This document shows, piece after piece, positions 1-55,605 of a stretch of DNA of 55,605 bases. Numbering within the stretch: position 1 is the first letter of the stretch; each line of letters starts with the position of its first letter. The DNA is from an uncultured Bacteroidales bacterium (GTDB lineage Bacteria > Bacteroidota > Bacteroidia > Bacteroidales > FEN-979): contig CAIMWF010000114.1 in the NCBI GenBank assembly GCA_903845055.1, forward strand, positions 1 through 55,605, written 5' to 3'. The notes under the pieces are model-generated. The model saw only the letters and a program-made list of their open reading frames with translations, made no database searches and was not told where the DNA came from. The position numbers were made by a program, and so were the translations under genes.

Positions 1-24
1 CAAATCCCCAAATTTCCACATCAT
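1..24. repeat. CAAATYYY octamer array (3 units)
   Basis: Three 8-bp units (CAAATCCC, CAAATTTC, CACATCAT) sit at the left edge and run into the stop codon of the DUF4249 gene at 21-23. The same octamer family recurs at 5862, 46501 and 49329. The array may continue beyond the window. Confidence 0.6.
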
Positions 25-866
25 TTTGCAATCGTCTTCGCGAAACTGTTCGAATATGCCGCAAAAAAACCGATCCCTCCGTTGTTGACATTTCCGACAA
101 TGTTTGCAGGTGGCCCGGTAAAAAATGGTATGTTGAACCCCGAACGGTCGACCTCTTCGATAAAATTATAATATTGTTTTGTAATCGCCGACATCTGGAC
201 CATAATGGTATCGCCCGGGTAAAGCGTCTCCCATTTGTTGGCATTGTTGATCCGCCTGATCGGGATGCCGTTCATGTAGCTGCCGTTGTAAAATTTGTCG
301 TTGGAGATTATTTTTTTTGTGATGGTATCCGTCATCAGGTGTCCGTTCCGGTATATGTTGAAAAGGTAATAATTTTCCTGGTCGGCCGGGTCCTGCGCCC
401 AGATTTTTATGATCCACCTCCCTTCGGTGCCGAGGGTGGGATCAAAAATAGCGCTCACCGAATCGAGGCGGGTCACCGGTAGCAGGGCTGAGGAGGCCTC
501 CACATTTGTTTTGCCGGCAATGGCTGCGTGGAGGCTGACATGGAGGGTATAGGTTTTGCCAACCTGCCCGGCAAATCCCGGATCGGTATGGTAAATCCCG
601 GAGACTCCCGGGACTGTTTCGTGCAACTGGAAAATGTTCGATCCGTCGCTGAGGGTTACCCCGGCGCTCACAATCCTTGGGGCCGGCTGATCAGAAAAAT
701 AATCCGATGATTCCGTCAGTGCGATCGCGTAGGTCCCCGTATCCGATTGCACGCTCCCGTCAACCACGACCCGCGTGAAGGTGGTGTCGAGCTTCACGTT
801 TATCTTTTCGGTACAGGATGCTGCCAGTAAACCCAGCAGGATCAGATGCAGAATTCTTTTAATCAT
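21..866 (-). CDS. DUF4249 family outer-membrane lipoprotein
   Basis: A 281-residue protein of the DUF4249 type, which in Bacteroidota typically accompanies a TonB-dependent receptor. An ATG at 948-950 would give 28 extra residues, but the start at 864-866 is preferred because it begins a clean lipoprotein signal peptide with lipobox LAASC (Cys18). This start codon overlaps the 3' end of the upstream receptor gene (ATGATTAA, 8-bp overlap), so the two are probably translationally coupled. The rest looks beta-rich (RVVVDGSV near the N-terminus, aromatic C-terminal half). By analogy with SusD-like partners it may be a surface-exposed lid or ligand-binding subunit for the receptor, but the substrate is unknown. 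The family call is by remembered resemblance; the lipoprotein call is read directly. Confidence 0.8.
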   Translation of the reverse strand: MIKRILHLILLGLLAASCTEKINVKLDTTFTRVVVDGSVQSDTGTYAIALTESSDYFSDQPAPRIVSAGVTLSDGSNIFQLHETVPGVSGIYHTDPGFAGQVGKTYTLHVSLHAAIAGKTNVEASSALLPVTRLDSVSAIFDPTLGTEGRWIIKIWAQDPADQENYYLFNIYRNGHLMTDTITKKIISNDKFYNGSYMNGIPIRRINNANKWETLYPGDTIMVQMSAITKQYYNFIEEVDRSGFNIPFFTGPPANIVGNVNNGGIGFFAAYSNSFAKTIAK

Positions 867-3225
867 TGTTGAAGTGAAAATTAAAGGTGACAGAAGGAAT
901 GATGCCGAACAGGTAAACTTTTTCGGCATAGGTGGTATTCGGGTTGACATTGTCCTGTGTAAAGTTGATCGACCAGGTATTGTGGCGGTTGTATGCGTTG
1001 TAAACGGAGAAGTTAAGATCCCAGCGGAACTTCTGGCCGGGTTTCTCCTTGCTGTAAAGGGTCAGGGCCAGGTCGAGCCGGTGGTAATCCTGGTAGCGGT
1101 ACTGGTTACGGTCGGAATAGATCGGCACGATCTTGCCACCGATCTCCGCCCTCCCGGTCGGAAAGGTGACCGGCGCCCCGGTGGCATAAACCCAGTTTGC
1201 AGAAATGGAGATCCTTTTGCTGATGGCATAGTTTGCAACAACTGAAATATTGTTGGGCTTGTCGTATGGCGCAGGGTAGGGGTTGCCGCCGTTGATCCCG
1301 CTGATCTGCCTGAAAGTACGCGACCATGTGTAGCTTACCCAGCCGTTGAGCTTTGTACCGTTTAGCCGCACCAGGCATTCAACGCCATACGACCACGCAT
1401 TTCCCGTCCTGATCTCGCCCTCCAGCTTGTTGTTGAGCAGCAGGCTGGCAAAATCCTTGAAGTCGACCACGTGCTGCATCCATTTGTAATAACCTTCCAC
1501 GGAAGTTTCAACGGTATTTTTTCTGAAATTCCTGAAATATCCCACAGCCACCTGGTCGGCGATCTGTGGCCTTACATTTGGACTGGCCGGGAACCATATA
1601 TCGAGCGGCGTTCCGACTGTCGAGTTCTGCGCCAGCTGAAGGTACTGGAAGGTGCGGGCGTAGCTTGCCTTGATCGACTGGCGGCTGTCAAAGTCGTAAA
1701 GCAGTCCCAGCCTGGGTTCAAGTCCGGTATAGGTGTGATACAGGGTACCTGATTTATAAACGGTCGAATCGACCGCCTTGTAAGCAGTGTCATAATGAAA
1801 TACCGTTCCCGGGCCGGTATTCTGGAACATCGAAAATCTCAGCCCGTATTTTGCCGTGAAATGATCCCCGAGTTTTTGCTCGTTGCTGGCGTATACCCCG
1901 GTTTCAAAGCCATAGTTGTTGGGTACTTTCACCGTGGATACAACGGTTTTGTCGCCGGTTCCCTTTGCCTCCCCCGGGCTGAACATATGGTAAATCTCAG
2001 AAACCCCGAACTTGAGGGTGTTTTTGGTGTTCAGGTAATAACTGAAGTCGTATTTCAGCCCGAGGTCGCGGAGGTTCGAGGTCCAGACAAACGAAGTAGT
2101 GCTGGCATCCGGGGTGCCCAGGTTATAGAGGTAGTTGCTGTAGATAATAGATAAATTTGAAAACAACTGCCTCGTAAAGAGATGGTTCCATCGGAAGCTG
2201 GCTGTTTCATTGCCCCATTTCATACCTGCGAAACTGTTCTTGAAAACATCGCGGCCGAAATACCCCGACAGGAATATCTGGTTGTTGTCGTTGATCTTGT
2301 AATTGATCTTGGCGTTCAGGTCGTAAAAGTAAAGGCTGTTGTTGTGAAGGGCTTTGTTGGAGGAGAGCGGCAGGAAAATATCGGCATAGGTGCGCCGGCC
2401 TGAAACCACGAACGAACAGCGGTTTTTCAGGATCGGCCCCTCGATGGTGAGGCGGCTGGCAATAAGGCCGATGCCCCCGTTGACTTCGAATTTTTTTGAG
2501 TTGCCTTCGTTCATCCGGATGTCCAGTACCGAAGCAAGTCTTCCACCGTAGTTTGCCGGCAGGTCGCCCTTGTAAAGTTTGACGTCCTTGATGGCATCGT
2601 TGTTGAAAACCGAGAAAAATCCCATGAGATGCGAAGCGTTGTAAACCGTTGCCTCATCGAGCAGGATCAGGTTCTGGTCGGGCGCTCCCCCGCGCACGCT
2701 GAAGCCGCTCGAACCTTCACCCACCGACTGCACGCCGGGTAGCATCTGGATGGCCTTGATGACATCCACTTCGCCGAACAGGGCCGGGATGTGCTGGATG
2801 GTCTTGATATCCATCCTGAAGGTGCTCATTTCGGGCTTGACAACATTCTTGTCATTTTTTTCGCTGGTGATCTCAACCTCCTTCAGGTCGCGCATCAGGG
2901 GTTCCATCTCCTGGTTGATCTTCAGAACAGACTTCGGGTCCAGTTCCAGGGTTTTGTAAACGGTCTTGTATCCGACATAGGAATACACCAGCGACCATGT
3001 GCCGATGTTAAGGGTGAGCGAATAATTCCCGTACATATCGGAAACGGCGCCACTCTTCAGTTCTTTGACGAACACCGTCGCACCTACCAGCGCTTCACCA
3101 CTGTTTTTGTCGGTTATTTTTCCGCTGATGGAGACATGGGTCGGCCCGTCAACCGGAGAAGCTGAACCTAGAAAGGATATGAAAAAGAAAATACAAAGAA
3201 AAAAGGAGGAAACAGGATTCTTCAT
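859..3225 (-). CDS. TonB-dependent receptor with carboxypeptidase-regulatory-like domain
   Basis: A 788-residue outer-membrane receptor. Order: signal peptide (about 1-24), carboxypeptidase-regulatory-like beta-sandwich (about 32-110, with SGKITDKNSGEALVGATVFV), plug domain (about 125-240, with LPGVQSVGEGSSGFSVRGG and the LLDEATVYN segment), then a beta-barrel ending in FNFHFNND. The family imports ligands that porins cannot pass, using TonB/ExbB/ExbD energy. It follows tsaC with a 21-bp gap and overlaps the DUF4249 gene by 8 bp, so the three probably share a transcript. The plug wording (VRGGAPDQNLILLDE) is the variety usually paired with DUF4249 rather than SusD. Substrate cannot be told from sequence, and no sigma/anti-sigma pair or glycosidase lies next to it to hint at one. 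Confidence 0.9.
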   Translation of the reverse strand: MKNPVSSFFLCIFFFISFLGSASPVDGPTHVSISGKITDKNSGEALVGATVFVKELKSGAVSDMYGNYSLTLNIGTWSLVYSYVGYKTVYKTLELDPKSVLKINQEMEPLMRDLKEVEITSEKNDKNVVKPEMSTFRMDIKTIQHIPALFGEVDVIKAIQMLPGVQSVGEGSSGFSVRGGAPDQNLILLDEATVYNASHLMGFFSVFNNDAIKDVKLYKGDLPANYGGRLASVLDIRMNEGNSKKFEVNGGIGLIASRLTIEGPILKNRCSFVVSGRRTYADIFLPLSSNKALHNNSLYFYDLNAKINYKINDNNQIFLSGYFGRDVFKNSFAGMKWGNETASFRWNHLFTRQLFSNLSIIYSNYLYNLGTPDASTTSFVWTSNLRDLGLKYDFSYYLNTKNTLKFGVSEIYHMFSPGEAKGTGDKTVVSTVKVPNNYGFETGVYASNEQKLGDHFTAKYGLRFSMFQNTGPGTVFHYDTAYKAVDSTVYKSGTLYHTYTGLEPRLGLLYDFDSRQSIKASYARTFQYLQLAQNSTVGTPLDIWFPASPNVRPQIADQVAVGYFRNFRKNTVETSVEGYYKWMQHVVDFKDFASLLLNNKLEGEIRTGNAWSYGVECLVRLNGTKLNGWVSYTWSRTFRQISGINGGNPYPAPYDKPNNISVVANYAISKRISISANWVYATGAPVTFPTGRAEIGGKIVPIYSDRNQYRYQDYHRLDLALTLYSKEKPGQKFRWDLNFSVYNAYNRHNTWSINFTQDNVNPNTTYAEKVYLFGIIPSVTFNFHFNND

Positions 3226-3246
3226 AAATAATGGATGATTATGCAG

Positions 3247-3825
3247 TTATTTTCGTATGATCCGGAATTCTCCGTTAATTTCAAGTTTGATGATCTGAGA
3301 GGGTTTTAAATTCCTGCCCTGGTCAATGGTCTGATTCACGCAATAATCGACACCTGCAATGATTTCAGCAGAAATGTCCTTAAATCCGGCAGGCGGAGTT
3401 TTCCCGGTGATGTTGGCCGAGGTTGATACAATTGGCTTATGGAGAAGACGTATCAGCCGTCTGCAGAATTCATTTCTCACAACCCTGATGGCGACGGACT
3501 GATCTTCGGCGATCACATTCGGTGCAAGTTTCATGGCCCCGGGATAAATGACGGTGAGCGGCGAATCGGCATATTCAATGAGGTCCCAGGCAATTTCGGG
3601 CACCACCTTGACATAATCCATGACCCGGTTGGCCTCGTCCACCAGGATGATCATGCTTTTGGAATCGGTCCTTTTCTTGAGATGATATATCTTTTCAACG
3701 GCCGCCTGGTTGGTGGCATCACACCCGATGCCCCAGATCGTGTCTGTCGGATACAGGATGATCCCCCCGTTTTTCAGCACGCTGAGACATTGCTGGATTT
3801 CCTGTTCGTATGGCAATATGTTCAT
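3247..3825 (-). CDS. tsaC: L-threonylcarbamoyladenylate synthase (YrdC/Sua5 family)
   Basis: A 192-residue single-domain YrdC protein. It makes threonylcarbamoyl-AMP from threonine, bicarbonate and ATP, the first step of t6A37 formation in ANN-decoding tRNAs. Visible signatures are GGIILYPTDTIWGIGCDA near the N-terminus, KKRTDSKSMIILV (the KR..K ligand-binding stretch), and VSTSANITGKTPP toward the C-terminus. Length matches the short TsaC form without the extra Sua5 domain. Two TAnnTTTG boxes lie upstream on the minus strand. The following receptor gene begins only 21 bp after its stop, so this housekeeping gene appears to lead an operon with an unrelated receptor pair. Confidence 0.93.
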   Translation of the reverse strand: MNILPYEQEIQQCLSVLKNGGIILYPTDTIWGIGCDATNQAAVEKIYHLKKRTDSKSMIILVDEANRVMDYVKVVPEIAWDLIEYADSPLTVIYPGAMKLAPNVIAEDQSVAIRVVRNEFCRRLIRLLHKPIVSTSANITGKTPPAGFKDISAEIIAGVDYCVNQTIDQGRNLKPSQIIKLEINGEFRIIRK

Positions 3826-3846
3826 TATTTTTCAGTGACTATAAAT

Positions 3847-3854
3847 CAAATGTA
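3847..3854 (-). promoter_or_regulatory. -7 box for tsaC (TACATTTG)
   Basis: On the minus strand this reads TACATTTG, a perfect match to the Bacteroidota -7 consensus TAnnTTTG, 21 bp before the tsaC start codon. I see no convincing -33 TTTG at the right distance. A second perfect box (TAAATTTG, 3890-3897) lies 36 bp further upstream. Confidence 0.4.
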
Positions 3855-3862
3855 AAAGGCAA

Positions 3863-3879
3863 CCCCGATTCAGTCGGGG
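3863..3879 (-). terminator. CCCCGA hairpin between glycosyltransferase gene and tsaC
   Basis: A perfect 6-bp stem, CCCCGA/TCGGGG, with a 5-nt loop. On the minus strand it follows the glycosyltransferase gene by about 70 bp and is followed by a short T-rich stretch (TTGCCTTTTAC). It could be a weak terminator or, if transcription starts at the 3890-3897 box, a hairpin in the tsaC leader. Confidence 0.35.
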
Positions 3880-3889
3880 TATAAACGTA

Positions 3890-3897
3890 CAAATTTA
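3890..3897 (-). promoter_or_regulatory. Second -7 box candidate for tsaC (TAAATTTG)
   Basis: Reads TAAATTTG on the minus strand, matching TAnnTTTG. Transcription from here would carry the CCCCGA hairpin in its 5' leader. No -33 element was recognised. Confidence 0.3.
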
Positions 3898-3947
3898 CCC
3901 ATAAATTGCCTATCCCTTGTTTTAGACGGAGAAATCAGGATGACGCT

Positions 3948-4925
3948 TTATAACCTTGTTGTGAGTTGTTCAATGCGGATGTCGAGTGCGCACCTGAAAT
4001 GGTGCTCGGGGCAAGACCTGTAGCCATGCAGGCCACAAGGTCGGCATGAAAGCTGTTCCCTCACCTCCACCACGGCCGAATTGCCGGAGAGCGGACCGAA
4101 GCCGAATCCCGGGATGGTGGAGCAGTAAACGGCGGTGACCGGGGCGTTCACGGCTGATGCCAGGTGCATCGGGGCCGAATCGTTGGTGAAGTTCATCCGG
4201 GCATGCTGCATAAGGGCGGCCGACTGGAGGAAGGTAAACTTGCCTGCAAGATTTTTAATCGGCCGTTGTCCCGACGAAGAGATGATCTCCTCGCACAACG
4301 CCTTGTCATTGCCAGCCCCGAGAAGGTATACGGTATCTTCAACAGGTATTTCCTTTACAAATTCGATCCATTTTTCAACCGGGTATTGTTTTGTAAACCA
4401 CAACGAAGCAGGTGAAATTGTATAATACCTGCCTGTTTTATAAGGTTCAACATGGCTTAAATCAGCAGCCGTGGGATACAAACGCGGCATTACACGCCCG
4501 TTCCCGGTAATCCCTTCAACCAGCAACAGGTTCCTGTCGGTTTCATGGATCCCGTCGAGGGCATGGCCGATTCTTTTGGTGAAAAAAAACGACATGGGGT
4601 TCTTGTCGAATCCAATCGTTGTATCCGCCCCTGAAAAAGCAGTCAGGAAACCGGTTTTGAAAAAACGCTGCAGGTTGACAACAAGGCCGTATTTAGCCTG
4701 CCTGGTTAACCTGAATAGTCTGAAAAAATTCCGGGTGGCATGCGAACTTTTATCCCAGGTCAGCACCCTGTTGAGATATGGATGGCCATAAAACAGCCCT
4801 TCGTTTCCCTTCTTTACAAGCAGGTCTATCCTGGCTTCCGGGATATACTGATGTAATTTTTCCAGTACAGGTGTGGCAAGGATAACATCCCCGATGGAGG
4901 CGGTCTGAATGATAAGTATTTTCAT
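3948..4925 (-). CDS. Glycosyltransferase family 9 (ADP-heptose:LPS heptosyltransferase-like)
   Basis: A 325-residue GT9-type enzyme. The N-terminus MKILIIQTASIGDVILATPV is the hallmark of this family: the first Rossmann strand and a catalytic Asp after the glycine. The C-terminal half has the nucleotide-sugar site pattern (YLLGAGNDKALCEEII, then NFTNDSAPMHLASAVNAPVTAVY). A Cys-rich tail (SCRPCGLHGYRSCPEHHFRC) is common in this family. It probably adds a heptose or similar sugar to the lipopolysaccharide inner core at the cytoplasmic face. The gene starts 15 bp after dapD, so the two are likely cotranscribed. The donor and acceptor sugars are not certain, so I give no waa/rfa symbol. Confidence 0.87.
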   Translation of the reverse strand: MKILIIQTASIGDVILATPVLEKLHQYIPEARIDLLVKKGNEGLFYGHPYLNRVLTWDKSSHATRNFFRLFRLTRQAKYGLVVNLQRFFKTGFLTAFSGADTTIGFDKNPMSFFFTKRIGHALDGIHETDRNLLLVEGITGNGRVMPRLYPTAADLSHVEPYKTGRYYTISPASLWFTKQYPVEKWIEFVKEIPVEDTVYLLGAGNDKALCEEIISSSGQRPIKNLAGKFTFLQSAALMQHARMNFTNDSAPMHLASAVNAPVTAVYCSTIPGFGFGPLSGNSAVVEVREQLSCRPCGLHGYRSCPEHHFRCALDIRIEQLTTRL

Positions 4926-4940
4926 GAGCGTTAAAATTCC

Positions 4941-5756
4941 CTAAACAGCAACATCGAATTCCCGTAATGCCTGGTTCAGTGAAGTTTTCAGGTCGGTGGA
5001 GGCTTTCCGCCGGCCGATGATCAGCGCGCAGGGCACCTGGTAAATCCCTGAGGGAAAGGTTTTCGGAATGGTTCCGGGAATTACCACCGACCGCTCTGGA
5101 ACAAATCCCCGGTATTCAGCCGGTTTTTCACCCGACACATCGATGATTTTTGTCGAACCGGTAAGTACGACATTTGCGCCAAGAACGGCCTCCCGGCCGA
5201 CGCGCACCCCCTCAACGACAATCGAGCGCGATCCCAGAAAACAATCATCTTCGATGATCACAGGTGCTGCCTGTACCGGTTCGAGTACGCCGCCGATGCC
5301 CACGCCGCCGCTCAGGTGGCAGTTTTTGCCAACCTGGGCGCAGGAACCAACCGTGGCCCAGGTGTCGACCATCGTCCCGCTGCCGACGTAAGCGCCGATG
5401 TTTACGTAGCATGGCATCATGATCACCCCTTCGGCGATGAAGGAACCGTACCGGGCGATGGCATGGGGAACCACGCGCACCCCCAGCTTGTCGTAATGAG
5501 TCTTCAGCGGGATCTTGTCATAGAACTGGAAAGGCCCGGTTTCGATCAGCTCCATTTTCCGGATTGGGAAATAGAGGATCACCGCTTTTTTGATCCATTC
5601 ATGCGTAATCCACTCCCCGTTGTGTGGCGAGGCGATCCTCAGCAAACCTTTGTCGAGCCGTTCGACCACCGCGCAAATGGCCTCCTGTGTAGCCTGCTGC
5701 CTTAACAATTCCCGGTCCTCCCAGGCGGATTCTATGAGTTGTCTGATATTGTCCAT
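4941..5756 (-). CDS. dapD: 2,3,4,5-tetrahydropyridine-2,6-dicarboxylate N-succinyltransferase
   Basis: A 271-residue trimeric left-handed beta-helix acyltransferase that succinylates tetrahydrodipicolinate in the succinylase branch of lysine/diaminopimelate synthesis. An N-terminal helical domain is followed by hexapeptide repeats (ARYGSFIAEGVIMMPCYVNIGAYVG and on through SGGVGIGGVLEP and DDCFLGSRSIVVEGV). The C-terminal strand has VPGTIPKTFPSGIYQVPCALIIG. Length equals the usual DapD length. It lies opposite ruvX in a divergent 201-bp region that carries TAnnTTTG boxes for both directions. A glycosyltransferase gene follows at 15 bp, giving an envelope-precursor pairing. Confidence 0.95.
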   Translation of the reverse strand: MDNIRQLIESAWEDRELLRQQATQEAICAVVERLDKGLLRIASPHNGEWITHEWIKKAVILYFPIRKMELIETGPFQFYDKIPLKTHYDKLGVRVVPHAIARYGSFIAEGVIMMPCYVNIGAYVGSGTMVDTWATVGSCAQVGKNCHLSGGVGIGGVLEPVQAAPVIIEDDCFLGSRSIVVEGVRVGREAVLGANVVLTGSTKIIDVSGEKPAEYRGFVPERSVVIPGTIPKTFPSGIYQVPCALIIGRRKASTDLKTSLNQALREFDVAV

Positions 5757-5782
5757 GGTCGTTTACGTTGCAGGGGAAAAAA

Positions 5783-5817
5783 AGTGAAGAGTGACGAGTG
5801 ACAATTGACGGGTGATG
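5783..5817. repeat. 7-bp repeat array (AGTGACG family, 5 units)
   Basis: Five consecutive 7-mers: AGTGAAG, AGTGACG, AGTGACA, ATTGACG, GGTGATG. This is the reverse-complement orientation of the CACTCGT units at 10757 and 53414. It lies 26 bp upstream of the dapD start codon. Confidence 0.65.
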
Positions 5818-5861
5818 TTTTTTGCATTTACCAGGGGTGGCATCAATTTTTAATGAATTTC

Positions 5862-5885
5862 CACATCCTCAAATCCTCAAATTTG
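5862..5885. repeat. CAAATYYY octamer array (3 units)
   Basis: Units CACATCCT, CAAATCCT, CAAATTTG, in the same strand orientation as the arrays at 1, 46501 and 49329. It sits in the dapD/ruvX divergent promoter region. Confidence 0.55.
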
Positions 5886-5906
5886 CAATCGTTTTTTCCT
5901 GCTTTT

Positions 5907-5914
5907 CAAAATTA
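5907..5914 (-). promoter_or_regulatory. -7 box for dapD (TAATTTTG)
   Basis: Minus-strand TAATTTTG matches TAnnTTTG. It would give a leader of roughly 145 nt for dapD that includes the octamer and heptamer arrays. No clear -33 element. Confidence 0.35.
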
Positions 5915-5934
5915 GCTAAAATTTCAAATCTTTG

Positions 5935-5942
5935 TACCTTTG
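5935..5942 (+). promoter_or_regulatory. -7 box for ruvX (TACCTTTG)
   Basis: TACCTTTG followed by C, the commonest form of the Bacteroidota -7 element, 15 bp before the ruvX ATG. The predicted leader is under 10 nt. The -33 region is not well conserved. Confidence 0.5.
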
Positions 5943-5957
5943 CACAAAATATAGGGA

Positions 5958-6371
5958 ATGGGCAGGATCATGGCGATTGATTACGGGCAGAAGCGGACGG
6001 GCCTCGCGGTGACCGATGAACTGAAGATCATCGCAACGGGGCTGACAACTGTCAGTACGGCGGAGGTGATGGATTTTTTAAAGGATTACTGCCTGAAAAA
6101 CAAGGTTGAATGTTTCGTGGTGGGCGAGCCGAGGCAGATGAACAACGAACCTTCCGAATCGGCCGTATTTATTGAGCCCTTTGTCAGGAGCCTGAAAACC
6201 GCATTCCCGGCGATCCCGGTAAACCGGGTCGATGAACGGTTCACCTCGCTCATGGCAACCCGTACAATCAGGGAGGCAGGACTGAAGAAAAAGGACCGGC
6301 AGAACAAGGCGCTGGTTGATACGGTGAGCGCGACGATCATGCTGCAATCATATATGGAGGTAGCGAGGTAG
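5958..6371 (+). CDS. ruvX: Putative pre-16S rRNA nuclease / Holliday junction resolvase-like YqgF
   Basis: A 137-residue RNase H-fold protein of the YqgF/RuvX family. Family signatures are MAIDYGQKRTGLAVTD at the N-terminus (catalytic Asp in the first strand), ECFVVGEPRQMNNEPS in the middle, VNRVDERFTSLMA, and the C-terminal KALVDTVSATIMLQSYM with the last acidic residue. The family is linked to 5'-end maturation of 16S rRNA and to resolvase-like activity. The gene starts just after a TACCTTTG box and precedes def by 51 bp. Its final codons and stop (MEVAR, TAG at 6369) lie inside an 8-bp repeat array, so the last residues are encoded by repeat sequence. Confidence 0.9.
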   Translation: MGRIMAIDYGQKRTGLAVTDELKIIATGLTTVSTAEVMDFLKDYCLKNKVECFVVGEPRQMNNEPSESAVFIEPFVRSLKTAFPAIPVNRVDERFTSLMATRTIREAGLKKKDRQNKALVDTVSATIMLQSYMEVAR

Positions 6372-6397
6372 CGATATAGCGAAATGGCGAAAAGCTG
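6358..6397. repeat. 8-bp repeat array (AGGTAGCG family, 5 units) over the ruvX stop
   Basis: Units AGGTAGCG, AGGTAGCG, ATATAGCG, AAATGGCG, AAAAGCTG. The first two encode the last ruvX codons. The reverse complement of the same family is at 8576-8607. Confidence 0.65.
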
Positions 6398-6422
6398 AAA
6401 TTTTAACAAATAAATTTTTCAT

Positions 6423-6995
6423 ATGATATTGCCAGTTGTTGCATACGGGCACCCGGTGTTGAAAAAAGTTGCGGAACCGGTAGCGCCCGACCATCCCGAT
6501 TTCAAGGAGTTCCTGGAGAATATGTGGGAAACCATGTACCAGTCCGACGGGGTCGGCCTTGCAGCGCCCCAGGTGAACCGGTCGATCCGGGTGATCGTGA
6601 TCGATGCATCGGCATTTACGGAAAAGTTTCCCGAATCGGAGCACTTTAAGAAGGCCCTGATCAATGCACACATTTATAAGGAGGAGGGGGAAGAATATCC
6701 CTTCAACGAAGGATGCCTGAGTTTTCCGGGGCTGCGTGAAGATATTATGCGTAAACCCGTGATTCACATCAGGTACCAGGATGAAAATTTTGTAGAACAT
6801 GACGAAACCTACGACGGGGTGATCGCCCGGATTATCCAACATGAATACGATCATATCGAAGGTATTGTGTTTGTGGACCGCCTGCCATCACTGAAAAAAA
6901 TGCTGCTCAAACGCCGGCTTTCCGATATCAGCAGGGGAAATGTGGAAGTCTCCTACCGGATGACCTTCCCGCAACTCAAACGGGGGCGGAAATAA
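6423..6995 (+). CDS. def: Peptide deformylase
   Basis: A 190-residue metallohydrolase that removes the formyl group from nascent N-formylmethionine. All three signature motifs are present: GVGLAAPQ (residues 43-50), EGCLSFPG (96-103, Cys98 a metal ligand) and QHEYDH (139-144, His140 and His144 metal ligands, Glu141 catalytic). Length is normal for the bacterial enzyme. It follows ruvX by 51 bp, most of it repeat-derived sequence, and is probably read from the ruvX promoter. A TPR lipoprotein gene follows after a 110-bp gap with another repeat array. Confidence 0.96.
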   Translation: MILPVVAYGHPVLKKVAEPVAPDHPDFKEFLENMWETMYQSDGVGLAAPQVNRSIRVIVIDASAFTEKFPESEHFKKALINAHIYKEEGEEYPFNEGCLSFPGLREDIMRKPVIHIRYQDENFVEHDETYDGVIARIIQHEYDHIEGIVFVDRLPSLKKMLLKRRLSDISRGNVEVSYRMTFPQLKRGRK

Positions 6996-7012
6996 CCCCT
7001 TTGCATATTGAC

Positions 7013-7043
7013 GATTTCAGATTTCAGATTTCAAATTTCAGAT
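7013..7043. repeat. 7-bp repeat array (GATTTCA, 4 units)
   Basis: Units GATTTCA three times and AATTTCA once, then a partial GAT, in the gap between def and the TPR lipoprotein gene. It resembles the ACGATTT heptamer family at 8516. Confidence 0.65.
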
Positions 7044-7105
7044 AGTGTTATTGGTATGATTCATTCAATATAAAGGATATGATATTCAACATTAAATACA
7101 GTACG

Positions 7106-7678
7106 ATGAAAAGATTGACATTTTTGATGCTTTGCATTTTGACCGGCATGCTGGCCGGCTGCAGCCCGTCGCGGGAAAAAACGATCAGCCGGATCAAGTC
7201 GCTCGAGAAGAGCCTCTACTCACCCGAATCTGTCAGTTTTGATAAGGTGAAGGCCGACAGCCTGATGGCACTTTGCGAAAATTTTATCAAGGATCATCCG
7301 AAGGATTCCCTGGCGCCGGTTTTTCTCTTCAAGGCGGCGAATGTTGCCATGAACATGAACGACGGCAACAAGGCCATCAGCCTGTTCGACCAGTATATCA
7401 AGGATTACCAGGACAAGCCCAAGGCGCCGGTCTGCATGTTCTTCAAAGGTTTTATCTATGAGAACATCCTGCACGACCTGGACAGGGCCCGGGAGGTATA
7501 CCTGCAGTTCATCGAAAAATATCCCAATAATGATTTTGTGAAGGATGCCAAAATGGCCATGGCCAACCTGGGGAAATCACCTGAAATGCTCGTCCGCGAA
7601 TTTGATGCAAAACAAAAGGCCGACAGCGCCCGCATCGCCGATTCCGTTGCCAAAACCAAAAAGAAAAAGCGCTCCTGA
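7106..7678 (+). CDS. TPR-containing lipoprotein
   Basis: A 190-residue exported lipoprotein. An in-frame ATG at 7079 exists, but the start at 7106 is chosen because it begins a lipoprotein signal (MKRLTFLMLCILTGMLAGC). The mature part has TPR-like helical pairs (SLMALCENFIKDHPKDSLAPVF, then AISLFDQYIKDYQDKPKAP, then AREVYLQFIEKYPNNDFV), a pattern seen in periplasmic scaffolds of the BamD/YbgF type. The C-terminus is strongly basic (KTKKKKRS). Function is not recognised; the TPRs suggest protein binding at the inner face of the outer membrane. It is convergent with cdaA across a short tandem repeat. Confidence 0.78.
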   Translation: MKRLTFLMLCILTGMLAGCSPSREKTISRIKSLEKSLYSPESVSFDKVKADSLMALCENFIKDHPKDSLAPVFLFKAANVAMNMNDGNKAISLFDQYIKDYQDKPKAPVCMFFKGFIYENILHDLDRAREVYLQFIEKYPNNDFVKDAKMAMANLGKSPEMLVREFDAKQKADSARIADSVAKTKKKKRS

Positions 7679-7702
7679 CCCCCTTCAGTAAAAAACCCTC
7701 AC

Positions 7703-7729
7703 TGCCTGCATTGCCTGCATTGCCTGCAT
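7703..7729. repeat. 9-bp tandem repeat TGCCTGCAT x3
   Basis: Three perfect copies of a 9-mer between the convergent TPR lipoprotein and cdaA genes, touching the first base of the cdaA stop codon complement at 7729. This unit length differs from the 7/8-bp arrays elsewhere. Confidence 0.8.
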
Positions 7730-8511
7730 TATTTAAAAAGGTTTTCCAGAAAGTTAGAAAGCTCTGCAGGCGAAGTGTTTTCGAACAGTTTTCCCTCGTG
7801 GCTGTATGCAATGTCGCCCCGCTCCTCCGAAACGATGATGGCGATGGCATCCGATTTTTCGGTGATTCCTACGGCCGCGCGGTGGCGTAACCCGTAAAAA
7901 GTCGGGATGCTGGCCTTGTTCGAAACCGGGAGGATGCACCTTGCGGCCTTGATTTTATTCCCGATGATGATTACGGCGCCGTCGTGAAGCGGGCTGTTCT
8001 TAAAGAAGATGGTTTCAATCAGCACCTCCGAAATGCTGGCTTCAACCGGCTGGCCTGTATCGATATACTGGGCAAGTTCGTTCTGCTGCGCGATGACGAT
8101 CAATGCGCCCGTCCTGGTCTCGGCCATTTTCTGGCAGGCCTTCACAATCTTGTCGATGTTGAGATTCACGGGGTTGTTGATCTTAAAATGCCAGAAGAGA
8201 AATCTTTTGCGCTGGTTCCTGATGATCCGCGTGTTGCCTACCATCAGCAGCACCTGCCGTATTTCAGGTTGAAACACAACGATCAGGGCAATCACCCCGA
8301 CACTGATAAACTGGCCCAGGATCTCCGTCAGCAGCTGCATCTGGAGGGCTTTCACCACCTTCCATATCAGGTAAACCGCGATGATGCCGATGAAAATCCT
8401 GATCCCCGCCGTTCCCTTGACAAGGTTGTAGATTTCATACAACAGGAATGCAAAAAGGACAATGTCGATTACATCAACAATTCGGAGAGAAAACAGGCCG
8501 GTCAGTAACAT
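7729..8511 (-). CDS. cdaA: Diadenylate cyclase, CdaA type
   Basis: A 260-residue membrane-anchored enzyme that makes cyclic di-AMP from two ATP. Three hydrophobic segments cover about residues 10-100 (IVDVIDIVLFAFLLYEIYNL; IRIFIGIIAVYLIWKVV; FISVGVIALIVVFQPEIR). The DAC domain follows, with GALIVIAQ, the catalytic HDGAVII motif and the ATP-binding GLRHRAAVGI. Length and architecture are those of CdaA/DacA rather than DisA, which lacks the N-terminal membrane segments and has a DNA-binding tail. It lies downstream of folP, an arrangement I recall as common in Bacteroidetes. A perfect TACTTTTG box at 8620-8627 could give it its own promoter. No CdaR or c-di-AMP phosphodiesterase is nearby. Confidence 0.94.
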   Translation of the reverse strand: MLLTGLFSLRIVDVIDIVLFAFLLYEIYNLVKGTAGIRIFIGIIAVYLIWKVVKALQMQLLTEILGQFISVGVIALIVVFQPEIRQVLLMVGNTRIIRNQRKRFLFWHFKINNPVNLNIDKIVKACQKMAETRTGALIVIAQQNELAQYIDTGQPVEASISEVLIETIFFKNSPLHDGAVIIIGNKIKAARCILPVSNKASIPTFYGLRHRAAVGITEKSDAIAIIVSEERGDIAYSHEGKLFENTSPAELSNFLENLFK

Positions 8512-8515
8512 TTGG

Positions 8516-8550
8516 GATTTACGATTTACGATTTACGATTTACGATTTTA
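8516..8550. repeat. 7-bp repeat array (GATTTAC, 5 units)
   Basis: Four perfect GATTTAC units plus GATTTTA, immediately upstream of the cdaA start codon. The reverse complement of this family (AAATCGT) occurs at 10792 and 53381. Confidence 0.75.
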
Positions 8551-8575
8551 TTTCTTAGCCATACTTGGTCCTCAA

Positions 8576-8607
8576 TTTCGCTATTTCGCTACCTCGCTAC
8601 CTCCCGC
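8576..8607. repeat. 8-bp repeat array (TTTCGCTA family, 4 units)
   Basis: Units TTTCGCTA, TTTCGCTA, CCTCGCTA, CCTCCCGC. These are the reverse complement of the TAGCGAAA/TAGCGAGG units at 6358-6397, about 2.2 kb away. Confidence 0.65.
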
Positions 8608-8619
8608 AATGGCCTGGTG

Positions 8620-8627
8620 CAAAAGTA
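8620..8627 (-). promoter_or_regulatory. -7 box for cdaA (TACTTTTG)
   Basis: Minus-strand TACTTTTG followed by C, a perfect TAnnTTTG match, between folP and cdaA. It would let cdaA be expressed independently of folP with a leader of about 100 nt that contains the two repeat arrays. Confidence 0.4.
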
Positions 8628-8638
8628 CGACTTTCCCG

Positions 8639-9463
8639 TCAACCCGTCATCCCCACCAGCCTCACCGCCTCCACCGCCTCTTTCACATCGTGGACCCGCA
8701 GGATGTCGGCCCCTTTCAGCAAAGCAATAGTGTTCAGCACAGTGGTGCCGTTCAGCGCGTTTTCAGGGGTCGCATGGAGGACCTTATTGATCATGGATTT
8801 GCGCGAAAGTCCTGCAAGAAGCGGGACTCCTTCCGAACGGAACTCGTCAAACCGGGAAAGAAGGGTAAAATTGTGTTCTGTATTTTTGCCGAACCCGAAT
8901 CCGGGGTCGAGGATCACCTGGAGAACGCCCTTGTCGCGGCAGCGGGCAAGTTGTTGTTCAAAAAAATAGCTTACTTCGGCAAACACATCTGAATAACCGG
9001 GATTATCCTGCATGTTTTCAGGGGTTCCCTTCATGTGCATCAGCACGTAGGGCACTTTAAGCGTTGCAACCGTTTCAAGCATTGCGGCGCCGAAACGGCC
9101 ACCGTATACATCGTTGATCATCCCTGCGCCATGTTCCACGGCGGCGCGTGCCACCTCCGCGCGAAAAGTGTCGGCTGAGAAGATCATTGCCGGAAACTCC
9201 CTGCAAAGCATGTCGATGACGGGGATCAACCGTGCCAGTTCCTCCTCCTGGCTGACAGGAATAGCTTTCGGACGGGTGGAAACAGCCCCGATATCGATGA
9301 TGGAGGCGCCGTCGCCGATCATTTTTTCAACCTGCGATATCCTGGACGCAGTATCGGGATACCTGCCGCCATCGAAAAATGAATCGGGTGTGAGGTTGAG
9401 GATTCCCATGACCACGGGAGAGGAAAGATCTAACAGGTGTGAGCCGCAATTTAATCTGGTCAT
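8639..9463 (-). CDS. folP: Dihydropteroate synthase
   Basis: A 274-residue TIM-barrel enzyme that condenses p-aminobenzoate with dihydropterin pyrophosphate in folate synthesis, the sulfonamide target. Signatures: MGILNLTPDSFFDGGRY near the N-terminus, IIDIGAVSTRPKA, and VILDPGFGFGKNTEHN. The C-terminal ADILRVHDV is also typical. An upstream in-frame ATG at 9500-9502 would add 13 residues; I prefer 9463 because homologous N-termini usually begin a few residues before the first strand, but this is not certain. A TACTTTTG box lies about 110 bp upstream. cdaA follows after 127 bp. Confidence 0.94.
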   Translation of the reverse strand: MTRLNCGSHLLDLSSPVVMGILNLTPDSFFDGGRYPDTASRISQVEKMIGDGASIIDIGAVSTRPKAIPVSQEEELARLIPVIDMLCREFPAMIFSADTFRAEVARAAVEHGAGMINDVYGGRFGAAMLETVATLKVPYVLMHMKGTPENMQDNPGYSDVFAEVSYFFEQQLARCRDKGVLQVILDPGFGFGKNTEHNFTLLSRFDEFRSEGVPLLAGLSRKSMINKVLHATPENALNGTTVLNTIALLKGADILRVHDVKEAVEAVRLVGMTG

Positions 9464-9570
9464 GATTTGATTTCTTAACTGCCTGGCTGATTTCAGATTC
9501 ACTCCCAGGGAAACTGTCGGGTGCCGGTAAAACAGCCCCGGACTGTTATTTTTTTGTTAAAATCGGAGCC

Positions 9571-9578
9571 CAAAAGTA
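9571..9578 (-). promoter_or_regulatory. -7 box for folP (TACTTTTG)
   Basis: Minus-strand TACTTTTG, the same 8-mer as the box before cdaA, in the divergent folP/DoxX region. The opposite strand has a weaker TACTTTTA at 9601-9608 ahead of the DoxX-like gene. Confidence 0.4.
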
Positions 9579-9626
9579 CGACCAATAGGCAGATTTTTGT
9601 TACTTTTAGCATCAAATTTATCACGC

Positions 9627-10751
9627 ATGAAAATACTCAGAACGATTTTCAGAATCCTTGTCGGCATTGTCTTCGTGTTCTCCGGTTTTGTAAAAGGGAT
9701 CGACCCGCTTGGAACGGTCTACCGCATGGACGATTATTTCATTGCCTTCAACCTTCCCTGGTTCATGAATTTCAGCATATACCTGACGATATTTTTGTGC
9801 ACGATGGAATTCATCCTTGGCTTCAGCCTCCTGTTCAACCTCTGGATCAGGAAAACCGTGTGGCTGCTGGTACCCATGATGATGTTCTTCACCATCCTCA
9901 CCTTTTTCGATGCCGTTTACAATATTGTTCCCGATTGCGGCTGCTTCGGCGATGCGCTGAAGATCACCAACGTTCAGACTTTTGTCAAGAACCTTTTCCT
10001 GATGGGTTTCATCCTGATGATCTTCGCATGGCGGAAGAAATACAGGAGCCTGCTGCCTGTCCGGGGGGATGTAATGGTACTGGTGGTTGTGATCCTTCTT
10101 TTTTCCGGAATGTCGGTACAATGTTACCGCCATCTTCCCATGGTCGACTTCATGGGATGGAAAGTGGGAAACCGGGTCGACAAGACCGAAACACTGCCTG
10201 TCACCTTTTACGTTACCTATAAAAACAAGCACACCGGCAAAGAGAAGGAATTTGTGGCGCCGAATTACCCGTGGAACGACTCGACCTGGCTGGCCACCTG
10301 GATATTTAAAAGCCAGCGGGTTGTTGACCCGAACAAAAACCAGGGTCTGGCCCTGCGTGTGGAGGACCAGTTCGGGGGCGATTTCACGGCAAGTATCCTG
10401 AAGAATCCCGATTACCAGTTCATCCTGGTGGCCTATGATCTTACAAAGACCAATACCGAAGGGTTCCATAAAATTCTTCCATTGTATAAAAAAGCCACGG
10501 CAGACGGGTATACTTTCATATGTCTTACAAACAGCCAGCCCGCCGAAATTAAAAAGTTCAGGATGGCAAACGGCACAGCCTTCGATTTCTACAATGCCGA
10601 CGACGTGGTGCTTAAAACCATGGTGCGCTCCAGTCCCGGCCTCATCCTGATGAAAGATGGCATCGTGCTCGCAAAGTGGGGCTTCCGCGACTTCCCTGGC
10701 TACGCAGAGGTAAAAGAGCGGTATATAAAATCTACAAGCCAAAAACAATAA
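9627..10751 (+). CDS. DoxX/MauE-family membrane protein (BT_3928-like)
   Basis: A 374-residue protein with four to five hydrophobic segments in the first ~180 residues. It contains the FSGFVKGIDPLGT motif after the first segment and PDCGCFGDAL before a later one, both typical of the DoxX/MauE relatives found next to tpiA in Bacteroidetes. The C-terminal ~190 residues look like a soluble domain, possibly thioredoxin-like (FILVAYDLTKT, then SSPGLILMKDGIVLAKW) but without a CxxC. Start at 9627 is chosen over 9597 because MKILRTIFRILVG opens a normal membrane signal. The reaction is unknown; a redox role is only suggested by the family. The gap to the next gene is filled by heptamer repeats. Confidence 0.78.
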   Translation: MKILRTIFRILVGIVFVFSGFVKGIDPLGTVYRMDDYFIAFNLPWFMNFSIYLTIFLCTMEFILGFSLLFNLWIRKTVWLLVPMMMFFTILTFFDAVYNIVPDCGCFGDALKITNVQTFVKNLFLMGFILMIFAWRKKYRSLLPVRGDVMVLVVVILLFSGMSVQCYRHLPMVDFMGWKVGNRVDKTETLPVTFYVTYKNKHTGKEKEFVAPNYPWNDSTWLATWIFKSQRVVDPNKNQGLALRVEDQFGGDFTASILKNPDYQFILVAYDLTKTNTEGFHKILPLYKKATADGYTFICLTNSQPAEIKKFRMANGTAFDFYNADDVVLKTMVRSSPGLILMKDGIVLAKWGFRDFPGYAEVKERYIKSTSQKQ

Positions 10752-10756
10752 CCCCT

Positions 10757-10812
10757 CACTCGTCATTCGTCACTCGTCACTCCACAATCGTAAATCGTAA
10801 TTTGTAAATCCC
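10757..10812. repeat. 7-bp repeat array filling the DoxX-permease gap (8 units)
   Basis: Eight consecutive 7-mers: CACTCGT, CATTCGT, CACTCGT, CACTCCA, CAATCGT, AAATCGT, AATTTGT, AAATCCC. The array begins 5 bp after the upstream stop codon and ends one base before the permease ATG, so it occupies nearly the whole intergenic space, including any ribosome-binding region. The succession CAATCGT, AAATCGT, AATTT is repeated at 53374-53406. Confidence 0.8.
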
Positions 10813-10813
10813 C

Positions 10814-11893
10814 ATGTCCCGTTTTATCCTGAAGCGATTTTGGTACGGTCTGCTGGTCCTCTTCGGGGTGGTTGTGGTGGTTTTTTTTTTATTCAACGTT
10901 CTCCCGGGCGACCCTGCGCGCATGATGCTCGGGCAACGGGCTGACATTGCTTCCGTGCAGGCCATCAACAGGGACCTTGGACGCGACAAACCCCTTTTCA
11001 TCCAGTTCCTCAACTACCTGAACGACCTTTCGCCAATCTCCCTGCATAACACCGCCGACAGAAATCATTTTTTATACCTCGACCCGGCAAAATACGGTTC
11101 CACGCTGAAACTGGTGTCGTTCGGCCGATCGGCCCTGGTTCTGAAGTATCCTTACCTCCGCCGTTCATACCAGTCGAAGCGGAATGTCTCGGAGATCCTT
11201 TCCGAAGGGTTTGTCAACACCATCATCCTTGCACTCGTGGCCATGGCTTTTGCCATCATCGCCGGGATTGCCATAGGAATTGTTTGCGCGATATACAGGA
11301 ACAGTTTCATCGACCGGATCGCCCTGGTCTTTTCGGTCCTGGGCATGTCACTGCCTTCTTTTTTTGTTGCCATACTGAATGCATGGATTTTTGCGTTTAT
11401 CCTTGGAAAGTATACGGGGCTGAACATGTCGGGCAGTCTGTTTGGCGTGGATGATTTTGGCAGGGGCAGTTATCTCGACCTGAAAAATCTTGTTCTGCCA
11501 GCCTTTACACTGGGAATCAGGCCACTGGCCATTATCGTGGAACTCACCCGGAATTCGCTTCTTGAAGTGATGACACAGGATTATATCCGTACGGCAAAGG
11601 CAAAGGGGCTCAGCAAGACAAGGGTGATCCTGAAACATGCATTGAAAAACGCCATGAATCCCGTAGTCACTGCCGTTTCGGGCTGGCTGGCCTCATTGCT
11701 GGCCGGGGCTGTTTTTGTAGAGTTCGTGTTTGACTGGAAGGGTATTGGGGTGGTGATCGTCAACGCCCTTGATAAATATGATTTCCCGGTGGTGATGGGT
11801 GCGGTGCTCTTCATCTCCATCATCCTGATCGGCATCAATTTTTTTGTAGACATCCTTTACGGGTTGCTGGATCCGAGGATCAGGCTGCAATAG
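10814..11893 (+). CDS. ABC transporter permease, dipeptide/oligopeptide (DppB/OppB) type
   Basis: A 359-residue inner-membrane permease. The N-terminus (RFILKRFWYGLLVLFGVVVVVFFLFNVLPGDPARMMLGQ) is the standard DppB opening. A long extracytoplasmic region (about residues 40-125) separates the first and second membrane segments. Further segments follow, with the cytoplasmic EAA loop (DYIRTAKAKGLSKTRVILKHALKNAMNP) that docks on the ATPase. Peptide importers need a second permease, one or two ATPases and a binding protein, none of which is in this window, so this is an orphan subunit here. The start codon directly abuts a heptamer repeat array. tpiA follows at 34 bp. Confidence 0.9.
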   Translation: MSRFILKRFWYGLLVLFGVVVVVFFLFNVLPGDPARMMLGQRADIASVQAINRDLGRDKPLFIQFLNYLNDLSPISLHNTADRNHFLYLDPAKYGSTLKLVSFGRSALVLKYPYLRRSYQSKRNVSEILSEGFVNTIILALVAMAFAIIAGIAIGIVCAIYRNSFIDRIALVFSVLGMSLPSFFVAILNAWIFAFILGKYTGLNMSGSLFGVDDFGRGSYLDLKNLVLPAFTLGIRPLAIIVELTRNSLLEVMTQDYIRTAKAKGLSKTRVILKHALKNAMNPVVTAVSGWLASLLAGAVFVEFVFDWKGIGVVIVNALDKYDFPVVMGAVLFISIILIGINFFVDILYGLLDPRIRLQ

Positions 11894-11927
11894 TACAAAT
11901 CTGTAATTTAAATTCAAATCATCTAAT

Positions 11928-12686
11928 ATGAGAAAAAAAATTGTTGCCGGAAACTGGAAAATGAACAAAACGATGTCCGAAGCTGAACTCCTCCTGACTG
12001 AGATCGCCGATGCACTCGACGATGTGGAACTGGACAATGCCGAGGTGGTAATTTGCCCGCCGGCGCTTTACCTCGAAATGGCCACCGATGTGGCAGAGGA
12101 GGCCAATTTTTATGTTGGCGCCCAGAATGTCTATCCCGAAGATTCCGGAGCATTCACCGGGGAGATCAGCCCGATGATGCTGAAGAACATGAAGGTGGCC
12201 TATTGCATCATCGGCCATTCGGAACGCAGGAAGTATTTCAGTGAGAGCAATGAGTTCCTGATGTGCAAGGTTGACGGCCTGCTGAAAAACAACGTCCGCC
12301 CGATCTTCTGTTGCGGGGAGGTGCTGCCCGAACGTGAAGCCGGCCGGCATTTTGCGGTAGTGAAACAACAGGTTGAGGAGTCGCTGTTTCATCTTGGACA
12401 AGATCCCTTCGCGAAGGTGGTCATCGCTTACGAACCGGTTTGGGCTATCGGGACCGGTGTCACAGCCAGCAAGGAACAGGCCCAGGAGATGCATGCCTTT
12501 ATAAGGCAGCTGATCGGTGAAAAATATGGTGCAGAGGTTGCCGGTAATACGACCATCCTTTATGGCGGCAGCTGCAACGGCAAAAACGCAAGGGAACTCT
12601 TTTCCCAGCCCGATGTCGATGGCGGCCTGATCGGCGGCGCGTCACTCAAACCGGATGAATTCATGCAGATCATCACATCCCTGTAA
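11928..12686 (+). CDS. tpiA: Triosephosphate isomerase
   Basis: A 252-residue TIM barrel interconverting dihydroxyacetone phosphate and glyceraldehyde 3-phosphate. Catalytic residues are visible: Lys11 in GNWKMN, His97 in IGHSERR and Glu169 in AYEPVWAIGTG. The phosphate-binding loop (AYEPVWAIGTGVTAS) and C-terminal GGSCNGKN and GGASLKP are standard. Length is normal. It sits between an orphan permease and prmA (3-bp gap), and is probably cotranscribed with prmA and the giant exported protein. Confidence 0.97.
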   Translation: MRKKIVAGNWKMNKTMSEAELLLTEIADALDDVELDNAEVVICPPALYLEMATDVAEEANFYVGAQNVYPEDSGAFTGEISPMMLKNMKVAYCIIGHSERRKYFSESNEFLMCKVDGLLKNNVRPIFCCGEVLPEREAGRHFAVVKQQVEESLFHLGQDPFAKVVIAYEPVWAIGTGVTASKEQAQEMHAFIRQLIGEKYGAEVAGNTTILYGGSCNGKNARELFSQPDVDGGLIGGASLKPDEFMQIITSL

Positions 12687-12689
12687 ATT

Positions 12690-13517
12690 ATGGACTATAT
12701 TGAACTGAATATCACCAGTATTCGTGACATTGATCCCGAAATAATCCTTGCGCAACTTGCAGAACTTGGATTTGAAAGTTTTTCAGAATCAGAGAATATT
12801 CTCCAGGGATACGTTCGCGAAGATGTTTACGATGAACAGGCAGTCGCTTCATATCTTGCCTCGCTCAAAGTGTCGCATGATCTTGAGTTTGCTTTTCAGA
12901 GAATTCCTGAACAGAACTGGAATGCGCTGTGGGAAAGCGCCTATGAACCGGTAACCATCCGGGGCAAATGCCAGGTGAGGGCTCCCTTTCATCCGCCGGT
13001 ACCCGGGATTGAATATGACCTCGTGATAGAACCCCGGATGTCCTTCGGGACCGCCCACCACGAAACCACTTCCCTGATGCTTGAACTCATGATGGAAGAG
13101 GAAATCGCCGGGAAAGATGTTCTGGACATGGGTTGCGGTACCGGTGTGCTTGCCATCCTTGCTTTTAAAATGCAGGCCGCCCGGGTGGTCGCCATCGACA
13201 ACGACGAATGGGCATTCTCCAATGCACTTGATAATGTCGCGGTCAATGGTGCAGCCGCCATCAGGGTGATAAGGGGAGAGGTTGACGGGATCCCACTGCC
13301 GGGGTACGACCTGATCGTGGCCAATATCAACAGGAACGTTTTGCTGAAGGATATTCCCGGATATTCCGGGTTCCTGAATGGGAAGGGGGTCCTGTTGCTG
13401 AGCGGTTTCTATGAACAGGACCTGGAGATGATCAGCGAAGTTGCAGCAGGGGCAGGGCTTCATTATGTTACGCACAAGTCGGCAAACCATTGGGTGGGCG
13501 CCAGATTCATGAAATGA
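12690..13517 (+). CDS. prmA: Ribosomal protein L11 methyltransferase
   Basis: A 275-residue class I SAM-dependent methyltransferase. The N-terminal substrate-recognition domain starts MDYIELNITS and is followed by the linker and RPPF-like region (KCQVRAPFHPPV). The catalytic domain contains FGTAHHETTSLMLELM, SAM-binding DVLDMGCGTGVLAILAF, and the NPPY-equivalent VANINRNVLL. The family trimethylates L11 at several amino groups in the cytoplasm. It begins 3 bp after tpiA and its stop codon overlaps the next start (ATGA at 13514-13517), so translation of the following 1501-residue protein is likely coupled to it. Confidence 0.94.
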   Translation: MDYIELNITSIRDIDPEIILAQLAELGFESFSESENILQGYVREDVYDEQAVASYLASLKVSHDLEFAFQRIPEQNWNALWESAYEPVTIRGKCQVRAPFHPPVPGIEYDLVIEPRMSFGTAHHETTSLMLELMMEEEIAGKDVLDMGCGTGVLAILAFKMQAARVVAIDNDEWAFSNALDNVAVNGAAAIRVIRGEVDGIPLPGYDLIVANINRNVLLKDIPGYSGFLNGKGVLLLSGFYEQDLEMISEVAAGAGLHYVTHKSANHWVGARFMK

Positions 13518-16500
13518 ACAGGATAGGCAAGCGATTTCTCCTGGTACTCCTGGCAGCCGCGTTTACAACAGGGCTTTCAGCGGTCTCGCATGCGCAAAAA
13601 CCGGGATATTTTACCGGCGATTCCACCAAATTCGTGGGTGAACTCAACGCCATATTTTTCAATCTTGCGGAAAACGAAAAAAAAATCATCACGCCTTACA
13701 TGCAGGATTTCGTCCAGAAATGGAACCAGGAGAAATTCGATGCCGCACATAAAAAGATCGTTTACGGCATGTTTAACGAGCTGGTGAAAAAAAAGGTAAG
13801 ACCCTATCCCGATTTTTTCAATTACATCAACGCCCTGAATATTTTTGTCAACACGCAACAGCCTGACAGTTATTTTGTACCATGGTCGGATATCCTGAAA
13901 AAATTGATCACGGACAAGAACAGCAGGAATTTTTTCGCCTTTCTCGAATCAACCACAAGCCTCTTTTCGGGGGGCCTGGTGTACCAGTCACAGACCACGC
14001 GCTGGAAGATTACCCCTGCTGCATGCAGGTTTACCTTCGATTCGGTCCCGGTCATATCCTTTGAGAAGGGAAACCTTGTGTGCTACGCAAACGATGACAG
14101 TCTCAGCATCTACGACACCCGCGGAAGGTATTATCCGCTTGCAAACCTCTGGGCCGGAAAAGGAGGCGTGGTAAACTGGAAGAGGGCAGGAGGAGACCCT
14201 GGGCAACTCTTCGCCACCCTTGGCAGCTACAAGATACTCCTGCGGTTTTCAAATTTTACAGCCGATTCGGTGCTGCTGACCAACAAAAAATATTTCCCGA
14301 CCCCTGTCCTGGGGCGGTATACCGATAAGGTGCTCGCCGATGTGACCGAGGAAAAGGCGACCTACCCAAGGTTCAGCTCCTATGGCAAGATGATCGGGAT
14401 CTCGCACCTTTTCAACAACATCGATTATCTCGGCGGCTTCGCCATGGAGGGCCGCCGCATCATTGGCACCGGCGACCGGACGAACGATGCCCGGCTTTTT
14501 TTCAAAAAGGACGGAAAGGATTTCGTGGTGGCAAATTCCCAGTCCTTCATCATCAGTCCCGACCGCATCAACTCGGGGATGGCATCCATCACCATTTATC
14601 ATGACAACGACTCGATCTACCACCCAGGGCTCCAGCTGAAATACATGGACGACAAAAAGGAACTCTCGTTCAATAAGGATGAACGGGTAACCGCCACCAG
14701 CCCGTGGTACGATTCCTATCATAAAATTGAGATTTACTGCGAGGCGCTGTACTGGAAAGTCGGTGAACCGAAGATCAGCTTTGAAATGATGAAAGGGCCT
14801 TCTAAAGAAAGCAAGGCGGTATTCGAATCAAGCAATTACTACTCGATGCACCGTTACGAGAAGCTTCGCGGGATCGACGATGCAAACCCGCTGTCGCTCG
14901 TAAAGCTTTTTACGGGTCAGAAAAAATCAAAGGAGTTTACCCTTGATGAAATTACCAGGTACATGAACAAACCGGCCGAACAGGTCGAAGCACAGCTGCT
15001 GAACATGGCCACCCGTGGTTTCATTCTGTATGATATCGACAACAAGACCGCGCGGGTTAAAGATAAGCTTTACAACTACATCAACGCTTATTCCGGGAGG
15101 TCTGACTATGATGTGATCTTCTTTAACTCATTTGTGACCAACACCGCCAACGGGATACTGAACCTCGAAACCTTCGACCTCAGGCTCCAGGGGGTGCAGA
15201 TGATCGCCCTGAGCGACTCGCAGCAGGTTTATGTTTACCCGAAAAACGGGGAGGTGGTTCTGAAAAAGGACATGGATTTTGTCTTTACCGGTAAAATAAG
15301 CGCAGGACTTTTCGATTTCAGCGCCCGGGAATGTTCATTCGAATACAACAAATTCAAGGTGAATATGCCCCAGGTTGACTCGATGCTTTTCTATGTCACC
15401 AGCAAAACGAGGGATCCAAAAACAGGCAACTTCCCGCTCGTAAGAGTAAAGACCGCCATCACCGACCTGAGCGGCGAGTTGCTGATCGATGATCCGGCGA
15501 ATAAATCCGGGATGAAAAATTTCAGGCAATATCCCATTTTTACCAACAAGAGCATGGCCATGGTGTACTACAACAACAATGCTATCCAGAAAGGGGTATA
15601 TGCCAAAGATAAATTTTATTACGAGGTCAAGCCATTCACAATCAACAGCCTCGATGATATGGTCACCGACAGCCTGAAGTTTGCCGGCACCCTCTTTACC
15701 GCGGGGACCTTTCCGCAGATTGATGAATCACTCAAAGTACGTCCCGATTATTCACTGGGAATCGAGAAGACCACCACGCCCGAAGGGCTGCCTGTTTATG
15801 GAGGAAAAGGGACCTTCAGCGCGAAAGTTGATCTCAGCAACAAGGGGTTGCATGGCGACGGCACCTTCAGGTTCCTGAATTCTGTCAGTACCTCGCCCGA
15901 TTTTACCTTCCTGCCCGATTCCATGAAGACCCTCGCCAAAAATTTCAGAACCACAGAGGTGGAGGGAGGTGTCGAATATCCGCAGGTGAACGGCGATTCG
16001 GTAAAGGAATTCTGGATGCCTTACAGCGATTCGCTTAACATTACCAGCACGGGAAAACTGATGGGAATGTACAACAACCAGTCGACCTTTGCAGGCAGTC
16101 TTGCACTTACCCCGCGATCGCTCAGCGGCGATGGAACAGTAAGGATCAGGGATGCTGAAATGGATTCCCGCGGGTTCAACTTTAAACGGAGAACCTTCGA
16201 TGCCCTCATCGCCAACTTCCGCATCAAATCGTACGACCTGGCCGACCTGACCATCTCGACGAAAAACTACCAGACCCATTTCGATTTTGACCAGCGCAAG
16301 GGTGAGTTCAAATCGAACATCGGGATTTCGAGGGTCGAATTCCCGCTCAACAAGTATATCTGTTCGATGGACCGTTTCGACTGGCTGATCGACAGCGAGG
16401 AGATCATGCTGTACAACGAGCAAAGCACCAGGAAGCTATCCGATTCTCTCAGCCTGGCCCAATTGATCGACCTGGGCTATACAGGGGCCGAATTCATTTC

Positions 16501-18019
16501 GGTGCATCCGCTCCAGGACTCCCTGAAATTTTTTGCCGCCAAGGCGCGGTACAACCTGCGCACCAACGTGATCAACGCACAGGAGGTCAGGATCATCAAG
16601 GTTGCCGATGCAGCCATTTATCCCGATTCGGGAAAGGTGGTGATCATGAAGGATGCACAGCTCCGTACCCTGACCCATGCCATTGTCATCGCCGACACGA
16701 AGACCCGGCATCACCAGTTTTACAATGCCGACATTTCCATTGCCTCACGCAAAAAATATGCCGGGAGGGGCGATTACGACTACCTCGACCGTACCAGGAA
16801 ACACGAGAAGATTCACTTTGACCAGATCAGGGTCGACACGACCCTGCAGACCGTGGCCACGGGGGCCATCAGCGATTCGGCAGGGTTCGGGCTGAGCCCC
16901 GAGTTCATGTTCCAGGGGGAGGTCGCTCTTCGGGCTTCCGATAAAATCCTGGCCTTCGACGGGGGCTTCCGCCCGGTCACCAACTGTTTCAGCACCAACT
17001 CCGAATGGGTCAGGTTTAAAAGTCCCGTCGATCCCGACCATGTGCAAATCCCGGTGAATGTTCCCCTCAAAAACATGAAGAACGAACCCATCAACCTGGG
17101 AATGATGTTCTTCAACACCGAGGTTAGGATTAGTCCTTCGTTTTTCAGGCGCAAGATCAGTTTCAGCGATACCATCATGGTCACCGCAAGTGGTTTGATC
17201 GAATACGACGTGCCTACCTCCCAGTTCCGGATCGCCCGGCCCGAAAAGCTGAAAAACCTTGCAGAACGCGGAAACTTTTTCTCGCTCTCCACAGGCAATT
17301 GCATGGTTCGCGGGGAGGGAAAACTCAACCTGAGCCTGAAGTCAGGCGGCCTGGCGATGGAAAATTTCGGCACGCTCGACTATTTCGTCATTCCCGATTC
17401 GATCAGGCTCCATTGCGCGACCGCCTTCAACTTCCCGTTTTCAGAAGCAGGCCTGCAACGTTTCAGCACCAGGCTCGAATCCATCAACCTGCCAGGCGTG
17501 AACCTGATGAGCACGCCCTATGCAATGGCGATCGAGAACCTGGTTGAGAAACAGGAGGCGGAACGGCTCACCAATGAGCATGCCCTGCTCGGAAAATATA
17601 AAAAATTCCCGGAGGCCCTTGAACGGACGATTTTCCTGGCCGATGTCACCATGAAATGGGATTCAACCACCCATTCCTATGTTTCTTATGGAAACATCGG
17701 GGTTGCCAATGTGGGCAAGAACCAGGTAAACCGGTATGTCAAGGGGATCATTGAATACACCAAAAAACCCAACGGCGACGATTTCACGATCTACCTCGAA
17801 CTTACAAAGGACGACTGGTTCTTCTTCAACTATCGCAACAACCAGCTGATGGCGCTTTCTTCCGACTTGAATTTCAACGACATCGTTCGTGAATCCACAC
17901 AATCGGGAGCAGAGCAGAAGCGTGTGAGGAACCTCGCAAAGGGATTTAGCTACACTGTGGCAACCGAAAGGAAGAAACGTGACTTTCTCAGGAAATTTCA
18001 AACAGAGGAGACACCATAG
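13514..18019 (+). CDS. Giant exported protein of unknown function, coupled to prmA
   Basis: A 1501-residue protein I do not recognise. An in-frame ATG at 13490 exists, but the start at 13514 overlaps the prmA stop as ATGA and opens a signal peptide (MNRIGKRFLLVLLAAAFTTGLSAVSHAQ). No C-terminal T9SS domain, transmembrane barrel end or lipobox is evident, so a soluble periplasmic location is inferred. The N-terminal ~120 residues look helical; from about residue 150 on the protein is rich in short beta-strand wording with many aromatic and Asp-Ser pairs. Two segments resemble each other (VYPKNGEVVLKKD near residue 580 and IYPDSGKVVIMKD near 1035), suggesting a repeated beta-module. The C-terminus is basic (KKRDFLRKFQTEETP). 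A scaffold or envelope-assembly role is possible but unproven. Confidence 0.82.
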   Translation: MNRIGKRFLLVLLAAAFTTGLSAVSHAQKPGYFTGDSTKFVGELNAIFFNLAENEKKIITPYMQDFVQKWNQEKFDAAHKKIVYGMFNELVKKKVRPYPDFFNYINALNIFVNTQQPDSYFVPWSDILKKLITDKNSRNFFAFLESTTSLFSGGLVYQSQTTRWKITPAACRFTFDSVPVISFEKGNLVCYANDDSLSIYDTRGRYYPLANLWAGKGGVVNWKRAGGDPGQLFATLGSYKILLRFSNFTADSVLLTNKKYFPTPVLGRYTDKVLADVTEEKATYPRFSSYGKMIGISHLFNNIDYLGGFAMEGRRIIGTGDRTNDARLFFKKDGKDFVVANSQSFIISPDRINSGMASITIYHDNDSIYHPGLQLKYMDDKKELSFNKDERVTATSPWYDSYHKIEIYCEALYWKVGEPKISFEMMKGPSKESKAVFESSNYYSMHRYEKLRGIDDANPLSLVKLFTGQKKSKEFTLDEITRYMNKPAEQVEAQLLNMATRGFILYDIDNKTARVKDKLYNYINAYSGRSDYDVIFFNSFVTNTANGILNLETFDLRLQGVQMIALSDSQQVYVYPKNGEVVLKKDMDFVFTGKISAGLFDFSARECSFEYNKFKVNMPQVDSMLFYVTSKTRDPKTGNFPLVRVKTAITDLSGELLIDDPANKSGMKNFRQYPIFTNKSMAMVYYNNNAIQKGVYAKDKFYYEVKPFTINSLDDMVTDSLKFAGTLFTAGTFPQIDESLKVRPDYSLGIEKTTTPEGLPVYGGKGTFSAKVDLSNKGLHGDGTFRFLNSVSTSPDFTFLPDSMKTLAKNFRTTEVEGGVEYPQVNGDSVKEFWMPYSDSLNITSTGKLMGMYNNQSTFAGSLALTPRSLSGDGTVRIRDAEMDSRGFNFKRRTFDALIANFRIKSYDLADLTISTKNYQTHFDFDQRKGEFKSNIGISRVEFPLNKYICSMDRFDWLIDSEEIMLYNEQSTRKLSDSLSLAQLIDLGYTGAEFISVHPLQDSLKFFAAKARYNLRTNVINAQEVRIIKVADAAIYPDSGKVVIMKDAQLRTLTHAIVIADTKTRHHQFYNADISIASRKKYAGRGDYDYLDRTRKHEKIHFDQIRVDTTLQTVATGAISDSAGFGLSPEFMFQGEVALRASDKILAFDGGFRPVTNCFSTNSEWVRFKSPVDPDHVQIPVNVPLKNMKNEPINLGMMFFNTEVRISPSFFRRKISFSDTIMVTASGLIEYDVPTSQFRIARPEKLKNLAERGNFFSLSTGNCMVRGEGKLNLSLKSGGLAMENFGTLDYFVIPDSIRLHCATAFNFPFSEAGLQRFSTRLESINLPGVNLMSTPYAMAIENLVEKQEAERLTNEHALLGKYKKFPEALERTIFLADVTMKWDSTTHSYVSYGNIGVANVGKNQVNRYVKGIIEYTKKPNGDDFTIYLELTKDDWFFFNYRNNQLMALSSDLNFNDIVRESTQSGAEQKRVRNLAKGFSYTVATERKKRDFLRKFQTEETP

Positions 18020-18075
18020 TTAACCGGATTTTCTTTTACTTTGCAGCTTGAATTCAAATTCTTAAAACTTGAAGG

Positions 18076-18729
18076 ATGGTCGTGGTGTATATTATTCTGG
18101 AGATCCTTGCAGCCTATTTACTTGGTTCCATTCCAACTGCAGTCTGGGTAGGGAAAATGCTTTACGGTATCGACATCCGTCAGCATGGCAGCGGGAACGC
18201 AGGGGCCACCAACGTAATCAGGGTCCTCGGGTATAAAGCCGGGATCCCCGTGTTGCTTGTGGATGTGTTCAAGGGATGGCTCGCGGTGCAGCTGGCTCTC
18301 TGGCTCCCGGTTCCCCGGCACACGCCTGAAATGATGATATACATGTGTATCGGGATGGCGCTTGCAGCCGTGCTCGGCCATGTATTTCCCGTGTATGTCG
18401 GCTTCAAGGGAGGCAAAGGAGTCGGCACGATTGCCGGGGCGGGCATCGCGCTTTTTCCCGTGGCCATCCTGCTGGTCCTGGTGGTATTCATCGTTGTACT
18501 GGCTAGCACCCATTACGTCTCCCTTTCATCGGTCATCGCCTCCCTCATCTTTCCCGTGGTCGTGTGGTTCGTCATCGGTGAAAGGAACCCCGCACTGATC
18601 AGCCTCTCATTCCTGGTGGCCGTTTTCATCCCGGTTACCCACCGCAAAAACATCAAAAGGCTGCTCCGGGGAGAGGAACGGAAATTTGATTTCAGCAGGA
18701 AAAAAGCAACTTCCGACAAGTTAAACTGA
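18076..18729 (+). CDS. plsY: Glycerol-3-phosphate acyltransferase (acyl-phosphate dependent)
   Basis: A 217-residue integral membrane enzyme that transfers an acyl group from acyl-phosphate to glycerol 3-phosphate, the first step of phospholipid synthesis. Family motifs are present: YLLGSIPTAVWVGK, HGSGNAGATNVIRVLG, and GFKGGKGVGTIAG after the HVFPVY segment. About five hydrophobic helices are visible. The C-terminus is basic and cytoplasmic in character. It starts 56 bp after the giant gene, with a TTACTTTG sequence in the gap that misses the -7 consensus by one base. Confidence 0.95.
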   Translation: MVVVYIILEILAAYLLGSIPTAVWVGKMLYGIDIRQHGSGNAGATNVIRVLGYKAGIPVLLVDVFKGWLAVQLALWLPVPRHTPEMMIYMCIGMALAAVLGHVFPVYVGFKGGKGVGTIAGAGIALFPVAILLVLVVFIVVLASTHYVSLSSVIASLIFPVVVWFVIGERNPALISLSFLVAVFIPVTHRKNIKRLLRGEERKFDFSRKKATSDKLN

Positions 18730-18741
18730 ATATAAATAATA

Positions 18742-18772
18742 TTGTTCAGACCCGATTTATATCGTATATTTG
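18742..18772 (+). promoter_or_regulatory. dnaN promoter (TTG, 20 bp, TATATTTG)
   Basis: A TTG at 18742-18744 and a perfect TATATTTG -7 box at 18765-18772, separated by 20 bp, the spacing expected for the Bacteroidota primary sigma factor. The dnaN ATG is 27 bp downstream. Confidence 0.65.
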
Positions 18773-18799
18773 ACACAATTTTAACGAAACAACACTACC

Positions 18800-19924
18800 A
18801 TGAAATTCATTATCTCCAGTACACTTTTGCTACGGAACCTGCAGTCCATCCAGGGGGTGATCAACACCAACAACACCCTTCCCATCCTGGATGATTTTCA
18901 TTTTGAACTTACCGATGATTCATTGACGATAACCGCATCCGACCTTGAAACGACCATGCGTGCCACCATCAGACCCGACAAGTCGGAGGAGACAGGCAGC
19001 ATTGCCATCCCGGCCAAGATTTTAGTTGAAACCCTGAAAACCTTCCCCGATATTCCCATCGCCTTTTCGATCAACCCAACCACGCTGATGATCGAGATCT
19101 CCGCCGGAGAAGGCAAGTACAAACTTTCGGGTCATAAAAGCGACGAATATCCCCGCACCCCGCTGCTTGAGGATACCACGGCCCTTACATTCGATTCGCA
19201 CCTGATGGCCCAGGCCATCAACAAGACGCTGTTTGCCACCGGCAACGATGAACTGCGCATTGTCCTTTCGGGCGTTTTCTGCGAGCTCTCTCCCGAAGAT
19301 GTGACCTTCGTGGCAACCGATGCCCATAAGCTGGTCCGGTACAAACGTACCGACCTCAAATCGGAGGGGTCCACCTCCTTCATCCTGCCCAAGAAGCCGT
19401 TGAACCTGCTGAAGAACATTCTGTTCAGTCAGGAGGTACCCCTTACCATCGAATACAACAAAACGAACGCTTTCTTTTCCTTTTCAAACATTCACCTGAT
19501 CTGCCGGCTTATTGACGGGAAATACCCGAACTACGACGCCGTGATCCCCAAGGAGAATCCCAACAAGCTTACCATCGACCGTCATGCCCTTCTCACCACC
19601 ATCCGGCGCGTTTCGATCTTTGCCAACCAGTCGACCCACCAGATACGTTTCAAAGTGTCCGGACAGGAACTGATTCTGAGCGCTGAGGATATCGACTTCT
19701 CGAACGAAGCAAGGGAGCGGCTTAGCTGCTCATACGACGGCGAGGACATGGAGATCGGCTTCAATTCGAAATTCCTGCTGGAGATGCTGAATAACATCGA
19801 AACCGATGAGGTACGTCTTGAGATGTCGGCCCCGAACCGCGCCGGAATCCTCACGCCTGTCAACAGCGAGAACAAGGACGAGGACATCCTGATGCTGGTG
19901 ATGCCGGTGATGCTGAATAAATAG
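18800..19924 (+). CDS. dnaN: DNA polymerase III subunit beta (sliding clamp)
   Basis: A 374-residue clamp that encircles DNA as a dimer and tethers the replicative polymerase. Three repeated clamp domains are evident: domain 1 from MKFIISSTLLLRNLQSIQGVI, domain 2 around the DTTALTFDSHLMAQAINKTLFAT stretch, and domain 3 from LTIDRHALLTTIRRVSIFA. The C-terminal LMLVMPVML forms the usual clamp edge. Length is normal. It has its own strong promoter and is followed by a bidirectional terminator. dnaA and recF are not adjacent, so it is not in a classical origin cluster. Confidence 0.97.
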   Translation: MKFIISSTLLLRNLQSIQGVINTNNTLPILDDFHFELTDDSLTITASDLETTMRATIRPDKSEETGSIAIPAKILVETLKTFPDIPIAFSINPTTLMIEISAGEGKYKLSGHKSDEYPRTPLLEDTTALTFDSHLMAQAINKTLFATGNDELRIVLSGVFCELSPEDVTFVATDAHKLVRYKRTDLKSEGSTSFILPKKPLNLLKNILFSQEVPLTIEYNKTNAFFSFSNIHLICRLIDGKYPNYDAVIPKENPNKLTIDRHALLTTIRRVSIFANQSTHQIRFKVSGQELILSAEDIDFSNEARERLSCSYDGEDMEIGFNSKFLLEMLNNIETDEVRLEMSAPNRAGILTPVNSENKDEDILMLVMPVMLNK

Positions 19925-19945
19925 GGAGATTGATAAGATGAAATG

Positions 19946-19979
19946 AAAAGAGCGGGGTCCCAGGCCCCGCTCTTTTTTT
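19946..19979. terminator. Bidirectional terminator between dnaN and the cold-shock gene
   Basis: A 12-bp stem (AAAAGAGCGGGG / CCCCGCTCTTTT) around a 7-nt loop, followed by eight T on the plus strand. It can end dnaN transcription and, in the other direction, the convergent cold-shock gene. Confidence 0.85.
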
Positions 19980-19996
19980 GATTTGGCTGATTTTTC

Positions 19997-20188
19997 TCAG
20001 TCTCTCCGGACGTTGATCGCTTTTTTGCCCCGGTTGTCTTCCGTAACATCGAAAGAAACCTGGTCATTTTCGCGGATTTTGTCGACAAGTCCGCTTACAT
20101 GAACAAAAACATCCTGCTGGCTTTCATCGTCAAGGATGAAACCAAAACCTTTTCTTTCATTGAAAAATTTAACTTTACCTGTTGACAT
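19997..20188 (-). CDS. Cold-shock domain protein (CspA family)
   Basis: A 63-residue single cold-shock domain. RNP1 (KGFGFI) and RNP2 (VFVHVS) are present; the start MSTGKVKFFNERKGFG is typical. It binds single-stranded RNA/DNA and probably acts as an RNA chaperone. The upstream region to 20327 is short and AT-rich; there is no long conserved cold-box leader, and the best -7 candidate (TATATTCG) has one mismatch, so temperature control cannot be inferred. It converges on dnaN through the terminator at 19946. Confidence 0.93.
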   Translation of the reverse strand: MSTGKVKFFNERKGFGFILDDESQQDVFVHVSGLVDKIRENDQVSFDVTEDNRGKKAINVRRD

Positions 20189-20279
20189 AATACATTAATA
20201 TTAGGATGAATAACCATGGCGAATATACAATTAAATATGAATATGAAAAAATATGTGCCCGTTTTTTTATCCGCTTCAT

Positions 20280-20311
20280 TTTGGAAGATCCATAATAATT
20301 CTATAATTTTA
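20280..20311 (+). promoter_or_regulatory. Malic enzyme promoter (TTTG, 20 bp, TAATTTTA)
   Basis: TTTG at 20280-20283, then 20 bp, then TAATTTTA at 20304-20311, one base from TAnnTTTG. The start codon is 16 bp downstream. Confidence 0.5.
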
Positions 20312-20327
20312 CGCAAAATCAAACGCC

Positions 20328-21791
20328 ATGAAAGAAATCTCACTGACCTTAGAAAACCTTGATGAAGCATTTCCTGTCGATTTTACACCTGAGCAGATCG
20401 CCAAGGCAAAAACAATTTTCCTGAAGGCACTTTCACAGGATGCTCACCGGTTTTACCAGGGCAAAATTCAAACAGTACCCAAAGCCCCCGTTGTCGGCTT
20501 TAACTGGTTCAACGTTTGGTATACCCCCGGTGTCTCGAAGGTTTCGACCGACATCCGCGATAACAACGATGCATCGTTCGACCTGACGAACCGCGGAAAC
20601 TTCGTCGCGGTCGTGAGTGACTCCACGCGCGTACTTGGCGACGGCGATTGCACCCCTTCCGGCGGTCTGGGCGTAATGGAGGGAAAGGCCTTCCTGATGA
20701 AATACCTTGGAGGGGTGGATGCCGTGGCCCTGTGCATCGACAGCAAGGGTAAGGATGGCAAAAACGACCCGGAGAAGATCATCGATTTTGTCAAGATGTG
20801 CCAGTCTAGCTTCGGTGCTGTCAACCTGGAGGATATTTCCCAGCCCAACTGTTACCGGGTGCTCGACGTGCTGCGCGAGGAGTGCGATATCCCGGTTTGG
20901 CACGACGATGCCCAGGGAACCGCCTGTGTAACGTTGGCCGGGGTGCTCAACGCGCTCAAACTTGCCGGTAAAAAACTGAAGGATGTCAGGATCGTGCTGA
21001 ATGGTGCAGGGGCGTCCAATACCACCATTGCCCGCCTGCTCATAACCGACGGGGCCGATCCTGCAAAAATGATCCTGTTCGACACCAAGGGCTCCCTGCA
21101 CAATGAGCGGGAAGATATCAGGGCCGACAGCCGTTTTTACCGCAAATGGGAATTGTGCGAAAAGACCAATCCGGGAAAAATCCTCACCATGGATGAAGCC
21201 ATGAAAGGCGCCGATATCCTGGTCTCCCTTTCAACACCGGGTCCTGATGTGATCAAACGCCCGTGGGTGAAAAGCATGGCCGACAAATCGATCGTCTTCT
21301 GCTGCGCCAACCCCGTTCCTGAAATTTATCCCTATGCCGCCAAGGAGGAGGGCGCCTATATTGTTGCAACCGGGCGCGGAGATTTTCCCAACCAGGTAAA
21401 CAATTCAATTGGTTTCCCGGGCATCCTGAAAGGAGCCCTCATGGTCCGGGCCAGGAAGATCACCGACACCATGGCGATCGCTGCTGCGCATTCGCTTGCC
21501 AATTATGCAGAAAAGCGCGGCATTCATCCCGAAAATATCGTTCCCAACATGGAGGAGGCCTCCGTGTTTCCGCACGAAGCTGCGGATGTGGCCATGCAGG
21601 CAATCAAGGATGGGGTCGCGCGCATCACCATGACCTGGGAGGAGGCCTTTGAAAAAGCCAAAAAGGATATAGAACATGCCCGCGGGCTTACCCGTTCCCT
21701 GATGGATAACGGTTTCATTGAAACGCCGCCGGCCGACATGGTGAAGAAGGCGCTTGATTATGCCGTTCAGCAGGTTAAAAAATGTTCCTGA
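20328..21791 (+). CDS. NAD(P)-dependent malic enzyme (short form)
   Basis: A 487-residue oxidative decarboxylase turning malate into pyruvate and CO2. It has the YTPGVSKVS motif, a metal/substrate region (DDAQGTACVTLAGVLNAL), the dinucleotide-binding GAGASNTTIARLL, and C-terminal GRGDFPNQVNNSIGFPGIL. It lacks the C-terminal phosphotransacetylase-like domain found in the ~760-residue bacterial malic enzymes. About 75 N-terminal residues precede the YTPGV motif. Cofactor preference (NAD or NADP) is not clear. It has its own promoter and a strong terminator. With PPDK elsewhere in this window it can connect malate, pyruvate and phosphoenolpyruvate. Confidence 0.92.
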   Translation: MKEISLTLENLDEAFPVDFTPEQIAKAKTIFLKALSQDAHRFYQGKIQTVPKAPVVGFNWFNVWYTPGVSKVSTDIRDNNDASFDLTNRGNFVAVVSDSTRVLGDGDCTPSGGLGVMEGKAFLMKYLGGVDAVALCIDSKGKDGKNDPEKIIDFVKMCQSSFGAVNLEDISQPNCYRVLDVLREECDIPVWHDDAQGTACVTLAGVLNALKLAGKKLKDVRIVLNGAGASNTTIARLLITDGADPAKMILFDTKGSLHNEREDIRADSRFYRKWELCEKTNPGKILTMDEAMKGADILVSLSTPGPDVIKRPWVKSMADKSIVFCCANPVPEIYPYAAKEEGAYIVATGRGDFPNQVNNSIGFPGILKGALMVRARKITDTMAIAAAHSLANYAEKRGIHPENIVPNMEEASVFPHEAADVAMQAIKDGVARITMTWEEAFEKAKKDIEHARGLTRSLMDNGFIETPPADMVKKALDYAVQQVKKCS

Positions 21792-21801
21792 TATCTTTGA
21801 T

Positions 21802-21841
21802 AAAAAAAAAGCGGGGTCAAACGACCCCGCTTTTTTTTTTA
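21802..21841. terminator. Bidirectional terminator between malic enzyme and GH27 genes
   Basis: Nine A, then AGCGGGGTC, loop AAAC, GACCCCGC, then about eleven T: a textbook bidirectional terminator for two convergent genes. Its stem core (AGCGGGGTC) is the same as in the terminator at 19946. Confidence 0.92.
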
Positions 21842-24106
21842 TTTCGAAAGTTTCACCAGTCGTGCCCCGTGCGGTTGGGTCCTCATTTCAAAATGTCCGC
21901 TTACCCTGCCATGGTCGGTTTGCGACCACAGGTCGCGCATGACAGGTTTCCCTGTAATGTTCAGACCTTTAAGATCAACAGGTATGTTGAGAGGCTGGTC
22001 CGTTTTGTTGAATAAACCGATGGCCTTGCTTCCGTCGGCCAGGTCACGGGCCCAGATTTCGTAGTCGTCGCCCTTGCGCATTTGGTATGCCTGTTTTCCA
22101 AGAGGATCCTGGTTGACCTCCAGCACTTCGTCGTTGGAGAGCAGGTTGAGGGTGAAGGCATCCAGCTGGCTCAGGTCGCAGCCAATGAGCATGGGGGCTG
22201 CCAGGAGGCTCCAAAGGGTAATGTGGGTGTATTGTTCATCGGCCGTCAGCCGCGTGTTGTGAAGCGCCGGGCCCCAGCCTACAAGGCCAACCACAAGCAT
22301 GTCGGGATCGTTCCACCTGCCGGGAGCCGAATAGGGTGAACATTTGCCCTGGTTGAAACCGATGGTCGAAAGGCTTTCCCAGGTATCTTCAATGTCACCG
22401 GTGGTTCGCCATGAATTGGCATCCACTTCGGCACCCCAGCTCCATACATCGCCCATTCCATACTGGCAAAGGCTGTAGTGGATGTCGCGGTTCGCTTTCC
22501 TGATGGCGTGTTTCATCTCCCGGTAGGGATTTTTCATCTGTTCAAGAGTCGCCTTCGGGGCGAGGTTCCAGTAAGAACACCAGTCATATTTGAGATAGTC
22601 GATCCCCCAGCTGGCATAATTTTGTGCGTCCTTCGCCTCGAAAGTATAGCTTCCTTCATAACCGCCGCAGGTTTTGGGCCCCGGCGATGAATAGATGCCG
22701 ATCTTCAGCCCCAGTGAATGGACATAATTGCACAACCCTTTCATGTTAGGAAATTTCGAATTGGGTATGATATTCCCCTCCCGGTCGTGTGTGTCTTCCC
22801 ACCCGTCGTCGATGTTGATGTAGGTCCAGCCGTGGTCGATCAGTCCGCTCGATTTCATGGCGTCGGCCGATTGCCTGATCTTCTGGTCACTGACGCTCAG
22901 ACCCCAGCAGTTCCAGCTGTTCCATCCCAGGGGCGGGGTGAGTGAGATCACATCGCCCACTACGATCTTCAGGTCGCGTTCGGCAACCCCGAGATCGTTT
23001 TCCACCTTCAGTTTAACGATAAAATCGCCCTTTTTCTTCAGGCTTCCCGTGATAAGGCCATCCGCAGGGTCCATCACAAGTCCCTGGGGCAGATCCGTGG
23101 CGCTGTATTTCAACGGCGGTTTCCCGGTTGCCGCCACCTTGAACTGGAAGGGCGACCAGGGCCTGACACCAAACACCTGTGCCCCGTTGATTCTTGGCTT
23201 TAACGAGACTTTTGGTGTCAGCAGGTAGGGGATTGCCACCATTTCGGTAATCGTTTTTCCGCTGGTCGATTCCTGGAACGTCACCCTCAATATTGCGGGG
23301 GCTGAACGCTGCTTTTTGAAAGTAACCGGTTTGTCAAGTTTCAATTTCGGAGTAATGTCAATGCCCGTAGTTTCGGAATAGATGCTGATTCCGTTATCCG
23401 ACAATACAGCTTCGATGGTAAGTTTCCCCTTAAACTCCTCGGTCCCGGAAAGGTTCTGGATGGTAATTTGCTTGGTGATGACGGAATCGCCGGTGAAGAT
23501 AAAGGCTGAGGTTGTAAAATCGAATTTAAGATGGTCCTTCAGGTCGGCCATGGAAATTTCGAAGGGTTTGCCAAACATACCGCCGGCGCCTCCCTGGTCA
23601 AAACTCCTGATGGCAAGGATGTTCTCCTTGTCCCAGTGGATGCGGGGATCATTTGCCGCGAGTACATAACGACGGTCGATGTACCATCTTCCCTGCTCCT
23701 TGAAGAAATCGACCGAGGGTTCCTTCTTTGTATAGACCGTCCGGCCGTTTTCACCGATCAGCTCCCCATTCAAAAATACCTGGTCGCAATCATCGATCTT
23801 ACCCAGGAGAATCTGCAGGCTGTCCTTGATAAATGCCTGTTCCTTCAGTGAAGAGGGAATCACGGTGTGAAAGCGGTACCACGCGAAACCGTCGTATCCC
23901 TTGTAGCCCTGCTCTTCCCAGTTTTTCCGGGGACAGATGGTATCCCATTTTGAATCATCCAGCGCAGATGTTGCCCAGGAAGGGTCATCGCCGGTTTTGA
24001 ATTTCCAGCCGCTGTCGAGGGATATGGCATTCTTCGGAGTTTGGGTCGTGCACGACAACACAAGGAACACGAGGACTGTTCCGGCAACAATGAGAAATTT
24101 TTTCAT
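21839..24106 (-). CDS. Alpha-galactosidase, GH27, multidomain lipoprotein
   Basis: A 755-residue exo-glycosidase expected to cleave terminal alpha-galactosides. Start at 24106 (not 24124) gives a lipoprotein signal ending LVFLVLSC. An N-terminal jelly-roll like that of GH2 enzymes (about 25-180, LDSGWKFKTGDD, YDGFAWYRFHT) is followed by NEW1/Ig-like segments (to about 385, including PPLKYSATDLPQGLVMDPADGLITG, a putative-Ig pattern). The GH27 barrel starts at LTPPLGWNSWNCWG. The likely nucleophile is Asp508 in LKYDWC and the likely acid/base Asp571 in WRTTGDI. A C-terminal beta domain ends the protein. The gene starts 26 bp after a T9SS-exported protein and is probably cotranscribed with it. 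Substrate beyond alpha-Gal is unknown. Confidence 0.92.
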   Translation of the reverse strand: MKKFLIVAGTVLVFLVLSCTTQTPKNAISLDSGWKFKTGDDPSWATSALDDSKWDTICPRKNWEEQGYKGYDGFAWYRFHTVIPSSLKEQAFIKDSLQILLGKIDDCDQVFLNGELIGENGRTVYTKKEPSVDFFKEQGRWYIDRRYVLAANDPRIHWDKENILAIRSFDQGGAGGMFGKPFEISMADLKDHLKFDFTTSAFIFTGDSVITKQITIQNLSGTEEFKGKLTIEAVLSDNGISIYSETTGIDITPKLKLDKPVTFKKQRSAPAILRVTFQESTSGKTITEMVAIPYLLTPKVSLKPRINGAQVFGVRPWSPFQFKVAATGKPPLKYSATDLPQGLVMDPADGLITGSLKKKGDFIVKLKVENDLGVAERDLKIVVGDVISLTPPLGWNSWNCWGLSVSDQKIRQSADAMKSSGLIDHGWTYINIDDGWEDTHDREGNIIPNSKFPNMKGLCNYVHSLGLKIGIYSSPGPKTCGGYEGSYTFEAKDAQNYASWGIDYLKYDWCSYWNLAPKATLEQMKNPYREMKHAIRKANRDIHYSLCQYGMGDVWSWGAEVDANSWRTTGDIEDTWESLSTIGFNQGKCSPYSAPGRWNDPDMLVVGLVGWGPALHNTRLTADEQYTHITLWSLLAAPMLIGCDLSQLDAFTLNLLSNDEVLEVNQDPLGKQAYQMRKGDDYEIWARDLADGSKAIGLFNKTDQPLNIPVDLKGLNITGKPVMRDLWSQTDHGRVSGHFEMRTQPHGARLVKLSK

Positions 24107-24132
24107 AGGATGTTCTTTAGTCAATTGTGGTG

Positions 24133-27100
24133 CTATTTCTGAATTACAAGTTTCCGGGTAATCTCCCCGGTGCCGTTTGAAATCCTTACGATGTAAGCCC
24201 CCTGGGGCAGGATACCCGCATCGATTTTTTCACGCGTCAACCCGGTGACCCGGACATCGGTAACCGAAAAAACAGGTTCCCCTGAAGCGTTCATGACGGT
24301 GATCATGAGCTTTTCAGGTTTTTCCGACCTGATCTCGAGCGTAACCAGGCCGCCGGAAGGGTTCGGGTAGATGTTCAGGCTGACACCGGTCATCTCATTG
24401 ATCCCGCCGCATACCTTGAAGGATACGGAAACAGAATCCTTGCCCGTACAACCGTTGTTATCCGTCACCATGACCTTGAAAAGCCTTGTGTGAAGCCCGG
24501 TCCCTGTCGAATCGACATGGATGGTGGGGGTTGTCTGGTTGGATGGCAGCCAGAGGTAGCTGGCAGCATTCGGCGTAGTGGCGCTGAGCAATACCGTCTT
24601 ATTCGCGCAGACCGAGGTATCCTTGCCGAGATCAACCTGGGGCAGCGCATGGATGGTAAGCAGGAGGCTGTCGGCAGCCGCGGGACAGGAAGAGGCTCCT
24701 GTGGCAGTTACCCTGAGTTTGACAGAACCCTGCAGTTTGTCCTGTGTCCCGGGGGAATAGACAGGGTGGATGATGCCCGCCTGGTCGAAGGTGCCGTCGC
24801 CTGCCGTGCTCCATGCAAGGGCCGTGTAATTGGCGGCGGAAGAGGCGCCTATTTCGAAGGTGCTTCCCATGCAGATGGAATGGTTGCCACCCGTTGAAAC
24901 CGCAGGTACACGGGCGATCATCAGGGTCATGGTATTGGTGGTATCGATGCCGTTCTGGCCATAGGCGGCAAGGGTAAGATGAACAGTTCCTGCCGTAATG
25001 TCGGCTGAACCCGGGGTATATACCGGATTCAAAATGGCCGGGTTGCTGAAATTACCGGTTCCGCTGGTTGACCAGTGCAGCGAATCATAACTTTCGGCCA
25101 TTCCATGCAGCTGGTAAGTCCCGGTTTCGCAGATTTCGGCATCACCGCCCGCACTGACCGTCGTTTTATACTGGGGGGGAAAAACGATAAAATCGGTCCA
25201 TGCGGCATCAAACCCCCCGGCCACCGTGGCGTCCTTTTCATAAACCCATTTGAAGGTATGTGGACCCGCAAGGACAGGGAAGGCCACGCGCCTGAACATG
25301 GAATCGGTGACATTCGAATAGAGACCGACCATGTTATTGTCGATGTAAAATTTCAGCTTGTCCATGAAGGGCTGGCAGGAGACATATTTGAAAAACGAGA
25401 TGCTGTCGTCGATCGATACGTTGTAATTGATGTAAATGCCCGATGATTCGCTGTTGCCGATCACTCCCGACCTGGCGGAATAGTTCTTTTCATATTTCCT
25501 CGCCGGGTCGATGGTCCATGGTTTGGCAGTATTGGTGAACTGCCAGGCGAATTTTGTGAAATTGCCTGTCTCCCAGTCTTCGACGATCAGCCCGATCTTC
25601 GCGTTGAAATATTTGTCGGTCGTCCGGTATTTTGAAGTGGCCACATTGTGGAACCGGGCAACGGAACCGATAGCGGCCCCGCTGTTGACCGTGACGGGAA
25701 AGGAGGCCATCACGGTTTCGCCGGCATGAAGGGTCCCGATATTCAGCGTCGGCGCCCCGATGGTCACATAGGAGTTCTGGCAGCTCAGATGGCTGATGAC
25801 ATTTTCGGCATTCCAGATCCCGTTGTTCTTTGTTTCAATGAGGATGGTCGCCTGTTCGCCCGGATCAAGACGGCCGTTGTTGTTCCCGCCAGGAAGGGGG
25901 TCGGAGATGGTCATGGAAAGAATGCTCACGTCGGGGGCATGCGAGACCAACTGGAAGGTGCTCCAGGTTGTGCTATCCTTCTGGTCGACCGCCTTTACGG
26001 TAAAGGTGACCAGGACATTGTTCGCGATGGAATCATTGACTTTGAATTTATAGCCGTCGGTTACCATTTTTTCCTGGCCGATCTCAAAATGGCCATAACT
26101 ACGGATCGAATCGAGCACGGTGATATATGGATTGTCGCACGAAAGCGTCACCTTCACACTGTCGGCCGTGGCAGTACCGACATTCTTCATTTTGAGGGTC
26201 AGAAGTTCGGTTTCACCATAATCCATCAGCCCGTTCCCATTCCCGTAAGTGACGTCGTTCAGGATATTTCCCGAAAGTGCGATGGAGGCTGCAGGGATCT
26301 GGATGTCAATCGGGGATACATAAGTGAGACAGTGTCCCGAGCGGGTATCGGTCCAGCATGGGTAGGTTTTACCACCATATGCGCTGATGGCCAGGTAGTC
26401 TCCCATGTATTTGGCCGCCATTTGCGGGATAGGCGACGGGGTAAAGGTAACATCGCTCACCTTCATGTCCTGGAAGGTGGTTCCGCCATCCGTCGACCAG
26501 GCCATCCAGGCCTCGGCTTCGGTTGAAAGGCAGTTGCGGTTGTCATAAAATACAACACTCACAAACCCGGTCGCCTGGTCGCAGGTGATCCAGGGCAGGT
26601 AATGATGCTTGCCGGCTGTTGAATCGCTGTTGATGCGCATGGGGGCTGACCAGGTATCCCCTTTGTTGGTGGATTTGATCAGGTAGGAAGAACTTCCGGT
26701 TCCGGTGTTGATCCCGGGAACGCCGGTGTTGGTCCAGACGATGTAGATCGTGCCGCGGTATGGACTGTTGCTGAGGTCAACCGCCATCGAAGGAAAAGAA
26801 TTTGTGCGCATGTTCTGACTCACACCGACGGTGCGGATCCCCTTTAAATTGTTGATGGCCCTGAAAGCAGTCGACCAGGTGGAGCCGCCATCCAGCGATT
26901 TTGAAAAGCCAATGGCCTTTTCGTCCCCCGGCCAGTTGTCATAAACCGCCCAGGCGGCATAGGCTTCACCATCGGGACCACCTTTGAAGTTGATGCCCTG
27001 GTTGTGGCTGCCGGCATTGGTGCCGGCACTGATGCTCACTGCCGACGACCAGGAAGCACCGCCGTTGACCGATCGTGAAACACTGATGTTGTTGTTGACC

Positions 27101-27783
27101 ATCCACCCGTCGTACAGGTAGCCTTTATAGGGACTTGCCGGACCGATATCGACCCACAGGTGGTTTTTGTCAAGGAGGTTCAGGACGGTTCCTGATGCCA
27201 CTTTTTTCACGGTCCATGTTGCACCGTTGTCATCTGAGTAGGAGACACTCTGCCCGTTTGCAGCATCGATATAGCCTACGAACCAGCGGCCGTTCAGGTC
27301 GATTACCGCGGCAGGATCCCCTGAATTAGCGCCACCGGCTCCTTCAACAGTTCCCGACCAAGTACCACCGGCATCGAGGGTTTTCAGCGCATCGGCACCC
27401 TTAACCGTTCCATTGCTGGGTTGCGGCGTGGAGTTGTTCGAGTTGAGGAGCATGTCAGGCCCGTTGGGATTGATAACGATCGAATTTTCACTCTGGGTCG
27501 TGTTCGATGGTTCGTTCGTCACCGGGATGTCTGGAGAATCAACCACGGAGGCACCGCGAAGCAACAACCTGCTTCCGGTATAACGGGCCGGCGGTATCGG
27601 GGCAAAGGGTTCAACGGGAACCAGCCCGAGCCTCGCACATTTCTGCCAGTATCCCATGTTGTCGATCCTTGTATCCACCTTGTAACCAGGCGGGAATGCG
27701 GCATTGTTATCCTGTGCGTTTACGGAGGTAATAGCCATCAGAAATATCATTCCTGACAACAGACAGCGTATGTTTCGTTTCAT
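24133..27783 (-). CDS. T9SS-exported Asp-box (BNR) beta-propeller protein with type-A sorting domain
   Basis: A 1216-residue secreted protein. Start at 27783 opens a signal peptide (MKRNIRCLLSGMIFLMAITSVNAQ) and follows a TAACTTTG box; the 32 residues upstream in frame are not signal-like. Five Asp-box motifs lie at about residues 180-435 (SDDNGATW, VNGGASW, LDGGSTW, NKGDTW, TDGGTTF), implying a sialidase-like propeller. CARDB-like Ig segments follow (about 510-710), then a MAM-like jelly roll (about 720-880), then three PKD-like repeats (890-1120) of the same type as in the type-B cargo at 42561. The end (LNIYPNPSGGLVTLEI through RKLVIQK) is a T9SS type-A sorting domain. Sialidase catalytic residues were not identified, so hydrolase activity is doubtful. 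It precedes a GH27 gene by 26 bp. Confidence 0.88.
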   Translation of the reverse strand: MKRNIRCLLSGMIFLMAITSVNAQDNNAAFPPGYKVDTRIDNMGYWQKCARLGLVPVEPFAPIPPARYTGSRLLLRGASVVDSPDIPVTNEPSNTTQSENSIVINPNGPDMLLNSNNSTPQPSNGTVKGADALKTLDAGGTWSGTVEGAGGANSGDPAAVIDLNGRWFVGYIDAANGQSVSYSDDNGATWTVKKVASGTVLNLLDKNHLWVDIGPASPYKGYLYDGWMVNNNISVSRSVNGGASWSSAVSISAGTNAGSHNQGINFKGGPDGEAYAAWAVYDNWPGDEKAIGFSKSLDGGSTWSTAFRAINNLKGIRTVGVSQNMRTNSFPSMAVDLSNSPYRGTIYIVWTNTGVPGINTGTGSSSYLIKSTNKGDTWSAPMRINSDSTAGKHHYLPWITCDQATGFVSVVFYDNRNCLSTEAEAWMAWSTDGGTTFQDMKVSDVTFTPSPIPQMAAKYMGDYLAISAYGGKTYPCWTDTRSGHCLTYVSPIDIQIPAASIALSGNILNDVTYGNGNGLMDYGETELLTLKMKNVGTATADSVKVTLSCDNPYITVLDSIRSYGHFEIGQEKMVTDGYKFKVNDSIANNVLVTFTVKAVDQKDSTTWSTFQLVSHAPDVSILSMTISDPLPGGNNNGRLDPGEQATILIETKNNGIWNAENVISHLSCQNSYVTIGAPTLNIGTLHAGETVMASFPVTVNSGAAIGSVARFHNVATSKYRTTDKYFNAKIGLIVEDWETGNFTKFAWQFTNTAKPWTIDPARKYEKNYSARSGVIGNSESSGIYINYNVSIDDSISFFKYVSCQPFMDKLKFYIDNNMVGLYSNVTDSMFRRVAFPVLAGPHTFKWVYEKDATVAGGFDAAWTDFIVFPPQYKTTVSAGGDAEICETGTYQLHGMAESYDSLHWSTSGTGNFSNPAILNPVYTPGSADITAGTVHLTLAAYGQNGIDTTNTMTLMIARVPAVSTGGNHSICMGSTFEIGASSAANYTALAWSTAGDGTFDQAGIIHPVYSPGTQDKLQGSVKLRVTATGASSCPAAADSLLLTIHALPQVDLGKDTSVCANKTVLLSATTPNAASYLWLPSNQTTPTIHVDSTGTGLHTRLFKVMVTDNNGCTGKDSVSVSFKVCGGINEMTGVSLNIYPNPSGGLVTLEIRSEKPEKLMITVMNASGEPVFSVTDVRVTGLTREKIDAGILPQGAYIVRISNGTGEITRKLVIQK

Positions 27784-27813
27784 CTGGGTGTGGTTAATGG
27801 GGATTTTACTACA

Positions 27814-27821
27814 CAAAGTTA
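27814..27821 (-). promoter_or_regulatory. -7 box for the BNR protein gene (TAACTTTG)
   Basis: Minus-strand TAACTTTG, a perfect TAnnTTTG match, 30 bp before the chosen start at 27783. It lies inside the longer ORF that begins at 27879, which argues for the shorter start. No -33 match seen. Confidence 0.45.
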
Positions 27822-27974
27822 AGTATTTATCCTCCGGTCGACCCTGAGTCCGGCACAATTTCAGGAATTTTTGCAACAAATCGCATGATGACCTAGATGT
27901 TAGTTATTCATTCACTTTAAAGCCGGCAGGCCTATCCGTTTTTCATTATTTATCTGCATGAATAAAAAATATGT

Positions 27975-27982
27975 TATTTTTG
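27975..27982 (+). promoter_or_regulatory. -7 box for the HYC_CC_PP-like gene (TATTTTTG)
   Basis: TATTTTTG followed by C, a perfect TAnnTTTG match, 14 bp before ATG 27997. It falls within the first codons of the longer reading frame that begins at 27958, so that upstream ATG would not be on the transcript. Confidence 0.55.
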
Positions 27983-27996
27983 CAATAGCAAAATAT

Positions 27997-28470
27997 ATGG
28001 AAACAGTCAGGCGCATCGGTTCAGTCGTATTATTGCTGGTATTCCTCTTCGGGATTAGCGGCATTTCCATTTTTCACCATACCTGTACAAGCAGCAACCT
28101 GGACCGGGTGACGCTGTATGCGGACATTTTTCATGAAGCACCGCCCTCCTGTTGCGCCGACGAAGCCGGTGACCCGGTTGCCCCATCCTTTTCAGGTGTA
28201 AACACGGCCATTGATGCAACGCCATGCTGCAGGAATGTCAATGCTTTCCTGGTACTTCACATTGTTTCAAACCAGTTTTCAAGGTCACTGCAGGTAGTCA
28301 GCGTCCCGGTTGTTGCCTTCTGTTTTTCAGATTTATCCGTCAAGTCAACATGCGATCCGTTTCAGATTGCAAGCGGCCGGTTCCAGTTCCATTCACCACC
28401 TCTGGCAGGCCGGCAACTGGTTCATTTCCTCCACCAGATCAAGATCCCATCGCTCCCTGACTATGCCTGA
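27997..28470 (+). CDS. Small Cys-rich exported protein, HYC_CC_PP-like
   Basis: A 157-residue exported protein. An in-frame ATG at 27958 is rejected because a -7 box lies between it and 27997. A hydrophobic N-terminal segment (about 8-25) is followed by HHTC (27-30), PPSCC (Cys52-Cys53), a second CC about 20 residues later, and a C-terminal PPLAGRQL followed by a hydrophobic/basic helix. This order (H..C, CC, PP near the end) matches the small secreted HYC_CC_PP proteins of Bacteroidetes, here with HHTC replacing HYC. The Cys/His spacing suggests metal binding, and the next two genes are a TonB receptor with a CC pair and a secreted HMA protein. The function is not established in the literature I know. 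Confidence 0.72.
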   Translation: METVRRIGSVVLLLVFLFGISGISIFHHTCTSSNLDRVTLYADIFHEAPPSCCADEAGDPVAPSFSGVNTAIDATPCCRNVNAFLVLHIVSNQFSRSLQVVSVPVVAFCFSDLSVKSTCDPFQIASGRFQFHSPPLAGRQLVHFLHQIKIPSLPDYA

Positions 28471-28552
28471 TCAGGGATTCCCTGCACCGTGCATGCTGCC
28501 GGCGGGGTATTATTTCCAATAATTATTTCATTAACTGGTTTGTTCATTGATT

Positions 28553-28566
28553 GACCCTTTCGGGTC
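28553..28566. other. GACCC hairpin between the Cys-rich gene and the TonB receptor gene
   Basis: A 5-bp stem (GACCC/GGGTC) with a 4-nt loop, followed by CCGTTGTTTTATCC. It could be a weak attenuator-like hairpin, but the stem is short and the T-run is interrupted. The rest of the 193-bp gap shows nothing I can name. Confidence 0.25.
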
Positions 28567-28663
28567 CCGTTGTTTTATCCAAGTGCTGCAGTGAAATAAA
28601 TTATGCATCATTGGGTAAAAGGGGGAACGCCGGGGATCGGCAGACCGGCAAATTCACAGGGAG

Positions 28664-30991
28664 ATGAAAATTCGACAAATTATTACAACAGCAATATTTG
28701 TAGCGGGGATCTTATTAAACCTTGCCTGCCGGGCCCAGGCGGTGAGCGGAACCGTTTCCGAAAAGAGCGCTTCCGGCCACAAGGCCGGGTTGCCCGGCGT
28801 AAATGTTTTCTGGCTCGGCACCACAAAAGGAACCTTCACCGATGCCAAAGGCAAATTCAGGATCGAACGCGACAATACCAGGGATATACGACTGGTATTC
28901 AGTTCCCTGGGGTTTAAGAAGGACACCATAACCGTTGCCAGGGACCGGACGAAGGTCGACTTCACAATGATCTCCGACAACCAGAATCTCAACGAGGTGG
29001 AGATCAAGGGCAAGCAGGATGATTCGTTCATTTCCAGGCTGCGCGCCCAGCAAACTACCGTCATTAATACCGGTGAACTGCAGCGTGCTGCATGCTGCAA
29101 CCTGGCAGAGAGTTTTGAAACAAACCCGTCGGTGGATGTTTCCTTCAGCGATGCGGTAACCGGGGCGAAACAGATCCAGATGCTGGGCCTTTCCGGAATA
29201 TACAGCCAGGTGATGACCGAAAGCATCCCCATGCTCCGCGGGCTTGCATCCACCTATGGACTGAATTATATTCCCGGTCCGTGGATGGAGTCGATCCAGG
29301 TGAGCAAGGGCGCCGCCTCGGTGGTGAACGGTTACGAATCGATCACAGGCCAGATCAACGTGGAGTACAAGAAGCCCGAACACAGCGAAAAACTCTACAT
29401 CAACCTTTTCGGGAACAGCAACCTCAGGTTTGAGGCCAATGGGAACGGGGCAGTCAAAATAAACAACAAACTCAGCACCATGCTCTTCGTGCATGTCGAT
29501 GACCAGCGTTATAAATTCGACCGGAACCACGATGGCTTCATGGATGTGCCGATGCTCACCACCTACAACATTTTCAACCGTTGGGATTATATCAACCCCG
29601 GAAAATGGGTCTCGAAATTCGGCATCAAATACCTGGATGAAAACCGCCGGGGCGGACAGATGGATTTCAATAAATCGACCTGGAACACCGACACCACCGG
29701 GATCACCAACGATGTAAAAAAATATGGGATGGGAATCCGCACGAAACGGCTGGAGGCCTTCTGGAAGAACGGGATTTTCATCCCCGATCACCCGACCAGC
29801 AGTTTCGGGCTGATCCTTTCAGGGGTTAACCATGAACAGAATGCTTTTTACGGCATCAACCAGTACTCGGGGCATGAGCGGAGCATTTACGCGAACCTTA
29901 TTTTTACAGCTGAGATCAAAAGTCCCGACCACAAGATATCGACGGGTGTAAGTTACCTGCTCGATGATTTCCGCGAAAACTATGACCAGGTGCAGCTTAT
30001 CTACCTTTACCAGGTATACCCCGACAGCAGCCTGTTCAAACTCCATGATTTCAAAAAGGTCGACTATACAAGGAACCGCACCGAACGGGTTCCCGGGGCC
30101 TTTTTTGAGTATACGTTGAATATCAAAGAGAAGTTCAGCATGATTGCAGGCGCCAGGATGGATTACAACAACCTGTATGGATGGTATTTTACCCCGAGGC
30201 TGCACATGAAATACCGGTTTGGCAAGAATTCGGTGCTCAGGGCTTCGGCTGGCAAAGGATACCGCACCCCGAATATTTTCGCCGAAAACAGCGGGATTTT
30301 CGTCAGCCAGCGGGTTGTTAATTTTGCTGATAACCTGAAACAGGAAGAGGCATGGAATTTCGGGATGAATTTTACCCAGGAATTCACCCTCTTTCATCAC
30401 AAGGCCGAGTTCAGCATTGATGCCTACCGCACCAGTTTCATCCACCAGGTGGTGGTGGATATAGACAGCCTGCCGACAGCCGCTTTTATTTACAACCTCG
30501 ATGGAAGGTCCTATTCCAACAGCATCCAGGCGCAACTAACCTTTGCGCCCGTTCACAGCCTCGGGGTGACGATGGCTTTCCGCGTAAATGATGTGATGGA
30601 GACCGAAGGAAGCAAACTCAGGACAAAACCTTTCGTCAGCCTCTACAAGGGGCTGGTTACCCTGTCGTATGCCACAAAGTGGGACAAATGGAAATTTGAT
30701 CTGACGGGGCAGCTCAATGGGCCGCAGCGCATTCCCGATACGAAGAAAATGCCGGCCAAACTCCAGCGGAGCACCTCATCACCCGCCTATTTTCAATTGC
30801 TGGCCCAGGTCACGAAAAAATTCAAATACATCGATATATATATCGGAGGTGAGAATTTGACTAATTTTACGCAATCCGATCCAATTACCGAATACTGGAA
30901 ACCCTATCATACCCATTTTGACGGTGCCATGGGTTGGGGTCCGATCCTGGGGGCGACCGTATATGCGGGGATCAGGCTGACGATTAAATAA
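28664..30991 (+). CDS. TonB-dependent receptor, copper/metal-cluster type
   Basis: A 775-residue outer-membrane receptor. It has a signal peptide, a carboxypeptidase-regulatory-like domain (about 28-105, SGTVSEKSASGHKAGLPGVNV), a plug with the unusual pair Cys144-Cys145 in QRAACCNLAESFETNPSVDV, MLGLSGIYSQVMTESIPMLRG, and a beta-barrel ending GVTVYAGIRLTIK. The AACCNLAESF plug is characteristic of receptors that neighbour HMA-domain proteins in Bacteroidetes, so a metal (perhaps copper) or metal-chelate ligand is inferred. It lies between the HYC_CC_PP-like gene and the secreted HMA gene on the same strand, with gaps of 193 and 100 bp. Confidence 0.9.
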   Translation: MKIRQIITTAIFVAGILLNLACRAQAVSGTVSEKSASGHKAGLPGVNVFWLGTTKGTFTDAKGKFRIERDNTRDIRLVFSSLGFKKDTITVARDRTKVDFTMISDNQNLNEVEIKGKQDDSFISRLRAQQTTVINTGELQRAACCNLAESFETNPSVDVSFSDAVTGAKQIQMLGLSGIYSQVMTESIPMLRGLASTYGLNYIPGPWMESIQVSKGAASVVNGYESITGQINVEYKKPEHSEKLYINLFGNSNLRFEANGNGAVKINNKLSTMLFVHVDDQRYKFDRNHDGFMDVPMLTTYNIFNRWDYINPGKWVSKFGIKYLDENRRGGQMDFNKSTWNTDTTGITNDVKKYGMGIRTKRLEAFWKNGIFIPDHPTSSFGLILSGVNHEQNAFYGINQYSGHERSIYANLIFTAEIKSPDHKISTGVSYLLDDFRENYDQVQLIYLYQVYPDSSLFKLHDFKKVDYTRNRTERVPGAFFEYTLNIKEKFSMIAGARMDYNNLYGWYFTPRLHMKYRFGKNSVLRASAGKGYRTPNIFAENSGIFVSQRVVNFADNLKQEEAWNFGMNFTQEFTLFHHKAEFSIDAYRTSFIHQVVVDIDSLPTAAFIYNLDGRSYSNSIQAQLTFAPVHSLGVTMAFRVNDVMETEGSKLRTKPFVSLYKGLVTLSYATKWDKWKFDLTGQLNGPQRIPDTKKMPAKLQRSTSSPAYFQLLAQVTKKFKYIDIYIGGENLTNFTQSDPITEYWKPYHTHFDGAMGWGPILGATVYAGIRLTIK

Positions 30992-31017
30992 TTAAAAATT
31001 AAAAATTACTAATTACG
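30984..31017. repeat. AT-rich ATTAAAAA repeat over the TonB receptor stop
   Basis: Degenerate octamer-like sequence (ATTAAATA, ATTAAAAA, TTAAAAAT, then ACTAATTACG) begins at the receptor stop codon. The ending TAATTACG resembles the ACGAATT heptamers at 53306. Confidence 0.4.
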
Positions 31018-31091
31018 GGTGAGGCATTAAAGGGGGAACCCCTTTTATTGACTTCATCTTCAGGTTAGGTAAAAAGTTAAAACCATAACAG

Positions 31092-31454
31092 ATGAAATAT
31101 TCAGTAAAAATCACAGGAGCTTTTTTGCTGCTTTTCGTATTGTCGGTTTTTGGAGCGACGGCATATTCACAGGGCAGCAAAATCGAGACGATCCAAATCA
31201 AAACCTCCGCCATGTGCAAACAATGCAAAGACCGGATCGAGAATGGCATGGCATACGAAAAGGGGGTGAAGGATGTGGTGCTCGATGTTGAAACCAAGGT
31301 GGTGACCATCAGGTATAACACCAAATCGACCACACCGGAAATATTAAGGAAAAAAATTTCCAGGCTGGGTTATGATGCCGATGAGGTGCCCTGCGACAAG
31401 GCTGCCTACGACAAGTTGCCCCCCTGCTGCAAAAAGGATGCGCCGAAGCACTGA
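31092..31454 (+). CDS. Secreted heavy-metal-associated (HMA) domain protein
   Basis: A 120-residue exported metal chaperone candidate. After a signal peptide (about 1-26) comes one ferredoxin-like HMA fold: IKTSAMCKQCKDRIE holds the metal-binding Cys42-x-x-Cys45, followed by KGVKDVVLDVETKVVTIRYN and ILRKKISRLGYDADEV. A Cys-rich tail (VPCDKAAYDKLPPCCKKD) adds three more thiols. The fold typically binds Cu(I), here presumably in the periplasm because of the signal peptide. Position right after the AACC TonB receptor supports a joint metal-handling role. It is 65 bp ahead of a GH3 gene, which seems functionally unrelated. Confidence 0.9.
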   Translation: MKYSVKITGAFLLLFVLSVFGATAYSQGSKIETIQIKTSAMCKQCKDRIENGMAYEKGVKDVVLDVETKVVTIRYNTKSTTPEILRKKISRLGYDADEVPCDKAAYDKLPPCCKKDAPKH

Positions 31455-31519
31455 TCGTTGTAACCAAAACCCCTGTACCTGATTTGAATCGTTTCGGGGG
31501 TTGCAAGTAAACCGGAGCC

Positions 31520-33763
31520 ATGCGTACTTTTTTCTTTGCAGTTTGCCTGTTGTTCATTACAGGATGTTCGGCGGACCTCATGGCCCAGGGGATAACCGAT
31601 GGTGAAAAGGAGACCCCACGGCACCTTTTCAGGGATATCTCTTTACCTGTTGAGTCGCGGGTAAACGACCTCGTTTCGTTGCTGACCCTTGAAGAGAAGG
31701 TTCAGCAGATGCAGAGCCAGGCGCCGGCTATTCCCCGGCTCGGGATCCCGGCCTACAATTGGTGGAGCGAATGCCTCCACGGGGTTGCCCGAAACGGCAA
31801 TGCAACGGTCTTTCCCCAGGCCATCGGGATGGCTGCCACCTGGGATCCGGCGCTGATTCATACCGAGGCGGATGCTATCGCCACGGAAGCACGGGCAAAG
31901 TACAGGGATGCCCTTGATAAGGACCAGCATGGGGTTTACCAGGGTTTGACATTTTATTCCCCGAACATCAATATCTTCCGCGATCCGCGGTGGGGAAGGG
32001 GACAGGAGACCTACGGCGAAGATCCTTTCCTGACCGCGCGCACAGCCGTCGCCTTTGTAAAGGGGTTGCAGGGAAATGATCAGCACTATTACAAAGTGGT
32101 TGCGACGGCCAAGCATTTTGCCGTCCACAGCGGCCCCGAATCCTCTCGGCACCGGTTTGATGCCTGGTGCAGCGACCGCGACCTTTACGAAACCTATCTT
32201 CCGGCATTTGAAGCGCTGGTGCGCGAAGGCGGTGTTGCTTCCGTCATGGGGGCCTACAACCGTTTCAGGAATGAACCCTGCTGCTCCAGCGTTTTTCTTC
32301 TCGATGAAATCCTGAGAAAACAGTGGGGATTCAAAGGATATGTCACCACCGATTGCGGGGCCATCTGGGACATCTGGCACGGGCACGCATTGCAGCCTGA
32401 TGATGTCCGCGCGGCAGCGATGGGGCTGCGTGCCGGCAGCGACCTGACCTGTGGCGATGATTACCTGAGCCTTGCGGAAGCCGTGAAAAAGGGGTTCGTG
32501 AACGAACATGAAATCGATGTTGCGCTTAAAAGACTTATGACGGCAAGGTTCAGGCTGGGGATGTTCGATCCCGACAGCCTTGTTCCCTGGACGAAAGTTT
32601 CTCCCGGAAGCGTCGGATCGACTGGCAATAACCGCATTGCCCTGCAGGTCGCCCGCGAAAGCATGGTCCTGCTGAAAAACGAAAACAACCTGCTGCCCCT
32701 TTCCATGAATACCAGGTCGGTTGCGGTGATCGGACCCTATGCCGACAGGGTTTCGGTGTTGCTGGGAAATTATAACGGTGAACCCCTTCACCCGGTGACC
32801 ATCCTTCAGGGAATCCGGGAAAGGATCGGGAAGTCGGCCATCGTCAATTACGCCATGGGGGTTGCCGCCCCTGAGGACCTTGCACTGTCGCCGCACGGTA
32901 ATCATCCTCCCGGGAAACACAAACTCTTCCGCTCGGCGATGAAGGTGGCTGAAAAATCGGAGGTCATCATTTTTGCCGGTGGAATATCTCCATTGCTGGA
33001 GGGGGAGGAACTGCAGGTGGAGATACCCGGTTTCTCGGGCGGCGACCGTACCAGTCTCGACCTGCCGGCCGGGCAGCGCGAACTTCTTCTGGAACTTTTC
33101 AGGACAGGGAAACCCGTCATCCTGGTGCTTACCAACGGCAGCGCTTTGTCCGTCAACTGGGAGGCTGCGCATATTCCCGCCATCCTGGAGGCATGGTACC
33201 CGGGTGAGGCGGGTGGTACTGCGGTTGCCGATGTGCTTTTCGGCTGCTACAACCCGGCGGGCCGGCTGCCGGTGACTTTTTACCGTTCGGCAAATGACCT
33301 GCCCCCTTTTGAGGATTATGCAATGGAAGGTCGTACCTATAAATATTTCAGGGGAAGCCCGCTGTTTCCATTTGGCTACGGACTTTCCTATGCCACCTTT
33401 TCCTATTCTTCTGCAAATACCGACAGGCAGGAATATTTACCGGCCGACACCATCCGTTTGCAGGTAAAGATCAGGAATACCGGTTCCCTGCCCGGCGATG
33501 AAGTGATCCAGGTTTATTGCAGCAAACCAGGTCCGGCCAGGAGCCGGCCGGTACGTTCACTGGTGGGTTTCCGCCGCAGCAACATTTCAGCCGGGGCAGA
33601 CGGACTCGTTGATATCAATATTCCCACCAGGGAGTTGCGCATGTATAACCATGAAACCGGGAGTTACGTTGTTGAACCGGGATTATACAAACTGGAGATC
33701 GGGGCCTCTTCCGGCGATATCAGGCTGGTACTGAATTTCAGGATCGTTTCCAGTGGAAAGTAG
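31520..33763 (+). CDS. Glycoside hydrolase family 3 (beta-xylosidase/beta-glucosidase-like) lipoprotein
   Basis: A 747-residue exo-beta-glycosidase. The signal ends at FITGC, so it is probably a lipoprotein. The N-terminal GH3 barrel has YNWWSECLHGVARNG, TFYSPNINIFRDPRWGRGQETYGEDP and the putative nucleophile Asp278 in GYVTTDCGAI, wording that matches plant/fungal beta-xylosidase-type GH3 enzymes better than BglX. The alpha/beta sandwich (from about 390, SMVLLKNENNLLPL, IGPYADRV) includes AGGISPLLEGEE. A fibronectin-III-like C-terminal domain follows LFPFGYGLSYATF. Substrate (xyloside or glucoside) is not certain. It lies downstream of the metal cluster without an evident promoter, and converges with a lipoprotein gene 23 bp away. 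Confidence 0.92.
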   Translation: MRTFFFAVCLLFITGCSADLMAQGITDGEKETPRHLFRDISLPVESRVNDLVSLLTLEEKVQQMQSQAPAIPRLGIPAYNWWSECLHGVARNGNATVFPQAIGMAATWDPALIHTEADAIATEARAKYRDALDKDQHGVYQGLTFYSPNINIFRDPRWGRGQETYGEDPFLTARTAVAFVKGLQGNDQHYYKVVATAKHFAVHSGPESSRHRFDAWCSDRDLYETYLPAFEALVREGGVASVMGAYNRFRNEPCCSSVFLLDEILRKQWGFKGYVTTDCGAIWDIWHGHALQPDDVRAAAMGLRAGSDLTCGDDYLSLAEAVKKGFVNEHEIDVALKRLMTARFRLGMFDPDSLVPWTKVSPGSVGSTGNNRIALQVARESMVLLKNENNLLPLSMNTRSVAVIGPYADRVSVLLGNYNGEPLHPVTILQGIRERIGKSAIVNYAMGVAAPEDLALSPHGNHPPGKHKLFRSAMKVAEKSEVIIFAGGISPLLEGEELQVEIPGFSGGDRTSLDLPAGQRELLLELFRTGKPVILVLTNGSALSVNWEAAHIPAILEAWYPGEAGGTAVADVLFGCYNPAGRLPVTFYRSANDLPPFEDYAMEGRTYKYFRGSPLFPFGYGLSYATFSYSSANTDRQEYLPADTIRLQVKIRNTGSLPGDEVIQVYCSKPGPARSRPVRSLVGFRRSNISAGADGLVDINIPTRELRMYNHETGSYVVEPGLYKLEIGASSGDIRLVLNFRIVSSGK

Positions 33764-33786
33764 CTGCACAATGGCCCAGTAACTCG

Positions 33787-34395
33787 TTAAGGCACATATT
33801 GCCTGCAATCATTTGAGACTGCTTCCCGGCAGATGAGGATATCGCCGTGTCCCTTGTAAAAATTGAGGCTGTCGGTGGCCGACAGGGTATAATACAACCG
33901 GTAGATTACTCCATTCTGAAATTTTGCGGGATCGGAAAGATTGAGATTGATCTCTCCCATGCCGCTTTTAGCTGCAAATGTCATGAGACGGTTGAAATAC
34001 TTATCGACAATGGTGGCTTTGAATTTTACCATGCCGAGGCCTTTGAAATACAGGGTTGCATAACCCGCTACCGGGTTGGGAAAAACAAGGATGGCGTTTT
34101 CAGGCTGCTCGTGTATCCCGGTGCCGGTATTCCACCCGGTGGTATCCCTGATGTAGGTTCCAGCCAGGCTGACGGTATCAGGGAAGTTCAGCAAGGCGGC
34201 TTCTTCGGAAGTCCATGTGACATCGGTTTCCCAGTCGCTGTCAGGTGTCCCCCAATTCCCCATGATCTCACCCATGGTGTTCACCACGGCGATCCCCTTG
34301 AAAACATGCACGAGGGACGGATTCTGATTGGTTGTATGTTTATTGCAGCCGGTGATGCACAATAGAATAATGGCAAAAAGTGGAAAATATTTCAT
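33787..34395 (-). CDS. Lipoprotein with a T9SS-sorting-like PNP segment
   Basis: A 202-residue lipoprotein not matching a family I know. Start at 34395 gives the signal MKYFPLFAIILLCITGC (Cys17) and lies just downstream of a TATATTTG box; 25 extra in-frame residues upstream are not signal-like. From about residue 103, ILVFPNPVAGYATLYF and KATIVDKYFNRLM resemble the start of a T9SS type-A sorting domain. However, it continues into a Cys-containing tail (ILICREAVSNDCRQYVP) rather than ending in the usual basic strand. The fold may be kept as a beta-sandwich while the sorting signal is lost, since a lipoprotein would not need it. Function unknown. Confidence 0.75.
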   Translation of the reverse strand: MKYFPLFAIILLCITGCNKHTTNQNPSLVHVFKGIAVVNTMGEIMGNWGTPDSDWETDVTWTSEEAALLNFPDTVSLAGTYIRDTTGWNTGTGIHEQPENAILVFPNPVAGYATLYFKGLGMVKFKATIVDKYFNRLMTFAAKSGMGEINLNLSDPAKFQNGVIYRLYYTLSATDSLNFYKGHGDILICREAVSNDCRQYVP

Positions 34396-34425
34396 GGCCA
34401 ACGATTGTTTTGTAATTAACAGATT

Positions 34426-34433
34426 CAAATATA
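34426..34433 (-). promoter_or_regulatory. -7 box for the lipoprotein gene (TATATTTG)
   Basis: Minus-strand TATATTTG, perfect match to TAnnTTTG, 30 bp before the lipoprotein start. It lies inside the longer ORF and therefore supports the start at 34395. Confidence 0.45.
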
Positions 34434-34582
34434 CTGAATTTTCACCCGGTTGGATGAGGCAGGACGCCATTTTGTGTGGTAGCCGCGAGACCCTTTTCCG
34501 CGATGCCGCGTTGTGAAGAAAAAGGGTATAAAATGTTCCGGCATTATAACAAATCGTACATTAGCTTCCAAAAAGTATTTTT

Positions 34583-35122
34583 ATGAAAAAAATGAAGATC
34601 TATATTTTCCTGGTATTTTTGACCCTGTGGCTTCCCGCCCTGTCCAGGGCATCGGTGGCGGACAGCACCGTGAACGGGTTTACGGTAAAATTCGAGCAGG
34701 TGATCCAAGTGCTGCCCGACAGCCTGTTTGTGATCATCACCCGGGATGTCAGCAAATGGTGGAACCCCGAACACACATTCTCGGGGAAGGCCTCCAACCT
34801 GTCAATCGAGCCGCGTGCCAATGGATGCTTCTGTGAAAAACTGGGAAACGGCGGCAGTGTGCGGCACATGGAGGTGGTGTTCGCTTTGCCGGGGAAAACG
34901 CTGCGTCTCGAGGGAGGGCTTGGCCCCCTGCAGATGTTCGGGGTTGCCGGCAGTATGACCTTTTCCCTGAAACCGGACGGGAAAAATGGCACGAAACTCA
35001 TCCTGCAGTATTCAGTAGGGGGTTACATTCCCGGGGGTGCACAGAAATGGTCTGTTTTGGTCGACCACATGCTTGGCGAACAATTAACAAGATTGAAAAA
35101 TTTTGTTGAGGGGATGAGGTAA
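34583..35122 (+). CDS. Exported SRPBCC/START-like protein
   Basis: A 179-residue protein with a signal peptide (about 1-23, ending LPALSRAS) followed by one helix-grip domain. VNGFTVKFEQVIQVLPDSLFVIITRDVSKWWNPEHTFSGKASNL is the typical AHSA1/polyketide-cyclase opening (Trp-Trp after the first helix). LEGGLGPLQMFGVAGSMTFSL and the final amphipathic helix (VDHMLGEQLTRLKNFVEG) complete the fold. The family binds hydrophobic ligands. Most SRPBCC proteins are cytoplasmic, so a secreted copy is less usual. It is monocistronic: a terminator follows and the upstream neighbour is divergent. Confidence 0.85.
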   Translation: MKKMKIYIFLVFLTLWLPALSRASVADSTVNGFTVKFEQVIQVLPDSLFVIITRDVSKWWNPEHTFSGKASNLSIEPRANGCFCEKLGNGGSVRHMEVVFALPGKTLRLEGGLGPLQMFGVAGSMTFSLKPDGKNGTKLILQYSVGGYIPGGAQKWSVLVDHMLGEQLTRLKNFVEGMR

Positions 35123-35127
35123 AAAGA

Positions 35128-35158
35128 AACGCCGGTCCGTTTCCGGGCCGGCGTTTTA
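35128..35158. terminator. Terminator between SRPBCC gene and ppdK
   Basis: An 11-bp stem (AACGCCGGTCC / GGGCCGGCGTT, one G-T pair) with a 6-nt loop and TTTT on the plus side; A-rich on the other side. It serves the convergent SRPBCC and ppdK genes. Confidence 0.8.
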
Positions 35159-35178
35159 CAAATCTCGTAATCTAAAGG

Positions 35179-37965
35179 TTATTTTTTGGTTGCTTTTTTA
35201 GCAGCAGCCTTCTTTGAAGCGGGTTTAGCAGCTTTCTTCTGTTTGATTACAGCCTGGGCTGCAGCCAAACGGGCGATGGGAACGCGGAAGGGCGAGCAGC
35301 TCACATAGTTGAATCCAAGGGAATGGCAGAATTCAACAGAAGCGGGTTCCCCGCCATGCTCGCCGCAGATGCCGATCTTCAGGTCCTTGCGGGTTGAACG
35401 TCCTTTTTCAACAGCCATTTTCATCAGCTGGCCTACACCTTCAAAATCGATCACCTGGAAGGGATCAACCGGCAGGATCTTCTGCTCGATGTATTCGGGA
35501 ACAAATCCGCCGATGTCATCGCGTGAAAATCCAAAGGTCATCTGGGTCAGGTCGTTGGTTCCAAAGGAGAAGAAGGTTGCGGTTTCAGCAATCTTGTCGG
35601 CGGTGAGGGCAGCACGCGGGATCTCGATCATGGTTCCGACCATGTGGGGAATCTCCTTCAGTTTGAATTTCTTGCAAACTTCGGCATAGATCTCATCAAT
35701 GATCAGGTACTGGTGTTTCAGCTCCTTTTCGGTACAGGTAACCGGGATCATGATCTCGGGGAAAACCTTTTTCTTCTCCTTCAGCAGTTCGGCGGTCGCT
35801 TCAAAAATGGCGCGAACCTGCATCTCGGTGATTTCGGGGTAGGTAATGCCCAGACGGACGCCACGGTGCCCCATCATCGGGTTGGTTTCGTGGAGTGCGT
35901 CAGCACGGCGGTTGAATTCCTCCATGGTGATCTTCAGGCTGGTTGCGATCTTCTGACGGGCCTCTTCGTTCTGCGGGATGAACTCATGCAGGGGCGGGTC
36001 GAGGGTCCGGATGGTAACAGGATACCCGTCCATGGCGGCCAGGGTCTGCTTGATGTCTTCCTTTACATAGGGAAACAGCTCGTTCAGGGCCTTGCGGCGC
36101 TCGTCCTGGGTTTTCGAGGCGATCATCTTGCGAAGGAGGAAGAGGGGCTTTTCAGCGTTTTTACCATAGAACATATGTTCGGTGCGGAAAAGTCCGATGC
36201 CTTCGGCTCCGAAAGCACGTGCCTTGGCGGCATCGTCGGGCGTATCGGCGTTGGTGCGGATCTTCATGGTACGAACTGCGTCGCAAAGTTTCATGAAGGC
36301 CTGGAAATCGGGATTTTCTTCAGCAGCCTTGATCATCGGCAACTGCCCGTTGTAAATGTAGCCTTTGGAGCCGTTCAGTGAGATGAAATCACCTTCATGG
36401 AGGGTGATGTCTCCGATCGTCATCGTTTTGGTGGAAGCTTCGATTTTGAGGCCGCCGGCTCCAACGATGCAGCATTTTCCCCAGCCGCGGGCCACGAGGG
36501 CAGCATGACTTGTCATCCCTCCGCGTGCGGTGAGGATGGCCTGTGCAGCGCGCATGCCTTCGATATCTTCGGGGTTGGTCTCCTCGCGGACGAGGATCAC
36601 GGTTTTACCTTTTTTCGCCCAGGCAACTGCATCTTCCGAATTGAAGATGATCTGGCCGGTGGAGCCGCCGGGACCTGCAGGAAGACCCTTGGCCATCGGC
36701 TTGGTGCTCTTTTCTGCTTTCGGGTCGAGGATCGGGTGGAGCAGTTCGTCAAGCTGGCTGGGTTCGACACGCGAAACGGCCTCTTCCCTGGTGATCAGCT
36801 TTTCATTGAACATGTCAACGGCCATCTTCACTGCGGCAGGACCATTGCGTTTTCCGACGCGGCACTGGAGCATGTAAAGCTTGCCATCCTGGATGGTGAA
36901 CTCGATGTCGAGCATGTTGCGGTAATGTTTTTCAAGAGAGCGTTCGATTTTATAAAGGGCTTTGTAAACCGCGGGCATGGCCGTTTCCAGCGACTGCAGT
37001 TTCATCGTGTGCTCATTCTTGCCGATTTCGTTGATGGGATTCGGGGTACGGATGCCGGCCACCACATCTTCACCCTGTGCGTTGGCCAGCCATTCACCAT
37101 AGAAATAATTTTCACCGGTTGCCGGGTTCCGGGTGAAGGCCACGCCGGTTGCCGAAGTATCGCCCATGTTGCCGAAAACCATCGACTGAACAGTAACGGC
37201 TGTACCCCATTCATCGGGAATGCCTTCGAAACGGCGATAGGAGATGGCGCGTTTGCCGTTCCAACTCTGGAAAACGGCACCCACGGCGCCCCACAGTTGT
37301 TCCATCGGGTCTTCCGGGAACGCAACGCCAAGCACTTCCTTAACCTTTTTCTTGTAGATATCGATCAGGGCCTTCAGATCTTCCGCCGTCAGGTCGGTAT
37401 CACTCTTGGCACCTCTTTTTTCTTTCATCTTGTGAAGTTCCTTCTCAAGCTGGACACGCACGCCCTGTCCCTCTTTGGGTTCAATGCCTGCAGCTTTTTC
37501 CATCACCACATCCGAATACATCTGGATCAGGCGGCGCTGTGAATCGTAAACAAACCGCGGGTTCTTGGTCTTCTTGATGAAACCTTCGCGGGTGATGTCG
37601 TTCAAACCGACATTCAATACCGTTTCCATCATACCGGGCATGGAGGCCCGGGCACCGGAGCGTACGGAAACCAGGAGGGGATTGTTCTTGTCGCCGAAGA
37701 TGGCACCCATCTCTTTTTCGGTGGCTTTCAGACTCTCGGCCAATTGTTTCTTTAATTCCCTGGGGTAGGATTTTTTGTTTTGCTGATAGTAAGTACAAAC
37801 CTCCGTGGTGATTGTAAAACCGGCAGGAACGGGGAGCCCGATGTTGACCATTTCGGCCAGGTTGGCACCTTTGCCACCCAGGAGGTTCTTCATATCGGCC
37901 TGTCCTTCGGCTTTTTTACCACCAAAATAATAGACGTACTTGTTTTCTTTAGCTTGTTTTGCCAT
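35179..37965 (-). CDS. ppdK: Pyruvate, phosphate dikinase with Lys/Ala-rich C-terminal tail
   Basis: A 928-residue enzyme interconverting pyruvate + ATP + Pi and phosphoenolpyruvate + AMP + PPi in the cytoplasm. It has the ATP-grasp domain (KYVYYFGGKKAEG, LLGGKGANLAEM, EGQGVRVQLEKEL), the phosphohistidine swivel (GGMTSHAALVARGWGK, His about 487) and the PEP-binding barrel (FRTEHMFYG, TIRTLDPPLHEF, FSFGTNDLTQMTFG, ICGEHGGEP with the catalytic Cys). Start at 37965 (MAKQAKENKYVYYF) is preferred; an ATG at 37977 adds MMSI. The last ~22 residues after AQAVIKQKK are a histone-H1-like Lys/Ala/Pro stretch (AAKPASKKAAAKKATKK) beyond the usual C-terminus of the family. A TAATTTTG box precedes it. Confidence 0.96.
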   Translation of the reverse strand: MAKQAKENKYVYYFGGKKAEGQADMKNLLGGKGANLAEMVNIGLPVPAGFTITTEVCTYYQQNKKSYPRELKKQLAESLKATEKEMGAIFGDKNNPLLVSVRSGARASMPGMMETVLNVGLNDITREGFIKKTKNPRFVYDSQRRLIQMYSDVVMEKAAGIEPKEGQGVRVQLEKELHKMKEKRGAKSDTDLTAEDLKALIDIYKKKVKEVLGVAFPEDPMEQLWGAVGAVFQSWNGKRAISYRRFEGIPDEWGTAVTVQSMVFGNMGDTSATGVAFTRNPATGENYFYGEWLANAQGEDVVAGIRTPNPINEIGKNEHTMKLQSLETAMPAVYKALYKIERSLEKHYRNMLDIEFTIQDGKLYMLQCRVGKRNGPAAVKMAVDMFNEKLITREEAVSRVEPSQLDELLHPILDPKAEKSTKPMAKGLPAGPGGSTGQIIFNSEDAVAWAKKGKTVILVREETNPEDIEGMRAAQAILTARGGMTSHAALVARGWGKCCIVGAGGLKIEASTKTMTIGDITLHEGDFISLNGSKGYIYNGQLPMIKAAEENPDFQAFMKLCDAVRTMKIRTNADTPDDAAKARAFGAEGIGLFRTEHMFYGKNAEKPLFLLRKMIASKTQDERRKALNELFPYVKEDIKQTLAAMDGYPVTIRTLDPPLHEFIPQNEEARQKIATSLKITMEEFNRRADALHETNPMMGHRGVRLGITYPEITEMQVRAIFEATAELLKEKKKVFPEIMIPVTCTEKELKHQYLIIDEIYAEVCKKFKLKEIPHMVGTMIEIPRAALTADKIAETATFFSFGTNDLTQMTFGFSRDDIGGFVPEYIEQKILPVDPFQVIDFEGVGQLMKMAVEKGRSTRKDLKIGICGEHGGEPASVEFCHSLGFNYVSCSPFRVPIARLAAAQAVIKQKKAAKPASKKAAAKKATKK

Positions 37966-38004
37966 AATTGACATCATTTAGGTTAGTATAAAAATTTGAA
38001 GCGG

Positions 38005-38012
38005 CAAAATTA
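38005..38012 (-). promoter_or_regulatory. -7 box for ppdK (TAATTTTG)
   Basis: Minus-strand TAATTTTG followed by CC, a perfect TAnnTTTG match, 40 bp before the ATG at 37965. No convincing -33 element. Confidence 0.4.
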
Positions 38013-38119
38013 CAAAATAATACGCTTATAATGGCGAAGTTAAGCCGGAAAAACGAAAGATTTGTTAATAATTTAACAGAGAGGGGCGGTTTTTGAACCG
38101 CAGATGGTGGTAAGCGAAA

Positions 38120-38815
38120 TCAATAACTGAGCTTCCCGATGTTGTTCATATTCCAGAGAATCCACTGTTGCCGGCCGGTGATGTAAGGCGTGGGCGACGA
38201 AGGGCTCCATTTGAGTGGGTTTGGCAGGATTGCTGCTATCAATGCCGCCTCACCGCGGCTCAGTTTGGCGGCATGTTTATTGAAATTCAACTTTGCGGCC
38301 GACTCCACCCCGTAAATTCCCTTCCCGGTTTCAATCACATTCAGGTACACCTCAAGGATCCTCTTTTTGCCCCAGATGAACTCGATCAGTACGGTGAAAT
38401 AGGTTTCGAGCCCCTTGCGCACCCAGGTGCGGTCGGGCCAGAGGAAAACATTCTTTGCTGTTTGCTGCGAGATGGTGCTTGCTCCCCGCATCTTTTTCCC
38501 CTGTTTCAGCCTGTTGTATTCCCTGGCTTTTTCGATGGATTCGAAATCAAATCCCTTATGCTCGAAGAACAGGTTGTCTTCGGAGGCGATCACAGCCAGC
38601 GGCATGTCGGGCGAAATGTCACCGATGGGAGCCCAGTCGTTTTGAAGTCTGACAGTTTCACCGCTGTACGCCTGGCCCGCCAGCCTGATCACCATAAGCG
38701 GTGTCAGGGGCGGGTTGACGAATTTGTACAGGATGACGAAAAACAGCGTCGAGGCAAAATATAGAATCAGGAAATAGATAAAAAATTTCAGGATGCCCGA
38801 TAATACCTTTTTCAT
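38120..38815 (-). CDS. mtgA: Monofunctional biosynthetic peptidoglycan transglycosylase
   Basis: A 231-residue GT51 enzyme that polymerises lipid II into glycan strands at the outer face of the inner membrane. One N-terminal membrane segment (about 10-33) precedes the catalytic domain with VIASEDNLFFEHKGFD (catalytic Glu), RGASTISQQTAKNVFLWPDRTW, and KKRILEVYLNVIETGKGIYGVESAA. The C-terminal PNPLKWSP is also typical. There is no transpeptidase domain, so it is the monofunctional form. It lies 21 bp downstream of a DUF4476 gene on the same strand. Confidence 0.95.
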   Translation of the reverse strand: MKKVLSGILKFFIYFLILYFASTLFFVILYKFVNPPLTPLMVIRLAGQAYSGETVRLQNDWAPIGDISPDMPLAVIASEDNLFFEHKGFDFESIEKAREYNRLKQGKKMRGASTISQQTAKNVFLWPDRTWVRKGLETYFTVLIEFIWGKKRILEVYLNVIETGKGIYGVESAAKLNFNKHAAKLSRGEAALIAAILPNPLKWSPSSPTPYITGRQQWILWNMNNIGKLSY

Positions 38816-38836
38816 TGATGGATATAGATCCCGCTG

Positions 38837-39574
38837 TTATTTCTTCTTATCGGCAATGAATTTGGTCAGTTCATCCTTTGACCGATTGCTGTGCAGGGCA
38901 TCGTTCACCTCTGCGTAATCTTCCTTGTTGTAAGCGAAATCATAGGCATACTTAGCGAAACTCAGCCGCGACGATTCACTGTCGAAAACATACATAACCA
39001 TTTTGATCTGGTTGGCGCTGAAGCAATGGTTTTCGGCTGCCTTTTTTGCCGCATTGAGCCTGATGGGTTCAAACGGTGCTGTGCTGATCCCGACGAGCTG
39101 GGCGTTGAAATCGGGGTCCGACATGGGCTGGTCGCAACCTGGCTTGCTACCCGATTTAGGCTGGTCTTTTTTTTCTCCGTCCCTGCCTACAGCAGGAGCA
39201 GGAGGAGGAGTCGCGCTGCCGTCCTTTACAACGCCCTGGTCCATGTATTCCGACTCGGTTTCTTCAAGGCTGTATACCCCCTTGGTGCTTTTATCCAATT
39301 TGAAATAGATGTTGCTGCCGGCCTTGTTGAAGGTGAACTTGTTGAGTTCCTTAACGACTGCGTCGGGAAAGGTGATCCTGAGTTTAAAAGAAGGTCCGCC
39401 GGGATTTTCGGTTTCGACTCGGTTGGCCGGCGTGCTGTTCTTCTGAACCCCGCCCAAGTATAGGGTAAACTTATCGCCTTTGGGTGCGAAAACAATGATG
39501 TTGTATTGTGCATATGCACCCAGTCCTGCGGAAAGTATCCACGTAACAAGTAAAAATTTCAGGGATGTTTTCAT
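38837..39574 (-). CDS. Exported DUF4476-domain protein
   Basis: A 245-residue exported protein. Start at 39574 (MKTSLKFLLVTWILSAGLGAYAQ) opens a signal peptide just after a TATATTTG box; a 39-residue upstream extension in frame is not signal-like. The N-terminal half is a beta-rich domain beginning YNIIVFAPKGDKFTLYLGG, followed by a Pro/Lys-rich linker (about 120-145). The C-terminal half (from about 150) is four-helical DUF4476 wording: SDPDFNAQLVGISTAPFEPIRLNAAKKAAENHCFSANQ, then FDSESSRLSFAKYAYDF. Role unknown. mtgA follows at 21 bp, which hints at an envelope function only by position. Confidence 0.82.
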   Translation of the reverse strand: MKTSLKFLLVTWILSAGLGAYAQYNIIVFAPKGDKFTLYLGGVQKNSTPANRVETENPGGPSFKLRITFPDAVVKELNKFTFNKAGSNIYFKLDKSTKGVYSLEETESEYMDQGVVKDGSATPPPAPAVGRDGEKKDQPKSGSKPGCDQPMSDPDFNAQLVGISTAPFEPIRLNAAKKAAENHCFSANQIKMVMYVFDSESSRLSFAKYAYDFAYNKEDYAEVNDALHSNRSKDELTKFIADKKK

Positions 39575-39598
39575 GATGGTTTGATTTGGTTTGGTGAG

Positions 39599-39606
39599 CA
39601 AATATA
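39599..39606 (-). promoter_or_regulatory. -7 box for DUF4476 gene (TATATTTG)
   Basis: Minus-strand TATATTTG, perfect TAnnTTTG, 24 bp before the ATG at 39574. It lies within the longer reading frame and supports the shorter start. Confidence 0.45.
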
Positions 39607-39687
39607 ATGCAAATGCGATTTGCTTGGGATTAGTCCGTGTATGAAATATCAACCATGTCCGGTTAAAATTGTTTAAAAAACAGGCAA

Positions 39688-39840
39688 TCAATGTTTTCTG
39701 ATGATCAGCTTCTTTGTTTCAACCCTGTTTCCTGCCTGGAGTCTGACCATGTATAAGCCTCCGGCAAGGCCGGCGGGGTCTGCCCGGAGGGTATTTCCAC
39801 CTGAAATCAATTGCATGCCCGGGCTATTTTTTGCCGGTAA
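39688..39840 (-). pseudogene. Orphan T9SS type-A sorting-domain C-terminus
   Basis: An open frame without a plausible start, opening right after a TGA at about 39841 and ending at TGA 39688-39690. It translates to about 50 residues whose end reads GGLYMVRLQAGNRVETKKLIIRKH. This is the usual last half of a T9SS type-A sorting domain (GxYxVRL, then a basic KKLIIRK end). It overlaps the last residues of the OmpA-like gene in another frame, and the rest of a cargo gene is absent. The most likely explanation is a leftover 3' end after deletion or recombination. A frameshifted extension of the OmpA-like gene is less likely because that protein already ends normally (NRRTEFMITGKK). Confidence 0.65.
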
Positions 39841-41584
39841 TCATGAATTCGGTTCTTCGGTTATACTGGTGCTCCTCCTCCGTACATTCACTTCCTGCTG
39901 AGCAGTCGCATTGGTTTGCCAGCCTTGATTTTCCATACCCTTTCGCGGTGATCCGTTCAGCAGGAATTCCCATGGAGATGATATACAGAACAGCCGATTC
40001 CGCCCTTTTTTGCGATAAGACCTGGTTGTATACCGCCGATCCGCGGCAGTCGGTATGCGATCCGAGTTCGATGCTGACCGGGTACTTTTTCAGGAGAGCG
40101 ACAAGCCGGTTCAATGGGGGTTTGGCGTCCTCCCGGATGTTCCATTTGTCAAAATCATAGAAAATATTCTCCAGGCGGTAGGGTTGGCCAGTCACCATGG
40201 TGTCGGGGTTCATCACCGGTGGGACCATCACCTGTTTGGCCTCAGCGACCGCGGGTGGCTCCGTTTTTCGTGGTTCTGACCCAACGACCGCGAAATAATA
40301 GAGGTCATCATCACCCATGCCGCCGGGGCGGTTTGAACTGAAAAGACCCGTTTTGCCGTTGGCCGCTACGGCAGGAGAAAAATCATCGTAAGAAGAGTTC
40401 AGCGGCTGACCCGGATGTTCGGGGCGGCCCCAGTGTCCGTCCACTTTCCTGGTTACAAAGAGGTCGAGCCCGCCAAACCCGGGCAGACCGTCGGAGGCAA
40501 ACCACAGCTCGCCGTTGGGGGCAACAAAGGGAAACATCTCTTTGCCGGGGGAATTTACAACGGATCCGAGGTTTACCGGCGAACTCCATCCCCCTGCCGT
40601 GCTGCTGCAGGAATAAATATCAGTTTCACCTGATCCTCCTGGCATGTCCGACACGAAAAAGAGTGTTTGCCCGTCGGGACTTAAGGCGGGGTGGCCGACT
40701 GAATAATCGTCGCTGTTCAGGAAAAAGGGCTGCGGAACCGACCATTTACCATTTTCCAGGGAGGATGAGAAAATCTTCAGCAGGTGTGTCCTGAGGTGCC
40801 GGCTTTCTTTCTTTCCTTTGTCGCCCTCAACCTGTGTTTGTGTGAAAAAGGCTGTTTTGTAGTCACGGCTGAAACACACCGGCCCTACATGCCATCCATG
40901 GTCAGCCATCCATGGAAAAGGCCGGGGAGGAAGGAAAGCTGCCGGCAGGGTGTCCTGCTGCTCTGCAAAATAGAGGTTGAGGTAACTGTTGCCGGTCCAC
41001 CCGTAGGTTTTATTGCTGCCGTATCCGGGGGTCCGGTCGCTGGCAAAGATGATCCCGTTCCTGAAAAAAGCCGGACCGAATTCAGACTGGGGGGAGTTGA
41101 TCGGGCGGATATTCCCGATCATGTATTGAGGTTTCATCAGTTGCCACGCAAGGGCGCTGTCGCAGAGGGCTGCAAAATGCCTCCCCCGTCCATCGGAAGG
41201 AGCAAGTGAATCAAGGTGAAGGAAGATCTCTTTTGCATGCATGTATTCGCCACACGTCCTCAGGGACTGCCCAAAGTGGAACCAGGTGTCCGGGTCGGCG
41301 GGGGGCTTCAGCCCGTTGATGCTGATGCCTTTCCCGTACCATGTCTTTGCAACCTCCGCATTGTTTAGCATCCGGTAGCAATCGGCCAGCAGGAACATGG
41401 CCTCCCTTTGCGATTTGGGTCCTCCTTTTGAAACCTCTTTCTGCAGCAGGACGATCGCCTTTGAATAATTGAAGAGTTCGATCTCCGCCCTGACCTCACG
41501 GATCCCGTTCTGGGCTTTTCCATGCAATGCGGCAAAAAGAAAGATAAGAATACAGAGTGAACGGTATGACATCTGACGGATCAT
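39824..41584 (-). CDS. TPR-propeller-OmpA outer-membrane protein of the T9SS PorE/SprE-like type
   Basis: A 586-residue exported protein. A signal peptide (to about 25, ending HGKAQ) is followed by TPR-like helices (25-145: AIVLLQKEVSKGG, AMFLLADCYRMLNNAEVAKTWY, AKEIFLHLDSLAP). A PD40-type beta-propeller follows (about 155-425; PALSPDGQTLFFVSDMPGG, SPAVAANGKTGLFSSNRPGGMGDDDLYY). The C-terminal OmpA-like domain (470-586) has SHTDCRGSAVYNQVLSQKRAES and a peptidoglycan-binding Asp. This is the PorE architecture, apart from the carboxypeptidase-regulatory domain usually found between propeller and OmpA domain, which I do not see. It is the third gene of a tight set with PorP/SprF and a type-B cargo (1-bp gap to PorP). 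Confidence 0.88.
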   Translation of the reverse strand: MIRQMSYRSLCILIFLFAALHGKAQNGIREVRAEIELFNYSKAIVLLQKEVSKGGPKSQREAMFLLADCYRMLNNAEVAKTWYGKGISINGLKPPADPDTWFHFGQSLRTCGEYMHAKEIFLHLDSLAPSDGRGRHFAALCDSALAWQLMKPQYMIGNIRPINSPQSEFGPAFFRNGIIFASDRTPGYGSNKTYGWTGNSYLNLYFAEQQDTLPAAFLPPRPFPWMADHGWHVGPVCFSRDYKTAFFTQTQVEGDKGKKESRHLRTHLLKIFSSSLENGKWSVPQPFFLNSDDYSVGHPALSPDGQTLFFVSDMPGGSGETDIYSCSSTAGGWSSPVNLGSVVNSPGKEMFPFVAPNGELWFASDGLPGFGGLDLFVTRKVDGHWGRPEHPGQPLNSSYDDFSPAVAANGKTGLFSSNRPGGMGDDDLYYFAVVGSEPRKTEPPAVAEAKQVMVPPVMNPDTMVTGQPYRLENIFYDFDKWNIREDAKPPLNRLVALLKKYPVSIELGSHTDCRGSAVYNQVLSQKRAESAVLYIISMGIPAERITAKGYGKSRLANQCDCSAGSECTEEEHQYNRRTEFMITGKK

Positions 41585-41585
41585 G

Positions 41586-42542
41586 TTAAAAATATCTTGG
41601 TGTCAACATCCTGTCCTTGTGAAACAGGTCGAATTCATATCCCAGCCTGATTTCATGCGACCCCTGGTTGTAGGACCTGAGCGAATTGAACCAGAGATCG
41701 TAGGAATACCCGAAAGAAAAGCCATTGCCGATGTTGATGGCCATCATGCAGATCACGGCATTCCCGGTACGGTAGGCCACCCCCAGCGTCAGAAGGTTTT
41801 TGATCTGCAGGCTGGCGTTGAAATCGGCCTGGACGGGGGTGTTTGGAATGTATTTTACCAGCAGGGATGGGATCAGTTCAAAGTTGTTTCCGAGCGGGAT
41901 GGCACCTCCGGCTATCCCGTAATAGTTCCGTTGCAGCCGGGTGAAGCTGGTTTTGTCTCCCGGGACGGTGCTTGAAACGATGACCTGGTTTTGGAAAAGA
42001 TGTTTGGCAGAGAGTCCAAGGTAAAATCTTTTTCCATAATAGTAACTTCCGAAATCGGCGTCGGGAACCATCCGGTTGGTCACATTCCCGGTGAGCAGGG
42101 GGTCGCCGGCATCCTTGGGGTTCAGCATCGACCAGTTGATATCCATGTATTTGAACCCGGCCTGGATGCCGAAACAGAGGGTGGTCGACGGGAAGAGGAT
42201 GCGGTAGGCGAAAGCGGCAAGGGCCCCGTAATCAACCGACGGTCCGAGTTCGTCGCGGTAGGTATAAAGGCCGAGGCCGATGTGCGGGTTGTGAAGGGGA
42301 GTATGTGCGTTGAAAGCAAAGGTGCGTGGTGCGCCAGGCATACCCGTCCACTGGAACCTGCTGATCAGGTCAGCCGAAAACCTCCCGCTGCTGCCGGCAT
42401 AAGCCGGGTTGATGGCCAGCTTGTTGTAAGCGTACTGCGAAAAGAGCGGGTCCTGCTGGGCGTTGGAAGACCAGGCCAGGGCAACCAGCAGGAGGCAGCA
42501 CAGGTGCCTGAGGCAATAAACCGGATGATTCAACCGTGTCAT
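41586..42542 (-). CDS. PorP/SprF family type IX secretion membrane protein
   Basis: A 318-residue outer-membrane protein. The signal peptide ends at SSNAQ and is followed directly by QQDPLFSQYAYNKLAINPAYAGSSG, the hallmark of the PorP/SprF family. The rest alternates beta-strand wording typical of a 14-stranded barrel, with GLGLYTYRDELGPS, FGIQAGFKYMDINW and FGYSYDLWFNSLR near the end. SprF-like members are needed for surface attachment or secretion of type-B-CTD cargo encoded just upstream, as in SprB/SprF. That matches the order here: cargo at 42561, this gene 18 bp later, then the OmpA-like gene after 1 bp. Many paralogues exist per genome, so no symbol is given. Confidence 0.93.
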   Translation of the reverse strand: MTRLNHPVYCLRHLCCLLLVALAWSSNAQQDPLFSQYAYNKLAINPAYAGSSGRFSADLISRFQWTGMPGAPRTFAFNAHTPLHNPHIGLGLYTYRDELGPSVDYGALAAFAYRILFPSTTLCFGIQAGFKYMDINWSMLNPKDAGDPLLTGNVTNRMVPDADFGSYYYGKRFYLGLSAKHLFQNQVIVSSTVPGDKTSFTRLQRNYYGIAGGAIPLGNNFELIPSLLVKYIPNTPVQADFNASLQIKNLLTLGVAYRTGNAVICMMAINIGNGFSFGYSYDLWFNSLRSYNQGSHEIRLGYEFDLFHKDRMLTPRYF

Positions 42543-42560
42543 GTTCTGTTCATTTGCTGG

Positions 42561-45500
42561 TTATTTATCTCCTCCCCTTAACAGTACCCAACCCGAATAG
42601 CTCCCGCCACCGGTGACCGATAAAAGATAGTAATAGGTTCCGTCGGGCACCATTTTCCCCTGGAGGTTCGATCCTTTCCACACGGCGGAGGTGTTGTTGT
42701 AGTTTTCAATTTCATTGATCTTGTCTCCCCAACGGTCAAAGATGATGACCTTGTTGAGAGGGAAATTCTCAATGCAATCGATGATCCATGTATCGTTGAT
42801 CCCGTCGCCGTTGGGTGTGAATACGTTGTGGATGATGATGCAGTTCTCCTCCGTCGGGACTGGTTTTGCCGTCACAGCAACTCTAACGCTGTCGACCCCT
42901 GTGCACCCGGTTGCCTGGTCGCTCACCTGTAGCAGGAAGGTGACAGGCAGGCTCAGCGGGAGGGTTTCAGGGTTCTGTGAGGCCGGGTCGGTGAGCAATG
43001 CGGCAGGTTGCCACTGGTACCTGTAGTCACCGGAGCCACCCGAAGCATACCCGGTAAGTCCTGTCGCAGTGCCATACGGGATGGTTTGTCCGGCACCCGC
43101 ATCTGCTGCGACCGGCTGGCGGATAAGGAGATGGGTGTGGCCCGTTACGGTATCATCAGAACACGATCCTGTCCCGGCAACACGGATGGTCAGGGTTACC
43201 CTGCCGGTTTCGCCGGGTGAGGGGGAGTAGAGAGGAACCAGTTGGTTTGACCCGTCGAGCGTTCCCTGGCCACTGGAGCTCCACAGGATGCTGCTGTAAT
43301 TCAATGCCGATGCCCCGGCAATGGCCATGCTGCTGCCCTGGCAGGTTGCCTCATCCGGGCCTGCCTGCACCGAAGGTGGCACGGCAAATGAAAGCACCAG
43401 GGTATCGTCGGATTGGGGACAGGCTCCCTGCCCGAATGCATGCAGGATCAACCTGGAATGTCCGGACCCGGTATCGGAAGCGCCTGGCGTGTATATGGGG
43501 TGAAGGACATGGATGTCGCTGAAGGTGCCGTTCCCGGAAGTTTCCCACAACAGAGTGCTGAAATTTTGCGCCTCCGAACCGGAGATCATTAACGGGGTTG
43601 CTCCGCAGGTTGTCCGGTCGGGACCGGCGTCGGCTGTGGCATGTTTGCCCAGGCTCAGCGTGGTACTGTCCGTTTTGACTGGACAAACAGGAGAACCTGT
43701 TGCGGCAAGGGTGAAATATACCCTCCCGGCAGAAAGGTCCTGCGGACCTGGCGTGTATACCGGGTGCAGGGCTGCCGGGTCACTGAAACTCCCGGCCCCG
43801 GTTGTTGACCATATCAGGGATAGATAACCCGATGCGGCGGAGCCCGAAAGAATCACCGGGGAAAGGCCGCAGGAGAGGATTCCCGGGCCTGCGTCTGCCG
43901 AAGGTGACGGAACAAGGTGCAGGGTCATTTCGGAAACGATGCCGGGGCAGGGAGATATCCCGTATGCGGTCAGGGACAGCACCACGCTCCCGGTCTCGCC
44001 GGGCCCGGGTGTATAGGTTGGGTAAAGGGTTGTGGCGTTGGCCAGTGTACCGCTTCCCCCTGCCTGCCACCGGATGTGGCTGTAGCCCGATGCCGTTGCG
44101 TGGAGCACGGTAAACGGGATGTTTTCACAGATCGTGCTGTCGGGGCCGGCCGAAGCGGAAGGAGGGAGGCTGACCGTTACCGGGAAAGGCGGTGACGGCG
44201 GGCCGGAACCGCACGGGTTGCTGCCATAGACCATGAAATTCCCGGAGGTGGCGCCAGCCGGGAAATCGACGGTAATGATATTTGTTCCCGCACCGGCAGT
44301 AATGATCACCCCGGCGGGCACGGACCAGGTGTAACCTGTTGTTGAAGCCATATGTGGAACTGCATATTGAATCCCGGTGGTACCGGTGCAGACTGAATCA
44401 GTCCCGCTGATCCCACCGGCCGTATCGGGCGGTGGGATCACCGAAACCCGGATTACAGACGGAGTGATGCCGGCACAACCGCCGGGATTGGTATAGTTCA
44501 CTGATACGGATTGCCCGTTTCCCGTATTCCAGGCAACCGTGATCGCACTGGTACCGAAGCCTCCCGTGATGGTTCCTCCCGCTGATACATTCCACTGGTA
44601 GTTCAGCTTTCCGCTGTCTGTAATGTAAAGGTTTCCAGTTGTGCCCGCGCAGACAAGGACAGGTCCGCTGAGCGAAGGCACCGGGACGGGAAGAACCGTG
44701 GCCGTCACCGGAACCCTTGCACTGCTTATGCAACCGCTGGCAGGATTCCTTGAACCGGCATAATAGGTGGTGGTATTCAGAAGAACCGGCGTGGTGAAAA
44801 CGGTATCTCCGCTCAACAGCGGACTGCCGCCGGTCGCCACGTCATACCAGTCGGCCGTTGCGGGTGCCTGCACGGTGGCATGAAGCACCAGGGTTCCCGG
44901 GCCGCACCGGCTTGCGCCTGTGCCGGTTGGCACGGCCGGTCCAAGGGTGAACAAAGTTGTAAAAGCCGTCGTGCTGGTGCTTCCATACCACCAGGTGTTG
45001 ATCATTTTATCGTGGCAGTCGCCGCTGTTCAACCCCCAGGGATGGCAACCCGTGTAGCCCGGGATCGACCCGGGACTGCATCCCGCCAGGTTGGCAGCCT
45101 GGGGGGCCACGGGACAGATGGAGGTCGTCGTAATCTCCCGGTCGTCCCAGTAGGTAAGCGGTGTCATCATGGAAGTATTTACCGGCCGGATGAGTGCGAT
45201 CAGAAAACCGTCCATGTTTTGTTCCTGGTCCCAGACGGGAAGATTGGTGAGCCCGTTCACGAAGGTGACCGATACATTGATGAGTGTACCGTCGGGGACC
45301 GGGTTCCCGAGGCCGTCGAGTCCGTTCCACGGGATGGTGTTCGTCCCGGCGACGACATTGGCAAAGAAATTAACCGTGGTGGCCGGCGCACCATACGGCA
45401 TGGTGATCACCACACTCACCTGCCCGGATTTATTCACGTCGACGATGATGTTTTTGTGACTGCTGCAGGGAGGATAGGCCGGGTCGGGAACCATGTAGGG

Positions 45501-46358
45501 GGTGGAAGTGACTTGCCCGTAAACTCCGCTGGGATATACCGTGGAATCCGGATTGTTCAGAAATACCTTGTATTGTGCAATAGCGGGAAAGGTTGTAAAA
45601 GTATTGGTGTTCTTCGATTGCCGGTCCGAGTCGAAATTCCCGGTGTTCAGGCATCCGAAGGGATTGCAGAAAATGGTAACCGCACCCACCCTTGCATTGC
45701 TGAAGGCGAGCCTGGTCACGATGCCATCATCTGAATAGATATAAAAGCGGCCGTTGAACATCATATTCGTATTCAGATCAGCATATACCTGCCATGACTG
45801 CGACCAGACCCTCCCGTTCTTCATGTCCGCTGCGACGGCCGGTGTATGTTGCCCTGACACTACCTGGAAATCCCACAGGTTGACAACTAAGCTCACCTGG
45901 GCTGTATTTGACAATTCAAAATAGTAATTACCCGTATCGGCCACACTGGTGACGGTATAGGAAAGTGGCGTGTATCCGCCATTTGCCGGGAACGGACCTG
46001 CGGATGCCTGGCTATAGTACCTGATATAACCAGGTTGGCCTGGTGTATTGGGGATGGAGCCGCTCATCGCGATCGTTCCATCGGGTTTCCGGAGATTGTA
46101 AGTGTAGTAGTTGGAAACCCCGCTCAGCCCAAAAAGGATCGATTCCCCCGGGTTTTTAACATGGATGTAAAGCCGGTAATTCGGTGCACAGTTGACGATG
46201 CCGAAAAGCGTGTAATCGCCGTATGGTTGGTTGTCAAGATAGAGCCCGGCCTGCGAAATGACCGAGTCCGTCATCAGTTGTTTCGACCCTTCGCCGTAAC
46301 TGCACAACCCGGTCATGAGCATGAAGAAAAACAGGATGGCGGATTTCCCGGATGGCAT
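42561..46358 (-). CDS. Large secreted repeat protein with gliding-motility-type (type-B) T9SS sorting domain
   Basis: A 1265-residue secreted cargo. After the signal peptide (about 1-22) the N-terminal ~480 residues form an unfamiliar region with several Cys pairs (IFCNPFGCLNTGNF, ITTTSICP, CSPGSIPGYTGCHPWG). An Ig/PKD-like section (about 495-725) has the ATADWYDVATGGSPLLSGDTVFTTP pattern. Four PKD-like repeats of 85-90 residues start near 733, 818, 906 and 996, each opening AGPD/AGPG, then Cys, then WSTTGAGSFSD, then PxYTPG. A fifth, shorter module (1083) has YQWQPAALLTDP. The end, from about 1168 (IHNVFTPNGDGINDTWIID to VIIFDRWGDKINEI to PDGTYYYLLSV), is the gliding-motility-associated C-terminal domain. 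The protein is probably a surface adhesin. PorP/SprF and OmpA-like genes follow. Confidence 0.92.
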   Translation of the reverse strand: MPSGKSAILFFFMLMTGLCSYGEGSKQLMTDSVISQAGLYLDNQPYGDYTLFGIVNCAPNYRLYIHVKNPGESILFGLSGVSNYYTYNLRKPDGTIAMSGSIPNTPGQPGYIRYYSQASAGPFPANGGYTPLSYTVTSVADTGNYYFELSNTAQVSLVVNLWDFQVVSGQHTPAVAADMKNGRVWSQSWQVYADLNTNMMFNGRFYIYSDDGIVTRLAFSNARVGAVTIFCNPFGCLNTGNFDSDRQSKNTNTFTTFPAIAQYKVFLNNPDSTVYPSGVYGQVTSTPYMVPDPAYPPCSSHKNIIVDVNKSGQVSVVITMPYGAPATTVNFFANVVAGTNTIPWNGLDGLGNPVPDGTLINVSVTFVNGLTNLPVWDQEQNMDGFLIALIRPVNTSMMTPLTYWDDREITTTSICPVAPQAANLAGCSPGSIPGYTGCHPWGLNSGDCHDKMINTWWYGSTSTTAFTTLFTLGPAVPTGTGASRCGPGTLVLHATVQAPATADWYDVATGGSPLLSGDTVFTTPVLLNTTTYYAGSRNPASGCISSARVPVTATVLPVPVPSLSGPVLVCAGTTGNLYITDSGKLNYQWNVSAGGTITGGFGTSAITVAWNTGNGQSVSVNYTNPGGCAGITPSVIRVSVIPPPDTAGGISGTDSVCTGTTGIQYAVPHMASTTGYTWSVPAGVIITAGAGTNIITVDFPAGATSGNFMVYGSNPCGSGPPSPPFPVTVSLPPSASAGPDSTICENIPFTVLHATASGYSHIRWQAGGSGTLANATTLYPTYTPGPGETGSVVLSLTAYGISPCPGIVSEMTLHLVPSPSADAGPGILSCGLSPVILSGSAASGYLSLIWSTTGAGSFSDPAALHPVYTPGPQDLSAGRVYFTLAATGSPVCPVKTDSTTLSLGKHATADAGPDRTTCGATPLMISGSEAQNFSTLLWETSGNGTFSDIHVLHPIYTPGASDTGSGHSRLILHAFGQGACPQSDDTLVLSFAVPPSVQAGPDEATCQGSSMAIAGASALNYSSILWSSSGQGTLDGSNQLVPLYSPSPGETGRVTLTIRVAGTGSCSDDTVTGHTHLLIRQPVAADAGAGQTIPYGTATGLTGYASGGSGDYRYQWQPAALLTDPASQNPETLPLSLPVTFLLQVSDQATGCTGVDSVRVAVTAKPVPTEENCIIIHNVFTPNGDGINDTWIIDCIENFPLNKVIIFDRWGDKINEIENYNNTSAVWKGSNLQGKMVPDGTYYYLLSVTGGGSYSGWVLLRGGDK

Positions 46359-46397
46359 AAAGCGGCGTATTACAGGACCTGGTCATGAATCCTTTTT

Positions 46398-46405
46398 CAA
46401 ATATA
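46398..46405 (-). promoter_or_regulatory. -7 box for the type-B T9SS operon (TATATTTG)
   Basis: Minus-strand TATATTTG, perfect TAnnTTTG, 39 bp before the cargo start at 46358. It probably drives all three genes down to 39824. Confidence 0.45.
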
Positions 46406-46431
46406 CGGAAAGGCAGGGAAAAACGAAAAAT

Positions 46432-46466
46432 GAATATCGAATATCGAATAACGAATAACGAATATC
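46432..46466. repeat. 7-bp repeat array (GAATATC/GAATAAC, 5 units)
   Basis: Units GAATATC, GAATATC, GAATAAC, GAATAAC, GAATATC, then a degenerate GAAAATA. It lies in the divergent gap between the T9SS cargo gene and the LKR gene. Confidence 0.75.
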
Positions 46467-46500
46467 GAAAATATCCAACCCATCCATCCATTAAATTTTC

Positions 46501-46572
46501 AAATCCCCAAATCCCCAAATCCCCAAATCCCCAAATCCCCAAATCCCCACATCCTCAAATCCCCACATCCCC
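46501..46572. repeat. AAATCCCC octamer array (9 units), telomere-like
   Basis: Six perfect AAATCCCC units (46501-46548) and three variants (ACATCCTC, AAATCCCC, ACATCCCC). On the minus strand this is (GGGGATTT)n, nine-fold, with runs of four G separated by four bases. It ends 4 bp before the -33 TTTG of the LKR promoter. Confidence 0.9.
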
Positions 46573-46576
46573 TCCC

Positions 46577-46608
46577 TTTGGAAGTCTGCCGCCCTTTTTC
46601 TACCTTTG
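46577..46608 (+). promoter_or_regulatory. LKR gene promoter (TTTG, 20 bp, TACCTTTG)
   Basis: TTTG at 46577-46580 and a perfect TACCTTTG at 46601-46608 with 20 bp between, followed by C. The ATG at 46631 is 22 bp downstream. This argues against the long ORF start at 46385. Confidence 0.65.
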
Positions 46609-46630
46609 CTGTTCCAAAACTAACAGATCT

Positions 46631-47938
46631 ATGAGCAATTTTATCGGTATACGGCACGAGGATAAATACAAACTTGAACGAAGGGCCCCGCTTACACCCA
46701 AGCATGTGGCCCGGCTGGTGAAACAGAAAAAACTGGACATTATCGTACAGACTTCGGACAAAAGGATCTTTACCGATGAAGAATATGTTCTTGCCGGGGC
46801 TAAAATTGCAAAGGACCTGAAAAAATGCTCCGTGATCTTTGGTGTCAAGGAGATGCCGGAATCATTTTTTGAAGCGCAGAAGACCTATGTTTTCTTTTCG
46901 CATGTCGTCAAGGGACAACCCTACAACATGCCCATGCTCCGCCGGATGATGGAGCTGAAGTGCAACCTCATCGAATATGAAAAGGTGGTCGACGAGCAGG
47001 GCAAGCGCCTCATCTTTTTCGGCAGGTATGCCGGTATGGCCGGGATGATCAATTCATTGTGGTCGCTCGGGCTGCGGCTGAAGGAGTCGGGATTTAACTC
47101 GAACCTCGCGCGGCTGAAACAGGCACATCACTATAACACGCTCCGCGAAGCCAAGGATGATATTTCTGCGATCGGCCAGCTGATCGCCGAAAACGGGATC
47201 CCGCACGAACTGAGGCCTTTCGTCATCGGTATTACCGGGTATGGCAATGTTTCACAGGGGGTGCAGGAGATCCTCGGCCTGTTGCCGGTGAAAGAGATCT
47301 CGCCCGAAAAGCTGGTAGACCTGCACCGCCGTAAAAAATTGCCCGACAACCTCGTTTACAAGGTGATCTTCAAGGAGGAGGACCTGTTCGAACATGTTGA
47401 CGGCGAACCTTTCGACCTGCACGATTATTATGCCAACCCGCAAAGCTACCGCAGCAAGTTTGAAGGATACCTGCCCCACCTATCCATGCTGATCAATTGT
47501 ATCTATTGGGACAAGCGTTACCCGCGACTGGTGACAAAGGCAAACCTTAAAAAACTGTTTGCGCGGGAAAACCCGAGGCTGACAGTAATCGGGGATATCA
47601 GCTGCGATGTCGACGGATCGGTGGAATGTACCGTGAAACCTACCGAAATTGACGACCCGGTTTACATCTATCATCCCGAAACCGGCACCATCACGATGGG
47701 GCACCATGGCGATGGTGTGCTTGTGATGGCCGTGGATATCCTCCCCGCTGAACTGCCGCGCGACTCATCCGACGGCTTTGCAGATGTGCTGGTCAACTTT
47801 GTCAAACCGATCGCCGATGCCGACTTTGAAGAACATTTCGACGATCTCGATCTTCCGAAACCGATCAAAAAGGCCCTCATCCTCCACAAGGGGGAGCTGA
47901 CGCCCGATTTTAAATACCTTGAAGAATTTGTTAAATAA
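46631..47938 (+). CDS. Lysine-ketoglutarate reductase (saccharopine-forming) domain protein
   Basis: A 435-residue protein matching the N-terminal half of eukaryotic alpha-aminoadipic semialdehyde synthase. It starts FIGIRHEDKYKLERRAPLTPKHVARL, the alanine-dehydrogenase/transhydrogenase-like N-terminal domain, with RFIFFGRYAGMAGMINSLWSLG and the Rossmann segment FVIGITGYGNVSQGVQEIL. The middle holds the extra LKR insertion (LPHLSMLINCIYWDKRYPRLV) and GDISCDVDGSVECTVKPTEIDDP. It would condense lysine and 2-oxoglutarate to saccharopine with NAD(P)H. Start 46631 is chosen because it follows a strong promoter; 82 upstream codons are repeat-derived. Saccharopine dehydrogenase follows after 43 bp, so the two steps of the saccharopine route are adjacent. 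Confidence 0.88.
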   Translation: MSNFIGIRHEDKYKLERRAPLTPKHVARLVKQKKLDIIVQTSDKRIFTDEEYVLAGAKIAKDLKKCSVIFGVKEMPESFFEAQKTYVFFSHVVKGQPYNMPMLRRMMELKCNLIEYEKVVDEQGKRLIFFGRYAGMAGMINSLWSLGLRLKESGFNSNLARLKQAHHYNTLREAKDDISAIGQLIAENGIPHELRPFVIGITGYGNVSQGVQEILGLLPVKEISPEKLVDLHRRKKLPDNLVYKVIFKEEDLFEHVDGEPFDLHDYYANPQSYRSKFEGYLPHLSMLINCIYWDKRYPRLVTKANLKKLFARENPRLTVIGDISCDVDGSVECTVKPTEIDDPVYIYHPETGTITMGHHGDGVLVMAVDILPAELPRDSSDGFADVLVNFVKPIADADFEEHFDDLDLPKPIKKALILHKGELTPDFKYLEEFVK

Positions 47939-47981
47939 TAGGCTCATTTCTGCTGTAACCAACGTTTAAAACTCATTCCAA

Positions 47982-49325
47982 ATGAAAAAGATACTGATCC
48001 TGGGTTCGGGGCTAGTTGCAAAGCCCATCATCCAATACCTCCTTGCCGAAAACCACCGGGTCACGGTTGCGTCAAACACCCCCGACCGCTCCGATGCCAT
48101 GATTGCGGGACATGTCCACGGTGTCTCCCTTTTCTGGGAGGCGGGAGATGAACCTTCGCTCGACATTATGGTTTCAGAGCACGATATCGTGGTCAGCCTG
48201 CTGCCCTATGTATTCCATGTCATGGTGGCAGGGCATTGCATCGCACATAAAAAGGACCTGGTGACCTCCTCCTATGTCAAGCCGGAGATGCGCGCACTGG
48301 ATGCCGCGGCAAAAGAGGCAGGCATCATCCTGCTCAACGAAATGGGTCTCGACCCGGGCATTGATCACATGTCGGCTATGCGGATCATCGACCACGTTCA
48401 CGAACGCGAAGGCGCCATCCTTGAATTTTATTCGATCTGCGGCGCCCTGCCGGCCCCGGAAGCTGCCGGCAACCCGTTCCGGTACAAATTCTCATGGAGC
48501 CCGAAGGGGGTGGTCCTTGCCGGGAACAATGATGCCGTATACCTGAAACATGGCGAAATCGTGGAGGTTCCCACCCGCGATCTTTTTAAAAACCCGTTCC
48601 ATGTCGAATTCCCGGGAGTGGGCGACCTGGAGGTTTACCCCAACCGCGATTCCATTGCCTACAAGGAGATTTACGGCATACCCGAAGCCATGACCATGTT
48701 CAGGGGTACCTTCAGGTACCGCGGCTGGTGCGAAACACTCGACCTGATGAAGCAGCTATGCCTGATTTCTCCCGAAAAATATGACATGACCGGTATGACC
48801 TTCGCCGACATGGTATTGTACCAGGTAAAAGGTGGTAAATCGGCCCCGGGCACCGTAAGGCAGCAGGCGGCGAGGTTTGCAGGCATCGAGACCGGCAGTT
48901 ATGCCCTCGGCGCCATCAGCTGGCTGGGGTTGTTTGATGAGGTTCCCATGAATCGTACCGTGGATTCGACCTTCGAAGTGACCTCCGACCTGATGATTGA
49001 AAAAATGGCCCTGGGCCAGTCCGAACGCGACATGGTGGCCATGCAGCACACCTTCCTGGCTGCGTTTTCCGACGGCCGCAAAGAGGTGATCCGCTCCCGG
49101 ATGCTCGATTTCGGCACCCTCGACACCGACACCTCCATCGCACGCACCGTGGCCCTTCCCGCCGCCATCGGCGTGGAGTTGATCCTCAACGGACAGATCG
49201 CGGTCAAAGGGGTCCATGTTCCCGTAATTCCCGAAATCTACAACCCGGTACTCGACAAACTCGAAGCAATGGGTATCAAAATGGTCGAAGAATACGGCCT
49301 CCCTGCAACCGAAATGATAAAATAG
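47982..49325 (+). CDS. Saccharopine dehydrogenase (glutamate-forming)
   Basis: A 447-residue Rossmann enzyme. The dinucleotide loop ILGSGLVAKPIIQYLL opens the protein. The family middle shows LLPYVFHVMVAGHCIAHKKDLVTSSYVKPEMRAL and LNEMGLDPGIDHMSAMRIID, and the C-terminal catalytic domain has APEAAGNPFRYKFSWSPKGV. This is the wording of LYS9/C-terminal-AASS-type saccharopine dehydrogenase, which splits saccharopine into glutamate and aminoadipate semialdehyde. In animals and plants it is fused to LKR; here the two are separate genes 43 bp apart on the same strand. The next gene follows an octamer array. Confidence 0.92.
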   Translation: MKKILILGSGLVAKPIIQYLLAENHRVTVASNTPDRSDAMIAGHVHGVSLFWEAGDEPSLDIMVSEHDIVVSLLPYVFHVMVAGHCIAHKKDLVTSSYVKPEMRALDAAAKEAGIILLNEMGLDPGIDHMSAMRIIDHVHEREGAILEFYSICGALPAPEAAGNPFRYKFSWSPKGVVLAGNNDAVYLKHGEIVEVPTRDLFKNPFHVEFPGVGDLEVYPNRDSIAYKEIYGIPEAMTMFRGTFRYRGWCETLDLMKQLCLISPEKYDMTGMTFADMVLYQVKGGKSAPGTVRQQAARFAGIETGSYALGAISWLGLFDEVPMNRTVDSTFEVTSDLMIEKMALGQSERDMVAMQHTFLAAFSDGRKEVIRSRMLDFGTLDTDTSIARTVALPAAIGVELILNGQIAVKGVHVPVIPEIYNPVLDKLEAMGIKMVEEYGLPATEMIK

Positions 49326-49328
49326 CGT

Positions 49329-49424
49329 CAAATCCTCAAATTTCCACATTCTCAAATTCCCATATCCTCAAATCTTCAAATTTTCAAATTTTCAAATTCT
49401 CAAATTTCCACATCCTCAAATTCT
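49329..49424. repeat. CAAATYYY octamer array (12 units)
   Basis: Twelve consecutive 8-mers of consensus CAAATYYY (CAAATCCT, CAAATTTC, CACATTCT, CAAATTCC, CATATCCT, CAAATCTT and so on), filling most of the gap between saccharopine dehydrogenase and the TerB/DnaJ gene. It ends 9 bp before the next ATG. Confidence 0.85.
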
Positions 49425-49433
49425 TAATATTTT

Positions 49434-50321
49434 ATGGGAATCGGCGAAATCATCGTAATTGTCATTGTCATCATTGTTTTTTATTCTGTTTTCACCATGC
49501 GAAAAAAGCCTGCCGGCCAGGAAAAATCATCCGGAACGGATCCGGGCGCGGGACAGGACAGGACAACAGGAACTGGAAATCAAAGCAATGCCGAAACCCA
49601 CCGGAAAGCCGGCTATGCCAAATGGGTAGGAGGTGGCCTGGGTTGGGTTTTTGGCGGTCCGATCGGGGCCATCCTGGGGGTTGCCCTTGGAACGATGTTC
49701 GACGGGATGAACACGGGAACAATATCTTACCGGGGGACACCCCGCGGTGATTTTGCCATGAGCCTGCTGGTCCTTTCGGCAGCTGTGATGAAGGCCGATC
49801 AGAAGGTGGTAAAGGCCGAACTTGAATTTGTCCGGAATTTCTTCGTCAGCCAGTTCGGTTCTGAAGAGGGCGGCAGGCTGATTTCGATGCTGCGCGAAAT
49901 CCTGAAGCAGGATATCGATGTCAGGCAGGTAAGCATCCAGGTGGGCCAGTACACCGATTATGCCGTCAAACTTCAGTTGGTGCATTACCTTTTCGGCATC
50001 GCGGCGGCCGACGGACAATACCATCCCGACGAGGTCGCCATGATCGAATCAATTGCCTCCTACATGGGAATCCCTGCATCGGAGTTTGCCTCCATCAGGG
50101 CCATGTTCATGAAAAATGTCAACTGGGCCTATGATGTCCTGGAGATCACAACCGGGGCTACGGATGAAGAGGTTAAAAGGGCCTATCGTGAGATGGCTAA
50201 AAAGCATCATCCCGACAAGGTTGCCCATCTTGGCGATGACATCCGCCAGGCAGCCACGGCCAAGTTCCAGGAGATCAGCCTTGCCTGGGAGGAGATCAAA
50301 AAAAAGCGCGGGATCATCTGA
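49434..50321 (+). CDS. TerB-like / J-domain membrane protein (DjlA-like)
   Basis: A 295-residue protein with one N-terminal membrane segment (IIVIVIVIIVFYSVF), a glycine-rich segment (about 65-90, GGGLGWVFGGPIGAILGVALG), a TerB-like helical domain (about 105-220, FAMSLLVLSAAVMKADQKVVKAELEFV to HYLFGIAAADGQYHPDEVAMIESIA), and a C-terminal J-domain (about 230-295, VKRAYREMAKKHHPDKVAHL with the HPD tripeptide). This order is that of DjlA-type cochaperones, which stimulate DnaK ATPase at the membrane. No DnaK is in the window. The gap upstream is octamer repeats, and a hairpin follows downstream. Confidence 0.9.
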   Translation: MGIGEIIVIVIVIIVFYSVFTMRKKPAGQEKSSGTDPGAGQDRTTGTGNQSNAETHRKAGYAKWVGGGLGWVFGGPIGAILGVALGTMFDGMNTGTISYRGTPRGDFAMSLLVLSAAVMKADQKVVKAELEFVRNFFVSQFGSEEGGRLISMLREILKQDIDVRQVSIQVGQYTDYAVKLQLVHYLFGIAAADGQYHPDEVAMIESIASYMGIPASEFASIRAMFMKNVNWAYDVLEITTGATDEEVKRAYREMAKKHHPDKVAHLGDDIRQAATAKFQEISLAWEEIKKKRGII

Positions 50322-50348
50322 AAGAACCCTCCTTCCTGAAAAGGTGAA

Positions 50349-50372
50349 GGGCTGTAAGAGAACTTACAGCCC
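50349..50372. terminator. Perfect 10-bp hairpin between convergent genes
   Basis: GGGCTGTAAG, loop AGAA, CTTACAGCCC. It lies between the convergent TerB/DnaJ gene and the cupredoxin gene. There is no T-run on either side, so termination by this stem alone is uncertain. The rest of the 143-bp gap holds nothing else I recognise. Confidence 0.5.
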
Positions 50373-50464
50373 ATTCACTCAATCAACAAAAACAAAACAA
50401 ACAGACTTATCAACTTTTAATCAGTCATTGTCAAAACTGGGTTCCTTGCAGAGACCCCAGGTCT

Positions 50465-51601
50465 TTACCTGTTGACCACAAGCCGGCGTACCGCCGTTTT
50501 GCCGTCAGCTTCGCACCGGATAAAATAAATTCCCACAGGTGAATTGGTCAGGTCAAAGGAATACGCTCCCGACCCGGAATAATTTGCCGATGATATGTTT
50601 TTTCCCGAAATGTCGAGAATGGTCACCCTGATTTCACAGTCACTGAGATTCCCCACGTCCAGCCTGAACAGCCCGGTGGAAGGATTCGGGTATACCTGCA
50701 GCCGGGAAAGGGATTGTTCACTCACACCAACCGATGAAGCGGACTGCGTTACCGTTACCATTTGCTGCGGTAACCCGGTAACGGTCGTGGTAATGGTCGC
50801 CACCCTGACGACATTCAGCGGGTTGGCGGTATAGGTGGCCGTCAGAGTGCCGTTTCCGCTGCCGGAAGCGGGTACCGTGCACCAGTCAGCACTGCTTATC
50901 GATGTCCAGGTTGTATTTGATGTAACGGAAAAGGAGGTGGTACCGGCGGCGGATGTGACATTCTGGTTCGCCGGCCCGACGGTAAGAGTGGGTGCAGCTC
51001 CTGCCTGTGTCACCGTGACGGTCTGATCGGGTAAACCGGAAACAGTCACGGTAATGTTGGCGACGCGTTGCGTTACGGAGGTATTTACGGTATAATTCGC
51101 CGTGATTGTTCCGTTGTTGGTCCCGCCTGCATTGACGGTACACCAACCGGTGTTGCTGGTTGAAGTCCAGGATGAGTTGGAGGTCACTGTGAAGGTCGTT
51201 GAACCAGCGGTAGCAGTGACATTCCGGTTGGATGGGGTCACGGCCAGCGTCGGGACAAACCCGGAAGCGGTGAAGGTCGCGATCATTCCCATCGCCGCAT
51301 GCGGTGTACAAACATAGTTGTAAGTGCCTGCAACGGTAACAGGGTATTCATACGAAGTATTGGTGCTGTTGATTTGATGATCCCAGGGAGCAGCGCCTGC
51401 GGGTATTACGCCCGAAGTGGTTGTGTGCGAACCGGCGCTCCAGACCCATCTCATGGTATCGCCTACTGAAACATTCAGGGATGACGGATTGAAAAAATAA
51501 TTTCCAACGGTTACCACATGTTTTACGGCGAATGACGATATGCTGATGAACAGCACTAAAGACATGACAAGTGGTGCTATGAACAGGGTAGACTTTTTCA
51601 T
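50465..51601 (-). CDS. T9SS-exported cupredoxin/BACON protein
   Basis: A 378-residue secreted protein. Start at 51601 gives a signal peptide (MKKSTLFIAPLVMSLVLFIS, ending near SSFA); the upstream ATG at 51652 is not chosen. The mature N-terminus is a plastocyanin-like domain with the type-1 copper ligands in order: His59 in SHTTTS, Cys98 and His101 in YVCTPH, and Met106. Two BACON-like repeats follow (about 115-200 and 202-285, each with TSNSSWTST/TSNTTWTSI and a GLPDQTVTV/GLPQQMVTV end). The last ~80 residues (LQVYPNPSTGLFRLDV to AVRRLVVNR) are a T9SS type-A sorting domain. A surface or released copper protein with a possible electron-transfer or binding role is inferred. The nearby metal cluster at 28-31 kb may be related. 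Confidence 0.92.
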   Translation of the reverse strand: MKKSTLFIAPLVMSLVLFISISSFAVKHVVTVGNYFFNPSSLNVSVGDTMRWVWSAGSHTTTSGVIPAGAAPWDHQINSTNTSYEYPVTVAGTYNYVCTPHAAMGMIATFTASGFVPTLAVTPSNRNVTATAGSTTFTVTSNSSWTSTSNTGWCTVNAGGTNNGTITANYTVNTSVTQRVANITVTVSGLPDQTVTVTQAGAAPTLTVGPANQNVTSAAGTTSFSVTSNTTWTSISSADWCTVPASGSGNGTLTATYTANPLNVVRVATITTTVTGLPQQMVTVTQSASSVGVSEQSLSRLQVYPNPSTGLFRLDVGNLSDCEIRVTILDISGKNISSANYSGSGAYSFDLTNSPVGIYFIRCEADGKTAVRRLVVNR

Positions 51602-51649
51602 AATGTTAGATGAATATATAAAGTAAATTATAATGAGACTAAATAAGCG

Positions 51650-51657
51650 CAAATATA
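51650..51657 (-). promoter_or_regulatory. -7 box for the cupredoxin gene (TATATTTG)
   Basis: Minus-strand TATATTTG followed by CG, a perfect match to TAnnTTTG, about 48 bp before the ATG at 51601. It supports the start at 51601 over that at 51652. Confidence 0.45.
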
Positions 51658-51779
51658 CAACAATATTCCTGCGGTGTCAAGGGTGTTTGGAAATATTTTT
51701 TGCATGGATGGAATGTTGATCTGAAGTGCCCGTCGGCCATTGCGCTGAGGGTGCCGGGCTCATTGTTCACGAAATAGTT

Positions 51780-51787
51780 TATTTTTG
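51780..51787 (+). promoter_or_regulatory. -7 box for the GH29 gene (TATTTTTG)
   Basis: TATTTTTG, a perfect TAnnTTTG match, 17 bp before the fucosidase ATG. A TTG at 51763-51765 is somewhat too close (14 bp) for a standard -33. Confidence 0.45.
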
Positions 51788-51804
51788 AAGATAAATATTC
51801 ACTT

Positions 51805-53196
51805 ATGAAGCGATTGTATCTGTTATTACTTTTCCAGGCGCTGCTTGGAACCGGCCGCGGATGGGCCCAGGAGGCTGCAGGAAAGCCGGCCGAAATGGAA
51901 ACCGACCCGGTGATCCTTGCGAAGATCGGGCAGTGGCAGGATCTTAAATTCGGACTGCTGATGCATTGGGGCACCTACAGCCAGTGGGGCATCGTCGAAT
52001 CCTGGTCCCTCTGTTCGGAAGATGAGGACTGGTGCAGGCGTAAAAGCAAAAATTATGTGGATTACTGCCGTGAATACACTGCGCTGAAGAGCACCTTCAA
52101 CCCTGTGAAGTTTGACCCTGAAAAATGGGCCGCCGCTGCAAGGTATGCCGGTATGAAGTATGTGATCTTCACCACGAAGCACCACGATGGTTTTTGCATG
52201 TTCGACACGAAACAGACCGATTACCGTATCACCGATCCCGGTTGCCCTTTTCATACAAATCCAAAGGCCAACGTGGCCCTGGAGATATTTAACGCATTCA
52301 GGGAAAAGGGTTTCTGGACGGGGGCCTATTTTTCAAAACCCGACTGGCACTGCAACGACTACTGGGCGGAGGAATGGGCCACGCCGAACCGGAATGTCAA
52401 CTACAGTATCGCAAAATACCCGCAGCGATGGCAGAAGTACTGCGATTTTACCTATAACCAGATCAAAGAATTGATGAACGCGTACGGGAAAGTTGACATT
52501 CTCTGGCTCGACGGCGGTTGGGTGGACCCAAAGAACGGCCAGGATATCAATATGCCTGAAATTGCAGCGATGGCCCGCGGCTACCAGCGCGACCTGCTTA
52601 TCGTCGACCGAACCGTGACTGGCAAATACGAGAATTACCGCACCCCCGAACAGCAGATCCCCGACAAATTGCTTGATTATCCCTGGGAAACCTGTATGAC
52701 CATGGCAACCTCCTGGTCGTATGTCCCGGGTGATATTTACAAACCCACCAACAAGATCATCCACATGCTGGTGGATATCGTGTGCAAGGGCGGAAATTAC
52801 CTGCTCAACATCGGGCCCTCTCCCGAAGGAGAATGGGCCGACACCGCTTACGCTCGTCTCCGTGAGATCGGCAACTGGATGTCGGTCAACGGCGTTGCGA
52901 TCTATGGCTCACGGCCGGTTGAACCTTATAAGTCAGGGAAGGTTTGCTTCACACAGGGAAAGGACGGGACTGTTTATGCCATCTACCTCGCCGAACCCGG
53001 GGAAACGCTCATGCCTGCCGCGATTACGGTCAATGGAGTGAAGTTTCCCAAAGGATCATCCGTCGGCCTGCTTGGCAGTAAGACATTTTTGAAATGGAGG
53101 GAGGCGCCAAACGGGTCGATGCTGATCACCATCCCTGCGGGTTTGCGGAAAAAGCCTCCCTGCAGCCATGCCTGGTGCTTCATGATCAAAAAGTAA
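51805..53196 (+). CDS. Alpha-L-fucosidase, GH29
   Basis: A 463-residue exo-glycosidase cleaving terminal alpha-fucose. The signal peptide is about 1-21 (ending GRGWAQ). The catalytic domain has KFGLLMHWGTYSQWG (typical of GH29), WAAAARYAGMKYVIFTTKHHDGFCMF, and the nucleophile Asp236 in DILWLDGGW. A sheet-rich C-terminal region follows from about residue 375. The general acid/base is not clear, which is common in this family. It has its own promoter and no sugar transporter or SusCD pair nearby. It ends in a repeat-filled 230-bp gap. Confidence 0.94.
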   Translation: MKRLYLLLLFQALLGTGRGWAQEAAGKPAEMETDPVILAKIGQWQDLKFGLLMHWGTYSQWGIVESWSLCSEDEDWCRRKSKNYVDYCREYTALKSTFNPVKFDPEKWAAAARYAGMKYVIFTTKHHDGFCMFDTKQTDYRITDPGCPFHTNPKANVALEIFNAFREKGFWTGAYFSKPDWHCNDYWAEEWATPNRNVNYSIAKYPQRWQKYCDFTYNQIKELMNAYGKVDILWLDGGWVDPKNGQDINMPEIAAMARGYQRDLLIVDRTVTGKYENYRTPEQQIPDKLLDYPWETCMTMATSWSYVPGDIYKPTNKIIHMLVDIVCKGGNYLLNIGPSPEGEWADTAYARLREIGNWMSVNGVAIYGSRPVEPYKSGKVCFTQGKDGTVYAIYLAEPGETLMPAAITVNGVKFPKGSSVGLLGSKTFLKWREAPNGSMLITIPAGLRKKPPCSHAWCFMIKK

Positions 53197-53305
53197 TTTC
53201 TGCTTCTTAATTTGTAATCATTTCAACTTGAAATTGCGGGCTAAATCGATTCTCATCCTGCTGAGTGATTCCTCCAGGGTTCCCATTGTTCAGCAGTAAT
53301 TTTTG

Positions 53306-53361
53306 ACGAATTACGAATTACTATTTACGAATGACAAATGACGAATGATGGTTGACGGATT
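53306..53361. repeat. 7-bp repeat array (ACGAATK family, 8 units)
   Basis: Eight consecutive 7-mers: ACGAATT, ACGAATT, ACTATTT, ACGAATG, ACAAATG, ACGAATG, ATGGTTG, ACGGATT. It lies in the convergent gap between the GH29 and Porin_10 genes. Confidence 0.8.
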
Positions 53362-53373
53362 ATTAGCACTTTA

Positions 53374-53408
53374 CAATCGTAAATCGTAAATCGTAAATCG
53401 TAATTTCA
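53374..53408. repeat. 7-bp repeat array (AAATCGT family, 5 units)
   Basis: CAATCGT, three AAATCGT, then AATTTCA, with CACTCGTCATT following at 53414. The unit order is the same as at 10785-10805. It is the reverse complement of the GATTTAC array at 8516. Confidence 0.8.
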
Positions 53409-53426
53409 TTTGCCACTCGTCATTTC

Positions 53427-55427
53427 TTAATCATGAAACCTCCATGCGATGCCGAACTTAAAGGCCGCATCCTGCATGGGGTAGGTGGGGGTTGTATAAT
53501 AATCGCGGGTCATGAAACCTGCATTGTAATGGGTATAGGCAACAAAGAACCGGGCCCGCTGGATTTTCAGGTTGATGAATACATCCATATACAGGTAATT
53601 GCCGATCTCCCGGCGGTCCTGCAGGTAAAACGACCGGATGGCGGGATTGTAGTTGTCGGCGTAATAGGAGGAGTTATAGAAAAAGGTCAGACCGGGCTGC
53701 AACACTGCAGCCCCGTGAAAAAGGGGCTGGGTCAGGTAGAATGCGACGTTCCCCATGAATGCCGGCAGCCGCAGCACGGTGGTTCCCTGGACAGTCTGGT
53801 AAGCAAGTTGCGCCTTGATCTTGATCACGGAGATATCAAGATTTGTATTGAGGTAAACGATCATATGCTCGAAGCCTTTGGTGAATTGCCGTGGCTGTGA
53901 GCTGGTATCAAGATAAACGAAGTTGGTGATCCGGCTGAGATTGACCCCGGTTTCAAGAAACTTCCAGGCAAAGTTGAATCCTGCGGAGAGGATTCCCTGT
54001 TTCTGCCAGGTGGTATCCCAGTGAAAGCTGTTCCCGCTGTAATGTTCATAGAACCACCCCGGTTTCTGGTAGATATAATTGGCTGTAATGGTGATGGTTC
54101 CCAGGTTCCTTTCCTGGCTGCCCAGGATGGAGGTGAGTTTGACCCTCAGGCTTTTATCCCCCTCGTTGTAGCTTCCGAGCACATAATCGCCGCGACCCTG
54201 GAGCTTCAGGCTCGGGAAGGGGGTGAAATCAATCTCCGCATGGGGGATAAACTGGTTGAAAAGATTGGTGACGCCATGGAGGACCACTTTGCTGTACTGG
54301 TTCCGGATGCCGGCTTCCAGTTGGACGACCCTGAGCCTGTTTTTCGGGTTGAAGGTAGGGTTTGACCAGGTGAGTTCATTGATGATCTTCGAATTGACGA
54401 CGGAGTCGTAGGTACGAACGGTATCCAGCACCGGCTTCGGATAAAACCCGCTGTCGGGCATGTTGTCGATATAGTTCTGCGACTGGCGGTCGTATTGGAA
54501 GGTATAAGTCAGACGTCCCAGTTCGAACCTTCTCCGGTTATTGAATGATGTGTCCTTTTCATTCCGCGGATGGCGGCTCAGGTTGAAGTAGTGTTTCATG
54601 AAGAAACCGGTCTCCCTGATATTGTTCTGTGCCGATTGGAGGTAGACCGGGATTACCTGGCGGTTGCTCTCGGTGTTGTTCTCGAATTCAAATTCATGTT
54701 GGATGCCGCCGTTTTCAAAGTTTTTCAACCGGTTGATGGTAAAGTTTGCGATGACCCCGTAGCGTTTGTTTTTGGTGAAGTATTGGGAGGTCACCACGAA
54801 ATTGATGAGGTTGGTGCGTTGCCTCACGTAGGCCCCCGGGGCATTGGTGGTTCTGAAATCGAAGCCGATGTTGAAGCTCCTGTAGATGTTGCGGCTGAAT
54901 ACGGCGTGGAAATTCTGCTCTTTCTTGGCTCCCTGGGTATAGGTAATCTCCGAGTAGGTTTTATAGACCCGGTAATATTTGACGCTGTCGCTCTGGTAGA
55001 GGTAGGGATCGAGGGAATGGATGCCGTAATCGAAGCCATTTTCACGCAGGAAAGGGTAGGGGGAGAGCGGCCTGGAGCTCTGGCCGAAGTTTCCCATCGT
55101 GGCGAAAAAATGCGAGTTGCGGTAAAGCTGGTCATAATTCTCGAAGCCGGTGATGGCGGTATCGTTTGGATAGAGTTTCAGGGCACCGAGTTTTTCGAAA
55201 TCGCTGTAGAAGTAGGAAACGGAGGTTGAGTCGCGGTGTTTCCTGATTGAATCGATGGTGATCCTGTTCAGCCTGGTGCGTTCAATGGCGATGGCAGCTT
55301 TCCGTTGGGCTGCGGTATCGGGTTTAACGACCCTTACGGAATCGTGTGCCTGGGAGAAACCGTTGATGGAGAGACCCAGCAGGAGCAGGAGAAGGTAAAG
55401 AGGGAGGTGACGGAAATCAGGTTGCAT
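53427..55427 (-). CDS. Putative outer-membrane porin (Porin_10 type)
   Basis: A 666-residue beta-barrel of the Bacteroidetes putative-porin family. A signal peptide (to about 25, GLSINGFSQA) is followed by a basic region and then FYSDFEKLGALKLYPNDTAITGFENYDQLYRNSHFFATMGNFGQSSRPL, which is typical of the family start. Many amphipathic strands follow with a preponderance of Tyr/Phe, ending in PMQDAAFKFGIAWRFHD with a terminal aromatic. Substrate unknown. It lies downstream of the 5S terminator on the same strand; a TAATTTTA box (55450-55457, one mismatch) may be its promoter. It converges on the GH29 gene across the heptamer arrays. Confidence 0.88.
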   Translation of the reverse strand: MQPDFRHLPLYLLLLLLGLSINGFSQAHDSVRVVKPDTAAQRKAAIAIERTRLNRITIDSIRKHRDSTSVSYFYSDFEKLGALKLYPNDTAITGFENYDQLYRNSHFFATMGNFGQSSRPLSPYPFLRENGFDYGIHSLDPYLYQSDSVKYYRVYKTYSEITYTQGAKKEQNFHAVFSRNIYRSFNIGFDFRTTNAPGAYVRQRTNLINFVVTSQYFTKNKRYGVIANFTINRLKNFENGGIQHEFEFENNTESNRQVIPVYLQSAQNNIRETGFFMKHYFNLSRHPRNEKDTSFNNRRRFELGRLTYTFQYDRQSQNYIDNMPDSGFYPKPVLDTVRTYDSVVNSKIINELTWSNPTFNPKNRLRVVQLEAGIRNQYSKVVLHGVTNLFNQFIPHAEIDFTPFPSLKLQGRGDYVLGSYNEGDKSLRVKLTSILGSQERNLGTITITANYIYQKPGWFYEHYSGNSFHWDTTWQKQGILSAGFNFAWKFLETGVNLSRITNFVYLDTSSQPRQFTKGFEHMIVYLNTNLDISVIKIKAQLAYQTVQGTTVLRLPAFMGNVAFYLTQPLFHGAAVLQPGLTFFYNSSYYADNYNPAIRSFYLQDRREIGNYLYMDVFINLKIQRARFFVAYTHYNAGFMTRDYYTTPTYPMQDAAFKFGIAWRFHD

Positions 55428-55449
55428 CCGGGGGGTCGCTATTTGAGTA

Positions 55450-55457
55450 TAAAATTA
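55450..55457 (-). promoter_or_regulatory. -7-like box for the porin gene (TAATTTTA)
   Basis: Minus-strand TAATTTTA, one base off TAnnTTTG, 22 bp before the porin start. The malic enzyme promoter at 20304 has the same 8-mer. Confidence 0.3.
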
Positions 55458-55491
55458 CGAAAAAAGGCGGTAGCGGGAGGGAAGAGGGCAA

Positions 55492-55522
55492 AAAAAAACC
55501 CAGCGGTTAGGCTGGGTTTAAA
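55492..55522 (-). terminator. Terminator after the 5S rRNA gene
   Basis: On the minus strand: AAACCCAGC, loop CTAACC, GCTGGGTTT, then a run of T. It directly follows the 5S rRNA 3' end and probably ends the rRNA operon. Confidence 0.88.
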
Positions 55523-55525
55523 AAA

Positions 55526-55605
55526 GATCGGCGACGACATACTCTCCCACAAAAACTGCAGTACCATCTGCGCAAGTGGGCTTAACGACTCTGTTCGGAA
55601 AGGGA
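55526..55605 (-). rRNA. rrf: 5S rRNA, 3' part (truncated by window edge)
   Basis: On the minus strand the sequence reads CCGAACAGAGTCGTTAAGCC, then GCGCAGATGGTACTGCAG, then GTGGGAGAGTATGTCGTCGCC. These are the conserved loop-C, loop-E and helix segments of 5S rRNA, followed immediately by a strong terminator. The 5' part, and presumably 23S and 16S, lie beyond the right edge. The exact 3' end is estimated to within a few bases. Confidence 0.92.

Follow-up and report, generated by a model that had tools for sequence, protein, structure and literature searches.

The window, the whole analysed stretch of 55,605 nucleotides from an uncultured Bacteroidales bacterium (contig CAIMWF010000114.1), carries short arrays of back-to-back 7-bp and 8-bp repeats in its intergenic gaps. 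A preliminary description had listed 13 places with such repeats, and direct repeats were read at all 13. TRF at a score of 30 called 12 of the 13 together with an extra heptamer array at 30983-31008; the remaining place, at position 1, consists of 2-3 imperfect octamer copies at the contig edge. The arrays, and the cores that space left from right arms, are as follows, with strand unassigned throughout.

1..20, partial right-type octamer array (CAAATCCC/CAAATTTC/CACAT), read from the sequence, below TRF score 30
5783..5815, left-type heptamer array (AGTGACG), TRF
5816..5864, core, left-to-right arm spacer of 49 bp
5865..5882, right-type octamer array (ATCCTCAA), TRF
6357..6401, left-type octamer array with ordered variants AGGTAGCG to AAATGGCG, TRF
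7013..7043, left-type heptamer array (GATTTCA), TRF
8516..8548, left arm (ACGATTT x4.7), TRF
8549..8574, core of 26 bp, single copy in the genome at <=3 mismatches, genome-wide search
8575..8603, right arm (octamers, ATTTCGCT to ACCTCGCT), TRF
10756..10810, compound right-type heptamer array (CACTCGT, then CAATCGT/AAATCGT), TRF
30983..31008, left-type heptamer array (ATTAAAA), absent from the preliminary list, TRF
46418..46471, left arm (GAATAAC/GAATATC heptamers), TRF
46472..46499, core of 28 bp
46500..46572, right arm (CAAATCCC x9 octamers), TRF
49328..49432, right-type octamer array (CAAATCCT/CAAATTTC variants, 12 units), TRF
53304..53348, left arm (ACGAATT/ACGAATG heptamers), TRF
53349..53374, core of 26 bp, single copy in the genome at <=3 mismatches, genome-wide search
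53375..53403, right arm (AATCGTA x4.1), TRF

The array at 1..20 is truncated by the contig edge and abuts the stop codon (21-23) of the minus-strand gene 21-950, and the array at 6357..6401 overlaps the last bases of the RuvX gene (stop at 6371; RuvX by Pfam). The left arm at 8516..8548 adjoins the start codon of a minus-strand CdaA-like gene (7729-8511; CdaA by Pfam), and the start codon at 10814 lies only 3 bp downstream of the compound array. The arms at 46418..46471 and 46500..46572 are flanked by two conserved promoter-like boxes, and the array at 49328..49432 takes up the entire gap from a saccharopine dehydrogenase gene to the gene at 49434. Scanned against Rfam at gathering thresholds, the window gave a single match, part of a 5S rRNA at the contig end, so the arrays are not explained by a known RNA family.

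When each gap was reshuffled with an order-1 Markov model (100 versions), the window held a mean of 0.1 and a maximum of 1 intergenic 7/8-bp arrays, as compared to 13 observed. At genome scale 209 arrays were found in 1.19 Mb as compared to a mean of 1.9 and a maximum of 4 in 10 reshuffles, and other periods from 5 to 12 showed a far smaller excess in the same 1.19 Mb (32 vs 14.2). The stretches of the window's genome (G000, assembly 95% complete) were chosen mostly from contigs with pattern matches, so these densities are biased upward and orientations are not. The pattern AAATCGTAAATCGT matched 128 times genome-wide and its backwards-read control pattern 0 times. Gap and coding arrays numbered 149 and 14 for period 7 and 60 and 9 for period 8, coding sequence making up 91% of the sampled bases, while period 9 (8 and 32) and period 12 (3 and 46) were mostly coding; the proposal that unit lengths outside genes avoid multiples of three is therefore correct. 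With their excess over chance outside genes, the 7- and 8-bp arrays fit the long simple sequence repeats, which have tandem units of 5-11 bp, most commonly 7 bp, and they belong to a known kind, the intergenic heptamer arrays. A 0.84 Mb sample of the window's genome held 35 intergenic 7/8 unit classes, with GGG or CCC in 4 of the 35. Arrays were present in 39 of 61 genomes searched, the window's own included, and in 35 of 37 in its family. Cultured carriers of arrays include Fibrella aquatilis HMF5036 and Pedobacter sp. Leaf194. The preliminary picture of a few families dispersed on both strands and restricted to gaps is borne out, and the unit order described as common to 10785 and 53374 is visible on reading the sequence.

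Both strands are indeed occupied, but orientation followed the side of the gap on which an array lies and not transcription. Among scorable arrays that abut genes in three genomes, 139 of 152 obeyed this rule (40/44 at start-codon edges and 99/108 at stop-codon edges), with 14 of 166 edge arrays unscored for want of a family partner and with arrays in gaps <10 bp or lacking a called gene on both sides excluded. Same-family concordance of edge arrays was 0.859 over 347 pairs (null 0.5), a value reached in 0 of 2000 randomisations, and a lexicon built on the window's genome alone was correct for 16 of 20 edge arrays in the related genome G018. Away from the edges the side rule was weaker, with a concordance of 0.639 (1342 pairs) when all arrays were split by gap half. 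A cruder test using the G/C skew of each array alone also gave a weaker signal (left 42:17, right 22:41).

Three simpler causes of this polarity were rejected. Array-free gaps were nearly unskewed in base composition (GC skew 0.002 to 0.085 left, -0.030 to -0.067 right) as compared to the arms (0.30 left, -0.33 right). Stop-codon selection was rejected because the AAATCGT family keeps its reverse complement ACGATTT, which has no in-strand stops, on the left in 41 of 46 edge arrays. Gene-caller bias, by which open arrays would be read as coding, involves too few arrays to undo 139/152, there being 23 coding 7/8 arrays in the window's genome and 46 across the three genomes. Slippage by simple copying does not explain the inward-pointing pattern either.

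Neighbouring arrays were arranged head to head. The 68 fully oriented pairs comprised 61 left-right (LR), 3 LL, 3 RR and 1 RL, after 5 of 73 neighbouring pairs were dropped because one member was unoriented. Gaps with several arrays mostly read gene, left array, core, right array, gene, with a core of 16-34 bp in 37 of the 61 LR pairs, and single-armed gaps were numerous. The two arms shared a unit family in 12 of the 61 LR pairs; in the window's genome same-family pairs numbered 7/45 as compared to 6.9 +/- 2.2 expected by permutation, and its arms look as if each were drawn independently from one pool of families. A simple palindrome or cruciform was rejected for this genome, as arms matched no oftener than permuted pairs. 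Cores (14-60 bp, sampled stretches) did not recur beyond control level, with a weak second match for 21/33 in the window's genome (controls 117/165), 3/3 in G018 (controls 10/15) and 1/5 in a further relative, G012 (controls 13/25). The core motif GCCGGCCGGCTAYC had seemed recurrent, CCGGC being found in 9 of 41 cores; genome-wide the full motif matched twice, both times in cores on one contig, and its reversed control once. Core folding was slightly better than control (z below -2 in 17% of 41 cores vs 8% of 180 controls). Within arms, unit variants followed an order (AGGTAGCG, AAATAGCG, AAATGGCG), which suggests that arms were copied blockwise from other arms. The earlier reading of dispersed copies stands as to dispersal, but the copies are not merely loose: where there are two arms, these face inward, are independent in family and enclose cores that did not recur beyond control level.

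Syntenic relatives provided the corresponding gaps for comparison. The gap at 8512 measures 127 bp here and 23 bp in both G018 and G012, and a similar short stretch is retained rightward of the right arm. The repeat unit in this gap is placed between a promoter-like box and a start codon and would therefore lie in the leader RNA. Its flanks have TGG at most on both sides, the relatives being too diverged for target duplications or exact break points. The gap at 46359 is 272 bp as compared to 98 bp in G012, with both flanks conserved; in such examples the unit lies inside the gap and promoter-like sequence is retained. In 106 orthologous gap comparisons, some gaps being entered in two of them, arrays were found in one species only in 25 and in both in 14. 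The array-bearing gap was longer in 19 of the 25 (median 108 vs 43 bp). Independence would give ~6.5 shared gaps by the margins, fewer than the 14 seen, which suggests hot spots or inheritance in part. A unit was common to 2 of these 14, and at shared gaps the arms of sister species belong for the most part to different families.

Intergenic heptamer arrays have a decades-long record in bacteria and were read as slippage, translation signals or G-quadruplexes. The cyanobacterial STRR heptamers and long simple sequence repeats have 7-nt units that are dispersed and largely intergenic. REP/REPIN and MITE elements are dispersed, intergenic and inversion-symmetric, with conserved palindromes or ends and a conserved interior, and the hallmark of REP/REPIN is a short palindrome with a conserved tetranucleotide. 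The insertions described here share dispersal, intergenic location and inversion symmetry with these elements and differ from them in a non-recurrent interior and in ends that are repeat arrays of many families. Matching terminal inverted repeats of the MITE kind were not found in the window's genome, where same-family arms occurred at chance rate, nor was a conserved interior in the sampled stretches, and both window cores searched genome-wide were single. In place of a REP/REPIN palindrome the arms are direct arrays. The RAYT/Y1 transposase domain PF01797 had 0 matches in the window's genome (95% complete) and a match in 14 of 19 genus genomes.

Paludibacter propionicigenes is a species we take to be a member of Bacteroidales. 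As TAACTGA repeats are listed in it, the preliminary statement that no equivalent was known in this order is not quite right (PMC4679880). The available text of that paper (MacGregor 2015) gives TAACTGA repeats for Beggiatoaceae, cyanobacteria and five Bacteroidetes as intergenic and mostly toward the start codon (132 of 170 sets without and 15 with a ribosome site), with one Flexibacter set after a stop codon reversed, a single inverted repeat noted, and shorter, repeat-free gaps in relatives of two Bacteroidetes; they were read as a translation signal. The likeness lies in intergenic heptamers, orientation relative to the gene and shorter repeat-free gaps in relatives, and the difference in that the excerpts concern one unit and describe no two-armed unit or core. 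The TAACTGA unit was absent among our 35 intergenic 7/8 classes. A single-family precedent exists in Xanthomonas GGGAATC, for which the portions available report intergenic heptamers with 70 and 75 convergent pairs in two genomes, lying 28 nt from the 5' neighbouring gene as compared to 160 nt from the downstream one, long repeats at different genes in the sister species, and only a few pairs in Nostoc (PMC4692102). Placement nearer the 5' neighbour equals our side rule for one family. That family is G-rich, has the same unit on both sides and was read as G-quadruplex, whereas the arrays here comprise many families, octamers too, with independent arms and a core between; pairs are convergent here as well, but of the same family in only the 12/61. 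Side polarity and paired arms, both present here, are not described for cyanobacterial STRRs as cited in the available parts of PMC4692102 and PMC4679880. As a general rule, head-to-head arrays with mutually independent arms seem to be new within the literature searched.

We tentatively favour, at less than even confidence, the reading that the arrays are one- or two-armed intergenic insertions formed by two-ended, strand-fixed repeat addition at intergenic breaks. A gap would undergo a break or hold a stalled intermediate, and repeat units would be added to both 3' ends from a template whose strand sense is fixed, either one strand of an existing arm or some nucleic acid that bears repeats. 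Filler of a few to ~30 bp, the core, would then link the lengthened ends, and the product would have the shape of a head-to-head telomere fusion. Slippage could afterwards extend the arms and ectopic copying between arms homogenise units within a genome. Ku was absent in 19 of 19 genus genomes and RVT_1 had 0 matches in the window's genome (95% complete), so the joining or templating enzyme was not identified, and we know of no enzyme for joining or strand-fixed priming here. A strand-fixed template is required for side polarity to arise at a wholly new site, and none was found. Blockwise-copied arms, weaker off-edge polarity, shared gaps, single arms and the direct same-unit neighbours of Akkermansia (13/13 within 120 bp) also stand against end addition.

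A mobile inverted-repeat ancestry (MITE- or REPIN-like), its arms shuffled by recombination between like arms, is possible though on the unlikely side. Any inversion-symmetric insertion preserves head-to-head symmetry, and crossing over or conversion between arms would keep the inward polarity and make arms seem independent. Ordered compound arms were found repeatedly, same-unit neighbours are inverted in Chloroflexota (12/12) and Desulfobacterota (6/6), and a GACAG end is common to three Desulfococcaceae cores. Against this ancestry, cores lack recurrence beyond control, two of them being single when searched genome-wide, no residual arm linkage is seen in the window's genome, the search of that genome for a transposase, of the Y1 type alone, gave no match, and gene order is conserved at sites with differing arms. 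If chance seeds in neutral gaps simply grew by replication slippage, and ectopic conversion occasionally spread the families, this would account for units that avoid multiples of three, for arrays that avoid genes and for copy numbers that differ between relatives at shared gaps, and slippage was the reading of long heptanucleotide repeats by Mrazek and co-workers as cited in the available text of PMC4679880. It leaves side polarity and LR order without reason, and the left/right base skew of array-free gaps is weak compared to the arms; we consider it unlikely.

Slightly less probable again is selection for a symmetric gap function (two-way transcription end, insulator, or leader/trailer RNA signal) that picks the inward-facing strand. 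Many arms abut stop and start codons, the 8512 unit would fall in leader RNA and cores fold slightly better than control, but arms within a gap are rarely complementary, AAATCGT obeys the rule although its stop-codon strand is opposite to that of several other families, and in Armatimonadota, where AAATCGT-unit pairing is inverted, the polarity is opposite. Very improbable is a reverse transcriptase of the DRT10 kind, telomerase-like and producing tandem-repeat cDNA, as the maker of arms. Polarity would follow from strand-fixed templating, and tandem-repeat DNA is made from a short RNA template, 9-nt in Eco3, according to the available text of a preprint (PMC12632851). That text describes protein-primed products and no chromosomal arrays, unit families here are many per genome, and the window's genome lacked RVT_1 matches.

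Side-tied orientation, independent arms and a non-recurrent core sharply restrict the possible causes, and the side rule is testable in any array-rich genome. On this rule the repeats would be scars of insertion or elements with two arms instead of microsatellites, and they provide a marker of bacterial gap growth and turnover. That a strand-fixed, two-ended process adds 7-/8-bp arrays to the 3' ends of intergenic breaks in several phyla, with lineage-specific units and polarity and fused-telomere-like scars, seems to us improbable as a general claim. Outside Bacteroidota, AAATCGT showed no overall preference when other phyla were tested for the nearest edge (19:14). AAATCGT as a special unit across phyla was weakened by control counts on viral contigs, where it was found in 25 stretches as compared to 6, 3 and 6 for three same-composition controls and 14 for CACTCGT.

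To verify the 7- and 8-bp arrays we ran TRF across the window. The preliminary description had placed such arrays at 13 intergenic positions, and a period of 7 or 8 was called at every one of these but a short piece at base 1; one additional array was called at 30983. The proposed excess in gaps over a shuffled control also held. With each gap Markov-shuffled separately, 13 intergenic 7/8-bp arrays were observed in the window versus 0.1 expected, and 209 were observed in 1.19 Mb of its genome (a draft of 3.95 Mb in 175 contigs, the window being one) versus 1.9 expected. Gap and coding counts were 149 and 14 for period 7 and 60 and 9 for period 8, in contrast to 8 and 32 for period 9 and 3 and 46 for period 12, with coding sequence making up 91% of bases. 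The heptamer pair AAATCGTAAATCGT had 128 matches in this genome and its reversed control none. The arrays were likewise present in relatives, as anticipated: AAATCGTAAATCGT had matches in 39 of the 61 genomes examined (the one holding the window is among them), comprising 35 of 37 in its family (0 to 465 matches per genome) and 4 of 24 outside the family in the same order (one match apiece). For the reversed control, two of the 61 genomes had a single match each. A partial 5S rRNA lies at the contig end (55526-55605).

Listing all intergenic arrays with their neighbours in a 0.84 Mb sample provided the lead that array orientation tracks the side of the gap, and the tests below suggest that it does. 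Units at left edges were mostly TGACGAG, AGGTAGCG, ACGATTT, AGGCAAT, ATTTGAGG, TCAAAAC and AAATTAA, and units at right edges were their reverse complements, at start- and stop-codon edges alike. In a lexicon-free test of same-family pairs of edge-abutting arrays at least 1 kb apart, concordance was 0.859 (347 pairs), a value reached by 0 of 2000 random orientations. Pairs of a start with a stop edge were also concordant (51:13 on the same side, 64:10 on opposite sides). Concordance was weaker, 0.639 over 1342 pairs, when all 153 arrays were divided by gap half, and again 0 of 2000 randomisations reached it. A lexicon derived from the window's genome correctly predicted 16 of 20 edge arrays in the relative G018. 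When each array's orientation was taken from other gaps only and three genomes were pooled, the rule was kept by 139 of 152 scorable edge arrays (97/104 in the window's genome, 19/23 in G018 and 23/25 in the relative G012), with 14 further edge arrays unscorable. AAATCGT edge arrays lay on the predicted side in 41 of 46 cases.

Where a gap held more than one array, neighbours mostly formed a two-armed unit, a left-type arm (L) and a right-type arm (R) separated by a short core. There were 73 neighbouring pairs, five with an unassigned member, and 61 of the 68 fully oriented pairs were L then R; the rest were LL (3), RR (3) and a single RL in a gap of 888 bp. Core lengths (n=61) were 3-12 bp in 13, 16-34 bp in 37 and 38-161 bp in 11, although TRF borders are fuzzy and leave worn repeat units inside some cores. 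The two arms of a gap belonged to the same family in 12 of 61 units overall, and in the window's genome in 7 of 45, where permutation expects 6.9, which argues that the unit there is unlike a palindrome. Within the sampled stretches, cores recurred no more than control pieces (a weak second match for 21/33 versus 117/165 in the window's genome), and the two window cores that were searched across the window's genome at up to 3 mismatches occurred once each. Non-recurrent cores together with chance-level arm matching in the window's genome make the unit look unlike copies of one element.

Orthologous gaps were then compared. BLAST of window positions 42000-55600 gave a match in all 18 genus members searched; 16 of these 18 yielded the AlaDH-saccharopine dehydrogenase gap and 15 the gap following it, and across species of the genus the arrays in orthologous gaps differed or were absent. 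The gap between 46358 and 46631 is 272 bp in the window versus 98 bp in G012, the sole relative from which it was recovered. Both genomes kept CAAATATACGG and CTACCTTTGCTGTTCCAAAACTAACAGAT, with the window's arrays sitting between them; we take these to resemble two divergent -7 boxes of the Bacteroidetes type. The gap at 8512 is 127 bp in the window versus 23 bp in G018 and G012, and a short similar stretch including a promoter-like box is preserved right of the right arm, so this unit would belong to the CdaA-like gene's leader. Across 106 orthologous gap comparisons among three genomes, some gaps being counted in two, arrays were in neither species in 67, in one in 25 and in both in 14, more than the 6.5 expected from the margins. 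For the 25 one-species arrays the median gap was 108 bp with the array versus 43 bp without, the array-bearing gap being longer in 19, and a unit was common to both species in 2 of the 14 gaps with arrays in both. In one operon (L129, 17384-18528) three consecutive gaps bear arrays in the window's genome and G012 alike. Two of them have a heptamer left arm and an octamer right arm in both genomes, with differing units, and in the third the window's genome has a left array alone. A perfect 9-bp array (TGCCTGCAT x3.1, 7703-7730) occupies part of the convergent gap 7679-7728, whereas in the orthologous G012 gap related 9-mers (e.g. TTGCATTGT) are repeated about 8-9 times; the two species thus differ in the unit as well as in its copy number. 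In another relative, G007 (loci L072 and L085), two adjacent gaps carried a palindromic repeat that is longer and GC-rich, of the type CCCTTCTCCCTTGGGAGAAGGGG..TTAGGGGATGAGG, and one of the gaps had it repeated.

Side polarity, independent arms and non-recurrent cores suggest that each side of a gap acquires its own arm separately, the same strand being extended away from the gene. A break in the gap could have both 3' ends extended from a strand-fixed template, and joining of the extended ends would then leave inward-facing arms on both sides. A mobile element with arms reshuffled afterwards by recombination would yield the same pattern, but the cores do not recur and the arms show no linkage to each other, and we therefore rank it slightly below end extension. 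No Ku was found in 19 genomes searched, and neither RVT_1 nor Y1 transposase had a match in the window's genome (assembly 95% complete), so none of these searches gave an enzyme in support of end extension. Slippage and turnover of units also play a part, since copy number varies and shared sites carry different units (CATTCGT versus AAATCGT in one G018/G012 gap).

Heptamer arrays in intergenic gaps are an already known kind. According to PMC4692102, the GGGAATC repeats of Xanthomonas occur as convergent pairs and lie near the 5' gene, and are interpreted as G-quadruplexes; Nostoc has few pairs. MacGregor (PMC4679880) describes TAACTGA repeats that point toward start codons. No prior statement of a general side rule, independent arms or a core was found in the passages covered by our searches, which were confined to open-licence PMC papers.

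An exact 26-bp AAATCGT array was present in at least 115 GTDB stretches, several per genome. Grouped by phylum from record titles, 57 of the matches listed were from Bacteroidota and others from Akkermansia, Chloroflexota, Armatimonadota, Desulfobacterota and more. Six of the matches listed came from strain-named, non-MAG records (two arms not in all six), indicating that AAATCGT arrays are not merely draft-bin artefacts. Same-unit neighbours within 120 bp, among the matches listed, were inverted in 35 cases outside Akkermansia, against 4 direct ones, and direct in 13 of 13 within it; two Akkermansia loci (L170, L178) had ACGATTT..AAATCGT arms about 200 bp apart. The order ACGATTT..AAATCGT was found, again among the matches listed, in 5/5 pairs in Bacteroidota, 5/5 in Desulfobacterota and 2/2 in Chloroflexota, and Armatimonadota had 5/5 inverted pairs as AAATCGT..ACGATTT plus 2 direct pairs. 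A cruder nearest-edge test on the matches listed gave 24:2 for Bacteroidota but only 19:14 for all others pooled, among which Armatimonadota had 1:7. Inward pairing is therefore widespread without being universal, and the choice of the inward-facing strand looks like a trait of the lineage rather than a property of the unit, on small numbers outside Bacteroidota.

In Akkermansia, AAATCGT arrays at L170, L178, L182, L254 and L262 lay beside GC-rich hairpins (e.g. GGCGAGCCTCCGGCTCGC) recurring between loci. In Armatimonadota (L183, L190, L252, L257), CGGA and TCCG were often at the inner ends of the arms, forming an inverted pair within them. GACAG closed three cores of Desulfococcaceae HSG8 (L159, L203, L226) on the side of the right arm, which it adjoins, so this genome may have cores that are shared in part. 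AAATCGT arrays also occurred in 25 viral-contig stretches (L274-L298), and these contigs could be phage or host DNA.
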